From NCBI GenBank assembly GCA_963971405.1, contig OZ020490.1, positions 22,345,464-22,409,463 on the forward strand: a stretch of 64,000 nucleotides of DNA, written 5' to 3'. The notes below the pieces were generated by a model. That model saw only the letters and a list, made by a program, of their open reading frames with translations. It did not search any database and was not told the DNA's origin. The translations under genes and the position numbers were made by a program. The DNA is from Psococerastis gibbosa (lineage: Eukaryota > Arthropoda > Insecta > Psocodea > Psocidae). Every line of letters starts with the position of its first letter. The stretch's first letter is position 1. This document shows positions 1 to 64,000 of this stretch, piece by piece.

Positions 1-85
1 TTGACATGGATCAATCTTATTTATTTGAAATCCTTATACCTTGACAGTATCTGAACTAAAGTGCCTAATACTGAAGTAATATGAT
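1..85 (+). repeat. dispersed repeat Rep-3, copy 1 (cut by window edge)
   Basis: The sequence from about position 16 is repeated with moderate divergence at 5079-5150. Shared blocks include the pattern cttatttat..gaaatc.ttata, then ttgacag.atctgaac, then aagtgcctaa. Identity unknown; it may extend left of the window. Confidence 0.6.
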
Positions 86-721
86 GTTGCCTTTTAATTG
101 CCAAATCTAACGCATAGATAATTGTAGATTACACGTTAAGATGTTTACTACAAGACAACAATCCTATTAAGGTCTAAAGCTCTAAAATTGTTAAATTTAA
201 TTTTTAATAATCTTCAACAACTGGACTGAAGTTTACATCTTCCTGCAATATAACTAATAAAGAGGTATCTGTCGTAAAAAAATCATTCAAATGACATTAA
301 TGTGCTATTAAAGAAATAATCCTATTATATTGAGTTGTAGAAGGGCGAATGTGCAGGATATAAAGAATTTTATGTGGCAAGGAAGTGCTAAAAGTAAAAA
401 AAAAAAAAACATTTTATCATTGCAACGTCTCGCATTAAATTGTTTATAATCCTACTATAAATTTGCGGTTAAAACAGCCTATAGCTTGGGGTATAGCGAT
501 AGGCAAAATATTCACGAAACCCCGTGACAATTTGGCTGATACTTCGGTCAATTTCTCACCTAACCCATCACAATTTATGTGCATTCTTTGAAATGGACGA
601 CTTTCGCATAGGAAATACTTGCGTGCAACTGACCAATTCTCGGGCCTATCCGCACTCAGCCAATCAGAGCGAGGCCCGTCATTTTAGATTTCTTTATGAA
701 ACTTGTCCATTACTTCTGTGA
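86..721. other. AT-rich stretch, nothing recognised
   Basis: No repeat partner inside the window and no coding-like frame. A 65-codon open frame at 524-721 has no recognisable similarity and is taken as chance. Confidence 0.5.
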
Positions 722-1560
722 AATAGTCATAAGTCATCGACGGCCTAGGACAAATAGACAACTCTAATATCGATGTGCCTATGTCATTATTATCTGGATC
801 TATTGGAAGTTTAAAACCTATTGAACTATTGTACTAAGGTCAGATTCAAGAATTAGTTATCTTAAATATCCTTTAGATCTCACTGCAAGGGTCACTAAAC
901 TTGGCAATGTATTCTTTATTTCTTTGCTTCTGCGAGACAAAGTCATATGCCTTTGACGACCTAGGAATAATAGATATCGCTATAATATCTACGAATATCG
1001 ACGTGTCTATGCATTTCCTATCTATGGGTCTATTGTAAGTTTATAACCTTTTGAATTACTAAGGGCAGATTCAAGAATTAATTCACTTAAATATTTTTTA
1101 GATCTCTCTGCAAGGGTCACTAAACTTGGCAAAGTATTCTTTATTTCTTTGCTTCTGCGAGACAAAGTCATGAGTCATTAACGACCTAGGACAAATAGAC
1201 ATCACTAATCGACGTGTCTATGCATTTCCTATTAGGGTCTATTGTAAGTTTATAGCTTATTGAATTGCTAAGGGCAGATTTAATAATTAGTTCACTTAAA
1301 CGTTCTCTAGATCTCTCTGCATAGAGTCACTAAACTTGGTAAAATTTTCTTTATTTCTCTACTTCTGCGAGACAAAGTAATTAGTCCTTGACTGCATAGG
1401 ACAAATATACATAGCTTATATTGACGAATATACCTATATCTTTGTCTAATGGAAGTTTAAAGCATTATGAACTACTGACGACAGATTCGAGAATTCATTC
1501 AATTAAGTATTCTTTAGATCTCTCTGCACGGGTCACTAAACTTGGAATGTTTTCTTTATT
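722..1560. repeat. diverged tandem array, about 4 units of 207-225 bp
   Basis: The landmark agatct followed by ctctgca..ggtcactaaact recurs at 875, 1100, 1309 and 1516, giving spacings of 225, 209 and 207 bases. Each unit also carries gcgagacaaagtcat, a block around cctaggacaaatagac and ggtctattg.aagttta. Units differ by many substitutions and small indels, so the array is old. No coding frame runs through it, because spacings are not consistently multiples of three. Confidence 0.85.
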
Positions 1561-3837
1561 ATGAAGGAACCCCGATTCCAACTTCCCTATGACACTTAGC
1601 GGAGGATCTGAGTGACCTAAATTTGAACGAAGATTATGAATTTCTATAGATTTATAGAAAACTAAAGAAGTAGCTTCAGACAAAAATATATACCGTCCAA
1701 AATTGTAAAATAATAGTTTTGAATAAGCAACATGCCATAAATTCTCTGAAAGTAGCGAAAAATGAAGTCATCTATTGCTCTATTGCACTATTGCGAACCA
1801 AATAACTCGTAAATTCATAGAAAACGTTATGGGGTACGCTGGACGCGGCAGACGCGCTTACAGGACAGTTTACCAACTCAAACATTTGGTGTATAGAGAA
1901 GAATATTGGCTGTTGCGTACATACAGTATTCAATAACGTTATGTAAAGTAATTATTTGTTGTCGGCTGTAAAAGAAAAATCTAGGAGCACCCCGATTATT
2001 TAGATAATTGTATAACATATCGGGGTAATAACTTACAAAATTATATAAAGAAGCTGATAATAATAATAAAATATAAAGACCCTATAGAAGCACTACATCT
2101 AAAAAAGATTCTATGAAAGGCATCGGTATACGGAAAGATATGTGACTTATACAGTATATTGATCAAAACTTTGAACATTTTAACGAAAATAACGACCAGA
2201 ATAAGGACAGGTCTCATCAACGTTTGTAAAGCCTCGGTAATACTCTCTGGACGGCACTTTACATAAGTTAGGCTTTTCAAACACATCGTGGAACCCGCTC
2301 TAAGTACCGTAGGCAGTTACGGCACTTATTCATCAGTATAATTAAACTAGACCTAACATACTAAGTTTAATGAGTTAAACGTTTACCAAGGTTTTCCAAA
2401 CCAACAATCCCCATTTTTTGTTCATACCTATCTAGCAAGGTTATGTAGGCTACTCCTTGGAAATATATGAATGAAAACAACGCAGGTTTCTACGTATGCA
2501 GGTACGCTAATTTGCTGAACTAATGTTAGGTTATGCAACACATCTCTGTTTATGTCAGAAATTTTACCACCTTTGGCGACTTTTTGTCATCTAAGTAAGC
2601 TCATTAAAGGAGGCTTTAAATCTTGCAAAAACGTCTGTTTTCTGTTGTAATTAGTGCGACTACGAAGGACACAACGGTTTGCCCTTCCACAGGTTCTGCT
2701 TTCCAGGATGCATTGTGCAGTCTCATCAGGTGATATATCGTGACGTCCGGATGTTTACTGATAATTAGAAGACATCAAGGTAAAAGATATTCATCACAGT
2801 TCTGCTGTTCAGGAATTATTATTATGCGTCTACAAATTCTAAGATTATTGATTAATTGATACGTCGCCATAAGAAATATATACAGATGAAGTATCCATTA
2901 TAATACAAACTATTTAAATGGTCAACATATCTAACGATATTAATGTAATAAATTGAATTTCCCCACGTATTAACATACATGTATATCATCTCCGCATGAG
3001 TGGCTATTCGGAAGCCGGCCGGCTGCTGTCTATGCAAGGAGTTGCACTCATAACTTAACTACTTTGTAGTTTCACCAAATTTGATTTAATTTCGTATTAT
3101 TTATACTTGACACTGGGGAGATTCCCCTCATGTATTGTGTACAAGGGCGGATCCAGTAGGTACTCCATTCTGGAGAGGGTCAAGCTTCAAGCCATTAAGT
3201 AGCCAAGCCTATTGTTCTTCCCGAAGTAGTTGCTTTTTCTCGTAAAAATTTAAGCTTAATTCATAATTTACGGAGCTTAAGGATGGAGCACTAAAGAAGT
3301 TTGACCGCGAAAATACTTCGCCAAAAGTCTATGAAAGATTTATAGCCTATATTCATATAGCCTTCCCATAATATTCCTCTGTAGACTGTAGCGACAACGA
3401 AGTTGCCCAGGAACCGTCTTAAACAGTTTGCAGGTTAGGTTTGCTGCCCGTTTCATATCTAGCCAAGGGTAGATAATTTTTTTAAAGACATTAACATTTA
3501 ATTTATAAATAAAAAACCAAAACATTGGTTTTTGGAATTTTTCTCATAAAATTTGAGGTTATGTGAAAAAAGTGTAATCACTAAAGTTGTACATCTTCTT
3601 ATTACCTACCATTTTGCTATTTGACGTTTTTCCATAGGACTTGTAGTTTTGCCGGAAATGAAGATGTACCGTATTTCACCCTTATCAACCACGCCTACCG
3701 ACTTCCCGAACATTGATCGCCCGTAATTTATTTTTCCTTTAATGTCTGACATATAATCTTCCATTCCAATGGGTTTCATTTTACTATAACTTAATGGTTT
3801 TTTTTCATCATTTTTCAGGGGATTTACCCTGGACTCG
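1561..3837. other. unassigned AT-rich DNA
   Basis: About 2.3 kb without a repeat partner in this window. Small open frames at 2041-2286 (-), 2852-3037 (-) and 3340-3525 (-) show no recognisable protein features and AT-driven composition. A motif near 3147 (caagggcggatccag) faintly resembles the hAT-like termini elsewhere, but I see no opposite end. Confidence 0.5.
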
Positions 3838-4275
3838 TCACCTGGGGCGGCATCTGGTGATATGGGAGGGGAAGCCTTCGTTCCACCAGAAGGTGCTTAA
3901 CAGATAGCTACCCACCGCAGTCACAAAGTATATAGATGGTGTACCTGCCATCCGATGACCATGTGTGTGTCGCGTGAGGCCTATACGTAGGCACGCCAAC
4001 GAGTCTTGTATCTGTGCACGGTCCAACTACCAAGCTTTAGCTTAACCGCTATGAGTTTGTTGTCAATAATTTCAGGGGAAAGCCATTGCTCCTGCCAGGT
4101 GGATCTTATCTGGCCATAGTCTTGGGTTTTGAGATCTACTGTCGTTAAGAAAGGCTGTGAGCCAGATATTATCTCACATGCTATTTTAATGGCCTGGTCT
4201 GCTTCTTCATTTCCCCTTCTGCCACAATGGGCATAATCAACACTATATGAATATATTGCTTCATTCCGCATAGTT
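3838..4275 (-). mobile_element. decayed LINE ORF2 fragment (RNase H region and C-terminus)
   Basis: Minus-strand frames give a peptide with DYAHCGRRGNEEADQAIKIA, matching the last RNase H motif of I/Jockey/R1-type non-LTR retrotransposons (usual form H.GI.GNE.AD..AK). It is followed by the spacer that leads in such elements to a second block, here RIGLTRHTHGHRMAGTP, equivalent to the common LTRLRIGHTR.THG motif. The two blocks lie in different frames, so at least one frameshift separates them. No reverse transcriptase or endonuclease domain remains next to it. It is a 5'-truncated dead copy; clade assignment is inference. Confidence 0.75.
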
Positions 4276-4289
4276 CACATAGCTGTTGT

Positions 4290-5078
4290 ATTATGAGCCT
4301 GGGCAGGAGTTTTTCTAGGCTTTTAGCTATTTCTTGGTCAAAATACTAACTGAGCCGTAACTTTCTGTGTAGATTACCGAAATTACTGCATATCAATTAT
4401 TACTACCGGGATCCACCTATTCAATTGGCTGCAAGTCACACATTCAGTAGGCAAAAATTAGGCCAGATAGTTGAACCACCTGATTGGCGGTCACATTAAA
4501 TAAGGCGACAGCGGCTATTGGTCCATTAATATGGTGTATACTTTCTCTGTGTTATATCACACGTGTGCTTGCGCAATGGCTCATCCCGGCCCCAGTGCAG
4601 CACTGACCTACCGCCCCACATCCTGTGACCCCCTCGGTCAACCTCCCAGACTCCAGTGTCAAACCAGTGCAGTGGTCAGATGAGTTCAGAGCAGACATTG
4701 CCCAGACAATGGCGAAGGTGTGCTGGAGAAGGGAATAAGATATGACAAAATGCACTGAAACGGCATTTGAACCCCGTTCCCGTACATTTCTCCTCCATAT
4801 CTTCCTTTCTCCATTTTCTCTGCCTGCAGAGTCTTCCTACAAAGCTAAATAGGTTATATATACGGTATATATACAATATATAATAATTATAATCCGTGTG
4901 TTTTTTCTACAAAAAATTTATACAAATGCAAAGACAGTTGATGTGCCCCCTCATGCCAGCGACTCAATACCTATATCCCATTAATATAATTTGTGGAGTT
5001 CGTCCCTAGTCCATAGTCTTATAATTAATGTCCTGTATGATGCTGTTCTTGTGTTACCGTCCGTGTTGTCTTATATAG
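4290..5078. other. unassigned DNA with a GC-rich patch at about 4550-4760
   Basis: Most is AT-rich. The patch at 4550-4760 is clearly richer in C and G than its surroundings and gives open frames on the minus strand of 66-67 codons, none recognisable. It could be an old element or an exon remnant. No splice-site pair was convincing. Confidence 0.4.
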
Positions 5079-5150
5079 ACTTATTTATATGAAATCTTAT
5101 ACTTTGACAGGATCTGAACAAAAGTGCCTAAGACTTAAGTAATAAAGCAC
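5079..5150 (+). repeat. dispersed repeat Rep-3, copy 2
   Basis: Partner of the repeat at the left window edge. Similarity ends near the word taagtaata; just downstream, at 5155-5185, there is a box like the tRNA promoter B box (ggtttcgaatcc), so this may be a worn SINE whose other half is unrecognisable. Confidence 0.55.
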
Positions 5151-5924
5151 AGATTAGGCGTAGATCGTGGTTTCGAATCCGGCCAAGTCCAGTTTTTTCT
5201 AAATCCTCTTATTTCGGTTATAACGAGGAGATTAAATCTTCAACCAAAGCTAATTTAATGTTAGTGTTATATTATACATACCATATAATACTGCAATGTA
5301 ACGCACCCTTTCTGCCGTAGGTATAAATGAAAAGGCTAAGGGTCAACGCCCCCCCGGGGGGGGGCATGATACAATCATGGTTATTAGCTGTCTTCTTATA
5401 TACTTCAGTTCATATTCCTTTATTAATTTGCAATGTAACTTCCTTTAAATCCAAGGCCTCATCAAATACAATATCTTGTCAATTGTATGCGTTTGCACAA
5501 GCGCATTTGCGCTCCACTGCCCCCAACTGACCTCGTTTAGATCCACCAAGATGTGCATTATTGAAGATATTCATTAAAATGAATACAGATTAAAGAAAGA
5601 CACATGTATGCACACATGCACAAGCATAATGCACGCATCAAATTATTAGAACTCGGTTGTCATTAATTAAAGGGAAACCTTTAATTTTCAATCGACTGTT
5701 AACGTTTGAGTAAATATAAATTTTGTAACACGTACGGTATAGTTCGTAGCGGGAACTAACACCGTTAGGCAACCTTTTTGGAAGGCGTTCAAAGTTAAGT
5801 CCGCGCCGCTCAAAATTGAAAGCGCTTTCTGTAATTAATAAGTGGCTACAGAAAGAAGATTTTTTTTGTAAACGGTTGGGTTAAAATATACAATACTAGG
5901 CTATATTACTACATTTTATGACCA
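5151..5924. other. unassigned DNA
   Basis: No partner in the window apart from the B-box-like word at 5172. A run of G and C at 5350-5365 is typical of the homopolymers seen inside MITEs here, but no termini were found around it. Confidence 0.45.
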
Positions 5925-6030
5925 TGCTTCGGAGGGCATGCAAAGCAGGCGGGTCTTCCTAGTTTAGTGCAAGAGGAGGCTTTTAGCCCTAACTCCACCA
6001 GGTTGACTTAGCAATTGAACAAATACTCAA
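5925..6030 (+). mobile_element. SINE A, 5'-truncated copy
   Basis: It matches the body of the full copy at 7898-8105: catgcttcggagggcatg, then the stretch ending gccctaactccac.aggttg, then cttag.aat.gaacaaa. The tRNA-like head is missing, as expected of a 5'-truncated retroposed copy, and the tail is worn. Confidence 0.75.
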
Positions 6031-6173
6031 TCTTTATATAACTATACAGCGCCTAGATTCAAACTACTTGACACAGTATACATATATGAACATATAGCAG
6101 TCCTGTTCAATGAGATATAGTTGTGCAGCTGTGCAACTTGTGTAACAATATGAATCATCTCGATGATTTAGAG

Positions 6174-6536
6174 CAGAGATTCCCAAACTGTGGTCCATGG
6201 ACCACCGGGGGTCCACAGATATATATGAGGTGGTCCACGGAACAAAGTAAGAAATAAAAAAATAAAACAGCTGAGTTATTGGAAATTAGAAGTAAAATAT
6301 AGTAAGTTTGGCACTGAACTATAAAATCTAACCGATATCAGTCACAAACATTTTTCAAAATATATTAGCTCGTAGGCTAATTGTAGGCACAAACAACTTG
6401 ATCTTGGTCCTAGAATTTGACGATTTTCCTGTCACAGCCATGGTGGTCCACAGAAAACATAAAATAATCTAGTGGTCTACGGAAAATCATAAAAATAATC
6501 TAATGGTCCACGGACAAAAAAGTTTGGGAACCCGTG
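6174..6536. mobile_element. hAT-type MITE with perfect 8-bp target duplication
   Basis: 363 bp. The ends are imperfect inverted repeats beginning CAGAGATTCCCAAACTGTGG on the left and, read inward on the other strand, CACGGGTTCCCAAACT on the right. This is the well-known CAGnGnTTCCCAAAC terminus of animal hAT elements. The flanking 8-mer atttagag occurs at 6166-6173 and 6537-6544, an exact duplication. The inside is AT-rich, with repeated ggtccacgga words near both ends, and has no transposase. Confidence 0.93.
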
Positions 6537-6544
6537 ATTTAGAG

Positions 6545-7199
6545 AATCGATTCAAACCTGAATAAAACGGGCAGTTGGTGTAGATGGAAACACAAAACCC
6601 CGGGTAGGCATAGATTGTGGGTTCATTGTTAATATTTTTAAGGTTTATTTTAACTGCAGACTCCCTAAGACCTCACTTAGATCTGCTTTTTCTGTACCAA
6701 AAATCGGTGCACCCAAGGCTGCTCTTCCGATGACTCAAATTAGACCATAAGGAAAACGGGAACTTAAAAAAAAATCACTAAGTACCAACCCAACAACTAT
6801 TAGAGTATTGCGTTAAATAAAGCAGCAATTAAATATGGATAGTTCTTTCTAGATCTGCGGTACCTCCACACCAAATGCACTTACAGTAAATACCAGACAT
6901 GTTTTTCATCCATCATCTTAAATAATTCAGAGCCTAACTTAGCATTTGGTCGATTTTTTCCTTGTTTTGCAGTCTCTGACGTACTTTGCCGCGCTAATGT
7001 TTGAAATACCTTTGGACGCCATTACAGCGCAAGTGCGCAACTGTCATAAAAAAAGTGTATTTCGCAAGATGGGCAGGAAAATTAATAACAAAAATAAGTT
7101 GAGAGGATATGGAACGTAGATATTGTTCACCACCGACCGGATCGCACAAAAATCAATCAGCTTCTATTTTTTATTTTATAATTTCTTCTATTGAAGATA
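6545..7199. other. unassigned DNA
   Basis: Nothing recognised. A stretch at 6585-6640 contains ggcatagattgtgggttc, resembling the B-box region near 5165, and may be a SINE remnant too worn to define. Confidence 0.4.
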
Positions 7200-7375
7200 G
7201 TTAAGAACGGGCAGACTAATATTATACAACACAGTAATAATGACAGGGTATGCAAAGTATTGGGGCATTAATTACCCACAATTTCTTCAAAAAATGTTTA
7301 TTTTTATTTTTATTTATTTTTAAAAAGCAAAACTTTGCTTTGGAAAGCAACCGGTTCACTTTTTGCTCCTCTACT
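7200..7375 (-). mobile_element. diverged fragment of the HINE-like family
   Basis: The order of words matches the middle of the family: an acacagtaataatgacagggta-like block, gcaaagtattg, caatttcttcaaaaaa, then gctttggaaagcaacc. Both ends are missing and the sequence is more diverged than other copies. Confidence 0.6.
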
Positions 7376-7897
7376 TACCATACCATACCATTTTCCATAC
7401 GCATAGGCTTCAACCTACTCAACCTACTTGCATAGAACCGTCAGCGGCTCCCTAAAAATGTAGAGTAGCAGCTGCAAAATGTGGTTGAGCTCAGATTTAA
7501 AGACTAAGCCAGGTCAAAAACGTTTAGGAACGAACTGAATAAATGACATACAGTACGTACATACAGCATATACAACACACCGCGATAAACAGCATTCTGT
7601 TAATTTTTTTAACTTTTCAGTTGCCAGTTATTTTTTGCATAATGATATTTTGATTTAATTTATTTTAAGCTATACCCCGCGTAAGTTGGTCCCTTCCTTG
7701 GCCTGTTGATGACCCATTTCAGGGGCGGCAGATTAAACATATTAGCGTCACTTAAATCTATACATTACTTTTATCAAATGTCATACAACCCCCATATACG
7801 GTCATATTTTCTCACGAAAAAAATTCACCGGGGGGTTATTCCAAGCCCCCTTGGGGGCATAATAATGTATGCAGTTACATACATACATACATAAAGT
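7376..7897. other. unassigned DNA
   Basis: AT-rich, no partner in the window. It ends in a short (acat)n run at 7872-7893 directly before a SINE. Confidence 0.45.
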
Positions 7898-8105
7898 CAG
7901 GACATGTAGCGTAGTGGTACGGACTCTGACTTTCACCCGAAAGGTTGTTGGTTAGAGTCCCACACTGGCTACATTTTCAGGCCATGATTCGGAGGGCATG
8001 TAAAGCTGGCGGTTGAGGGTAACAGAGGGCTTTATAGCCCTAACTCCACTAGGTTGGCTTAGTAATAGAAACAATAAAAAGTCCTTATTTATTTATATTT
8101 ATTTA
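7898..8105 (+). mobile_element. SINE A, near full-length
   Basis: The tRNA-like head has an A-box-like tagcgtagtggtacgg and a B-box-like ggttagagtccc (a change from ggttcgagtcc seen in the copy at 27464). A body follows (ggagggcatgtaaagc, ctttatagccctaactcc, aggttggcttagtaat), then a tail of aaaagtccttatttattta repeats. Head, body and AT-rich tail are the architecture of a tRNA-derived SINE transcribed by RNA polymerase III. Seven copies lie in this window on both strands. Confidence 0.9.
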
Positions 8106-8460
8106 TACATAAATATTCATCAGTTAAATCTAAGATTCAAAATGCGTTACAAAACCCTACCAATTCAGGCATTTTCAAATATATTCCGCAGGAGCGATCA
8201 CCCCCCACTCCTTGCAGATTTATAAAAATTGGTTAAATGTAAACTTTTTTATATTTATAACATATATACTAAGTTGGGCTTGGTATAATATGCTATAAAT
8301 AAATGTTTTGATGCATGTGCAAAGTGCAGACAATATCGCTTAATTTGCAATAACCAGTCGACGCATATGCCCTTTTTCGCTTTTTTGCCGGTAAACTCAA
8401 AGCTATGCTGCTTTCAAAATGCATAAAATTTGACTCAGATCGTCCCAATTTAAATACTAA

Positions 8461-9287
8461 AGAACCGGTCCGAGTTTACTCGAACATGCCTTCCAATTTA
8501 TCAAGTGGTAGCTAGAGAAAATGAGTAATTTCATGGTAAATAATTTTCCTATAGTTAAATATCGGGCATCTCGGGGGGGGGGGGGGTGGTGGTGGTTGTC
8601 CACCTGACTTCACTGGAGGTGAGGAAAATTCTAGATAGGTCAGACCAACAAATTACCACACAGCAATAATGGCAGTGCACGCAATGCATTTGACCTTTGA
8701 ATTTTCTATGATTTTTTCAAAAACATTTTTTTTTGCACAAAACCAAATAATTTTTTGGGAAGCAACCTGTCCGATTTCGTTACTCAATTTAACACATAAA
8801 ACACACCTGAACGAAGAAATCATCCACAGAAAGTTTTCGCAGAAAAATTATTTTTTACTCATTTTTCATTAAAATTTAATTATTTTTATTTTTTTACCCC
8901 CAGAAGCAAACTATCAAGGGGCAAGCGACCCCCCGCATTTTATCAATATTAATAATAACAACTACAATATATGTGAATTTAAAAGAAATCGTTGCAGCCG
9001 TTTTTGTGAAATAAAAATAAAACCCCCCAAATTGAGTTAGCCCCAAATTAAAAACATGGTCCCGAGGTATGATTTTTGTAAACGTACATGCAAAATTTCA
9101 TCAAAATCGACCGAGTAGTTTGCCCGGAAATCGACGCACAGACAGACAGACAGACAGACAGACATTTAGTAAAAACCACTTTTTTTGGTTCCTGGGGCCT
9201 CAAAACGTGTAAATCCATTGAAAACTCGCAATCGAAAATTTGGACCATCACAAAGCTTTCCTTATACTACGTATAAATTGGAAAGCA
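8461..9287 (-). mobile_element. HINE-like element, copy A (near complete)
   Basis: Plus-strand order: terminal agaaccggtccgag with the hairpin cgagt-tt-actcg, then gccttccaatttat (one sub-terminal inverted repeat), a poly-G tract, an AT-rich core, a (GACA)n tract at 9137-9164, and the other sub-terminal repeat ataaattggaaagca at the far end. On the element strand this gives 5' sub-terminal repeat, GTCT microsatellite, 3' sub-terminal repeat, hairpin and a T-rich junction, as in Helentron-associated non-autonomous elements. No protein is encoded. The orientation is inferred by placing the hairpin at the 3' end. Confidence 0.85.
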
Positions 9288-9359
9288 AAAACATCAACTC
9301 TACTACCATAGTTCAGTTGACACGTACCCACGTACAGAACAGTACAGAACAATAAGTAT

Positions 9360-9605
9360 TCAAGTACAATAATTTACTAAATTTACACATGTGCATAAAA
9401 TGCACACAAAGAAAGTTGGGAGACCATAAATAATAGACAGTCTAACAGGTGACCAGTCGGCCTTCTGTGGCCTCTTGACCAGAGACCACGTGGTATCAGC
9501 CTGGTCCATACCAGTGTCACAGGCGGCCTTATCAGTCAGAAAGCCGCTGAGAGCAAGAGAACTTTGCAGGTAGAGTTCTATATAGGAGAGACGGGACATT
9601 GCCTT
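9360..9605 (-). other. open frame with a Rep-4 motif; repeat or exon remnant
   Basis: A 79-codon minus-strand frame (9360-9599) begins MSRLSYIELYLQSS. The same peptide motif, (A)R(M/L)(S/F)HL(S/T)YIEL, is encoded at 9857-9910 (+) and 48325-48395 (+), so this is a dispersed repeat that includes a once-coding segment. The stretch is richer in G and C than its surroundings. I do not recognise the protein. No start, stop or splice context supports a working gene. Confidence 0.45.
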
Positions 9606-9689
9606 CCTGCCAACAATATATATTTTTATTTTCTGGGACCAGCCATTGAGAAGATTTAGCAGGTGACACCAGGATTAGATTTCTTTTTT

Positions 9690-9856
9690 TTTTACAAAAA
9701 GGTTAATCCCATACAAACAAATTAAATGAATGTGTGCGATTTACCTCATCAGTCGCCTCTGTAGGTTAGTGTTGAGTTACGACACGTCTCCGATCTCATG
9801 CCATGTAGAGACTCGCACAAGTACAAGCACGCTACCACCTAGCCATCAAAGTCGTG
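9690..9856 (-). mobile_element. SINE B, near full-length
   Basis: On the minus strand: ttcgatggctaggtggtagc-like head with an A-box-like word, then acttgtgcgagtctcta, a gatcggagacgtgtcgtaac-like block in the B-box position, a cagaggcgactga block, a cattcatttaatttgttt block and an A-rich tail (poly-T at 9687-9696 on the plus strand). Eight copies are recognised in the window. The tRNA origin is less clear than for SINE A because the B box is degenerate. Confidence 0.8.
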
Positions 9857-9910
9857 AATATGTTTGGTGGGCTCGACTGTTCCATCTCACCTATATAGAA
9901 CTCCAGTTAT
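9857..9910 (+). repeat. Rep-4 fragment
   Basis: It encodes REYVWWARLFHLTYIELQL, matching the motif at 9565-9600 (-) and 48325-48395 (+). It abuts the SINE B copy, which suggests SINE B inserted next to or into this repeat. Confidence 0.5.
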
Positions 9911-10065
9911 AAGTACAACAAATATTGAGAAATTTAATCTTCGAAGGAAAACTGACAACCAACTGCAAGACAAACGGTCATCAGCAGGCTAAGGAAGAGA
10001 ATAACTTAACCGGGGGATTGTTTAAAATGTTTTAATATTGTTTTGAAAGCAGTTCGGAGGAAGTC

Positions 10066-10215
10066 CAAGGCCGTAGCCAAGGGGGGGGGGGAGTCCATGG
10101 GAGTTGAAACCCCGCCCCCTTTATTGTTTGAAGAATTCATCCATTTATTCATTAATAAATTACGAAAAAAATATTTTTGGACCCCCTCCCAATTAAAACC
10201 TGCCTTGCCTACAAT
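10066..10215. mobile_element. MITE related to the copies at 20886 and 49915 (ends worn)
   Basis: The left end caaggccgtagccaagg is followed by poly-G. The interior tgtttgaagaattcatcca.t..ttaataaattacg is shared with 49915-50065. The right end (aaaacctgccttg) is shortened relative to the other copies. No clear 8-bp target duplication. Confidence 0.65.
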
Positions 10216-10643
10216 CAGTATCTCCTGTGAATGAAATTTAATAATTTTTTTTATAAAAGGGTTTTCCTCTCCAGTGGTCTGAGACCTTTCCAGCTTCATG
10301 CCACACACGGACATCAGCACTTTAGCAACTTTTTGCGACAAGGTAAACTAGCAAGTTTTACAGGCTCACGCGCTATTTATTTCAAACAGGAAATTCTACA
10401 CTTTTTGGGTTCCTAAAGTAGATTAGTTTGAAAACAAGTGAAGAAGTGTAAATTATTCTCGTTTGTGATCAACAACGAGCACGCGATTATTATAGCCAAC
10501 TCACTATTACTAATTTCCACCCACAGCCTAATTAAAATTAGCCAAAACAACAACCATAGTAGATTTATTAATTTTGTAGATTGTCTTATTGATACATAAA
10601 ACTTTCAAGTTTTAGCAATGCCATAGTATTGTAGCCATTTGAA

Positions 10644-11295
10644 AGAACCGGTCCGAGATTACTCGAGCATGCTTACCAATTTATCAAAATTAGTAGATAG
10701 AGAAAATGAGTAATTTCATGGTAAATAATTTTCCTATGGTTAAATTTCCGATGTCTCGGGGGGAGGGGGGGGGGGTTGTCCACATGACATCATTGGAGGT
10801 GAGGTAAATTCTAGATAGGTCAGACCAACACATTACCACACAGCAATACTGGCAGGGCACGCAATGCATTAGAGCGTGAATTTTATATCATTTGTAAAAA
10901 AAAACATTTTTTTTTACAAAACCAAATACTTTTCTGGGAAAGCAACCTGTCCGGTTTCGTTACTCAATTTAACACCTAAAACATGCCTGAAGGTAGAAAT
11001 CATCGATGGAAAGGTTTCACAGAAAAATTATTTTTTAGTCATTTTTAATTAAAATTTAGTTATTTTTATTTTTTACCCCCAGAAGCAAACAAACAAGGGG
11101 CAAGCGACCCCCGCATTTTGTCAACAATAATAACGACTACAATATATGTGAATTTAAAAGAAATCGTTGGAGCCATTTTGGATAAATAATTTTTTTGGAC
11201 GTTTTTTTGGGAAATGGTCCCGAGGTATATTTTGTGAACCTATACATGCCGAATTTTATCAAAATCGACTGAGTAGTTTGCCCGGAAATCGACGA

Positions 11296-11332
<37 letters not shown>

Positions 11333-11489
11333 GCGACAGAGCGACAGAGCGACAGACAGACAGACATTTCGTAAAAACCACTTTTTTGGGTTCCTGGGTC
11401 CTCAAAACGTGTAAATCCGTTGAAATCTCGGAATCGAAAATTTCGACCATCACAAAGCTTTCCTTATACTAAGTATAAATTGGAAAGCA
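10644..11489 (-). mobile_element. HINE-like element, copy B (near complete)
   Basis: The same order as copy A: agaaccggtccgag with hairpin, sub-terminal repeat, poly-G near 10759, AT-rich core, sub-terminal repeat at the end (ataaattggaaagcaa). The microsatellite at 11297-11365 is longer here, with (GACA)n broken by gagc units, giving GTCY-type repeats on the element strand. Open frames over the microsatellite are artefacts of its period. Confidence 0.87.
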
Positions 11490-12403
11490 ATAATAACTGA
11501 CAAAGGGCAGCTAGTTCACTCAGTAGCTTTAAGAAAATAATTAAACAATATACCGTATCTTAGATAAGCAACGCTTGAGACTATCTCCGGTCCTGTAATG
11601 GTGATGACAATGCCCCCCCCCATATAGCTTTTATCCTTCTTCTTTTTCACTCTTCCTCTCATGTTTCTTCTCTATATATAATTTTAACCATTTATCAATA
11701 ATACAATGTTTTCGTTTTTAGGGTTAGCATGAAAACAAGACTTTATAGTCTTACTGTTCACCTTTTGTTTCTTTTTCAATAAAGACATTTTTCAATTCAA
11801 TTCAAAGTCGAGGGCTCACTTCGTACATTTTCGTGAATTGTGGGAAAACCGTGCCGCGAAGTAATATTTACCCTTATTACCGGACAAATTTTTTTTTACG
11901 CTGGTGCTATGGTTGTAAACAAATAAAGAATTTTCGTGGTGTTAGTTAAAAACGCGGATCAAAGCAGTTATTATGGAATAAAGGCTAAATACATTAATTG
12001 CAAGGCCGGGTCTAGGTAGCGAGAGTCGTGGAACTCTGCTCACATATCACGCACTCATCTCAATTTAAAAATTGACCCACAGGGTTAACTCACCTGTAGT
12101 CTATTTCAGAGCCCATAGTATTACTATCGTACAGCCTGCAGCGCTTGTTATGAACACATAAATTTATTCTAATTTTTTAAACTAATGTTCTAAGTATTTA
12201 AACTAACCGCAAGTATCAGTTAAAATTGTGCATTCATTACTATGTTTTTATATCGAAATACAAGTCTCATACAAGAGTACTTAGTGCTGGGGTATACAAC
12301 GTAAACTGTGCCTGTAAACTGGGCTTGTAAATATTAAAAAGCGCATTGCACCGCCACTGCTCTATTATACCAACGCCAACACGCACATTTAAGCAGTAGA
12401 TTA
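11490..12403. other. unassigned DNA
   Basis: Between two HINE-like copies of opposite orientation. No recognised motif or partner. Confidence 0.45.
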
Positions 12404-13293
12404 TTGCTTTCCAATTTATACGTGGTATAAGGAAAGCTTTGTGATGGTCGAAATTTCCGATTCCGAGATTTCAACGGAATTACACGTTTTGAGGTCCCAG
12501 GAACCCAAAAAAGTGGTTTTTACGAAATATCTGTCTGTCGCTCTGTCTGTATGTCTGTCTGTCTGTCTGTATGTATGTCTGTCTGTCTGTTCATCTATTT
12601 CCGGGCAAACTACTCGGCCGATTTTGATGAAATTTTGCATGTAGGTTCACAAAAGTCATGCCTCGAGATCCTTTTTATTTTATTTTGGGCTAACTCAATT
12701 TGGGGGGGTTTTATTCTCAAAAACTACAAAAAAACGTCTAAAGAAATTATTTCTCAAAAACGGCTCCAACGATTTCTTTTAAATTCACATATATTGTAGT
12801 CGTTATTAATGTTAACAAAATGTGGGGGTTCTCATGCCCCTTGATAGAATTTTTCTGGGGGTAAAAAAAAATAAAAATAACTTAAATTTAATGAAAAATG
12901 ACTAAAAAATAATTTTTCTGCTAAACCTTTCTATCAATGATTTCTAACTTCAGGCATGTTTTAGGTGTTAAATTGAGTAACGAAACCGGACAGGTTGCTT
13001 TCCCAAAAAACTATTTGGTTTGTGCAAAAAAAATGTTTTTAAAAAAATGAAAATTCACGCTGAAATGAAATGCATTGCGTGCCCTGCCATTATTGCTGTG
13101 TGGTAATGTAATGTAATGTCTGACCTATCTAGAATTTACTTCACCTCCAGTGACGTCTGGTGAACAAATCCCCCCCCCCCCAGATGTCCGAAATTTAACT
13201 ATAGGAAAATTATTTACCATGAAAGTACTCATTTTCTCTATCTACTAATGGATAAATTGGAAAGCATGTTCGAGTAAACTCGGACCGGTTCTT
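12404..13293 (+). mobile_element. HINE-like element, copy C (near complete)
   Basis: Forward orientation: ttgctttccaatttatacg, then ggaaagctttgtgatggtcg, a CTGT/CTGC microsatellite at about 12530-12590, gggcaaactactcgg.cgattttgatgaaat, an AT-rich core, a poly-C tract near 13170, then ataaattggaaagcatg, the hairpin cgagtaaactcg and ggaccggttctt. Together with copies E and I it best shows the 5'-to-3' order used for the family. Confidence 0.88.
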
Positions 13294-13297
13294 TACA

Positions 13298-13575
13298 GAT
13301 GGGCCTGACGGGCCATGGCCCAGAACGGCAGATTTCAGAAGGCAGCACAAGTTGCAAAAGTCTGAGCTTTCACTCCATCCATGCTGCCTGAAGTAAACGA
13401 TTACATTAATTATTCTGAGAAGGCTTCTGAATTTCACAGTTTAGCGGCATTAAACTTCGCCAAACTTTGAGGGTTATCGCCTCAACCCCCCCCCCCTCCT
13501 CTCCTTTGTATTGTGTAGGGCGGCAAATGAGGCCTAACCCTTAGGCGGCAAATTGGTAAATCCGCCTCTGCATTA
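13298..13575. mobile_element. probable hAT-like MITE, one good end
   Basis: The right end reads ggtaaatccgcctctg, whose reverse complement (cagaggcggatttacc) is almost the same as the left-end word cagtggcggatttaccag at 14329. A poly-C tract lies inside at 13487. The left end (cagatgggcctga near 13297) abuts the HINE-like element, and no target duplication is clear. Confidence 0.45.
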
Positions 13576-14327
13576 AAGGATTCAGCAGACTTGCAAAGCA
13601 AGTACCTACAGAAGTAAGTATTTTAGTTGTGTCTTACGCCGTTCACTTTGTGTCAGTGTGGTGCAGTGGTTAGTAGGCCAGCCTAGAGGATCACGAAGGT
13701 CCAATATTCTGCTGGATTGTTTTGATTTGAGGCGTAATGACATGACATTTTCCAAACTTTTAAATGTTTTTCCATTACCGGAAGTCAACCTTGCTGCTAT
13801 GGTGAAACTTTTCTACACTCCAATAGCATTACTTTAAATTTAAGGCAATGGTAAAATTGTATCATGTTAATCACATCAGGTACAGGCCAGTTGATCTGTG
13901 TAGCGTATGCATGTTCTCGAGAAAAGCATAGAGAGCGGAAAACCTGGGTCATAAAATAAAGTCGCAAGAACACTAGTTAATCTTGAGTATTCAAATATCT
14001 GGATGAATCGAGGTGAACTCCACTTCGCGACGCAGTATAGCATGTGCTTTTGAGGCTAAATTTACTCGAAGCATGGTAAACTGAAGTTAAAGTCCAATAA
14101 AAATGTGACAGATACAGCGGTAGGGTACAATTAGCGCACTGTGCGGATACATGGCATTTCCCGTAGCGTGTAGTTAGCGCAGAAGGCAATTTAATTATTA
14201 ATTTTATGCATCATGCGAGTACAATTCAAAGCTAACTACGCTTGACATATCTCGCATATTATACGAGTATATCGCATGTACTGTATTAAGTATTGTAATA
14301 CATGAAAATTAAAGCGCGTTCAAGTCA
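13576..14327. other. unassigned DNA
   Basis: No partner or motif found. Open frames at 13606-13788 and 13977-14189 (both -) are unrecognisable. Confidence 0.45.
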
Positions 14328-14328
14328 G

Positions 14329-14550
14329 TGGCGGATTTACCAGTAGGCAACTGAGGCAAATGGCTATAACCGCGCGCGCGTAGGACTTTAAAATTTATTT
14401 TTATGCATATTATGCACAAAAAAAATTAAAATAATTATGTACAGGTATAACATTTTAGTTATGGGTAAGAAAGTAGGTTATTTTGATTATAAACATTAAA
14501 AAATAGTGGTTTTATTTGTGAACACCCCCCCCCCTCCCCCACCCACTATA
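14329..14550. mobile_element. hAT-like fragment (left end only)
   Basis: It begins cagtggcggatttaccagta, the inverse of the terminus at 13575, and carries a (cg)n run and a poly-C tract at 14525-14540. The right terminus is not found, so the end given is approximate. Confidence 0.4.
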
Positions 14551-15609
14551 CATAGAATAATTATTAATGTCCGCGACAAGGGCAGTACCTATATCCGTGC
14601 AAAATCCAAATCAGTCCCTGACGTTCATACTGGCCAAAGAAATCATGCGCATGCAATGACTGTCAGTTAAAATAGGTATGATTATAATATGCATTGAGTG
14701 TGATAAAAGGAAATACGTCACTAATTTATAGTGAATACAGTTATCGGCTTTTCCGCGTATATCACAAGCAGAATCAGTAGAAAACGCAACATTGGTGCTG
14801 ATAGACAAAAAAAACATGCAAGGGATTTTTTAAGATTTCGGTATGTCTGAAAACGTACTTCCAAAAGGTTCCGCCATTGTCTTACGGAACCCATCAGCTC
14901 GAATTATTATTTTTTATTTATTTATTATTTCCTTCGACTGTTACTCCACAGACTAAGGGCATATAATCAACAGAAACTACAATACAAGGCATACAATTTT
15001 TATAGAGTACCAAAAACCCCCTTAGGGGTTTGTCTGGTCGAGTTTGGATACAAGATGTCACCTCAGACAGAAAAAGAAAAGATTTTCAAATGCACTTCAC
15101 AACATCACATAATTAACTTTTATTTTAAATTTTTCAAATATTAAATATAAACCCAAAGTTCATTTACTAAAAGACATTTACTGATGAACACTATATGTTC
15201 ATTTGCAAGTAAGCAATTTAAAGAAGACATTGTACGTTAGTTACTGAAAAAACCAGTTTGTTATTAATTTTTTAACTGAGCCAATATTTTGTAATATGAG
15301 TAGTTCATCGGGTAATTCGTTACACCGACGGAATAGCTACACGTAGTTCGGCTTGTCCATATTTGTTATAATACATTGGTTCTATAAATCTTTTGTCTTT
15401 GACACCCTCTTTTCTTGTCGCATTTCTTAAATTTGGAGTATGATTTTTGTATTATTTGTATTTTTTTTTCTTCTTCTTTGGCCGGTACTCCTCTGCGCCG
15501 AAGGAATATATTTATAAATTAACAATTATACCCTTATAATACAAATAACCTGTGGGCCCCCAAGTTAATCAACTTGTCAGGGGCTCGCACAGTACTATTA
15601 CAGTATTAT
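14551..15609. other. unassigned AT-rich DNA
   Basis: Nothing recognised across about 1 kb. Two polypyrimidine runs near 15464 and several AT-rich low-complexity segments. Confidence 0.45.
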
Positions 15610-15610
15610 T

Positions 15611-15648
<38 letters not shown>

Positions 15649-15650
15649 TA
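15610..15650. repeat. (AAT)n microsatellite
   Basis: About twelve consecutive taa/aat units, directly visible. Confidence 0.97.
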
Positions 15651-15710
15651 TAAAGTCTTCATTGAAAAAATAATAATGTAGATACAGCGAGATTAGGACC
15701 TATTTACATC

Positions 15711-16079
15711 CAGGGCCGGATTTAGGCTTCGGAGGCCCCTAGGCACAGTTCTCTGAGGGGGCCCTCCCAAAAGAAGCAGCTCCATTGGCTTTCCCTCACT
15801 GTTGCACCACAGATGTAGAGTACAGTAGGATATTAGGAAAAGAGGGAACAATAAAAATAATACTTGGCCTTACATTTCATTTTTGTAACGGTAACGTGTC
15901 ACTGTCAGATGCAATTAATGCCACGACACCAAATTTCCCGCCTTAATAAAAATTTAAAATTATTTTTGTCATAAGAAATTTAATTATTTTTTACCTTTTA
16001 AATTCGTGTTTTTTTTTTTTTTTTAATTTTGTGGGGGCCCCTTTTGTGCTAACTCTGCCTATTCCTAAATCCGGGCCTG
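15711..16079. mobile_element. hAT-like MITE with CAGGGCCGGATTTAGG ends
   Basis: 369 bp with ends cagggccggatttaggc and, on the other strand, caggcccggatttagg. Sub-terminal ggggcc/ggcccc runs (ggaggcccctaggcac; gggggccccttttgtgc) form a second inverted layer. No exact 8-bp target duplication is visible. The interior is AT-rich and non-coding. Confidence 0.8.
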
Positions 16080-16469
16080 GCCCTCTCTTACACCTACCTG
16101 TATAACTATACATATCTACTGTTTCAGCATCTAATCCAGTTTGTTGATTCCGGCGATGGAAGCTTTTGTAATTATATTAAATCTGGCCAGGCCAGTTCAT
16201 CATTATATATTTGTTTTATATATTATTAGACTTTTTGTAATTTTTAATAATTAGGTAACTGGTACATGAGATTCATGTATTTACATTTTTTATGTAATTA
16301 TCGTCATTTGAAATGCTTTTTCAGTTGTATAATGTACACAACCATATGAAACCGTAAATAATTAATCTATTGGTAAAGGTTAACGGCAATGGTATAATAC
16401 TACTTAACAAAAGGCTAGTTAGATTTACATTGCCTGCTGTGTAAATTGTCATTAGAGGCATGGGCCTCA
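16080..16469. other. unassigned DNA
   Basis: AT-rich, no recognised feature. Confidence 0.45.
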
Positions 16470-16705
16470 TAGTCATCGAACAATTAGAGCGGAGCCCATT
16501 ATCATGGGGGAAGGGGGCGACGTTTCGGAGTGAGTGCTACTCCCATCATCAGGCTAAGTCCAGAGAAGGACTGATGGTTTCAGGACGATTGACTCATTGC
16601 TCTTGCATTCTACTCTGAATTATTGAGTAAATCCGACCCCTAGAGGATTCGAACTATTGTTCTCCCTATTAATATGCAAGATCTCTAAACACTCAACCCG
16701 AAACC
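16470..16705 (-). mobile_element. SINE-like copy of a third family
   Basis: On the minus strand a tRNA-like head reads gggttgagtgtttagaga, then a gcatattaatagggagaaca segment, then the B-box-like agttcgaatcctct. Further along lies gcctgatgatgggagtagca followed by ctccgaaacgtcg. The A box, B box and spacing fit a tRNA-derived SINE. It is the only copy in the window. The start and end are approximate. Confidence 0.65.
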
Positions 16706-17186
16706 GATTAATTTAAAAAAAAAAAAACATGACTTTTATAATCTTATCAGACCTAATATCTGGTTGTGCGCTAACCGCATGGGCCATTATCATCAAAACA
16801 GGTGTGTGAGCTAACCGCAGGTTACCGTACCAATACAGCTAGTGACAGAAGAAAAGAGCTCAATTTACAATAAAAATTGCCATATTCAAAATTTAAATAC
16901 CTATAGCATACAGTAAACCCATTTGATTTTAGTTAGGGCATAGGGTGTTTCTCCACGCGCCATTAGGCTTGGGGACGCCCTGATTATGGCAAAAATGTGT
17001 ACATGTTCGAAAAAATTAAGCATTTATTATTATTTATTTTATAAAAATGGACGATTGAATTTTAATAATATACATATAAGCGATGTATTCGTATTCCTTT
17101 ACCTATAAAAACATATAGATACATTTAGGATGTTTGCTTCTCTTCATCTCTATAGTCACAAGACTACAATTACAAAATTTACGAAG
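16706..17186. other. unassigned DNA
   Basis: A 12-base poly-A at 16716 next to the SINE-like copy, then AT-rich sequence with no recognised feature. Confidence 0.45.
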
Positions 17187-17350
17187 CAGTAGAATCCGGA
17201 ATGATAGGCCGTGGTCGTTCTGAAAGCATACTTCCCAACGTTTCGTCAACCTCAACTTCAATGGAACTGCGTAAACTTCTATAAGATTGTATTTCGGAGG
17301 CTCAGCAGCAATTGAGCAACAACAACGGCCTATCATCCCGGACTCTACTG
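17187..17350. mobile_element. MITE with 26-bp inverted ends
   Basis: 164 bp. The left end cagtagaatccggaatgata and the right end (other strand) cagtagagtccgggatgata agree at 18 of 20 bases and continue with ggccgt on both. The CAG...CTG termini suggest hAT, but the 8-mers outside (ttacgaag and ttttcgtc) do not match well, so the superfamily is open. Only one copy here. Confidence 0.8.
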
Positions 17351-17449
17351 TTTTCGTCCAGTAACTCCGGTCATGAAACCCTTTATAATTATATTAAAAC
17401 AATTAATTTGGGCACGACCATATAATTAAATGACAAACCAGATGGGGAC

Positions 17450-17935
17450 CTGCAGGCTGATCATGGCGATTTTAATCCCGGGGGTAATATAATACTATGT
17501 CACGTTATAGGATTAATTCAATTGTTTAAAATAAATGAAAAACAAATTACAGATTTTTTAATTTTTGATGTTGGTAATCGTCGCAAGCGCGGAAAATTCA
17601 AATTGCCTATTTAAACAATTGAATGATCATCAGCTATATTTTTGTTGAGTTTCTTCATTTTTTCTGCCTTAGATGTAGACAAATTATTTATAATCCATAA
17701 TATATTAATTCAAAATACTAAAACTTGTTTATTTTTAGGGCGATATGTGTTTATATTTGCTATTTATATTTGGTATTGCAGCGTCGCGTCCGTTCAGTTC
17801 TTTAGTATTGCCAACATCACAATTTAAAAATTCTGAAATTTGCTTTTCATTTATTTTAAACAATTGAATTAACCCCATCACGTGACATGGTTTTATATTA
17901 CCCCCGGGATTGAAATCGCCATGATCAGCCTGCAG
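17450..17935. mobile_element. CNGCAG-TIR element, long class
   Basis: 486 bp with inverted repeats of about 100 bp. Both ends read ctgcaggctgatcatggcga inward, continuing with an atcccgggggtaatat-like block and then a ttaattcaattgtttaaaat block. The centre has words (gagtttcttcattttttctg, a cttagatgtagac block) shared with the elements at 18396, 36104 and 45147. No coding potential. The superfamily is unknown to me. Confidence 0.88.
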
Positions 17936-18395
17936 AAACAGATCTAAAAGATCTACAGTGTATCATGTTCCCATTCTTATTTGAAAGGCGGGTCCCAGCG
18001 ATATGGTGATACAAGTGATAGCTTCTGCAGTATTATCTAATCAGGCGCCATTAAGCCATTTACTCGTTTCTGCAAATCCAGTTTTTAGTAATTTGGCACT
18101 AATGACGCGTTCATGATCACCTGAGAAGAACCTGCTGAAGCACTGCAATGTCGACCTTGGCCCGGAGGTGCAGGAAGGAGTGCGAGGAACCTGCACCATC
18201 TGCGTGAACTTCACAAACGCAACGCACAGGCCGGTTGCGTAAGTGGGCCCAATTGATAAGAGAACGCAGTGGCCTATAAAGTACCATACCCGTACCTGAT
18301 GCGGCCATCGGCATAGCTTGTGGAAACCCAGTGCTACTTGTTGGGAACCCTGACTAGCAGCAACTTGTCAAAGTGACGAATTGGAACTCAACATC
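17936..18395. other. unassigned DNA with a GC-rich patch (about 18117-18330)
   Basis: The patch between two TIR elements has a 65-codon minus-strand open frame (18117-18314) ending VDIAVLQQVLLR and is markedly richer in G and C than the 35-40% background. It could be a host exon or an old element. I recognise no domain and see no repeat partner here. Confidence 0.4.
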
Positions 18396-18767
18396 CTGCA
18401 GACTGATCACGGCAGATTTGGGATTATTATAATACCGGGGTTTATTTAATTGTTTTAAACAAATGAGTGCAAAATGGGCGGGAAATTCAAATTGATAAAT
18501 TAATAATTTTGGTGAGTTTTCAATTTTTTCTCCCTTAGATGCAGGCACATTAATTAAAATTCTTATTATATTTCAAAACTCTACCTGTACATTTTATAAT
18601 TTATTATTATTATTATAAAATGCAACAACTCTCTTGTATTCTAATAATTAATTAAATTGAATTTCCCGTGCATATTTGAACACCGTCACGTGACACCTTA
18701 CTATTGCGGTATTCAAAAATAAACCCCGGTATTATAATAATCCCAAATCGCCATGATCGGGCTGCTG
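18396..18767. mobile_element. CNGCAG-TIR element, long class
   Basis: 372 bp. The left end is ctgcagactgatcacggc, the right end (other strand) cagcagcccgatcatggcga. Both continue with atttgggattattataatac and then cggggttta. Internal words tgcaaaatgggcgggaaatt, ctcccttagatgcaggcaca and caccgtcacgtgacacctta recur in the elements at 36104 and 45147. No exact target duplication visible. Confidence 0.88.
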
Positions 18768-18872
18768 GAGCTGCTATTTCGGTGGACACAGTGACCATGT
18801 CCATTATAGAGACTGCCAAAAAACCCAACAGAATCTAAACACTTGCAGTTCTTATGGGAGGCGTTTATCTAA

Positions 18873-19078
18873 AAATAAATTAAATAAATAAATATTGAAT
18901 TTTTTTGTTCTATTACTCAGCCAACCTAGCGGAGTTAGGGCTACAAGCCCTCTCTTACACTCAACTAGGAAAGCCCGGGACCGCTTGCTTTACATGCCCT
19001 CCGAAGCATGGCCAGAAAATGTAGCAAGTGTAGGACTCGAACCAACAACCAGTCGGGTGAAAGTCAGAGTCTAGTGGC
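18873..19078 (-). mobile_element. SINE A, near full-length
   Basis: Minus-strand copy with the B box as ggactcgaacc on the plus strand (tcgagtcc on its own strand), the body ggagggcatgtaaagc and cctaactccgctaggttggc, and an AT-rich tail of taaataaataaat at the left end. Confidence 0.88.
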
Positions 19079-19144
19079 TACACTTCGGGTACAATTGATA
19101 CCCACACTAATAGCGAAGTAAAAATAGGAATTAGTATGTTGAGA

Positions 19145-19585
19145 GGTTGACGCTGCAACCTGAGCTATGGAAAGATGTAGCAAGAGGGACATAATGTGAA
19201 ACCTCAGGTTACAGGTTTTCAGTGACTTCGGTGGCTAGGTGGTAGCGTGTTTGTACTTGTGCGAGTCTCTACACACTTTGCGGTCGGATGCATTCATTAA
19301 ATTGTTGGTACGCGATTTAACCTTTTTGTAAAGAAAGAAGAAGAAAGTAGAAGGCGAACCGGGTTGCAATAAGCTTAAGCCTGCAGCAAGGACTACCAAA
19401 CCCGACCAGTTTCAAAATAATATGGAATAAGGTACCAATATTTAAGCTAAGGAAAGGTGTAACCAGAGGGGCATAATATTAAACCTCAGGTTGTCTTGGA
19501 GGCGAACCGGGTTACAACAAGCCAAAGGCTGCAGTAAAGACTATCAAAAACCTAACCGGTTTCGACCTAAGAATAAAAACAAACC
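19145..19585 (+). repeat. tandem duplication interrupted by SINE B
   Basis: Unit 2 (about 19442-19585) contains ggcataatattaaacctcag, then aggcgaaccgggttacaaca, then ggctgcagtaaagactatca. Unit 1 has the same blocks at 19178-19215 and 19351-19410, but with the SINE B copy at 19222-19333 between the first and second. Unit 2 therefore shows the uninterrupted arrangement. Confidence 0.75.
19222..19333 (+). mobile_element. SINE B, internally shortened
   Basis: It begins cttcggtggctaggtggtag and keeps cttgtgcgagtctctacaca. It then jumps to gatgcattcattaaattgtt and a ttttgtaaag tail, lacking the middle block around gtgtcgtaactc. It sits inside unit 1 of a tandem duplication. Confidence 0.8.
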
Positions 19586-20666
19586 TGTACCTGCGACTAG
19601 AAAACGCATTTGTACTTAGCTAAGTCCGGCTTACACCTGGAATTCGCATAAAAAGCCTATTTGCTTCATGAGTAGGAGTTAGAAAAAAATAAAGGAATAC
19701 ATAACCCATGGCATTTGTTATATTGCGTAACAATACAGAACCAAATTTTAATTTAATTTTTTCTAAGATTCAAAACCATGGGACAACATCACACAAAGTA
19801 CCTGATCATTATTATTAATAATGTGACTGATAGTCACGAATATTAAAAGGCGTAAGCCTTGAACATTAGATGGAACTGTCCTCAATCAATTATGATTTTT
19901 TATTCCAACAGTGGCTAGTTGGGAAAGCTCGGTGACAATGAAATTAACACGGTGCCTTGGCGGAAGCTTTCTGCTTACTTCCGGCCAGTGGTCAATATAT
20001 TGAGTGTCAGACATCGATACTAGCAATCAGTGCAATCGATAGTGACCGAAGGGTATCGTATACATTCAAGTACAACAATTTTTGAATTGATCGTGCTAAC
20101 TTAAGCAGTAAAATTGAATGTTGTAAAGTCGCAAATAAAAAAAGAATAGATAGAAAAACCGTGTATTTCACAACAAAATTGAACATGTGAACGTGAAATA
20201 ACAACGTGTGCCCCCTCAAAAAAGGGTGCCATGTACAGACAGACTGATCAACCCAATGACATCCCCAATAATAATGACTACCTTTTGGCGACTGTGGCAA
20301 CCACTGAAACTGCGTGATCCCTCACGTTATTCAGCCAAACATAACTCCATTAATAAAGCTATAAATCGGTTTGGTGTGACCTTAAACTAATTGCCAAATC
20401 ATCAACTTAAATATTGGCAAAGGGAGTGTCGGAAGTTCCAAAGTTGTAGTAAAAACTTGAGACATAGGTCATATCCGAATACCATACTTAACCCACCTCC
20501 GGGCAGTCCATAAATTGATCGCAAATACCTAAACGACCTTTTAGATGTTAATTCGCAATCTGAAATTGAAATATGAGATACAGTATATTAGGAATTTTTT
20601 GATAAGTAGCCTAATATGAAAATTCCCTTTCGGCATGGCCAATCGTTGGAGCCGTTTTTTTAAAAC
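19586..20666. other. unassigned DNA
   Basis: No recognised feature over about 1.1 kb. At 20007-20300 a 97-codon minus-strand frame is open, with a hydrophobic middle (FNFVVKYTVFLSILFLFATL), but the sequence is AT-rich and resembles nothing I know. A short word (aatcgttggagccgttttttt, 20640-20660) matches the HINE-like core and is probably a sliver of it. Confidence 0.4.
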
Positions 20667-20712
20667 AATACAAGTACAAGCACGTTACCACCTTGGCATC
20701 AAAGTCGATGAA
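20667..20712 (-). mobile_element. SINE B fragment (head only)
   Basis: A caagtacaagcacgttacca block followed by ccttggcatcaaagtcgatg is the reverse complement of the SINE B head. Confidence 0.6.
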
Positions 20713-20885
20713 ACAAGAGACAACTTATCCACCAAGTGTGCCAAAGACAAACAGCAAACGAAAAGAATGTGGACAAAAAGAGAAACATGGCTCACCAAGA
20801 GCTCAGAAAAGCAGGATTTTTTTTACAGAGAGAGGGTGCAACCAATTCTCGTGGATGAATGAATTTTTAATTTTATGAATAAATA

Positions 20886-21065
20886 CAAGGCCGCGCCCAG
20901 GTTTTGATTTTTTTTTTTGGGGGGGGGGTCAAAAATTTTAAATTTTGTTTAACGTAATTTATTAATGAATTAATGGATAAATTCTTCAAACCATACAGGT
21001 TTACATACACAAATTTATTTCAAGGGGGGCGGACCTCATGGACCACCCCCCTGGGCACGGCCATG
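20886..21065. mobile_element. MITE with perfect 8-bp target duplication (hAT-like)
   Basis: 180 bp. The left end caaggccgcgcccagg and the right end (other strand) catggccgtgcccagg are inverted repeats. The 8-mer aataaata flanks it exactly at 20878-20885 and 21066-21073. Poly-T/poly-G tracts lie just inside. The 8-bp duplication fits the hAT superfamily. Related to 49915-50065 and 10066-10215. Confidence 0.88.
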
Positions 21066-21157
21066 AATAAATATTATACAAAATATGTCAATAAATGTCA
21101 ACGGCTAGCATTTTTAAAAGAAGCTGCTATGTAGTAAGTAGGTGGTAATGGTAAACT

Positions 21158-21725
21158 CTCGACTCGTATCTTTACTTAGTTAAGTCATACTTTCGCCTGT
21201 GTCATTGCGATAATGGCAAGCAGCTTGTCCATTATCGGCTGTAGCCGGTGCAGGTTGACACGGAGAACGTATACCAGTTTGCCAATGGCCAAAAATTCAT
21301 TCGGATGAAACAATACAAATAATGTTCGAAGTCCATGGGGTCGTTGGCATTGGGCAAGGGACCTATGGGTCCGGGGCCATAAGCAGTGGCGTAGCCAGAG
21401 GGGAGGGGTCAGCGGGGTCCGGACCCCCCAATATTTAGAAAAATTGCAACTTTTTTTTCTAAAAAAAAAATCACCGGGGTGACCCCGGTTCCCCATTTTC
21501 CAGTTATGTTAATCAAGTTATCGTCTGCAAAATTAAAATTTTTAGCCGACAAACTATTTCAGGCCTATCTTTTAAAAAACAATCCCGGGGGGGGGGGCGT
21601 CAAATGAAACGCCACCCCATTCGAAAACCTATCGTAAGCGGGCTAACTTTATGAAAACTGGACCCCCCCCCCCCAAAAAAAAAAAAAATCAGGCTACGCC
21701 ACTGTCCATAAGAAGTCCTTAAAAA
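21158..21725 (+). repeat. dispersed repeat Rep-2, copy 1 (interrupted by a hAT MITE)
   Basis: Matches 40300-40545 over about 230 bases: cgtatctttacttagttaag, acgtataccagtttgccaat, then gtccatggggtcgttggcat. Rep-2 sequence resumes after the MITE at 21705 (tccataagaagtcctt against tccataaaaagtcctt in copy 2). Nature unknown; no tRNA-like boxes found. Confidence 0.8.
21384..21704. mobile_element. hAT-type MITE inside Rep-2
   Basis: 321 bp with ends cagtggcgtagcc and, from the right, cagtggcgtagcctga. The flanking 8-mers are gccataag (21376-21383) and tccataag (21705-21712), 7 of 8 matching. The other Rep-2 copy, at 40530-40545, lacks the insertion. Interior words (ttatcgtctgcaaaat, ccgacaaactatttcaggcc) recur at 42816-43087 and 59094-59406, so this is a three-copy family here. 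No coding capacity. Confidence 0.9.
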
Positions 21726-22291
21726 AATTGCAATTGCTAGGTAGTCAACTCAATTTAAATTACGGCGAATGTTAACATTGCGATTGGACGCACGGTGCAA
21801 GCCTCTATTGTTTATAATATGTAATGCGATTTACGAAACGAACCGAACCTGCCAAGTTTGAAATTTGATACAATTTAAGTTAGCACCCGCTGTGTTTGAT
21901 TGGTCCATTATGTACAGCCATTGATATCACAGAAAATTGCATAACCCGTCAATTCTCTCTGCGTCTATGTAACAAACACGCATTAAATGGTCAGAAAATT
22001 GCCGACACTGGTCAGGGCCAAACAGGTGCCCAATACGGCTATTTGGTTTTTAAAAAAAAAAGTCGCTATAACATCTCCAAGTGTCACATAATACTGTATG
22101 TCAAAAAGCTACTCAATTATTGACAGTCACGGCTTTACGGGGGAAAGGACCAGTAAAATATGTTGAAAATGTGAGTTCTGTATTAGATTTCAGTGTTATC
22201 TTAATTTAATCCTAAAAAAAAACAGTCTCGCTTTAAATATTACAGTCGCTATATAACATCTCCAAGTGTCACATAATATGTCAATAAGGTA

Positions 22292-23455
22292 CCGTAAAAT
22301 GGGGCGAAGTGAACCAGATGGGGCGAAGTGAATCACGCGTGCATTTTTTTAAATTTGTCGCGTTTGCGGAGTTGTGACAATATTTCATGTCGTTTTGTTC
22401 GCATTTTGTTATTGTTTGGTTTTTACGGCTACCAATTTTGGTATGCATCATCATATTAGTTGGCGAGTAATTAATATTATTTTTCAACTTTTAAATTTCT
22501 GATATCAGAAATTTAAAAGTTTTAACCTGTGTGGAGCATTAAATTAGGCTGCTATATAAGTGATATATTTTTATTTTGGTTACCAAAACATTTAGGTAGG
22601 CAAGCGAAAAATAAATTAAGCGGAAAAATTTGTATTGTTTCGCTGAGGAATTTTTTAATCATTTTTCGTCACCCCATGGGGCGAAGTTAATCAGGCTTGT
22701 GACACCCATAATTATCTTAATAATTATCATAATTCATTTTCAGTACTATTTTATAGTTAAATTAAAAACTAACGATGATGGCCGATATTATTTGGGGGGT
22801 TGTTACTGATGTCCGTGACGATGCTCTTATGGTAAATTTTTTAAGGAAGGAAGGAAGATAGCAAAATGTACGTTTTTCCAGACATAAGTCATATAACGGA
22901 TGATCAGGAGGTTAGCACCTGCTATGTGGTAAAAAAGGTCAATGATATGCGGCAAGGCTGCTTCGAACTGAAAAAAAATCCTTCATTATTGAGTAGCCCA
23001 AAATTATTATTTTTTAGCTCGAAGTTAATGGTTTGACTATTTATTTTAATGTCATAACATTAGCATTAATAGCGGTGACAAACTGGAGTAGAAGTGAAGA
23101 AATAGCGAAAACGCAAGATAGAATTAATTAAGTCAGCCGAGTATTATTTGCTGCGCAGGTAGCTACGTCTGTGTTGCGGAAACGTTTAAATTTTGATAGG
23201 CTGGCAATTCAGTGCAAAAATAATTCGATTCCCTACACCCCAGGGCAGGCTGAAGAGAATCAGACAGCGATTTTAAGGTGTGATTCACTGGGCCATAAAC
23301 TATTTGTTATTACTGATAACGTCTAATTAATATTAGGACTAAGTTAATGATTGATTAAGCTTTGCTCTCTGTGAGTCAGCGAGTATAGTTCGTATTTCAA
23401 AAACCTTAAAAGTTTAGAAAACCGTCAAAACTGATTCACTTCGCCCATTTTATGG
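22292..23455. mobile_element. Tc1/mariner-like TIR element, non-coding
   Basis: 1164 bp. The left end ccgtaaaatggggcgaagtg and, from the right, ccataaaatgggcgaagtga form a 25-26 bp inverted repeat. TA flanks both sides (22290-22291 and 23456-23457), as in Tc1/mariner target duplications. The motif ggggcgaagt(g/t)aatca repeats in the first 45 bases, again near 22678, and inverted near both 23281 and the right end; such repeats can be transposase-binding sites. No transposase is encoded. The ends resemble those at 33985-35064 for the first bases only. Confidence 0.82.
22486..22521. repeat. 36-bp perfect palindrome
   Basis: The arm aacttttaaatttctgat is followed immediately by its exact reverse complement, with no spacer. 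It lies inside the mariner-like element. Confidence 0.95.
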
Positions 23456-23800
23456 TACTCAATTACTGGCAGTCACGGCTTTATGGGGGAAAGGACCAGT
23501 AAAATATGTTGAAAATGTGAGTTTTGTATTAGATTTCAGTGTTATCTTAATTTAATCCTAAAAAAAAACAGGCTCGCTTTAAATATTACAGTCGCCATAT
23601 AACATTTCCAAGTGTTACATAATATGTCAATAAGGTACCGTAGCTACTCAATTACCGGAACTCACGGCTTTAAGGGGGAGGGGACGAGGATTTTTTTTTG
23701 TTTTGAAAATTTTAGTTTTGTAATATTTACAGTATGTATTGCCTTAATTTCCTAAAAAAAACAGTCTCGCGCTTTAAATATTGCCTTCAATTTGTCTTAC

Positions 23801-24300
23801 TTTTGAGGCAAAAGACCGTCTGGCGAGGGTTTAGGAGTATTAAAAAACTTTCTTTAATTTAATCTAGGCTTGGAATTAAAAAAAATCTTACAAAGTTCAA
23901 AACCACTGAAAAAATTTATATAGCGTATGTTGCTTATATTACCTGTGGAAACGCTGAGAAAATGGAAATATAAATAATAAATAAATAAATTGGCATAACA
24001 TTCAATTTAAATGTTATTTGTACATTTCCTTCTTTATATAATGATTTTGGTAATTCCTCGCTTTTTCCACTCCCAAACTGATCTTGCTTTGTCCTTTTTG
24101 ATTTTGTGTTTCGAATTGATATTGTTCGATGACTGTGAGACCCCAATGACAATTTACACAGCAGACTATGTGAGGGCAACTAACTCTTTGTTAAATAATA
24201 TTATACAATTGCCATTAACCTTTACCAATAGATTTTCAAGTTGGTTGCTAAAAGCGATCTGGCCTTGCCAGTACGCTATTGCCGATTAGGGTCGGTGGAC
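23801..24300. other. unassigned DNA
   Basis: AT-rich. Open frames on both strands between 23934 and 24289 are long for the composition (81 and 92 codons) but unrecognisable. Confidence 0.4.
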
Positions 24301-24446
24301 CAGTGGCGGCGCTACGGGGGGGGGGGGTACAAGTTACTTACTTTCATTATAACTACTCCCAATGATAACTGTTTTGTTTTTTCATTGGCCCCCCAGATAG
24401 AAGTTATGGGGCCCCCACCTTAAAATTTCTATCGCCGCTACAGCTG
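24301..24446. mobile_element. small hAT-like MITE, ends imperfect
   Basis: 146 bp. It begins cagtggcggcgctacgg followed by poly-G and ends tcgccgctacagctg. The inverted match is over about 11 bases and the flanking 8-mers do not agree. The interior carries a ccccccagatagaag/ggggcccccacc symmetry. Classification is inference from the CAGTGGCG start. Confidence 0.6.
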
Positions 24447-24842
24447 TGAACCCTTTTTCCTTGTTCAAACTTCCGTTTCATAGTCCATTCCTCTACCCAC
24501 TGGTCTATTTCGGCCCATTTGATGCATCATATTGCAAGAAATTCAGAACACTGACGCAACGAAACCATAATGTTTTATTACTAGCACAGACTAACAGACT
24601 AAGAAAAAAGCACACAACTATCGATGTATCGCAACAAGCCTACCCAAAAACGGTCTTCCATAAACAGGCTCCCATACGTAACAATGTTAATAAAGGCCCC
24701 TTAAAGTGAAGCAATCGCCTTTAATACATATAAGACACCGCAAAGTCTTAAGATCCCCAATACAAAGCAGATGAATGGCTCTTCACATGCTTTATGTAAC
24801 GATGAGCTGGGCGACTAACTATGAATAGTGGTCCACGAGTAC
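24447..24842. other. unassigned DNA
   Basis: An 87-codon plus-strand frame at 24446-24709 has no recognisable feature. No repeat partner. Confidence 0.4.
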
Positions 24843-25226
24843 GGTGCCCATTCCATTGACCGGCTAGGGCTATTTCCAACAACGGTGACGTGGTAGCAGA
24901 CATTCGAGACTTAGGTGGCGTTTCCACCGACCTCGCATTGCAGAATTGACGGAAATGTTTATTTTCCTCTATGCCATAGTTAAAATTGATCAATGATCAT
25001 TCAGTAAAATCACAAACAAATAAACTAATATTAAAAAATGGCGTCATGGGATATGTTAAGTACAAACATTTTAATAGATTTCTATAAAAAGAAAAATCCT
25101 AATTTCCGTCAATGTTATTTGCATTCTGCAATGCGAGGTCGTTGGAAACGCTACATAAGTCTTGAATGTCTGCTACCACGTCACCGTTGTTGGAAATAGC
25201 CCTAGCCGGTCAATGGAATGGGCGCC
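24843..25226. mobile_element. fold-back element with arms of about 110 bp
   Basis: The left arm (24843-24955) and right arm (25100-25226) are inverted copies at high identity: ccattgaccggctagggcta, caacggtgacgtggtagcag, and cgacctcgcattgcagaatt each have their reverse complement in order on the right. The middle 150 bp is AT-rich. An inner boundary, ggtggcgtttccac, resembles the end of the PIF-like MITE at 49740. It may be a nested pair or one long-armed element. Confidence 0.85.
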
Positions 25227-25609
25227 TACCTGGACGCGAATAGGGAAGAACGACGGTGACCATGATAACGGTTTGTTTAGGGAAATAAAATAAATGAAAT
25301 GTGTCAAAAGACTGAAATAAACGCTACATGGATATTATTAATTCCTAAAAAAAATTCCACTGACTTCTTGACAGGTTGTTTTTCTCAAGCATGTTCAAAA
25401 TGCGAAATGTTCATGTACCTTGTAAAAATTATAAGTTTGAAGTGCTGCCATTCATATCGGATGCCCATGTTAATATAACAGCTGTAGGGCTCGATGAAGA
25501 GACCAGTTTCTGAGTGGCATTTGCTACATGTTTGAGTTACAATAGAACCCTTTTCATTTACATAGATACAGTCTCATGCAGATTATGCTAATACATCCAG
25601 CATTATAGC
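25227..25609. other. unassigned DNA
   Basis: Nothing recognised. Confidence 0.45.
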
Positions 25610-25850
25610 GAAATGAGTGGGGCATTTATTAAGATACAATTGAAGGCACAGTGGAAGGAAGCAATAGAAGAGGGAGGCGGAAGAAGGAGCACGTGGATCA
25701 ACGGAAGGAGGAGGCAGGAGCTCAAATGTACAAAGAGTAGAAGAGAAAGGCGCAGGACCGAGATAGCTGTAGGATGACATGCAGAGAGTTGCTGCCAACC
25801 AATCGTTGAGACTGTGACCTCAGAAAAAGAAGAGGCTTCCGTGATTGAAT
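25610..25850 (+). mobile_element. probable LINE ORF2 tail, decayed
   Basis: A plus-strand frame gives RKAQDRDSCRMTCRELLPTN near 25742-25803, which resembles the end of many non-LTR ORF2 proteins (A.DR..WR........). The lysine- and glutamate-rich stretch before it is consistent with the same region. No catalytic motifs remain. Minus-strand open frames here (25583-25884) are taken as shadows. Confidence 0.4.
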
Positions 25851-26704
25851 TATTGGCGCCTCTTTCTATCGCCGACTGAAGCATTGATCATGATTGATTG
25901 AAATAAATTTGAGCAAAAAACGGGCGGTGAGGGCTTTCGGAGAAAAGAGTGTCGGCCACATGTTATATACTGCATATCAAAACGTATATGAGTGTTTCAT
26001 TTAAGAGATATTTTGATAACTCAGACATTTCCTGTGAACTTCAACTTTATTAAAAAATCGCATAGGGAAGGGGGAACCCAATTTGCTCATAAGGCATACT
26101 TACTGTAAGTACAACACTACCATTCGTCGAACATACGGTAAGCATTGCAAAACGTTGTTAAAAATCATGCCACGCAATAGGTTAAATACAGCATGCAATA
26201 ATGAGTCACATGCATAAAGACAATAGCCTAAAATTTCAGCCTTTCGACAGCTAGGCGTTTGTATAAATCATTGAGAAATTTCCCAAATGTTGCGTTTAAT
26301 TACTAATCTCAGGTTTTCCCATACTCAATAAAAAACAACATAAAAAGATGGGCTTGCCTTCAAGTAAATAAAAAACAAATCGGTGTATGTGTACGGTATT
26401 TAGTGTTTACTAATGAGTCCCTCCCCCCACTGAACGGTAGTACCGTGTTTGAATGCTTGGTGGGGTTTCCCAATTTCATGGTACACAACCGAAACTGCTA
26501 AGTAAGGTATGCTGCCTACTGGAGATAAGATTTATTTAACGTCTTATCCAAATAAGGCAAGACATTTTATATTTATGTGCTTAATGTTAATGTGTTATGT
26601 TCATGCCATGTTTCACTACAGTAATAACATACGAGAGGTACCTAAAAATATTTTATGTAAAATAAATTTTAACCATTCAAATGAAACCGCGGGAATGGAC
26701 AGAG
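25851..26704. other. unassigned DNA
   Basis: AT-rich, no recognised feature. Confidence 0.45.
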
Positions 26705-26770
26705 GACATGTGCCGGAATAATCTAGTTGGTAACGAACTAGACTATGAAACGAAAAGTCGAGGTTCAAAA
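26705..26770 (+). repeat. tRNA-like remnant
   Basis: ctagttggtaacgaac looks like an A box and gaggttcaaaact like a B box, about 30 bases apart, with complementary tctagtt/aactaga words. The T stem does not pair, so this is not a working tRNA; at best a SINE head or pseudo-tRNA. Confidence 0.25.
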
Positions 26771-26811
26771 CTAGACATGTGTCATAAAATGTGACATGAA
26801 CAGTGTCTAAC

Positions 26812-26990
26812 AGGTGCTCGGTGATTATAGTTGGTAGCGTGCTGGTACTTATGCAAGTCTTTACACACCCTGCGATCGGAGACCTGTCGTAACTCAACAC
26901 GGGTAATAAGTTACCAGCAGAGGCAACTGAAGAGATTATTTGGATGCATTCACTCAATTGTTTGAACGTAATTAATATCAATCTTTCCAA
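26812..26990 (+). mobile_element. SINE B, near full-length
   Basis: Head gctcggtgattatagttggt, then cacaccctgcgatcggagac, tgtcgtaactcaacacgggt, gaggcaactgaagagatta and gcattcactcaattgtttga. Diverged in the head, clear in the middle and end. Confidence 0.8.
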
Positions 26991-27119
26991 ATTCGAAAAA
27001 ACAATATGGCGTGAGAGATAATTAATTTATTTCTCGTTTCAGTGCCCATTTAATATTGGCTAAAGGTTATTTTTCAAACATTCATAATATGTATTAAATT
27101 ATGATAATGTGTCGCTAAT

Positions 27120-27255
27120 GCTGAGGTCCTGAGGCGAATAGATGCAGAAGCCGAGATGCTGCTGACGGTTAAGAAACGGAAACTAACATACGTCAGCCAT
27201 GTCATGAGGAACGAAAAGTATTGCCTCCCGCATGTAATCCAAGGACAAGAACAAA
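27120..27255 (+). mobile_element. LINE ORF2 fragment (C-terminal region)
   Basis: The frame gives VLRRIDAEAEMLLTVKKRKL followed by TYVSHVMRNEKYCLPHVIQG. This is the common insect endonuclease/reverse-transcriptase block usually read as L..VK.RKL.Y.GHVMRNE.Y.LL..I.QGK. It is cut on both sides; the glycine of GHVMR is serine here. A second copy of the block lies at 49078. Confidence 0.85.
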
Positions 27256-27287
27256 ATCCGCAGGCCCTGAGTCGACCCAATCTTAAT

Positions 27288-27395
27288 GAGTACCATCCTT
27301 TCATTGCTAGAGGAAAAACGCGGTTGCCAGACATATTACTGACCGCACCATACCAAATAGAGAGTGGTGAAGAAAGAGGGCCCTCTACCAGTACT
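27288..27395 (+). repeat. Rep-1 tail fragment
   Basis: It encodes RGKTRLPDILLTAPYQIESG, matching WGKTRLSDMLLPRTSRIKKW from the minus strand of 58408-58500. In both places it is followed within about 100 bases by SINE A. Confidence 0.55.
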
Positions 27396-27463
27396 CAGAC
27401 CTAGGACTTCATTAGATTGCTGTGTCACTGGATTTTGTTTATTGATGGATCTACGGTGGAGAT

Positions 27464-27626
27464 ATGTAGAGTAGTGGTACGGACTCTGACTTTCGCCCGA
27501 AAGGTTGTTGGTTCGAGTCCTACACTTTCTACATTTTCTGGCCATGCTTCGGAGGGCATGTAAAGCAGGCGGTCCCGGGCCTTCCTAGTTGAGTGTAAGA
27601 GAAGGCTTTAGTCCTTATTTATTTAC
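27464..27626 (+). mobile_element. SINE A with intact boxes and an internal deletion
   Basis: The head has tagagtagtggtacggact and the exact-looking B box ggttcgagtcc. The body ggagggcatgtaaagcaggc is present. About 45 bases between aggctttag and tccttatttattta are missing relative to 7898-8105. Confidence 0.9.
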
Positions 27627-28134
27627 GGTCTGTATTTCCCGTAAAAGTTGACTTTGTATAAATAAACTGATAGTGGGGAGTCCGGTTCCCCCCTAAAAAG
27701 TCACATGGACAGAGGAATTTCCCAGCATGCGTATAGGTGAGAGTGTTATCAAGTTTTAGAGCCAAATCACCTTGCTGGTATAAATAGTTATATCTTCAAC
27801 AAGTCAATGATACCGATTTATTTTACGAAGAAGCAAAACCGCACAAACTTCCCTATGGCTTATTCACGAACCAAACTACCTTCACCTTGCTACGTATATT
27901 GTACGACTAACTGCAATTTTTATGGGTCAAACCACCGGCATACCGTCACACAATAAGAGGTGTAAGCAATTGAAAATGGGGATTTGTTCTACTCGAGAAG
28001 AAATGTTCCTATACATTTTGTTATGAATACCATTTGGCTATTTTGAATAGTCATGGGGTGGACCTAATCTAACCTAGCATTTTTTAACGCCTTCAAAAAT
28101 CTGGCCAGACGTTGTTAATTTTTATTTATTAATT
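27627..28134. other. unassigned DNA
   Basis: No recognised feature. Confidence 0.45.
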
Positions 28135-28257
28135 AATGCATTGACCTCATCAGTCACCTCAGTAACCTAATAAATAGGTACTTGTGACGAGTTACGACAA
28201 GTCTCCGATCGCATGGTGTTTACAAGCACGCTACCGCTGTGCCATCGAAGCCGATTT
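28135..28257 (-). mobile_element. SINE B, partial
   Basis: Reverse-strand copy with cctcatcagtcacctcagta, acgagttacgacaagtctcc and gcacgctaccgctgtgccat. The tail beyond cattgacctcat is lost and the acttgtgcgagtc segment is deleted. Confidence 0.78.
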
Positions 28258-28922
28258 ACAAATTCCTCTGCTTTATGTAGGGTGGCCAGACATACTTTAA
28301 TTTAGTGTACTATACCTTAAAAACCTTCAAATACTCTATACTCTCCTTGCTTTATTTTTTAGGCAATATACTCTTTTTTTTAATGTTTTAAAAACATTAA
28401 TTAAAAAAAAGGTTTAAAATAAAAACAAGAAATTTTGAAAGTTTCGCGCCAACAAGATAATTAAAATTTAAATTAAATTAAAAAAAATTAAAACAAACAT
28501 CGGGCTATGATGCGATGAGTTTGGGGACGCCACCAAGAAAAACAGGCAGCTTTCGGAGCAAGTCCACTCAAAAAATAAATATCCTTCTTAAAAATTTAGC
28601 TGATTCACTTATTTTATTTTTACTCAGTTGTACTTAATTTGAAACGTACTTATGAACACTTGAAGCCTGCATCATCAGAAGTAGCATAATAAAATTGGCC
28701 ACGGCCTCGCCCCCAAGGATTTCCGTCAATGATCGCTATACTCTTTTTTGTTTTGAAAATCTGGCTTATGACTTTATGGTGTCTCATTTATGGTTCTATG
28801 ATTGATATTACTTGGGAAATACGATTTTGTACATAAATCGTGTATTTGGGGTGTTCAATTTGCTCTTAAAATTATACGTTACAATCGCTAAATCCTCAGA
28901 TAACTCAGATAACTACAGTACT
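28258..28922. other. unassigned AT-rich DNA
   Basis: A possible left terminus gtagggtggccagacatac at 28278 and a faint partner near 28765 (aaaatctggcttatg) might bound an element of about 490 bp, but the match is too short to call. Confidence 0.35.
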
Positions 28923-28930
28923 GCACTACC

Positions 28931-29190
28931 CAGTGCCGGATTAACCTATGGGCACTTGGGGCATAGGCCCACGGCCCCCCAAAAATGCCTCAAATAACGC
29001 CCCCCCCCCCAAACGAGATTTTTTTAGATACAAATATAAAAAAAATTGGAATTGGCGGGAAATTATGTGTTTTTTCTTTTGCACCAATACTGGTAGAATT
29101 ATGAATTTTAGAGGAGGCGTTGCACTTGCACCCACGGCCCCCACACAGCCCATCTTGTGACCCCCCCCCCCAGGGGTTAATCCAGCACTG
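28931..29190. mobile_element. hAT-type MITE with perfect 8-bp target duplication
   Basis: 260 bp. Ends cagtgccggattaacc and, from the right, cagtgctggattaacc match at 15 of 16 bases. The 8-mer gcactacc is exact on both sides (28923-28930 and 29191-29198). Poly-C tracts lie inside both ends. The only open frames are chance reads over low-complexity sequence. Confidence 0.95.
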
Positions 29191-29198
29191 GCACTACC

Positions 29199-29709
29199 AG
29201 CCAACTCGGAACAGAAGAATCTTATTCCATGGCTAACATTAGCAACATTAGCAAAATGCACTGATTCAATAAAAATCGATTAAAACCGCCAATATTCAAT
29301 GGAAGGTTCATAACCAGAGCAGTAGAGGTGACTGCAGTTGCGAGATGGCAGTTTTAACCGTCAATTAACCCGTGGCTGTAGATCAGTATTGCTTCATATG
29401 GGTGTGACGAAATCGGCTGCACACGCATCATATAATAGTTTTTATAGGTGTATCGAATGAGGCTATGTCCTCTTATAAGGTTATTATGGCCTTTAAGTTG
29501 ACGTGCGTGGCAGCGCAGGGACATTTCCCTAAGAGCTTCAAGGATCTAAATAAACCCAATAAATATATGTAAATTTCCAGAATTAATGCAGTGTTTATGT
29601 AAAGCGACACTCTTGGGCAATTTTCACAGCTGGCTGAAATTATGGTATACAAGTATATAGTCAACACAAAATAAGTTAGAGGTGTACAGCCCGTAGGAAA
29701 TGGGCATCA
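29199..29709. other. unassigned DNA
   Basis: No recognised feature. Confidence 0.45.
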
Positions 29710-30036
29710 CGAAATTTAATACTTTTTATTTTTTATTTAATTAACTAAACATGTTATTAAAGATTTGGCTCATCAAAGTTGTAGAAGACTACTTCATGCA
29801 TCATATAATAAGGTATTTTTAGATTTCGAAATAGTAGTTTTTTTTATTAAAAATCGATTATTCGTGAAAAGTTATTGTTTATAAAATATTTGCATGTTTC
29901 AGAAAAAACTACAATTTCGAAAATTAAAAAATATCTTATAATATGATGCATGAAGTAGTCTTCTACAACTTTGATGAGCCAAATCTTTAATAACATGCTT
30001 AGTTAATTAAATAAAAAATATAAAATATAAAATTTT
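29710..30036. mobile_element. fold-back element with arms of about 130 bp
   Basis: Left arm 29710-29843, right arm 29903-30036. The arms are inverted copies at roughly 90% identity: gttattaaagatttggctca, caaagttgtagaagactact and catgcatcatataataagg all return reversed. The spacer is about 60 bp. No coding sequence. A half copy lies 240 bp downstream. Confidence 0.92.
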
Positions 30037-30272
30037 GTACACTCTTATAGGTGTAGCTACACCTAATAAAATTTCGTCATTTTCCGCCTTAAATTATGTA
30101 CCTCAAAAGAAACCCATTTCCGAAAAAATTAAAAGTCGGCGAAAACTTCGACATGAATTGGGCTGTAATTTTTTCATTGACAGGTATAGGGACCTATTTT
30201 TATGGGAATTTTTATAGAAGGTAAAGCCATGCGAATAAATCAATCTTTGCTTAAGAGTGGAAAATGGCAGCC

Positions 30273-30445
30273 CGAAATTTAATACTTTTTATTTTTTATT
30301 TAATTAACTGAGGAAGTTATTAAAGATTTGGCTCATTTAAGTTGTAGAAGACTACTTTATGCATCATATAATAATGTATTTGCAATTTTCGAAATTGTAG
30401 TTTTTTCATAAACACGATAATAATTTATAAACAATAACTTTTCGC
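30273..30445 (+). mobile_element. half copy of the fold-back element at 29710
   Basis: It repeats the left arm (cgaaatttaatactttttat, agatttggctcatttaagtt, gtagaagactactttatgca) and part of the spacer, with no right arm. The left-flank word before both copies is similar (gggcatca and ggcagcc). Confidence 0.85.
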
Positions 30446-31044
30446 GTAAAATCGTAAAATATAAATTGTCTTGCCAATGGGACGTTTACCTTCCACTATA
30501 TCTGGACTTTCATCCGACTAATTTGTACAATGGGATGGCTTAACTACACCTTTACCCAAAATAAAAATGTAATAAATAAAAATGGAACTTTGGATCTTTT
30601 AAAATAAACCGTCATCAGTTAGGCCTACAGTATACAATTTCATACCGGCAAACGAAAAAGGTTCCAAGAGACCGATTTTCACATATTTTTTTATTTTGTC
30701 CTCACTGGTTACTCCACTAAGTGAGGGAAATATATTGAAAACATAATGAGTTGCAAAAATTACGTATGTTTTACTGTTAACCACTAACTTATGGCCAATG
30801 TCCGCTTGGCGTGTGCAGCAGCGCACCGGAACCATAACTCCAAAGTTTTGAGCCCCCAATTCAATTCATTAAGACATGCCAAAATTATACAAACAGATTT
30901 CAGTTGCTTTTCGCCGAAAACTGGTTAATATTTTCTATTTTTCGCTAGAATCGGAAATAAATAACCGGAAAAAATACAGTACAAAACAAAAATGAGCATA
31001 ACTCTAATCAAAATAAAAAACCTAAGCATGGGTGTATCTCAGCA
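30446..31044. other. unassigned DNA with one fairly long open frame
   Basis: A minus-strand frame at 30599-30859 (86 codons, ending TVGLTDDGLF) has a less AT-biased look than its surroundings, and contains FNIFPSLSGVTSEDKIKKYV. I do not recognise it; it may be an exon or an element remnant. Confidence 0.35.
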
Positions 31045-31110
31045 GTGCCGGATTAAGCCAGCGCGGGGCATGTAGCAAATTCTGTCAAGGCGCCCTTGGT
31101 TGCTGTACGG
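31045..31110 (+). mobile_element. hAT-like left end, fragment
   Basis: It starts cagtgccggattaagcca, almost the same as the terminus of the complete MITE at 28931, but the rest and the right end are not found. Confidence 0.5.
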
Positions 31111-31655
31111 TACGTTTTCAATGTTTTGGGTATTAAATAAAACAAAACTGTTACAAATAAGCTTTCCTGGATTTAATATGGGCAAAATATGGAAATATAT
31201 AACTGGCACAAGTCCCACGTCTAGTGGTATTGAAGAGCACATGCAAATTAGTATTTTTTATATATTATATAGTATTTTATATATTGAGTCAATTTAATGA
31301 TAAACATTTAAAAACGGCATTCGGACAAACCCTGGAAAATTCGTCCAAAGATGGTTTGGTGCTGGATGTGAAGTGAGATCCATATGCCAAGCATATGTTC
31401 TACGCATAAAATTTCCCATTCCAGTTAGTTTGTATTATTTTCCCACTGTGGGAAAACCAAATCAACCCAAAGTGTCATTGTGTACTGCCGGGATTTACCG
31501 AACCTCATAGCATGAGACACCTTTCATTGTCAACTAGATTTTACACAGTGAGAGAAAAGACGTAAGAAACTTAAAGTCTTGACATCTTTTGCTTATGGTA
31601 CAAGGAATCACTCAGAAGACACCATAAAAGTCCTCAGCAAAGAAATTCTTCAGTC
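31111..31655. other. unassigned AT-rich DNA
   Basis: No recognised feature. Confidence 0.45.
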
Positions 31656-31837
31656 AAGTCTTCGATGGCCAGGTGGTAACGTGCTTGCACTTATGTGAGT
31701 CTTTACACGCCATGCGATCGGAGACGTGTCGTAGCTCAACACAGGTACTAACCTAAAGAGGCGACTGAAGAGGTCAATCGGATACATTCATTAAATTGTT
31801 TGTATGCGATTAATCTTTTTATTAAAAAAAAAAAAAA
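31656..31837 (+). mobile_element. SINE B, near full-length
   Basis: One of the best copies: cgatggccaggtggtaacgt (A-box-like tggccaggtgg), gccatgcgatcggagacgtg, tcgtagctcaacacaggtac, gaggcgactgaagaggtcaa, tacattcattaaattgtttg, then a poly-A tail of 13. Confidence 0.9.
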
Positions 31838-33159
31838 GTCTCCTTTTTGGCATGTGTCTTGACCTAAGTGACTTGTCATTATTAACAAACATTATGCGTT
31901 CTTACGTATCACCAAGAAGGTGTCTTCATTTATACATGTGAAAACGCAGGCAAGACACCGGGAAAATGGAGGTTGTTTACAATACTCAAGACAGTTCAGC
32001 CAACAATCGGTAAGGTGTCTCTACCGCAAAAACCGAAGGTCTTAGCTCTCTAGTAGTGAAACCGTAGCAGCTGAATTAATAAAATGCAACATAAGCTTAT
32101 ACTTCACATAATTGGAGCATATTCTTTTGTTTCTATTCATAAAAATTTTGAGCGAGAGCATTAAAAAAAGGTAGAGCTGTATTCATAATATCAAACATTT
32201 CCTTGCGCCACGAGCGTCATTGTCTGGATCAACGTAATTCGTTATGATCAAGAAAAAAAAATCCTTTACCTCTTACTTTTACTCTTGAAGTAAATAAGCT
32301 ACTTCATTTTATGAAATTTGGCTGAATATCTTGTGGCAGGGTTTTTTTTAACGACAAATCTATTTGTATAGCACTTGTAAAAACTTACCATTGCATGTAA
32401 TTCTGCCCTGGTCGGAGATGAGCATACTAATTGGCCTAGAGTTCGAAGGGACTTTGGGCTTGACTCGCCCGCCAGAAGGTCCCTTCCGCGAAGGTTCGAC
32501 TCCGAACAGTCTGTTTTTGGCATTCTGGCCGACCCTCAGGTACTGCTTGTGAAGTCCCATGTCACACTTAACACTCTCACAACACTAAAACGCACTACAC
32601 ACTAGTCCTGCCGGAGCTCACAGCCATTCTTTCAAAACGACGACTTTAACCACCTGAAATAAATAAACAAAACAAATAAAAATTATATTTTTACATTCCA
32701 TGATACATTTTTCATACATACATTTTATTGGCGGTTCAGAGGGGCACCTTTGAGAATTCCTGTGATTGGCCTCTCGACCTAATAGATAACACTTAAAACT
32801 TATTCTAAACTTAATCCACAATAATTATTAAATATTTTTTTATTATATTTTATTTATATATTTATATTTTATGATTAAATAATCAATAACCATTAAAAGA
32901 AACTGAATTAATTCTTTCGAATCAGGAATATTCAATGAGGCTTATGTTGCATGTAACTCGGAGGAACACTAAATATTTTCAGACATGCTGAAAATGGCCC
33001 TTTTTATCATTTTACAACAGTTCAAAGTCGCAAATCATCGGTCTCTTGGTGATTTCTTTTACTCCGACAGCATTAATATTTATATATGTAGTCTATTCGA
33101 AATCATTGCTGAGGAATATACTAGATTCCAAGTCGTAATCCACAATGCCAGCTTTTCGA
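31838..33159. other. unassigned DNA
   Basis: About 1.3 kb. A patch at 32400-32560 is richer in G and C and open on both strands (plus-strand frame containing GLTRPPEGPFREGSTPNSLF), but is not recognised. The rest is AT-rich. Confidence 0.4.
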
Positions 33160-33717
33160 ATCCGAGAATGCACATTTGGCAAGCAATGGGTCTCGCATAA
33201 AGTCAAAAACATTCGAATCTAACAACATCGACTTGGATATAACGAAAAGACTTCTCAAAACTCTAGTGTGGAGTGTGCTCTTGTACGGAAGTGAAGCATG
33301 GTGCATATACAAACATTACAAAAAAAAAAACTGGAAGCCATTGAGATGTGGTGCTACAGAAGAATTTCGAAAATCCCATGGAGAGACTACAGAACCAAGA
33401 ACCAACGAAGAAGTGCTCCTTAGAATAAACAAAAAAAAAAAGCTATTTTGGCCACCATTTCAACAAGAAGAGGCAAATGGATGGGGCATATTCTGAGACA
33501 CGAAGGGCTCCTCAAGAACATCGTTGAGGGTAAGGTTGAAGACACCAACTCAGGAGGAACAGAGGAAGGAGTACCTAGAGGATGCCATGAAGGACCTAGG
33601 GTGCGACACCTATAAAGGACTGAAAAGGACAGCACACAAAAGACAAGAGCGGTGGAGAAGAATACAACATTCGCTGCAAACCAATCCATAGATTGCAACT
33701 CAAGAAGAAGAAGAAGG
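33160..33717 (+). mobile_element. LINE ORF2 3' end, decayed
   Basis: The frames give ITKRLLKTLVWSVLLYGSEA, then a block equivalent to W.LYKHYKKKLEA.EMWCYRRI, then TISTRRGKWMGHILRHEGLL in another frame, then EDAMKDLGCDTYKGLKRTAH. This is the region after the reverse transcriptase domain in insect non-LTR elements. Several frameshifts split it. It ends at a (GAA)n-like tail (agaagaagaagaagg) near 33705. A second copy is at 57318-57665. Confidence 0.9.
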
Positions 33718-33984
33718 GTTTCACAGAAGTTTCGGGTACCCAACGCACGGGGGTCCAGCGATCATACTGCCGTCGGGAATTATTAATTTCAAACAGATAT
33801 TAACCCAAACCCCAGCCATTGTCATTACAGTGTAGTATTACAATATATTGGTCTGGTCTAACAGTTTTATACAATGCTGTCCTATCGATCAATTCAGTGA
33901 TTTAGGATAGGGAAAATCGAGGCTACCAAAGTGTAACCCTGGAACATTTTTTTTTTTTAAATACTCATTTAATCGATTTCAGTA

Positions 33985-35064
33985 CCGTCAAACCGCCTAT
34001 ATTGGGTCAGAGAGTGTATTATAAGACCAGTTGCAACATACGGATCGGAAACCTGGAATCTCACTGTAAACGATGCCAACAAACTACGTGTACTCGAATG
34101 AAAGATAATAAGGAGGATATATGGACCCCTTTACGAGTACGGAGAATGGCGTATAAGAAACAACGCTGAAATCGACGCCGCTCTCAACGGAGAAGACATA
34201 GTAAGGTTCATTAAAGCACAACGATTAAGGTGGCTGGGACACGTTGTAAGGACGTCTGAAGAACGCATGCCACGAAAAATGTACAAAGCAAGCATGACGG
34301 GAAGACGACTGCCAGGACGGCCAAGAAACCGCTGGAAGGACGAGTTAGAGAATGGCCTTCGCGAGTTGGGAGTCTCCAGATGGTGGAGCGTTGTGCAAAA
34401 CCGAGAAGAATGGAGGAGTGTTGACGAGCAGGCCAAAGCCCACCAAGGGCTGTAGAGCCGGAAGAAGAAGTGTATTATGGGTCAGCGCGCTGAAATATTT
34501 AAAAAAATTTATTCCAGAACCACCGACAAGCATCATGGCGATGTTGATGTCTGTAAACACAGTACAATAACTAAAGTAAATAATTTAGGCAAAAGTGAGG
34601 CACTCCTATAATGCTCAGTTAGTTTATTTTAATTCCTAGTTAAATTTGAAATATTTGAATTCCAAAAACCCTGAAAAAACTTCAGTTGTAGGCAATTACT
34701 GAGAAAAGCTATCCATTTTGCCGCTAATATTATTGAATAATGTTTATTTGGACATTTTCGAATAGTTTTAAGAGTAACCTAAATGAGATGCGTAGCGCTT
34801 AACTGTGGTACAAGAGGGAGGGCACTAGTTAAGTATGGGTTCTTTCAGTGACCCAAATTACCCACCCTTAGAGTCCAAATTGGGTCAGTCTTTTTAATTT
34901 TTTTTATTCTTAGTGGGACCATTCTATTCGAGAAATTAGACTCCTGCTAAATCTCGTGTGCGTGCTGCTATGTATTAACGTCAATAACTGTGAAATATTA
35001 CAACAAACAATTTTAAGAATTGAAAAATTCACTGAAAATTGACCCAATTTAGGCGGTTTTACGG
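33985..35064. mobile_element. Tc1/mariner-like TIR element interrupted by a LINE
   Basis: Ends ccgtcaaaccgcctatattg and, from the right, ccgtaaaaccgcctaaattg agree at 18 of 20 and continue with ggtca. TA flanks at 33983-33984 and 35065-35066. Without the LINE fragment it would be about 630 bp. Part of the interior (aaattgggtcag near 34875) repeats the terminal word gggtca. No transposase. Confidence 0.82.
34023..34469 (+). mobile_element. LINE, 5'-truncated, with 9-bp target duplication
   Basis: A single frame gives PVATYGSETWNLTVNDANKL, then RRIYGPLYEYGEWRIRNNAE, IKAQRLRWLGHVVRTSEERM, GRRLPGRPRNRWKDELENGL and REEWRSVDEQAKAHQGL, then stop and a short ggaagaagaag tail. This is the classical C-terminus of insect non-LTR ORF2 proteins. 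One internal stop (a TGA) is in the early part. The 9-mer gtgtattat at 34014-34022 recurs at 34470-34478, so the insertion boundaries are well defined and it is the youngest-looking LINE fragment here. Confidence 0.93.
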
Positions 35065-35066
35065 TA

Positions 35067-36103
35067 CCTACACTAATTAATAAATAGGAAAGCATGTGAG
35101 AGATCACTCGTCCCGGTTGTTTTAAAAATATTAAATTAATCGAAATGTGAGCTCGGATTAACCATTTTTTTAGAATGGAAAGCGAATTGACTTTCACTGT
35201 TAGTATTTTTGTATTGTCTACCTGTCTAACCTAACCTAACCTATGAGATTATACTTTACATTATATTCCTTTGGGCAAGAGTCTAAACAACTTTAGGTAA
35301 GTTTTCTTGAAACGTTTAAATTCTTTCATATATAGCCTATACATACATACGTACAGAATCGCTAGGTACATTAAACAACTGAAGATGGTCCAGAATCCAC
35401 TTTGTAAAAATTGCATTAGCACTATGAGCTTGTTTCCCGAGTACAATATGCCCCCTCCAAGCACCAGTTCCTCCCTAGCTCACAGTAGCCCTATGATTAA
35501 CTCCCAAAGGCAAACTCATTACAAAATACCTATTTTCATCCTATGACATCAATCTAAAAAGTCTTAAGCATAGCAAATGCGTCAAACGAGCCATTGACAA
35601 CGCCATACAATGCCTTGAACTTGCAACCGCACGAAAATATTTCAAAGTAAACTCTAATTGCCTTCTTAGAAAAAATATAAGCCATTAATTAATGAGCACC
35701 CCATGACCTAAGACAACTGCGGACAAAAACTGGTTGCGCACAATGACTTTCACACATACGACTAATGAACACAGCCAAAGACAGACAGTAAAAAATAGCA
35801 CAAGCTGAACTCTGTACAGAAACCTTAACTGACTGATTATCCATAGAAGAGTCGTAAAAAGTTTGGTTGACTAGAACAACAGTGTTCCGGTGTGTTATTG
35901 GGCCTACACTGAGGTGCAATTCTATAAAGGCACGTGGCTTTTCAGGTCAAAGCCCAAAGGGTAGCCATTGAGTGTTATATCTCAGAGTTGGGACATTCGA
36001 CCACGCTACAATTATTTTTTATAAATCCTGGGGCCAACTGGTGCGTTTTCCATTTAAAAAAAGGCGGGGAAAAAATTTGGCGAGCTCGAATTTCTCACCA
36101 CTC
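35067..36103. other. unassigned DNA with a short telomere-like tract
   Basis: At 35227-35243 there are three consecutive cctaa-type units (ctaacctaacctaacct). The rest shows no recognised feature; open frames at 34910-35197, 35307-35546 and 35689-35919 are unrecognisable. Confidence 0.45.
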
Positions 36104-36487
36104 CAGCAGCCCGACTAACGCGATTTGGGATTATTTTATCGTAATACCAGGGATTAATAATAAACAAATGAGTGCAAAATGCGCGGGAAATTAAAATTGT
36201 TAAATTAATAATTTTAGTGAGTTTTCATTTTTCAATTTTTTTCACCCTTATAGATATATAGACATATTAATTAAAAATCTTATTATATTTCAAAATTCTA
36301 CCTGTTCATTTTAATGTTTATTAGTATTTCCTTAAATAATTATTAAACAATCCAACCATTCACTTGTATTTTAATAATTTATAAATTTAAATTTCCCGCG
36401 CACCGTCACGTGACACCTTACTACTGCGGTATTGAAAAATAAACCCCAGTATTATAACATTCCCAAATCGCCATTATCGGGCCACAG
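36104..36487. mobile_element. CNGCAG-TIR element, long class
   Basis: 384 bp. It begins cagcagcccgactaacgcga, continues tttgggattat..tatcgtaatacc.ggg, and ends with the inverse (ccccagtattataacattcc, caaatcgccattatcgggcc). It shares the internal words gagtgcaaaatgcgcgggaa and caccgtcacgtgacacctta with 18396-18767. The last bases at the right differ from the consensus. Confidence 0.87.
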
Positions 36488-37236
36488 TTATTGAACTCCT
36501 ACCGGAAATCCCCAATATCCGTTTTTATACAAACCATATTAGTGTGGCCAATCAGTATCAGTAGCGGTCATACGACATATTACAACAAGGGGCATTTCTT
36601 CGATTTACAAAGTATCAATCTTCAAGGTAGCTGAGCTTCTGTGTAATGGAAGAGGCGAAGACGCGTAAACTCCTAATCTGCATCTCCTCGCGGTGAAGAT
36701 GGAAGAGTGTAATGGCGACTGAACAGATAATGGACCGAAATTGAGCCGGGATAAGCGAAAAACACAGATTTTTCAGTGCAGGGCTCTCTTTTGTCCTGGG
36801 GTTGGAAAACTGGCCCAGAAGGCGGAGGAACTCAATGAAGACACATAAGGATGCAGAAGACAACGGGAAACCACAGCATTACCATTCCGTAGAAGAGTCA
36901 TCATGACTACAATTGCCAATTTTCGATAGAAGAGGCATTAGAAGAAGACTGAGTCTAAACAAAAATACCCGCAGTTTCATACTTTATTACAATTAAATAC
37001 CCCTCCCCCTTCACCCCCTCCGATTTAAGGTCTCGCATACATTTTATTTCTCAATTCTTTTAGTCCCCACACGACGATTTCATATTGAATGAACTGTTCT
37101 GAACTATGTAATTTAATTTCTAAAATAATTAATTTTTGGTAGATAGGTAATGAACTAATCAACGATAAACCGCATGCGGGTCAATGTCTTGCGGTAGATG
37201 ATGTAAATTGCTATAACTTGTATTTTTGTGTTGGTA
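36488..37236. other. unassigned DNA
   Basis: A moderately GC-rich part at 36620-36910 with an 82-codon minus-strand frame is not recognised. The rest is AT-rich. Confidence 0.4.
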
Positions 37237-37500
37237 ATAAGTACTTACTTACTTACTTACTCCTTGGCGCTACGGCCCGTGAAGCCGGCGCGGTCCTGCG
37301 CTCTCCTTCACCAGTCATCGACGCCAAGGGTCGCCAGATCCACCTCGACGTCGTCTAGCAATCGCATCCACGGTCGTCCAACTCATCTTCTCCCTCCCTT
37401 AGGGCACCTTGTGTAAGGCTGCTCTTGTAGCCCTATTGTTGGGCATTCCTAGCCACCTGATGCGGGCTCCCTTGATTTCGGCTACTACCGTAGGCTCTTG
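37237..37500 (-). mobile_element. LINE ORF2 C-terminus with (AAGT)n 3' tail
   Basis: The minus-strand frame gives GRPWMRLLDDVEVDLATLGV followed by DDW, a stop codon, RRAQDRAGFTGRSAKE and the final TAA. This is the usual GRP..RW.DDVE.DL..LGV..WR..A.DR end of non-LTR ORF2. Directly after the stop, the strand runs into gtaagtaagtaagtaagta (37239-37262), a short tandem-repeat tail as in CR1/L2/RTE-type elements. Upstream (37420-37500) it includes ATRAALHKVP in another frame. Confidence 0.85.
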
Positions 37501-37519
37501 GTGTATCGCGTAGAGCTCA

Positions 37520-37860
37520 TCATTTCTACGGATGCGCCTCACTTTCTCTCTCTCTCTCTCTCTCACTCACTCACCTTCTCGTTTGTACACCGATCAAGCT
37601 TTTCCTTTCCTCTTGGTCTGTCACTGACTCATTGCTTGACCGAATCAGCGAATTAATTTTCCCCTGGCGCTAATGATTGTAAACTTGATATGTCATGATA
37701 CGGATACGCCTCTCTCTCTATCTCTCTATCTCTCTCTCTCTTTTGTACACCGATCAAGCTTTTCCTCTTGGTCTGATAGTCTGTCTCTAACTCATTGATT
37801 GATCGCATCAGCGAATCATCAATTTTCCCCTGGCGCTCATGATTGTAAACTTGGTATGCC
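37520..37860 (+). repeat. tandem duplication of about 170 bp with (TC)n tracts
   Basis: tttgtacaccgatcaagctt, cctcttggtctg, and ttttcccctggcgct.atga with ttgtaaactt occur twice, at 37578-37690 and 37741-37857. Each copy is preceded by a (TC)n run with an acggatrcgcctc word. Confidence 0.88.
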
Positions 37861-39237
37861 TGTAGTCAATGCCCTGCACTGCAGCCCATACTGTTATTAG
37901 AGCCTTTACGATTCATTGGTTTGGTCCCATGATTCCTGTTAAAACAAATGACTTGGCGAATCTCTTAGCTACCATGGTCACTATTTGTTTATGTGTACAT
38001 ATGCAGGCGGAAGCTGTGACTGTAGCAGCTCCCGGTGACATTGGCTAAACTTGTCCTATACTCACTTCCTGCGTAAGTTCCATCCTAACAAGGTACATAT
38101 TAAATCTCGTCCTTTCTGAGGGTGATCATATCCTTCAACTCGTTAAATTCGCAACCTTTCGCTATGGAATAAACCATCGTCATTGCATTGAAACAGGTGT
38201 GATGAGGCAATATTAATAATTGTAGCCCTATGTCATCTCGTTTGTTGTCTATATCAAGGATGCATTTGCATATATGATATTTAGCTGCAGATCCGTTTTA
38301 TATCCGTATGGAAGAATGGGTCTATGGACCAGAGATACCGGTGATTGCTGGGGGTCATTTCAAAACGAATGTAATTTATATTGTACCGCAGATATACACA
38401 GGGCCAAGTACATATATGTACTTTCTTGATTGATTGACCTCTGAATTTTCTATTACAGTCATTATGGCGGTAACTGGGAAGAAGATGTGTCAAGGATTAT
38501 TGTTGCCGAATTTGCAAAAATATTTTGGGTGCTTATCCACTGCGTTGCTAAGATATGTATACTGAAAATACTAACCTAAATGGTACCAATCATATCGTAC
38601 TTTGACGAGTCTGTTGATGTTCGACTTACAATAATGAGTATGTGCTACATAGTGCCAAATATTCAAACTGCAAGTTTAAGTCATATTAACATGGTTTATC
38701 CTATACAAGCTATCAGGTGCTCCAGGCTTCTCCGGAGAGGGGGCTGAATTTTCCTTGCCCCCCCCCCTTTCCTTGACGAATATCCAGAACTCCTGGGATC
38801 CTCCACATTTTTCTAAAGTTTTATATAGTAAAGATAGGACATTCACTCCCACAAAAGATAATTTCTGCTACGTCTTTTTCGTTTTTTTTGGAGCAGGCCT
38901 TGGGTACTTTCAAACTAAAAAAATCCCGGGGTGGCTACAAGACGTTCCTGTTTATTTAACGACTACTTTGCATTTCACGATATAAAATAGGTACTCGGCA
39001 ATATTACCACGAACCGGTATGACATGGTTTTATACTCTCTAAACATTATCTTAACGCCGGAAGATTATTTAAACCCACCAAACTTCTTATCATTGATTCA
39101 CTGCCGCAATTTTAGGACCTTTAATTCACATCGGAAATTCGAGGAGGTACCAATAGATTTCAAATCCAGATATAAATGAACAAATCCGTGAATAATCCAG
39201 TTTATATGTTAATTACATAATCCATGTACAGTAATAA
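37861..39237. other. unassigned DNA
   Basis: About 1.4 kb without a recognised feature. A poly-C run at 38757-38767 may belong to an unseen MITE. Confidence 0.45.
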
Positions 39238-39239
39238 AC

Positions 39240-39342
39240 CAGGCGGTTCCGGGCATTCTTAGTTGAGTGTAAGAGAGGGCTTTACAGCCCTAACTCCGCT
39301 AGGTTGGCTTAGTAATAGAACAAAAAAAGTCCTTATTTATTT
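39240..39342 (+). mobile_element. SINE A, 5'-truncated
   Basis: It starts inside the body (aggcggttccgggcattctt) and keeps gttgagtgtaagagagggct, ccctaactccgctaggttgg and the tail aaaagtccttatttattta. Confidence 0.85.
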
Positions 39343-39603
39343 AATGAACGTAAGCAATTCAGTTCAATGGATGCCGCTCCCTTCAAAGTAGTTGCCTGAC
39401 AGCAATATCTACTACGTCATTTTAATTGAAGTAAATAAAATGGCACTTATTATATTATTTATTACTGTGATAATTAATTGTAATGTTCATAAAAGCTGCA
39501 TACAACTTTTTATCCTTAAAATATGGCGTCCTTGAAGGCCGCAGGCTGTTTATGTTAATAGCAAGGGCCAAATAATGGGAACACACCTTATTTCATTAAC
39601 TAG

Positions 39604-40100
39604 TATAAAGCTGGCCAACGGCCTTACCATGTTGATTCCATTAGAGCAGAGCATGTTTCAAACTGCGGCAACTTGGTAGTGTGCACAGCGTTGGCAGGGG
39701 AACCTGCAGCCTGATCGAGGCGATTATAATACCGGGGTTAAATAAATACCCTAGGATTATAACTGTAAACAAACAAATTTTGAATAGCGCTTTCCATTAT
39801 AAAATTATCTTGTTTACATTTTTATTACCAGGGGATTAAATAAATACCGGTATTATAATCGCCTCGATCAGGCAGCTGGTGGGACATGATAACGCGCTTA
39901 GGCAGTATAAGTCGAGTCCTGGTCACCTCCGATTTAATCGTGTAACTTTACCATGTTCCCCAAGTGGTTCGGAATCCACTATAATCAGTAGGTCCACCCT
40001 GTCAGTCAACTCCCCTTTCCCCGAGGTGAAAGAGTCTGCCCTTAGGGTGCCTCAAGTTAACAAACAGACTCACTCCGCCCGCCAGGCTGACAGGGTTGCT
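39604..40100 (+). repeat. dispersed repeat Rep-1, longest copy (interrupted by a MITE)
   Basis: Segments match 58560-58790 on the minus strand (aacttggtagtgtgcacag, ggtcacctccgatttaatcg, ccccaagtggttcggaatcc) and 62770-62995 on the minus strand (agtcaactcccctttccccg, aacagactcactccgcccgc, gacagggttgcttaaagcag). The CNGCAG element at 39704-39878 lies inside. The nature of Rep-1 is unknown; it is moderately GC-rich. Confidence 0.82.
39704..39878. mobile_element. CNGCAG-TIR element, short class (175 bp), inside Rep-1
   Basis: Ends ctgcagcctgatcgaggcga and, from the right, cagctgcctgatcgaggcga; both continue ttataataccgg.. and aataaatacc. The centre has caaattttgaatagcgcttt and ttaccaggggattaaa. 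Closely matched at 54451 and twice at 55634-55962. The Rep-1 copy at 58600-58680 lacks the insertion. Confidence 0.9.
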
Positions 40101-40299
40101 TAAAGCAGAAATGCTGAAAGCAGGCGTTAGAAACAACAAACAAGAGTAGTGAAGTAGCTTACTACTACTACTATAATGTCCTGGAGGGGTTCTTATGAAC
40201 CTAGACCCACTACTATGTACATATAGTGACCCATTGGTCGCCAGCTTAGGCCCAGTGATCCGCTCAGAAATTCGTCTGGGGAGTAAATGGGTTGGTAGA

Positions 40300-40545
40300 C
40301 TCGTATCTGTACTTGGTTAAGTCATGCTTTCGACTGTTTCATTGCGTCAATGGTAAGCTTGTCACAGCTTGTTCATTATCGCTTGTAGCCGGAGTAGGTT
40401 GGCATCGAGCACGTATACCAGTTTGCCAATGGGCAAAAATGCATACGGAAACAATACAAATAATGTCCGAAGTCCATGGGGTCGTTGGCATTGGACAAGG
40501 GACCAATCGGCCACTAGAAGTAGGCCTAGATCCATAAAAAGTCCT
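40300..40545 (+). repeat. dispersed repeat Rep-2, copy 2 (uninterrupted)
   Basis: Partner of 21158-21725. Shared words include gtagccggagtaggttggca, acgtataccagtttgccaat and cgaagtccatggggtcgttg. At the end (tccataaaaagtcctt) it shows the site where copy 1 carries a hAT MITE. Confidence 0.8.
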
Positions 40546-40556
40546 TCGGGACATTA

Positions 40557-41352
40557 TTTTTCCAATTATACGTAGTGTAAGGAAAGCTTTGTGATGGTCG
40601 AAATTTTCGATTCCGAGATTTCAACGGATTTACACGTTTTGAGGTCCCAGGAACCCAAAAAAGTGGTTTTTACGGAATGTCTGTCTGTCGCTCTGTCTGT
40701 TCATCGTTTTCCGGGCAAACTACTCGGTCGATTTCGATGAAATTAGGCATGTAGGTTCACAAAAATCATACCTCGGGACCATTTTTATTTTATTTTGGGC
40801 TCAACTCAATTTGGGGGGTGGGGGGTTTATTCTCAGAAAACTCAAAACAACGTCTAAAAAAATTATTTCTCAAAAACGGATCGGTCACTTACCCCTTGAT
40901 AGTTTGCTTCTGGGGGAAATAAATAAAAAATAAAAAATTTTAAGGAAAAATTACTAGAAAGTAATTAAATTAAAATATAAAATAAAATAAAATTACTAGA
41001 AAGTAATTTTTCTGCAAAACCTTTCTATCGACGATTTCTACGTTCAGGAATGTTTTAGGTGTTAAATTGAACAAATTGAAAAAAAAATTTTTTTTTGAAA
41101 ATTCACACTGAAATGTATTGCGTGCCCTGCCATTATTACTCATTATTACTGTGTGGTAATGTGTTGGTCTGACCTATCTAGAAATTACCTCACATCCAGT
41201 GACGACGTCAGGTGGACAACCCCCCCCCCCCCCCCCCCCGAGATATCCTAAATTTAACCATAGGAAAAGTATTTACCATGAAATTACGCATCTTCTCTAT
41301 CTACTAATTGATAAATTGGAAAGCATGTTCGAGTAAACTCGGAAGGGTTCTT
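40557..41352 (+). mobile_element. HINE-like element, copy D
   Basis: It starts in the 5' sub-terminal repeat (tccaattatacgtagtg, slightly shortened), has a short CTGT tract at 40679-40700, an AT-rich middle with a local duplication around ttactagaaagtaattttt, a run of 20 C at 41220-41239, and ends with the hairpin and a changed terminus (cggaagggttctt). Confidence 0.86.
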
Positions 41353-41869
41353 AGTAAATGGGCTAAGGTCGCCCTAGGTAGACCTATAGCAATTTTCCCT
41401 ACCATAAACTAAAAATAAATAAATAAACATACTACTAGTACTATTAAAAATAACTTATAGAAAACAACCATAATCTTTGTCAAAAGGATTAATTTTTAGC
41501 AAGACCTGGAATATTCGATACAGGCATGGCCATTTTTATTATTTTGTATTATAGGACTATCTATTCTATTTTATATTTTATTCTTTTTATCCTGGATGGA
41601 GGTTTCTACCCAATACTACCGAAATTTGAAAGGATGCCTCGCTTTCATAACGTTATCGCAGAGAAGTCATGCTTATAAAGTATAGCCTGCAGTCACCCGA
41701 CTCATAAAAAGTAAACAAGCAATGAATATGCTCCAAGAGGTGCGTATACTTGATTAATGGCCTTATGCATATTCTTATTAATGGTTCTCATTGAATTGTA
41801 ATAATTAATAACAATTTAAATGAGGAAGGAAACGTGTTAATGAAGGTCCTAGGCTACATGTTTCATTTA
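41353..41869. other. unassigned DNA between two HINE-like copies
   Basis: AT-rich, no recognised feature. Confidence 0.45.
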
Positions 41870-42742
41870 TTGCTTTCCAATTTATACGTAGTATAAGGAA
41901 AGCTTTGTGACGGTCAAAATTTTCGATTCCGAGATTTCAACGGATTTACACGTTTTGAGGTCCCAGGAACCCAAAAAAGTGGTTTTTACGAAATGTCTGT
42001 CTGTCTGTCGCTCTGTCGCTCTGTCTGTTCATCGATTTCTGGGCAAACTACTCGGTCGATCTAAATGAAATTTGGCATGTAGGTTTATAAAAATCATACC
42101 TCCAGATAATTTTTTTTATTTTGGGCTAACTCAATTTGGGGGGGGGGGGGGTTTAATCTCAAAAAACTCCAAAAAAAAGTCTAAAAAAATATTTCTAAAA
42201 ACAGCTCCAACGATTTCTTTTAAATTCACATATATTGTAGACGTTATTAATGCTGATAAAATGCGGGGGGTCGCTTGCCCCTTGATAGTTTGCTTCTGGG
42301 GGTAAAAAAAAAATAATAACTAAATTTTAATGAAAAATGACTAAAAAATAATTTTTCTGCGAAACCTTTCTATCGATGATTTCTAACTTCAAGCATGTTT
42401 TAGGTGTTAAATTGAGTAATGAAACCGGATAGGTTGCTTTCCCAAAAAACTATTTGGTTTGTGCAAAAAAAAAAATGTTTTTAAAAAATGAAAGCAAATT
42501 CACGCTCAAATGCATTGCGTGCCCTGCCATTATTGCTGTGTGGTAATTTGTAGGTCTCACCTATCTAGAATTTAAGTCACCTTCAGTGACGTCAGGTGGG
42601 CGACCCCCCCCCCCCCCCCCCTCGTGATATCCGAAATTTAACCATAGGAAAATTATTTGCCATGAAATTAATCATATTCTCTCTCTACTAATATAAAATA
42701 TAAAATTGGAAAGCATGTTCGAGTAAACTCGGACCGGTTCTT
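41870..42742 (+). mobile_element. HINE-like element, copy E (near complete)
   Basis: ttgctttccaatttatacg at the start, CTGT/CTCT tract at 41995-42028, poly-G near 42138, poly-C of 18 at 42604-42621, then ataaaattggaaagcatg, hairpin cgagtaaactcg, and ggaccggttctt. It lies in the same orientation as copy D 0.5 kb upstream. Confidence 0.9.
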
Positions 42743-42815
42743 TTCATTAAACGACCGTGTACTGTACACTCGTGGCATTATGTAGCCTCTCTTTTCTTTT
42801 CTTTTTTAAATAAAG

Positions 42816-43087
42816 TTCTCGTCTGCAAAATCTAAACATTTTTGCTGACAAACAAAAAAACAACATTATTTCAGGTCTATTTTTTTAAAAAATCTCCCGG
42901 GGGAGCCCCCCGGGCCCCCTTCAACCCTCCCGAAGCCTCGGATGGTAGCGCAATGGACATTAAGATCGCACCCTCAATTTAAAAATTATATATGTCTATG
43001 AAAACGGTTTTCCCCTATTTTATTAAAATGAGGAGGGGGTCCCAAGGGAAACACCGCCTCCCTCTAAACCCTATAGTTACGCCACTG
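42816..43087. mobile_element. hAT-type MITE, 5' part missing
   Basis: The family of 21384-21704: tctcgtctgcaaaatc, ctgacaaac, atttcaggtcta, poly-G/C around tcccgggggagcc, gtcccaagggaaacaccgcc, and right end gttacgccactg. The left terminus is lost, and a segment around 42935-42990 is not shared with the others. Confidence 0.75.
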
Positions 43088-43596
43088 TCTAGCAGTACCT
43101 GTACGAATGTACTAAAACTTCCTTTACACAAATTGCAAGGAAAAGTTCCCATTAATTTACATGACTGTAGTTATATAGCTTTTAATGGATACTCAGCTTA
43201 ACTGCCTAATAAGACACCATTTATTGTAATGTACAACATTTTCTTCTAACCTAGAACACACCGTTTCCACATGATCCCATTGGCCTTTGGTGTTAATAAT
43301 ATCCTGCATAGCTTCGCACCAACGATAGTCATGCGTATCTTGACAAACTTGACCGAAGAAATGAAGGTATATCGTTCAATGTCTCATCGTAACGGTGAAT
43401 GCACGATTGCCTCATAACCTGAATTTATGTCATTACTACCTAATGCCTATACATTAAGTCTACACTGTACCTTTAACAGCATTTTACAATATTCCCTTTT
43501 AGCATGCGGTGCCATACTGTTTGAACGGTGTGGCAAGAATGACAAGAAATTGTTAAAGGAAGGCTAAACTGTAGAAACTTGGATTATTTAAATTAA
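43088..43596. other. unassigned DNA
   Basis: No recognised feature. Confidence 0.45.
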
Positions 43597-43768
43597 ATTA
43601 TCGGCTTCGGTGGCAAGGTGGTAGTGCGTTTGTACTTGTGCGAGTCAACACATCGTGCGATCGGAGCCGTGTCGTAACTGAATGGGTACTAACCTAGAGG
43701 CGACTGAAGAGGTCATTCGGATACATTCATTAAATTGTTTGAATGCGAATAACCCTTTACAAAAATGT
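43597..43768 (+). mobile_element. SINE B, near full-length
   Basis: ggcttcggtggcaaggtggt, acttgtgcgagtcaacacat, gcgatcggagccgtgtcgta, gaggcgactgaagaggtcat, tacattcattaaattgtttg and a ttacaaaaa tail. Confidence 0.88.
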
Positions 43769-44457
43769 GGTACGGGCTGGGCTAGGTAGATATGGCTTTT
43801 AATATTTTTTTAAATAAAAAAAGGGTGTGGTTGAGAAGACACGAGTCAAACTTCACCATTCAATTAAACACCCCGACATTGAGTTACCCTACCTAAAATA
43901 GAAAAACACGTCCTGCCATACGATTTTTATAAATAAATAATAAATAAATGTACTCCTAATTGATGGGAACAGGGTTATCGTTTTCTGTTCTTAGCAGACT
44001 AACTCAATTTTGACTTTATACCTCCTAACCAGCTAATATTATGTTTCTCTGCCCTTTCGTCACATATAAGTAAAAAATCCAGCTTTCAAGAGCCCGCCGT
44101 AGATAGGTAACCAACGTTAAACCACACACGTGCTAGTGCCTTGCGGTATGTCAGCTATGTCATAAATGTGTAATTAATTTGATGTTGGTATAAATATAAT
44201 AATAATAATAATAATAATAAGTTGTTTTGTTTTCTCCTCCGGATGTCCCGTAATTAATATATTAGTAAAACAGTAAGTTACATACCTTATTCAGCAATTC
44301 AGTGATTATGACGTCGATGGTTGAAGGTTTGTGTGCGAAACCTCGATGATGAGCTTTTCACTAGCGCCGAGATTTTCCGGAGCAACTTCGACAATTTCTG
44401 TGGCATGCCTAAAACAAAAAATCTAATCTTAAATTGTTGTTAGCATTTTTTTGGATT
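43769..44457. other. unassigned DNA with an (AAT)n tract
   Basis: The (aat)n run is at 44197-44220. Nothing else recognised. Confidence 0.5.
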
Positions 44458-44465
44458 ATGGTACA

Positions 44466-44624
44466 CAAGACCGTAGCCAGATGGGGCCCAGAGGGTCCGC
44501 CCCCCCCCCTCCAGAAACCTTTGCAGCGTACACTAGATTGAATGGAGTTTTAAATATATTGAGGGTACCTCGCGGTGACGTCAAATGGACCCCCCCCCCG
44601 AAAAAATTTCTGGCTACGGTACTG
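44466..44624. mobile_element. small hAT-type MITE with perfect 8-bp target duplication
   Basis: 159 bp. Ends caagaccgtagccaga and, from the right, cagtaccgtagccaga. The 8-mer atggtaca is exact at 44458-44465 and 44625-44632. Poly-C tracts sit just inside each end. Non-coding. Confidence 0.93.
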
Positions 44625-44632
44625 ATGGTACA

Positions 44633-45146
44633 TATTTGAGGTTGTAAGCTAGGGAACACGTCGTGAGCAGCAGGGTTGAACGGTAGCACACCGAAGTAGC
44701 CAAACCTAAGTTGACTGTTGCTTGAACAATTCAGGAAATAGCTACCCCCCCCCCTAAAAAAACGCATGGCATGACAACCGAATTAGGGTCTTGGCCTGAG
44801 GACTGGAAGTGGATCCTCCGTCCGTCTAGACCACTGCTCTATTTGGAATGTTCTGGTAAGTTCATATCTGTCAGCCGCGTATGCCCTGTACGGATGAACA
44901 TACGGTATCTGTCAAGGTGGACGAAGGCGGTAAATGTTTCTTCTATGTCGAATCGCAATGTAGTGCATTATACAGAAGGTTTAAAACATTTGAAAAATCC
45001 TTCTGTCGACTCTATATAGGTAGTAACATATAATCAGAGGCGACTCGTCCACACGGGCACTGGGACAGCTGTCCTCCCAAAATTTTCAGGCAAAATATAT
45101 TTAAAATATGTCCTATAGTCTATAATATTACTACGTGAAACTATAA
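44633..45146. other. unassigned DNA
   Basis: An 82-codon plus-strand frame at 44771-45019 is unrecognised. At 45040-45075 (agaggcgactcgtccacacgg) there may be a worn hAT-like end, not called. Confidence 0.4.
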
Positions 45147-45545
45147 CAGCAGCCCTATTACGGTGATTTGGGATTAACGTAATACCGCGGGGATTACATA
45201 GTACGGCGGTTTTTTTTTAAATACCGTAGTAGTAAGGTGTTACGTGACGGTGTTAAAATATACGCGGGAAATTAAAATTAATAAATTATTTGAATACAAG
45301 AGAATGGCTGCATTGTTTTATAATTGAAGGAAATACTAATAAACATTAAAATGTACAGGTAGAATTTTGAACTATAATAAGAATTTTTTATTATCTAAGG
45401 GAGAAAAAATTGAATCTCACCAATAATATAGCCGTGGATTAATTTATTCATTTGAATTTCCCATGCATTTTGCACTCATTTGTTTAAAACAATTGGATAA
45501 ACCCCGGTGTTACATTAATCACAAATCGCCATAATAGGGCTGCTG
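45147..45545. mobile_element. CNGCAG-TIR element, long class, possible 4-bp duplication
   Basis: 399 bp. Both ends read cagcagccctattacggtga or its close inverse (cagcagccctattatggcga), continuing tttgggattaacgtaatacc on the left. Internal words ggtgttacgtgacggtg and catttgaatttcccatgcat match the other long copies in inverted orientation. The tetramer ataa flanks both sides (45143-45146, 45546-45549), which could be a target duplication or chance. Confidence 0.87.
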
Positions 45546-45734
45546 ATAAAATTGAATTATGCAACCAGTCATATCGTAAATCACCAAACACGCTAATACT
45601 GGGGCACCAGAGCAAAGTGACCTCCTGTCGATATTGAGAAGGGGGTGCTAAGAAGACCCTTCGAATACATTGAGCATATTTTTCTCTTATGGACTTATTG
45701 CATTGTACTGTTTATTTTAGGAAGAAATGGACAG

Positions 45735-46005
45735 CTCTGTGCAGTTCTAATTTAGATACGTGTTCAATGAGAAGTTAGTAGATGAAGCTACCTAACGAAA
45801 ATTAAATATGTAATTAGAACTAGCAGAGATATGATTGCATACAGCGCGTCTGGAAGACAAAATCCATAAGCTCTGGGCAGGTCTAATTTAGATACGTTTT
45901 CAATTAAAAATTGGTAGATGAAGCTCCATAAGGAAAATTAAATACGTAATTAGAACTAGCAGAGATATGATAGCATACAGTGCGTCAGGAAGAAAAAAAA
46001 ATCCA
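45735..46005 (+). repeat. two tandem units of about 142 bp
   Basis: gtctaatttagatacgt, agatgaagctacctaacgaa / agatgaagctccataaggaa, taattagaactagcagagat and catacagcgcgtctggaaga / catacagtgcgtcaggaaga occur in the same order twice. Confidence 0.93.
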
Positions 46006-46315
46006 CTCAAGTATACTTTACTGTAGATTAGTCTCTAAATGATGTAGCCTTAACTTTAAGCCTATCATTATATTACATCGTACGGTGTTTAATATTTTCC
46101 AACACTTTACAAAACGTCATCAAAACAACCATAAAACAAGCGGGAAACCCTACCCACAATTTGTTATTAGACATCTAAGCATTAATTAGCACTAGCTGCT
46201 AATACGCAGTACGGCCAACTTATATGATTAGGCCGTGAACTTGATACTGTAGACAATGGTACCAGAACGTACCTAATGAGCTTCGCCGTGCGATTTTCGT
46301 TTGACCCTGCCCTCT

Positions 46316-47905
46316 CATAAGCCAGTGTCTGAGAACGGTTATTGGCATGGCATTTGACGCACTTTGAAGATTAGTTGCATTAGGCATTTAAGCCTGTAGG
46401 CACCTGCATAAGCGTATAATGATGACTAAGGCAGGATTGGATAATGTCAAAGAACCCTCACCGACGGTCAATTTCAACGAATTGCCAATGCTTTGGCAAT
46501 TGGCAAAACAGCGACAGCAGACATTCTATAGCGGGGAGAACAAGGTGGGATTGAGTTCGAAACGACTGCATCAGACTATTCGATACTGCCCTCTAATCAG
46601 AGAGTCTCTAACAACAGTAGGCCCTATATGGCGTAGAGTTTGACGTACTTTGAAGATTAGTTTGCATTTAAGCCTGTAGGCACCTGCATAAGCGTATAAC
46701 GATGACTAAGGCCGGATTGGATAATGTCAAAGAACCCTCACTGACGGTCAATTTCAACGAATTGCCAATGCTTTGGCAATTGGCAAAACAGCGACAGCAG
46801 ACATTCTATAGCGGGGAGAACAAGGTGGGATTGAGTTCAAAACAACCGCATCAGACTATTCGATGCTGCCCTCCAATCAGACAGTCTCTAACAACAGTAG
46901 GCCCTAAATGGCGTAGAGTTTGACGTACTTTGAAGATTAGTTTGCATGTAAGCCTGCAGGCACATGCATAAGCGTATAATGATGATTAAGGCAGGCTTGG
47001 ATAATGTCTAAGAACCCTAACCGACGGTCAATTTCAACGGATTGCCAATGCTTTGGCAATTGGCATTAGTGTAAACAGCGATAGCAGACATTCTGTAGCG
47101 GGGAGAACAAGATGGGATTGAGTTCGAAACGACCGCATCAGACAATTCGACCCTACCCTCTAATTAGACAGTCTCTGACAGCAGTAAATAGCGTAGAGTT
47201 TGACGTACTTTGAAGATTAGTTTGCATTAAGCCTGCAGGCACATGCATAAGCGTATAATGATGATTAAAGCAGGCTTGGATAATGTCTAAGAACCCTAAC
47301 CGACAGTCAATTTCAACGGATTGCCAATGCTTTGGCAATTGCATTAGGGTAAACAGCGACAGCAGACATTCTGTAGCGGGGAGAACAAGATGGGATTGAG
47401 TTCGAAACGACCGCATCAGACAATTCAACCCTACCCTCTAATAAGGAAGTCTCTGACAACAGTAAATTGCGTAGAGTTTCACGTACTTTGAAGTTTAGTT
47501 TGAATTGAAGCCCGCAGGCACGGGCCTAATGATGGTTAACGGGAGCTCCAACCACGTCTCAGAAAATCTTACCCACGAATTGCCGAGGCCATGGGATTAG
47601 GGTAAATGGGTAAATAGTGGCAGCAGACACTAAGGAAAACAATGTCGGATAGAGTCCGAAACGACCGAATGAGAAAAGACTTCGCACCTGCCGCATGCGC
47701 TCTCACAAGCCTGTCTCTGAGAAGAGTTAATAGCTTGGCGTTTGACGCACTTTGAAGATTACATGCATTAGGGATTTATGCCTGCAGGCACCAATATAGG
47801 CCTAATGATGATTAAATACGGCTTCGACTATGTCTAAGAAATCTCAACGACAGCGGGGAAGATGGGGCAGAGTTCGAAACAACAGCATTGGAGAAGGGCT
47901 GCAGG
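46316..47905 (+). repeat. satellite-like array, about 6 units of 264-286 bp
   Basis: The landmark tttgacg(t/c)actttgaaga lies at 46353, 46639, 46919, 47199, 47477 and 47741 (spacings 286, 280, 280, 278, 264). Units 1 and 2 are nearly identical and each leaves a plus-strand frame of 73-74 codons (MTKAGLDNVKEPS start); later units carry indels that close the frame and are more diverged. Each unit contains the self-complementary attgccaatgctttggcaat. Centre-to-edge divergence suggests recent duplication at the left side. Confidence 0.95.
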
Positions 47906-48324
47906 ACACCGAGCCCTTGGAGAGATGATTTTCTTCGTTATACGCTTCTTCTAGAAACTTTTCAAAATTTATTATTATTACTTAAGTTATGTTAAACATC
48001 ACAAATTTCAATCACACAAACCTTTCATAGGTTTTGATTGAGGTGCCCACGGAGGAATTTATATATATATATATATTTAGTAGGAACATTGTTAATTTCT
48101 TAGTGGGTTTGTTGTATAATTAACTTCATTTTGTATTGTATGATAAATATATTTCTTTCTTTCTTTCTTTCTTTCTAGCTAACATTGTGGCAATTTGTAC
48201 CATGGAGACTGCTGCTCTGAAAAGGGAAGACGAGCTCTTGCCAAACGTCTACAGCAGGTTTTTCAACTAGGATACTCTTCTTCTGTCGGGAGCCCTTTTA
48301 ATTTCTGGGACCAACCACCACGAC
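47906..48324. other. unassigned DNA with (AT)n and (TTTC)n tracts
   Basis: (at)n at 48060-48075 and (ttct)n at 48153-48175 are clear. The part after 48185 is moderately GC-rich and may belong with the Rep-4 fragment that follows. Confidence 0.6.
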
Positions 48325-48395
48325 GCAGCACAATTAATAAAACAGTTTTGGCGGGCTCGAATATGCCATCTCTCCTACATAGAACTCTAATTTAG
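48325..48395 (+). repeat. Rep-4 fragment
   Basis: It encodes WRARICHLSYIEL, matching the motif at 9565-9600 (-) and 9857-9910 (+). Unidentified. Confidence 0.5.
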
Positions 48396-49077
48396 CTCGT
48401 TATAGCATTTTGTTGTCTACCACTATCCATCAGTCAAGAGCAATACACAATTTAGGACCTAACTTTACGAATTTTTCATTATTTGTTCCCAACTCCCAAG
48501 CGAGCATTGGCATAATTATACGGCGTCCGTGTGTATTTTATTAGTCAACAAAGCAACGATTGCACACATGATAAATATTAGAAACGATTTTATTAATACT
48601 GAAGCCTTTAAACTGGACATGAGTAACTTTGGCGATGTGTAGAAACCCCATATGTGCAGCTTTGATTCACACATTTTCGGTACAAAACCACATAGCTGCT
48701 TTAGCGGAATAAGACAGGTAGGATATGCAGTACAAAGAAGTGACATAGACAGGCATAAAATTCACGTGAAAGTATAGAACATCAATGACTCTGCGAAAAT
48801 GGATATCACGAAAGAAATGCAACAAAACTTCCGTGCTATGAGTGTGTAGTCAGTGTGTAGGTAGCCTAATATGATTTCCTTAGAGGAATAAAAAGGTGTT
48901 ACGACGTTTAAGGTACCTACACACTTGAAGTTGAAGACTATTTACTTTTCCAGATGTAGGTACACATAATAGTAAAGAGGCTTGTCAAGCTATTAGGAAA
49001 CCTAGGTTGAGTTGTTTTCAACCGCCCCTGTTAACCTACCGGCAATTTTTAAATGGCTGCTATTAACAATTAATAAT
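48396..49077. other. unassigned DNA
   Basis: No recognised feature. Confidence 0.45.
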
Positions 49078-49270
49078 GATGCTGCTGACGGTTAAAACAC
49101 GGAAATTAACATACTTTGGCCATACGATGAGGAAATATGGCCATCTGCATGTAAAACTCCAAGGGAAGATAGAAGGACTGAAGGCACCCGGGAGAAGAAT
49201 TTCCTGGTTGAAAAACCTGAGGCAATAGCTTGGCAAGAGCACGACGCCTCCTAGCACAGCAGCAGTCTGT
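49078..49270 (+). mobile_element. LINE ORF2 C-terminal fragment
   Basis: MLLTVKTRKLTYFGHTMRKY, then HLHVKLQGKIEGLKAPGRRI followed by SWLKNLR. This is the same block as at 27120 but running further, to the usual GRRRISWLKNLR.W motif, then a stop. Cut on the left. The sequence after SWLKNLR still aligns in sense with the usual end (S..A.......A). Confidence 0.9.
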
Positions 49271-49736
49271 TATATGGTTCATGTTTTATTATTATTTTTT
49301 TATTATCAAATATATTTATTTACCGTTTTTTTGTACAATTACTTAGTAATGTGGGCATTCCCGTGATGGGAATAGCGAATGTTTTATTTAAATTGATACT
49401 TATATTAAATTTTCTATTTATTTTATTTATTGACTAATTTAAATTTTCAAATGACTTAGCGGCACGCTCCTTACTAAAAACCTCCTTTTTAAGGGATTGG
49501 GTTTCCCAACATATTGCTTACATACTTTTTCAATCTTTCAACAAATACCTGGGTTTCCTTTAATCAGGTTGAAGTCTCTGGTCAGTTTTATAAAGAAAGA
49601 AAGAAAGAAAATTGTCTTAATTCTCCATGGGGGCGAATTACACTCTTACAATTAAACCACATACAGTATATAGGGGTGTCGAAATAACAGATCTTCCCCC
49701 ATGCAGATTGCAGAGAGATCTAGTCTAAAGACTACT
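49271..49736. other. unassigned DNA with a (GAAA)n tract
   Basis: (gaaa)n at 49595-49611; otherwise AT-rich without a recognised feature. Confidence 0.5.
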
Positions 49737-49739
49737 TTA

Positions 49740-49880
49740 GGCGGGGTTTCCACATACGTCAATCGTCAATGAGAAATATGGTTTTGACGTGGTAGAAGAA
49801 TTTTTAGTATGTCTTTAATGTCTGCTAAACCTTCAATTTCATATTTCTCATTGACGATTGACTTATGTGGAAACCCCGCC
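49740..49880. mobile_element. PIF/Harbinger-like MITE with TTA duplication
   Basis: 141 bp with inverted repeats of about 43 bp: ggcggggtttccacatacgt on the left and ggcggggtttccacataagt from the right, both continuing caatcgtcaatgagaaatat. TTA flanks both sides (49737-49739, 49881-49883), the 3-bp duplication of PIF/Harbinger elements. Confidence 0.9.
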
Positions 49881-49914
49881 TTACTAGACCAACTCTCGAA
49901 TCCATCCTCAGATT

Positions 49915-50065
49915 TATGGCCGTGCCCAGGGGGTGGTCCCCCCCCCCCAAATAATTTTTTAATGTAAACCAGTATTGTTTGAAGAATTCATCCATTAATA
50001 AATTACGTTTAAAAAAATTTGAACTCCCCCCCCCCCCTTGAAATCAAAACCTGGGCACGTCCTTG
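49915..50065. mobile_element. MITE with perfect 8-bp target duplication (hAT-like)
   Basis: 151 bp. Ends tatggccgtgcccagg and, from the right, caaggacgtgcccagg. The 8-mer ctcagatt is exact at 49907-49914 and 50066-50073. The interior tgtttgaagaattcatccat is shared with 10066-10215. Poly-C tracts near both ends. Confidence 0.93.
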
Positions 50066-50073
50066 CTCAGATT

Positions 50074-50461
50074 GTATAAGTAGTTTTAGGCCTACACAGT
50101 ATACATTATACTTGCTCAAACCTAATTGATGCAAGGTTCGCTATTTCAAGTTTCAGCATCGCTAATGACAAAAAACGGCCATTGCAGTTTTCAGCAAGCC
50201 TACGGTCATCGTACGAGTACGGTACCATGACATACTATGTCAAATAGGCTGTGATAGGTGCAGGTGCATCTAAAAACTAAACAACATTAGGTAGTTAGGC
50301 TATTCTTAGTTGAAACCAGCGATAATAATATAGAATAGATGACGCCTAACCATAAGCTAACACAGACGACTCTCTGTAGTCTTTTCCATTGTAGGGTATA
50401 GAAAAGGAGCCCCCCCCCCCCCCGAAGATCGCTTTTTATTCAAGTGGACAAAAAACCGATC
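50074..50461. other. unassigned DNA
   Basis: A poly-C run at 50411-50423, otherwise nothing recognised. Confidence 0.45.
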
Positions 50462-50715
50462 AGACGTACCAGTCGTTCGGCGAATAAGGTGGGATCGAAT
50501 CCAAAATGACCGCGTCAAATAAGACCTGCAAGTGGATTCTATAGAGAGGAGAATGGAGGACAAGCAGCTGCAATGGTTTGCTCACGTCCAAAGAATGGAT
50601 GAGAATAGAACCACCCGGAGGTTGGTGGAAGCATGGCCACGTGGTAGAAGGCCCATCGGCAGACCAAGGACAACCTTCGAGGAAAAAGTCGAACAACTCA
50701 CTGGAGCAAGAGGAA
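50462..50715 (+). mobile_element. LINE ORF2 C-terminal fragment, cut by a HINE-like element
   Basis: The frame gives DLQVDSIERRMEDKQLQWFA, HVQRMDENRTTRRLVEAWPR and GRRPIGRPRTTFEEKVEQLT. This is the L.W.GHV.RM.......R......P.GRR..GRPR.RW end of non-LTR ORF2. It is interrupted at 50716 by the terminus of a HINE-like copy, with no continuation beyond the truncated copy. One in-frame stop lies just before DLQ. Confidence 0.9.
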
Positions 50716-51204
50716 AGAACCGGTCCGAGTTTACTCGAACATGCTTTCCAATTTATCAATTAGTAGATGGAGAAAATGAGTTATTTCATGGTAAATAATT
50801 TTCCTATGGTTAAATTTCTGATATCTCGGGGGGAGGGGGGTGGAGATTGCCCACCTGACGTCACTGGAGGTGAGGTAAATTCAAGATAGGTCAGACCAAC
50901 AGCTTACTACACAGCAATAATGGCAGGACACGAAATGCATTCGAGCGTGAATTTTCTATCATTTTTTTCAAAAAAATTTGAACCAAACAAAATAGTTTTT
51001 TTGGGAAAGCAACCTATCCGCTTTCGTTACTTAATTTAACACCTAAAACATGCCCGAAGGTAGAAATTATCGATAGAAAGGTTTCGCGGAAAAATTATTT
51101 TTTAGTCCTTTTTCACTAAAATGTAGTTATTTTTATTTTTTTGTACCCCTAGAAGCAAACTATCAAACCCGCATTTTGTCAACATTAATGATGACTACAA
51201 TATA
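50716..51204 (-). mobile_element. HINE-like element, copy F (half)
   Basis: It keeps the hairpin end (agaaccggtccgagtttact), the sub-terminal repeat, the poly-G tract and the AT-rich core up to catttt.gtcaacattaatgat, then stops. The microsatellite and the opposite end are missing. Confidence 0.87.
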
Positions 51205-52117
51205 AGTTAATCTTCTTACATTTCACGAATTCTAAGAAGATAACAGAAATGTCTAAACAGCCATAAAAGCCTGACAGTTTCAGTACAAAGCAAAACTATT
51301 AACCATAAATTAAATGCTGCTTTACCGCGAAACCCCCCTCTTACTAAAAACCAGTCGCACAGCTTCTCTCATCAGACGAGCTCCAATTTTTTTAATTATT
51401 ATAATACATTTCACGGAGGTTGCAAATTATTTCAACAGGTTTAAACATTTTTTCCGCCAAGAAAACTTTTTACGATAAGCAATTGACGTCATGATGGAGA
51501 CCACATTCCCTTAGTTTGTGCGTCAGCGAGCACTCATTATATTTTGTACGGCCGGGCTGTCTACTTTGGGCCTAGCTATTATTCAAATTAGGTCTTAAGA
51601 TGTTGTTATCTCTGTTAGACTTAGATGGCCACTGGCTAGGCTAGTCTCTGATGTTGATTTCATCATTGAGATCCATTAGTGAAGTGGTCATAATATTGCA
51701 TTGCTATGTCTTTTAGCATTATTTATTGGAAGGTGCGGTTAAAGAATCCGATATCAAATACTATAAAACTTAGATGGCAATTAGTAAATTAATTGAATTT
51801 TATAATATCTTCCTTGATGGCGATGCCCAGAGGAAAAACACAACAGAGCGAGGTTACTGTTTTATTATTATAGTATTTTAATGTATCCCCCCTACTTCAC
51901 ACTCGAATATTGGAACAAATATCAAATAAAGACATGAATTCCGATTCAAATCGTATACTTCAACGTAAGCAATTCCATTATTTCTTCGATCGAATAAATA
52001 TTAGCGTGTGTAATCAGGGTCGTACCTAGAATTCTTGAGTTGGGACATTCACTCCAAAAGTATCTGGGCCAACTCTGCCACGTAAAACAGTGAGAATCAC
52101 GGCAGTGCGAACGTAAT
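51205..52117. other. unassigned DNA
   Basis: About 0.9 kb, no recognised feature. Confidence 0.45.
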
Positions 52118-52305
52118 GGAGTCGAAATAAATCAATAAATAAGGACTTTTTGTTGTTTTTATTACTAAGCCAACCTAGTGGAGTTAGGGCTATAAAGCCC
52201 TCTCTTACACTCAACATGGAAGGCCCGGGACCGCCTGCTTTACATGGCCAGAAAATGTAGCCAGTGTGGGACTCGAACCAGCAACCTTTCGGGTGAATGT
52301 CAGAA
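52118..52305 (-). mobile_element. SINE A, near full-length
   Basis: Minus-strand copy with tail aaataaatcaataaataagg at the left, ccaacctagtggagttaggg, gcccgggaccgcctgcttta and the B box ggactcgaacc. About 10 bases of the ggagggcatg block are missing. Confidence 0.88.
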
Positions 52306-52934
52306 CTTAAAACTAAAAATTGGACTGAGGGGTCCCAAAATTAGGGGAGGGTACCTGTGGCAACATTGCATTATTATATTTTGCTTGTGTGGTCGAAGGC
52401 ATTCACGTTCCCAGGCTCTGCCTCTGGCGAATGACGGCATCATGAGAAGTATTTAAAGATTGCAATCCATGCGACTTTAAAAGCCATAAAATATATCTAA
52501 TCAAAGCCACCGGTCGGTAATTCTGTTTAGAATGACACTATAATGGAAAGCTGGGAAACCCCAGAGTTGTACTGCACGTAAAACCTAATAAAATAAAAAA
52601 TAATATATACTGTATATATACAGTACGAGTCTTTTGAAAAATATGGTGTCAGGTATAAAGAGGGAATGCGGATCAAAATTTCCACGGACATGAGTAAACA
52701 AGGCTGACACGGTCAATCCGGGGCAGCGTTCAAGTTTCTTTCACTACCTACTGAGCAGGAACATTTTTAATCAATTTTCACTAAATCGATTTTTTCTTGA
52801 AAGCCAATGGTTGAATTAGGAAGTGATTCAACTGGTTTCTTATCATCAATTATGTTTAAATCAAAATTTAATAGTCTTAGGTCCAACTGCTGTCCTTCAT
52901 ATTATATAGTAGACAAGCAGCATTGTATACATGT
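52306..52934. other. unassigned DNA
   Basis: No recognised feature apart from a short TA-palindromic run at 52600-52622. Confidence 0.45.
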
Positions 52935-53695
52935 CTTCTGCGACTGGCAACGAAGGGTGCTAGACCGGGCGGACAGGGGTGACTACGGCAGAATGAAGTC
53001 GAGAGGGTCCTCAGTCAGCTTGGCTTCTGTGACTGGCAAGGAAGGGCGCTAGACCGGGCGGACAGGGGTGACGACGGCAGAATGAAGTCGAGAGGGACCT
53101 CAGTTAGGTCGGCTTCTGCGACTGGCAACGAAGGGTGCTAGACCGGGCGGACTGGGGTGACGACGGCAGAATGAAGTCGAGAGTGTCCTCAGTCAGCTCG
53201 GCTTCTGCGACTGGCAACGAAGGGTGCTAGATCGGGCGGACTAGGGTGACGGCAGCAGAATGAAGTCGAGAGGGACCTCAGTTAGGTCGGCTTCTGCGAC
53301 TGGCAACGAAGGGTGCTAGACCGGGCGGACTGGGGTAACGACGGCAGAATGAAGTCGAGAGGGACCTCAGTTAGGTCGGCTTCTGCGACTGGCAACGAAG
53401 GGTGCTAGACCGGGCGGACTGGGGTGACGACGGCAGAATGAAGTCGAGAGTGTCCTCAGTCAGCTCGGCTTCTGCGACTGGCAACGAAGGGTGCTAGATC
53501 GGGCGGACTAGGGTGACGGCAGCAGAATGAAGTCGAGAGGGTCCTCAGTCGGCTCGGCTTCTGCGGCTGGCAACGAAGGATGCTAGTCAGGGAGGACTGG
53601 GGTGACGGTGGCAGAATGAAGACGAGAGGGCCATCAGTCAGCTCGGCTTCTGCGACTGGCAACGAAGGGTGCTAGTCTGGGCGGGCTGCAGCGCC
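52935..53695. repeat. minisatellite array, 8.5 units of exactly 89 bp
   Basis: cttctgcgactggcaacgaa recurs at 52935, 53024, 53113, 53202, 53291, 53380, 53469, 53558 and 53647, every step being 89 bases. Units are GC-rich against an AT-rich background. Variants (gggacctcagttaggtc against gtgtcctcagtcagctc; agatcgggcggactagggtg) follow a period of three units, so units 2-4 resemble units 5-7: a 267-bp higher-order repeat. Open frames across it are by-products of the period. Confidence 0.98.
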
Positions 53696-54450
53696 ACGGG
53701 GTTAGGTGAATGTACCCATAAATACATTTACCGTATAATATAATCTGTTCTCCGCAAAAAAGGAACCAATTTGATAACATTCATCATCTACATGTCGATC
53801 TTGACCAACGTCAATATATTATACGTAATTGCTACATTGTAGCAAGTGGCTTTCTTCAATTGTAGACAGAAGAAAAGAAGTCGGTACGGTAAGCGTTCCT
53901 TCCGTGTACCTGACAATGACCGAATAATATTTAATCAATACATCCTCGGCACAAGAGGTGACTCAGCAAAATGCCGGGCGAACTCTAGGTACAATAAGTA
54001 GGTACCTAACTGCATCAGGAACGTGTGCCATGTTACCTAATCTAGAAAAAACTCTAGACGTAAATATGGGTTAACTGCGATTGGGCCTCATGTTGATCTT
54101 TTATAATGTTATGCATTTTTCCTCCATGACCTGATGCTTAGGATTAGGTTATTGTTCTTTTGTACTACTGAATACTAGAGGAACTTTGCCGTTTCATTTC
54201 CGGCTGCTAAGGGATTTTGTGTGGATCAAAAACAGAAAATAAATTAGTTATCATTTTCAATTAATACTATTTTTAATATCTTTATTGGATTCAAGCAACA
54301 TTTTGCATCTAAGACAGAGTCTGTATAGCGTTGGTGATGATTGCAGTATTTAATGACTGAGTCTCGATCCAATAACTTTTCAAGTGAAACCTTACTACTG
54401 CGCAACATGGGCTGAAAGAAGGAATAATAGATTTAATAAAACTTCCCTAT
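53696..54450. other. unassigned DNA
   Basis: No recognised feature. Confidence 0.45.
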
Positions 54451-54625
54451 CTGCAGCCTGGCCATGGCGATTATAATACCGGTATTTATTTAATCCCCTG
54501 GTATTAACAATGTAAATAAACAAATTTTGAATAGCACTTTCCATTACAAAATTATCTTGTTTACGTTTTTAATAACAGGGGATTAAATAAATACCGGTAT
54601 TACAATCGCCATGATCAGGCTGCTG
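54451..54625. mobile_element. CNGCAG-TIR element, short class (175 bp)
   Basis: Ends ctgcagcctggccatggcga and, from the right, cagcagcctgatcatggcga; the arms continue symmetrically for about 55 bp (ttataataccggtatttatt, taatcccctg). The centre is caaattttgaatagcacttt. Its ends carry catggcga, like the long class, whereas the other short copies carry cgaggcga. Confidence 0.9.
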
Positions 54626-55483
54626 ACCAATCTCCAACCTAATTCATCAAAACCGGGCTAGTACTCAAGATATAATTTTGGCGTGGACAAATAATATAAA
54701 TACAATAAAAAATAATTAATTAAATTAAAATTATAGAGGGTTGAACCTGCAGGAAATGATATGGGATTTGGTTAAACTAGCGCAAAATTACACCTCATTA
54801 CCACCACCAACAAGGTAAGTAAATCCTAGGCGTTGGAAAACAAACAAACAAAACTGTTTTCAGTCATTTTTCATTAACTTTTAGGTAGGTGGGCTAATAA
54901 GAAATTGTAAAAAATTAATAGTCATATGCCTAATAAATACAAGCTGCAAAACCTTACATAAGCTAATGATAATACAACTATTTCAATTTAATTTCCCACG
55001 TTTCCTAAATCAAAGCGACTAAGTTTGCAAAAAATGTTTTAAATTAACAACAACCTTCATTACACATAGTCTTATTAATATAAAAATAATTGACGTATGT
55101 GCTAATCTTGAAGTGTCAACTTAATTATTAGTGCTAGGGTGGTGAAACCTTGATTTTAATGTTTAATAAGTGCATAAACTAGAAGCAAAAAACTGCCAGA
55201 CACCAAGTAATATGGGCCACCTATCTGGTTTAACGATGCTAAAATTGATAATCAACATTGAATCTACCTTTATAATACCAAATTATTAATTTATGGCTAG
55301 CTGACGGGGCTGGAAAAGCTTGATATACATGTCTCGAATGCATTAAGATTAAATTAAAAGTTAAAAATGTTATTGAAGTTGCACCCAGCAAGCTAGTTTA
55401 TCAAGTTTTTGCATTTTAGTGTGTACTTAGGGATGATTGAGTTCATCTCACAGCATTGTCAGGTTTATGAGAAAATCAAGGTT
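54626..55483. other. unassigned AT-rich DNA
   Basis: No recognised feature. Confidence 0.45.
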
Positions 55484-56037
55484 GTCCCTCAGGTACGGAT
55501 CCTGGGGACCAGTTATATTTGTAAAGGTATATTTCCAGATCATAGAAGCCAAATTTGGTCAAAATCCATCGAGTAGTTTGTCAACAAATCGACAGACAGA
55601 CTTTTCGTAAAAACTACTGGGACCACCAGCAGTCTGCAGTCTGATCGAGGGGATTATAATATCGGGGTGAAATAAATACCCTAGGATTATAACTGTAAAC
55701 AAACAAATTTTGAATAGCACTTTCCATTATAAAATTATCCTGTTTACATTTTTATTACCAGGGGATTAAATAAATACCGGTATTATAATCGCCTCGATCA
55801 GGTTGCTCATCGAGGCGTTTATAATACCGGGGTTAAATAAATACCCTAGGATTATAACTGTAAAAAAACAAATTTTGAATAGCACTTTCCATTATAAAAT
55901 TATCTTGTTTACCAGTGGATTAAATAAATACCGGTATTATAAACGCCCCGATCAGGCTGCTGGGACCTCAAAGCGTGTAAGTCCGTTGAAATCTCAAAAT
56001 CCCAAAGGGTTTCTTATACTTATACATAAGAAAGCAA
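55484..56037 (-). mobile_element. HINE-like element, copy J, split by a pair of TIR elements
   Basis: Left part: a gtccctcaggtacgg block, tcaaaatccatcgagtagtt and a single cagacagac at 55591-55600, then cgtaaaaactac. The family resumes at 55963 with acctcaaagcgtgtaagtcc, gttgaaatctcaaaatc and ends taagaaagca. Only the microsatellite-side half of the element is present, and it is among the more diverged copies. Confidence 0.8.
55634..55962. mobile_element. two head-to-tail CNGCAG short-class elements
   Basis: The first (55634-55807) is complete; the second (55808-55962) lacks the outermost left bases (starts catcgaggcg) and about 12 internal bases. Both share aaattttgaatagcactttc and ggtattataa. 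The 8-mer ctgggacc is present on both sides (55617-55624 and 55960-55967), though on the right it overlaps the terminal gctgctg. They lie inside HINE-like copy J. Confidence 0.88.
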
Positions 56038-56285
56038 AAACCGTGAGTGAGATACGATACTATATCAGGGTGGAAGAAGGAAGAAAGAAAATTGTCTTTA
56101 TTTTCCATATTTTGGATACAGGATATTTGCCTCAGAAGTAAAGAGAGGACAACTACAAACTACGTAACATGGTTGGAACATTGGAAAGAACGGCTCAAAA
56201 AGCATACTCCATGGGGCCATTAGGGCGGTACTGAGCCGGTCGACCAAGGAAAAGATGGCTCATGAAGACCTCATGACCTTATGAA

Positions 56286-56478
56286 ATATCGACTTCGATG
56301 GCCAGGTGGTAACGTGCTTACACTTGTGCGAGTCTTTACACGCCATGCAATCGGAGACGTGTCGTACTCATCACGGGTAATAACCTACAGAGGCGACTGA
56401 AAAGGTCAATCGGATACATTCATTAAATTGTTTGTATGCGATTTATCTTTTTATCCACAAAAAAAAAAAAAAAAAAAA
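56286..56478 (+). mobile_element. SINE B, full-length with poly-A
   Basis: ttcgatggccaggtggtaac, cacttgtgcgagtctttaca, atgcaatcggagacgtgtcg, gaggcgactgaaaaggtcaa, ttcattaaattgtttgtatg and about 19 A at 56459-56477. Confidence 0.92.
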
Positions 56479-56649
56479 TTAGATATGCCATCGTGCACAG
56501 GATTGTTAAAGTGGGAGGCAGCAGTAAAAGGATAAGCCACAGCCCACACTACCAATGGCTCTAAAAAATACAACTAGGGTGACGCGATCTCTTAGGAGAA
56601 ATTTCATTTACCATCATGCAGAACAGAACCACGATTATTCACTACTTTT

Positions 56650-56945
56650 ACCCAAAGAAAGCCGAAGAAACTGCTAGTCCCAAACTCTGAACCCAAGATC
56701 CATAAGAACAGGTGCGCCTACATTTACCCAAAGAAAGCCGAAAAACTGCTAGTCCCGAACTCTGAACCCAAGATCCATAAGAACAGGTGCGCCTACATTT
56801 ACCCAAAGAAAGCCGAAAAAACTGCTAGTCCCGAACTCTGAACCCAACATCCATAAGAACAGGTGCGCCTACATTTACCCAAAGAAAGCCGAAAAAACTG
56901 CTAGTCCCGAACTCTGAACCCAACATCCATAAGAATAGGTGCGGT
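56650..56945 (+). repeat. four tandem units of 75-76 bp
   Basis: acccaaagaaagccgaaaaa recurs at 56650, 56726, 56801 and 56877 with nearly identical bodies (ctgctagtcccgaactctga, catccataagaacaggtgcg). Very low divergence marks a recent array. Confidence 0.97.
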
Positions 56946-57317
56946 AAAGCCCGGTAGTGTAACCACTACGCCATGGTGAGGCCGTAGGCTAGGTACAGTT
57001 GACTATTACGGCGGCCTCGCAAGCGAGGATGACCACCACCTAATACATGTCGAGATCGCCTGCTTCATTATCAGCAGACTTAAAGGCTTCATTGGGTCAA
57101 TATGCAAATTGTTGTGCAATTTGATAATGAGTCGCATGATACGACAGACATAGGTACGCATGCAGTAGAACACTGTAATATGTGTACCTGTATACCTATA
57201 TATATACATCCAAAATTTATTAAGGAGGCGTGAGAATTTCGAAAAAAAAAATTAATGCTCAATTGCGGGAAATGGGTTATACCTACCTGATATACACATG
57301 GGTTATACCTACCTAAT
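56946..57317. other. unassigned DNA
   Basis: A small direct repeat tgggttatacctacct at 57270 and 57300; nothing else recognised. Confidence 0.45.
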
Positions 57318-57665
57318 ACAGAAGAATCTTGAAACTCTCATGGAGAGACCACATAACCAACGAAGAAGTGCTCCATAGAATAAACGAAAAAAGAGCTATT
57401 ATGGTCACCATTTCAACAAGAAGAGGCAAATGGATGGGACATATTCTGAGATACGAAGGGCTCCTCAAGAACATCATTGCGGGTTGAAGGCACCAACTCA
57501 AGAGAACGACAGAGGAAGGAGTACCTAGAGGATGTCATGAAGGACCTAGGGTGCGACACCTATAAAGGACTGAAAAGGACCGCACAAAACAGACAAGAGT
57601 GGAGGAGAAGAAAACAACATTCACTGCAAACCAGTCCCTAGATTGCAACTCGAGATGAAGACCTA
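57318..57665 (+). mobile_element. LINE ORF2 3' end, second copy of the 33160 family
   Basis: The frames give TNEEVLHRINEKRAIMVTIS, TRRGKWMGHILRYEGLLKNI and, in another frame, YLEDVMKDLGCDTYKGLKRT. It matches 33340-33700 closely in DNA (gaggcaaatggatggg, gaaggacctagggtgcgaca). 5'-truncated, with at least one frameshift; it ends at gattgcaactcgagatgaag. Confidence 0.9.
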
Positions 57666-58182
57666 ATATGCCAAGGCACTTTTCTAAAAAAAAATCTCTT
57701 TCCCATAGCTGGCGACGCCCATGGATAAGCTACCAATAGTTATGCAGAACGGTACTTTTTTTCGGTGCTAAAATACATAGGCAACCTTTAAATTTCAATT
57801 TCAGTGACTTTACACATTTGATTTCAAAAAACCGGATGAAATTGTTTCTTCAGTTGGGGGCATCTTCCTCTTCTGGTACCAAAGTGATCTTCGAGGAACT
57901 GGCTGTCTATGACAGATTAAGTCGCAAGTTATTCTCTTTTTCTCGGTGCTAGGTCTGCAGAAGATTCCAGGCTATCTGTAGAACACGTGGACTAGGCGAC
58001 AGGCCTGGTGGGCGCCTATGGCGAGGTTATGACCCTCCGTAGCCTGGGGCCGATATTGACCAAATGAAGGACCACCAGCCACTGGGCGCCCTTGGTCTCT
58101 GGAGAGTAGCGTACTTAATTATATAATTTGAAAAAACGCTATGGCAGGCAGGACAACCCAATGATAGTATAGGCTTACGGAC
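57666..58182. other. unassigned DNA
   Basis: No recognised feature. Confidence 0.45.
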
Positions 58183-58398
58183 TGGTAAATAAATAAATAT
58201 TGACTTTTTTGTTCTATTTCTAAGCCAACCTAGCGGAGTTAGGGCTATAAAGCCCTCTCTTACACTCAACTAGGAAGCCCCAGGACCGCCTGCTTTACAT
58301 GCCCTCCGAATCATGGCCAGAAAATGTAGGAAGTGTAGGACTCGAACCAACAACTTTTCGGGTGAAAGTCAGAGTCCGTACCACTACTCTACATGTCT
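58183..58398 (-). mobile_element. SINE A, full-length
   Basis: Minus-strand copy running from the taaataaataaat tail through ccaacctagcggagttaggg, gcctgctttacatgccctcc, B box ggactcgaacc, to the A-box-like ccgtaccactactctac. It joins Rep-1 at about 58400-58408. Confidence 0.92.
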
Positions 58399-58407
58399 TG
58401 ACTACCA

Positions 58408-58790
58408 TCACTGGTAGAGGATTCTCTCTCTTGGCCACTTCTTTATTCGGGATGTTCTGGGTAGCAACATGTCCGACAGGCGTGTTTTCCCCCACCGGTG
58501 AATGCTGTAGTATGATTGGACACAGTCCCAGGCCACGGTGTGGGCCCGTAGGACAGTGGACCTCCTGATTATAATGGATTCCGAACCACTTGGGAAACAC
58601 AGTGAAGTCACATGATTAGTTCGGAGGTGACCAGGACAAGTCCTACCATGTTTCCCTACCGGCACTGTGCACACGACCAAGTTATCTGCATCTTTGAACC
58701 TGCTCTGGTTCGCAGGATTCAACTTGGTATGACGGCCGGCTACCAGTGAATGTAAGGTACCCATTAGGGTTGTGGAGGCCAGGAGCTAGC
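58408..58790 (-). repeat. dispersed repeat Rep-1, copy 2
   Basis: Minus-strand blocks ttggtcgtgtgcacag, ggtcacctccgaactaatca and cccaagtggttcggaatcca match 39640-39990. It continues past that match through a segment encoding HRWGKTRLSDMLLPRTSRIK, also seen at 27288. A 118-codon minus-strand open frame (58408-58764) spans it; I do not recognise the product. Confidence 0.8.
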
Positions 58791-59093
58791 GGAAATGTTT
58801 TCCTATTTCTGCTAAGTCTCAAAACGCAACCGAAAGGTTTCCCTATTTCTGTTGAGTCTCAAAACTCAACCTTCAGTTTAATAGTCAAGTTCTCTGCCAA
58901 ATGGGCAACTCCGGTCTAACAATGCAGAACTACGCACAATACTACCAAGCATTCAATGGCAGATGCACGGGGGGAGGGGGGGGGGTCATGACTCATGACC
59001 CCCTCCCTAAATGGGTAAATTCATGTGTAAAAACAAATTGAATAAACCTGAAATTTTCAACAAAATTACCTTTTAAACATACATACAACTGAC
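58791..59093. other. unassigned DNA
   Basis: A short direct repeat (ttccctatttctg.t.agtctcaaaac, 58799 and 58839) and a symmetric gggggtcatgactcatgacccc at 58981-59002; no element called. Confidence 0.5.
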
Positions 59094-59406
59094 CAGCGGG
59101 GTCCGGACCCCCCCCCCAAAATTTAGCAAAATAGCAATTGTTTTTAGATACGAGTATTTATCTGAAAAAAATCGCATGGGAGACCCCGGTCCCCCTTTTT
59201 CCAGTTTTGTTAATAAAGTTATCGTCTGCAAAATCAAAATTTTTTGCCGACAAACTATTTCAGGCCTAACTTTTAATAAAAAACCATCCCCCGGGGGGGG
59301 GGGGGGGGGTAGCGTCAAATGAAACACCACCCCATTAAAAAAAAATAGTAAGCGGGCAAACATTACGAAAACTGGACCCAAAAAAAAAAATCTGGCTATG
59401 CCACTG
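59094..59406. mobile_element. hAT-type MITE with displaced left end
   Basis: 313 bp of the 21384 family (ccggtccccctttttccagt, ttatcgtctgcaaaatc, gccgacaaactatttcaggc, right end ggctatgccactg). The left end is cagcggggtccgg, which in the 21384 copy lies 27 bases inside. The flanking 8-mers caactgac (59086-59093) and caactgat (59407-59414) match at 7 of 8, so this shifted left end was probably the one inserted. It carries 17 G at 59293-59309. Confidence 0.88.
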
Positions 59407-60252
59407 CAACTGATCAACTGAACCTTTAGTCGCAACTGACCCCCACTAAATTTTCCACTGGATCAGCTCTTGCAAGCATCAAATTAAAAAATAAATTCAA
59501 ACCCGCAAGCGACAAGCTATAACTGTCCACAATTTAAGGTCGATACGTACTATATATACGATAATATGTCCCTGGCGGGTAATAATGATTAAATGTTTAT
59601 TGTGTGCCATCCTGCACGTCTTCGCTATGGCATTCCATTCAAACCCAAGCCACTGCATATCAGCATAAGAAGTTATGATATTAAACCTCAGAATCAATTA
59701 ATGATAACTTTGGAAATGTACTGAGTACAGTAGCCGCTTAGGCACATCACGTCGTATGTTATATATGTGAAAGCCATTTGGGTCTCTGCCTTTTTTCAAT
59801 CAATTTATAATATATCCCAATACAGTAATACAGTTTTAAAATTTCAACATTTCCCTATATGGGCTAGGCCCGTTTTAGGGTGGATATATATTTTCTACAA
59901 TAATTTTAATAATCCCGCAATCGCCTTATTAGGTAGAGGGTGTTTCAGTTTCAGGCGAACGGCGATAAACTTCTAGGGCGTATTCCACATTTAATTTAGG
60001 GTAAAAACAAGTCCATGTTATAATATCGAGCCAAACAAAAGGGTACCATAAGGGAGGTTTGCAGACTTTTAGAAGAATGTGTCCTGTTCAGGAACTAATC
60101 GACCCATTGTAAACTTGTATTGAGAAAATATCATGCAAATCTTCAATCATTTAATTTCGTTTCAAAGGCAAATTCAGCCCCCACAATTCTTTGTTTTGAG
60201 CAAAGTCAAATTTTTCATGATAGAGCCATAAATAAGGCGTCACAAACTAGAC
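59407..60252. other. unassigned DNA
   Basis: No recognised feature over about 0.8 kb. Confidence 0.45.
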
Positions 60253-61000
60253 GAACCGGTCCGAGTTTACTCGAACATGCTTTCCAATTTATCATTTATC
60301 ATCAATTTATCTATTAATGTAGATAGAGAAAATGAGTAATTTCATGGTAAATAATTTTCCTATGGTTAAATTTCGGATATCACGAGGGGGGGGGGGGGGG
60401 TCGCCCACCTGACGTCACTGAAGGTGACTTAAATTCTAGATAGGTGAGACCTACAAATTACCACACAGCAATAATGGCAGGGCACGCAATGCATTTGAGC
60501 GTGAATTTGCTTTCATTTTTTAAAAACATTTTTTTTCCACAAACCAAATAGTTTTTTGGGAAAGCTACCTGTCCGGTTTCGTTACTCAATTTAACATCTA
60601 AAACATGCCTGAAGGTAGAAATCATTGATAGAAAGGTTTCGCCGAAAAATTAGTTTTTAGTCATTTTTTATAAAAATTGAGTTATTTTTATTTTTTTTAC
60701 ACCAGAAGCCAACTGTAAAGAAACTAGTGATCCCCCTCATCGTATTAACATTAATAACGACTACAATATATGTGAATTTAAAAGAAATCGTTGGAGCCGT
60801 TTTTGAGAAATAATTTTTTTAGACTTTTTTTTTAACTTGTTTTTAGAATAAAACCCCCTTAAATTGAGTTAGCCCAAAAAAAAAAAAAAAAATCCCGAGG
60901 AATGATTTTTGTGAACCTACGTGCTAAATTTCATCAAAATCGACAGAGTAGTTTGCCCGGAAATCGATGAACAGACAGAACGACAAACAGACAGATAGAT
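60253..61000 (-). mobile_element. HINE-like element, copy G (one end lost)
   Basis: Hairpin end gaaccggtccgagtttactc, sub-terminal repeat, poly-G of 15 near 60386, AT-rich core, and the start of the microsatellite (acagacagaacgacaaacag), where it stops. The far sub-terminal repeat is missing. Confidence 0.88.
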
Positions 61001-61385
61001 CATCAGCGGGGTGTGTTTAACTACGATTGCACGTAGTCTGTAATAACGCGAATACTGCAGAACTGCACACAATGTAGACATTGTTTAGGCACATATCCGT
61101 TGCAATGTGCACTTTAAAACTGTTGTGAAATGAACAAGACAGTCACAAGTGTCACTGTGGTTTCCTAATACTGCACTTTACCTTAGTAGTAACTAGGATT
61201 TCACTTGCGGGCTAGGCTGTTCATTACAATCTGCATTCCGCAGGTTCTATAGCCCTTAGCCACCTCTGCTTCCAAAGAGAAGGAAACTCCGATCATCTAT
61301 TCAGCTGCAATGGCAGTTCTAACAATCTAAATTGTAACAAATTAAGCCCACACGAATTGGCCGTAATAGGCTACACAAATCGAGA
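61001..61385. other. unassigned DNA between two HINE-like copies
   Basis: No recognised feature. Confidence 0.45.
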
Positions 61386-62191
61386 AGAACCGGTCCGAGT
61401 TTACTCGAACATGCTTTCCAATTTATAAAGTAGTAGATGGACATAATGTGTCACTTCATTGTAATTAATTTCTCTATGGTTATATTTCTGTTACGGGATG
61501 GGGGGTCCTCCTCAATATATTAAAAACCCCTTAAAACTCAATTGCATATTCTGGAACGAACAGACCAATACATTGTAACAATGACAGGGCGCGCAATGTA
61601 TTGGAGCGTGAATTGTCCATAATTTCTTCAAAAAAATAATTTTTTGCACAGAACCAAATACTTTTTTGGGAAAGAAACCTGTTTGGTTTTGTTACTCTAT
61701 TTAACACCTAAAACATACCTGAAGGTAGAAATCATCGATTGAAAGGTTCCACAGAAAAATTAATTTTTAGTCATTTTTCATTAAAATTGACTTAATTGTA
61801 TTTTTTTACCCTCAGAAGCAAACTATCAAGGGGCAAGCGACCCACCACATTTTGTTAACAGTAATAACGACTACAATATATGTGAATTAAAAAAAAAATT
61901 GTTGGAGCCGTTTTTTAGAAATAATTTTTTTAGACGTTTTTTTGGAGTTTTTTTTTATAATAACCCCCCGCCCCCAAATTGAGTAACCCCAAAATAAATA
62001 AAAAATTGTCCCGAGGTATGATTTTTGCAAACCTACATGAACAGACAGACAGACAGAGCCACAACCAGTTCGTAAAAACCACCGTTTTGGGTTCCTAGGA
62101 CCTCAAAACGTGTAATTCCGTTGAAATCTCGGAACCGAAAATTTCGACCATCACAAAGCTTTCCTTATACTACGTATAAATTGGAAAGCAA
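61386..62191 (-). mobile_element. HINE-like element, copy H (near complete)
   Basis: agaaccggtccgagtttact with hairpin, sub-terminal repeat, AT-rich core, a very short microsatellite (acagacagacagacag at 62040-62055), tcaaaacgtgtaattccgtt and the end tacgtataaattggaaagca. About 60 bases around the tcaaaatcgaccgagtagtt segment before the microsatellite are missing. Confidence 0.88.
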
Positions 62192-62769
62192 AAAAATAGA
62201 AATAACAAACATATGTGGTGTCTCGTGAATTAGGGCAGTAGTTTATTAGTTATGGCTGCCTATAGTCTCAAATTATAGGTAGGTTAGCCTGTCCGGCAGT
62301 AGTGACCGCTCGTAAGGCAAAGTCCCCGGGGCAAAATTAGCAAGGCCGCGGAGTTACTCAAGCGCAGCCTCATGTGAAAGCTAACTGGCGCGGCTATCCT
62401 ATTGTATATGTAATTATATTATGCCCTATGGCTGTCGCATTCAAATGTAACACATACTGTATATGATGCATTTTGATTTTCGGGGACAAGGGGGAAAGGG
62501 AATTCAAGCCCGTTTGAATTTTGATGCATAAATGAGAAAAATGGCATTGTATAGCATATATATATTATCTTTTTATTGGATTTAATGCATTCGTCTTCCC
62601 GTCATGTTTGCTTGTACATTTTGTTCGTTTTACGGTCTTCTGATAATCTTACGATTTGTCCAATCCATCAATTTCTTATACACCTCTCTCAGTTTTGAAA
62701 CAGGAATTCATAGATTATGCTTATTACAATTCTTTCCAAATTTCCAATACTGGCAGCTGGCGTCGTTGG
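62192..62769. other. unassigned DNA
   Basis: No recognised feature. Words at 62320-62390 (ccccggggcaaaattagcaa, ggccgcggagttactcaagc) return in altered form at 63150-63190 (ctggggcgaaataagcaagg, ccagagtgttacccaagcgt), so a diverged 840-bp-spaced repeat flanks the Rep-1 copy between them. Confidence 0.5.
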
Positions 62770-62995
62770 CGGGTAGATCCTGCCTCCTGCATTTCTGCTT
62801 TAAGCAACCCTGTCAGCCTGGCGGGGGGAGTGAATCTGTTTATTAAATGGAGGCACCTTAAAGGCGGCAGACTCCTTCACCTCAGGGAGAAGGGGAGTTG
62901 ACTAACAGGGTGAACCTGTGCACACTGCCAAGTTTGCTGCAGTTTTGAATAGGCTCAGTTCTGGTGGATTCAACTTGATAAGGCCATTGGCAATT
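62770..62995 (-). repeat. dispersed repeat Rep-1, copy 3
   Basis: On the minus strand: aacttggcagtgtgcacagg, gtcaactccccttctccctg, aacagattcactccccccgc and gacagggttgcttaaagcag. It lacks the middle part (ggtcacctcc...ggaatcc) present in the other two. Confidence 0.82.
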
Positions 62996-63382
62996 ATTAT
63001 GAAGGGCGGCATTTTCATGTTGCAACTTGGGCAGTATGCTTGTTTTCGTGCTAATTCTGCGCCCGGGCCTTCTGGAATCTATTAAAAACTTCTAATTGAG
63101 GGTAAAGGACTACTTCTAAAGTACAGGGATTATGTCCAGTGACTCGCCTGGGGCGAAATAAGCAAGGCCAGAGTGTTACCCAAGCGTAGCCTATGAACAC
63201 TAACTATAGGGATAATCACGTTGTGTATGATGGTAGATGTAACAAAATAGTAATGGATTTTCGTAAGTGTCTATGTTGACACATTATTTGAATAGCGGGA
63301 CAGAACGGCAGGTTAAACCTATTACAGGGTCAACGACGTATTACTCAAATAGTGCCACTGTTTTATAGTGTAATTATTATTA
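62996..63382. other. unassigned DNA
   Basis: Apart from the diverged repeat at about 63145-63205 noted with the preceding gap, nothing recognised. Confidence 0.45.
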
Positions 63383-64000
63383 TTGCTTTCCAATTTATAC
63401 GTAGTATAATGAAAGCTTCGTGATGGTCGAAATTTTCGATTCCGAGATTTCAACGGATTTACACGTTTTGAGGTCCCAGGAACCCAAAAAAGTGGTTTTT
63501 ACGAAATGTCTGTCTGTCTGTCGTTCTGTCTCTCTTTCTGTCTGTCTGTCTGTCTGTGAGTCGATTTCCGGGCAAACTACACGGTCGATTTTGATGAAAT
63601 TTTGCATGTAGGTTTACAAAAATCATGCCTCGGGAATATTTTTTTATTTTGGGCTAACTTCATTTGGGGGGGTTTATTCTCAAAAAACTCCAAAAAAACG
63701 TATAAAAAAATTCTTTCTCAAAAACGGCTCCAACGATTTCTTTTAAATTCACATAAATTGTAGTCGTTATTAATTCTAACAAAATGCGGGGGGTCGCTTG
63801 CCCCTTGATAGTTTGCTTCTGGGTGTAAAAAAATTAAAATAACTCAATTTTCTTAAAAAATAATTTTTCTGTGGAACCTTTCTATTGATGATTTCTACCT
63901 TAAGGTATGTTTTAGGTGTTCAATAGGATAACAAAATCAGTCAGGTTGCGTTCCCAAAAAAAAAAATTTGCTTCCGGGCAAAAAATTATTTTTTGAGAAA
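63383..64000 (+). mobile_element. HINE-like element, copy I (runs off the window)
   Basis: ttgctttccaatttatacg, the agtataatgaaagcttcgtg block, CTGT tract with ctctctttctgtctg at 63508-63556, gggcaaactacacggtcgat, poly-G near 63666, and the AT-rich core up to the window end. The hairpin end would lie beyond 64000. Confidence 0.9.

Follow-up and report, generated by a model that had tools for sequence, protein, structure and literature searches.

A very abundant repeat family of Psococerastis gibbosa that is probably a non-autonomous, DINE-1-like transposon of the Helentron group

A repeat family present in a 64-kb stretch of the Psococerastis gibbosa genome is, with a probability that we put at about 0.88, a rolling-circle transposon that is non-autonomous, belongs to the Helentron group and is built like the DINE-1 elements of Drosophila. 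A DINE-1/HINE-like nature had already been proposed in a preliminary description of this DNA, and the proposal gains support from the fact that the DINE-1 structural features tested were found in a non-coding element, its weak points being a 3' stem that on its own is no more stable than shuffled sequences (z -0.66) and the possibility of a TT duplication. Because the layout is like that of DINE-1, this looks like another family of a known rolling-circle kind and not one that is new in principle; the DINE-1/HINE type of element is well known, and the family is ordinary in kind.

The copies within the window, i.e. the whole stretch of 64,000 nucleotides that was analyzed, align to one 871-bp consensus, which shows that the repeat family is real (Table 1). 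Among the ten copies to which the preliminary description ascribed a single plan, six do carry both ends, two lack the 5' part, one is cut by the window end and one, placed at 55484, survives only as decayed pieces that lack a 3' end and are interrupted by another repeat; a lone 3'-end scrap completes the tally, from which three weaker consensus matches (7209-7303, 43862-43928 and 54857-54887) were kept out. The family makes up about 7,054 bp (11.0%) of the window, and therefore the earlier statement that it dominates the window was too strong. In contrast, the motifs named in that description are indeed present and far above chance, since the 31-base 3' end, which comprises the subterminal repeat and the hairpin, was found, with up to 3 mismatches, 8 times in the window and 0 times in 100 shuffles.

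Table 1. Positions of the family copies in the window and of the structural features of the type copy
Feature	Positions	Strand	Basis
Complete copy, consensus 1-871, 87.4% identity	8460..9286	-	consensus alignment
Complete copy, consensus 1-871, 86.6% identity	10643..11488	-	consensus alignment
Type copy, complete, consensus 1-871, 90.0% identity	12406..13293	+	consensus alignment
5' subterminal inverted repeat GCTTTCCAATTTAT, type copy	12406..12419	+	
Second inverted repeat, 3' arm GGAAAGC	12431..12437	+	fold of consensus 5' end
GTCY-type microsatellite	12530..12590	+	tandem-repeat reading of window
3' subterminal inverted repeat ATAAATTGGAAAGC	13252..13265	+	
3' stem-loop GTTCGAG-TAAA-CTCGGAC, 8 bases 5' of terminus	13268..13285	+	
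Lone decayed 3' end, consensus 822-871, 80%	35072..35121	+	consensus alignment; absent from the preliminary description
Near-complete copy with internal deletions, starting at consensus base 3	40559..41352	+	consensus alignment
Complete copy, 90.8% identity	41872..42742	+	consensus alignment
5'-truncated copy, consensus 360-871, 88.9%	50715..51211	-	consensus alignment
Decayed fragment without 3' end, 3 blocks within consensus 54-216	55548..56001	-	consensus alignment
5'-truncated copy, consensus 141-869, breakpoint inside microsatellite	60253..60999	-	consensus alignment
Complete, older copy, 77.6% identity	61385..62189	-	consensus alignment
Copy cut by window end, consensus 1-622, 89.0%	63385..64000	+	consensus alignment

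The consensus was derived from 29 paired copies minus four that were dropped (170, 463, 704 and 1356 bp). Its two subterminal inverted repeats are identical at 14 of 14 bases, the threshold having been set at 11 or more, and the second repeat GGAAAGC lies 11 bases inside the 5' repeat, within the 3-22 bases allowed for DINE-1. Together with bases 1-7 of the 5' repeat, this arm forms a 5' hairpin (-8.1 kcal/mol and z -4.84 in the consensus), and the pairing is complete (7/7, G-T allowed) in 30 of 40 5' ends. The microsatellite begins at base 124 of the consensus and gives the 5' block its GTCY-rich character; its core, described earlier as GTCT/GTCG, is mainly GTCT with GTCG variants but contains GTAT variants as well. 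At the 3' side, a stem of 7 bases, the range expected being 7-11, starts two bases past the 3' repeat and pairs at all seven positions (G-T allowed) in 45 of 50 3' ends, most of which were located by means of an exact motif that contains the stem. The element ends GC...TCTT, and its longest ATG frame, of 76 codons, runs across the microsatellite, as expected for an element with no coding capacity.

The 5' junctions, counted without one duplicate 5' row (L004) and without ends too close to the stretch edge, show T at -2 in 40/40 cases, T at -1 in 38/40 and A or T at -3 in 36/40, that is, insertion at (A/T)TT with TT present in 38 of 40. In the type copy, ATT flanks the 5' side and the 3' end CCGGTTCTT is followed by T; the location of the terminus next to T, claimed before for the family, holds for 36 of 50 sampled 3' ends and fails in the rest. 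Copies nest in T-runs of other copies from their own family, and such nested copies, whose target sequence is known, provide base-exact junctions. When 29 joined flanks were checked for empty sites, the clear paralogous sites among those listed were four. Two nested insertions gave exact empty sites, the left flank stopping at consensus base 255 and the right one resuming at 256 in L010, and the break falling at 615/616 in L014. The empty site of L005 has the correct length, with A versus T at -3, and that of C15r_4176 lies in a run of Ts whose length varies (11 versus 8 and 10) and does not fix the boundary. Apart from the ambiguous TT, the paralogous empty sites showed no target duplication, and a TT duplication is formally inseparable from a TT that belongs to the element, the same as in DINE-1. 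These junctions and empty sites bear out the expectation of the preliminary description that the boundaries would fall at TT without target duplication, with TT itself ambiguous, and the consistent target-site duplications that it had named as evidence to the contrary did not appear beyond that TT.

According to the sections of the DINE-1 account used here (PMC2374699), DINE-1 (INE-1) of Drosophila carries subterminal inverted repeats, a second repeat near the 5' one, a GTCY microsatellite and a 3' stem-loop, inserts at (A/T)TT with the TT ambiguity, and has no significant open reading frame. As far as those sections go (Yang and Barbash 2008), the family shares with DINE-1 the subterminal repeats, the second 5' repeat, the GTCY microsatellite in the 5' block, the 3' stem-loop a few bases past the 3' repeat, the (A/T)TT insertion and the lack of coding sequence, whereas it differs in its end (GCTTTCCAATTTAT versus ATACCCGTTACTC in D. 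melanogaster), in the length of the repeats (14 bases versus 13), in that no tandem central repeats were noticed in its consensus, and in having about 15,000 3' ends. The HINEs of the mite Metaseiulus, in the portion of their description considered (Thomas et al. 2014, PMC4067079), resemble the family in their subterminal inverted repeats, their 3' palindrome, a T-rich target with no detectable target change, and copies that far outnumber any coding element; their subterminal repeats are self-palindromic and they are described without the second 5' repeat and core, in contrast with the family, which has a second 5' repeat as DINE-1 does.

When up to 3 mismatches were allowed, a scan of the whole genome located 15,379 instances of the 31-base 3' end, against 0 for the control. 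Two overlapping loci (L015 and L026) were dropped before the locus scan. Read-through past the 3' stop was considered for three 3'-end pairs, 324-325 bases apart, at 3.00, 3.29 and 3.38 Mb of C1, and was rejected; the three pairs share identical right flanks and therefore represent a single nested copy that lies within a segmental duplication. In exact scans, neither the 3' end nor the block that follows the microsatellite had a match in the viral collection (0), and the latter block had 0 matches in prokaryote genomes; a motif search of the main texts of a collection of papers, which sequences in figures or supplements would escape, returned unrelated titles only. The Drosophila DINE-1 block 3' of the microsatellite presumably looks similar to that of the family, a resemblance that was given no weight. 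A study by Coates et al. from 2011 reportedly deals with MITEs that carry (GTCY)n; by its title only, the likeness lies in a GTCY microsatellite carried by a short insect element. The telomere repeat of this genome is TTAGG, which fits an arthropod.

One 8.1-kb element on C20 bears the first 680 bases of the family (87.5%) and its last 40 (92.5%) on one strand, and it splits another family copy. It contains a broken Rep, matched by PF14214 (42.3 bits, cut-off 28.9), that aligned with the GSPH (Helentron-type) Rep with E values of 3e-16 and 9e-11, versus 0.11 with the RGLPH Helitron Rep and 0.008 with the RGMVH Rep. Judged from these alignments, this Rep is closer to the Helentron-type Rep of the genome than to its Helitron Reps; the aligned blocks (523-624 and 815-1084) do not include Rep motif 2, which sits at residue 695 of the C15 Rep. 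No helicase, endonuclease or DDE transposase family was detected in the 8.1-kb element among all 42 listed frames of at least 60 codons (E up to 1 for 15 frames and 0.01 for the remaining 27, with the L059/L060 join frames covered in part), and it shows only resemblance to the GSPH Rep and not the RGSPH motif 2 plus C-terminal endonuclease of Helentrons. Hence, the search for a Rep-coding Helentron with the same 3' end, suggested in the preliminary description, yielded one Rep relic that is broken, single copy and without helicase, and the DDE partner with the same ends that would have spoken against a Helentron relation did not appear. A nested piece inside the 8.1-kb stretch (L060 3877-4401) resembles, by eye, part of a LINE RNase H and has no Pfam match.

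Seven Helentron-type Rep places were found in the genome, and two of the three examined with 20 kb around them are not enclosed by family ends. The 1135-codon GSPH Rep on C15 was discarded as a partner, being not enclosed and flanked by family copies that are both complete on their own. No intact Helentron-type helicase was found. The RGMVH group (L031, L032 and L039) was placed with the Helitrons and not with the Helentrons (L031 versus the RGLPH Helitron, E 9e-98; versus the GSPH Rep, 2e-7).

The family might alternatively be a MITE, which would be short and derived from a cut-and-paste DDE transposon and would duplicate 2 bp (TT) of its target, since the reading TT-GCTTTCC...GGTTC-TT, with a single TT in the empty site, fits its junctions, and DINE-1 itself was once so interpreted, according to the sections consulted (PMC2374699). 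However, the two termini do not form inverted repeats (5/20 bases match), the 3' repeat stops 28 bases inside the element, and between the same ends there is a relic of a Rep but no DDE family (42/42 frames); with neither terminal inverted repeats nor an unambiguous duplication, a MITE is very improbable. Least probable of the readings weighed here is that the family derives from a canonical Helitron and is moved by the genome's intact Helitrons. An open 1671-codon Helitron frame does exist at three places, two of which share 99.96% identity along 8,206 bases, and therefore Helitrons moved recently in this genome; nevertheless, the family lacks the 5' TC and the 3' CTRR and inserts at TT and not between A and T, and the two Helitron copies compared end in a different hairpin and CACTTGTT. 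These Helitrons, the first candidates tested as partner, were rejected by their different 3' end and their RGLPH motif. It is also highly doubtful, at a level between these two readings, that an orphaned DINE-1-type family kept or regained mobility through the Rep of such unrelated, recently active Helitrons despite the differing ends.

A further question concerns the partner only and is compatible with the rolling-circle explanation: the 8.1-kb element may be an unrelated Helentron relic whose insertion into a family copy deleted consensus 681-831. This is unlikely, though to be taken more seriously than the readings above, because the coding part is single copy, and was therefore not seen to move with the family ends, and because the stretch carries other nested pieces, such as the LINE-RNase-H-like one. 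Against it, the Rep and the family ends share one strand, and the last 761 bases of the element are found again elsewhere, at 90% and with the same 3' end, at least 100 of them recurring at five further places; therefore, the 3' arrangement has been copied, the recurring 761 bases ending about 280 bases short of the coding part.

Under the preferred rolling-circle reading, a Helentron Rep/helicase protein would recognize the hairpin-forming 5' end, nick it and peel off one strand, the peeling would stop at the 3' stem-loop near CCGGTTCTT, and the single strand would then be joined into a T-rich (A/T)TT target, where no detectable target duplication is seen. The broken 8.1-kb element may descend from the autonomous partner, of which probably no working copy is left in the assembly. 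Taken together, these results add a DINE-1-type family that is very abundant and has clean ends and empty sites that can be read, and the broken element with the same ends is a further hint that DINE-1-type repeats are connected with Helentrons.

A search with an 871-bp consensus, which was built from 25 of 29 paired copies of this short, dispersed, non-coding repeat, recovered in the window (C15:22345464-22409463) six copies with both ends and two that lack the 5' part; a further copy runs off the end of the window, a decayed fragment has no 3' end, and an additional 3' scrap is present. Together these account for about 7,054 bp (11.0%) of the window. Identity of the paired copies to the consensus ranges from 73.9 to 96.9% (median 93.4). 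With the window reversed, the search returned nothing longer than 55 bases, the matches lying in microsatellite, A-rich and C-run stretches. The motifs named in the preliminary description were indeed found in the window, and the 3' 31-mer, allowing up to three mismatches, occurs there 8 times and in none of 100 shuffles. Across the assembly (409,210,807 bases, 68 contigs) it occurs 7,706 + 7,673 = 15,379 times (control, 0 and 0), and the exact, gapped form of the 3' end 3,995 + 3,871 times. The window is dense in copies, because the genome-wide rate predicts 2.4 such 31-mers in 64 kb (Poisson 0.003 for the 8 seen, in a finding that was chosen for its copies).

The 5' end consists of GCTTTCCAATTTAT, an 11-base spacer and GGAAAGC, and it folds into a hairpin of 13 pairs (-8.1 kcal/mol, z -4.84). 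Of 40 5' ends sampled, 30 retain the outer seven pairs of this hairpin, allowing G-T. A GTCT-type microsatellite begins at consensus base 124, and the longest ATG frame has 76 codons. At the 3' end, two bases separate ATAAATTGGAAAGC from a stem-loop (stem of 7 bases, loop TAAA), after which comes CGGTTCTT. All seven pairs of this stem are kept in 45 of 50 3' ends, most of which were picked by an exact match covering the stem, and its energy does not go beyond that of shuffles (z -0.66). The two termini form no terminal inverted repeat (5 of 20 bases match).

The 5' junctions (n = 40) are T-rich: T occupies position -5 in 36 of them, -4 in 37, -2 in all 40 and -1 in 38, and position -3 is A or T in 36. 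T is the next base at 36 of 50 3' junctions. Two copies nested in other family copies gave exact junctions, L010 at consensus 255/256 and L014 at 615/616; taking the element as GCTTTCC to GGTTCTT, zero bases were gained or lost, and because both sites lie in T-runs the split point is inexact and the sum exact. The consensus T-run at about 250-257 was struck in three host copies (L010, C20a and L065, the last two judged by the 3' side alone). The TT at the junction is either duplicated or part of the element, and both readings fit here, so that the sites do not decide between them; PMC2374699 describes the same ambiguity for DINE-1 of D. yakuba.

The PF14214 profile gave 20 matches in the genome, at loci that partly overlap one another. 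Rep motif 2 has the Helitron form RGLPH in 11 of these, RGMVH or its remnant in three and GSPH in one, a 1,135-codon frame on C15, and five have no such motif. PMC4067079 gives a rule under which GSPH marks a Helentron. The RGMVH group is placed by sequence similarity with the Helitrons, because its member L031 matches an RGLPH Helitron at E 9e-98 versus 2e-7 for the GSPH Rep. The C15 GSPH Rep, with no long frame downstream and no close second copy, is either a Helentron that is dying out or a Rep adopted by the host. Three Helitrons, at C1:12.05 Mb (L063), C14:26.38 Mb (L064) and C15:7.18 Mb, have a Rep/helicase frame of 1671 codons that is open; two copies compared are 99.96% identical across 8,206 bases, a sign of recent activity, and the shared stretch has a terminal hairpin GGGGCCC-GTA-GGGCCCC plus CACTTGTT, not CTRR. 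Nine of 15 genome-wide PIF1 matches adjoin Helitron Reps; the others are a 641-codon frame, which may be the host gene, and, spread over four further sites, five pieces that are short or degraded. No intact Helentron-type helicase was seen in the assembly at the sensitivity of the PIF1 search.

The preliminary description had proposed a search for a Rep/helicase-coding Helentron that shares the last 30-50 bases of the family. The GSPH Rep as query gave 12 matches at seven places, and enclosure by family ends was judged at three, with 20 kb around each. The places at C15:2.84 Mb and C20:15.20 Mb are not enclosed, and that at C20:19.26 Mb is, within an element of 8,146 bp. On one strand it carries a family 5' end together with 680 body bases (87.5%), other sequence and the last 40 bases (92.5%). 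It splits an opposite-strand family copy: one flank holds consensus 289-457, the other flank 466-520 and 787-871, and about 450 extra bases, a doubled repeat among them, lie in between. Inside the element, and in the same orientation as its ends, a Rep relic scores 42.3 bits with PF14214 (cut-off 28.9); the C15 GSPH Rep matches this 20-kb stretch at E 3e-16 and 9e-11, versus 0.008 for RGMVH and 0.11 for an RGLPH Helitron. A protease-like similarity below threshold was seen in a 352-codon frame (Herpes_teg_N, 19.6 bits against a cut-off of 25). Among 40 scored of 783 candidates, the last 761 bases have a second instance with the same end (C15:22619292-22620063, 90%), and at least 100 bases up to the 3' end are common to five more places; among 40 scored of 11,350, the first 790 bases match at C12:46722428 (85%). 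At the three places judged, the one candidate partner is this broken element, with a Rep relic between family ends. Against the link count the coding part, which has no second copy in the genome, the recurring 3' piece, which ends about 280 bases short of it, the position of motif 2 outside the aligned blocks of the relic, and the lack of helicase and endonuclease. These families and transposases were not found in 42 of 42 listed frames of at least 60 codons, those that span the junction between the two stretches being covered in part; the DDE transposase between the same ends that had been named as contrary evidence was therefore not seen. A minus-strand frame nested in the element (L060 3877-4401) resembles LINE RNase H by eye and has no Pfam match.

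Other repeats were also observed. A second dispersed family occupies six places in the window; its pieces measure about 110-215 bp and are about 80-95% similar to one another, and the stretch at 5906-6046 is more weakly related. The self-complementary repeat at 39702-39880 has relatives at 54451-54625 and at 55634-55963, the latter within a decayed family fragment. Arrays of TTAGG, a telomere repeat that points to an arthropod, occur no more than about 16 kb from the end of contig C1.

Features of the window and the open Helentron-type Rep
Feature	Position	Strand	Description
Tandem array	46303-47521		4.3 copies of 280 bp
Tandem array	52935-53688		8.5 copies of 89 bp
Tandem array	56642-56943		4.0 copies of 76 bp
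Self-complementary repeat	24843-25226		74%
Self-complementary repeat	29709-30038		84%
Self-complementary repeat	39702-39880		76%
Second dispersed family	7895-8113, 18864-19071, 27460-27615
Second dispersed family	39235-39343, 52125-52304, 58186-58403
Open Helentron-type Rep (L053/L054)	C15:2836273-2839677	minus	1,135 codons, GSPH motif, DUF6570 + Helitron_like_N

Motif searches of a limited set of papers returned no description of the family, which may still be present in repeat libraries. Under the rule published for such families it falls in the DINE-1/HINE group of non-autonomous Helentron-associated elements, in agreement with the earlier reading, save that an intact same-ended Helentron is not secured. 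The family most likely works like DINE-1, as a non-autonomous rolling-circle element inserted at T-rich sites, and it is nothing new in kind.
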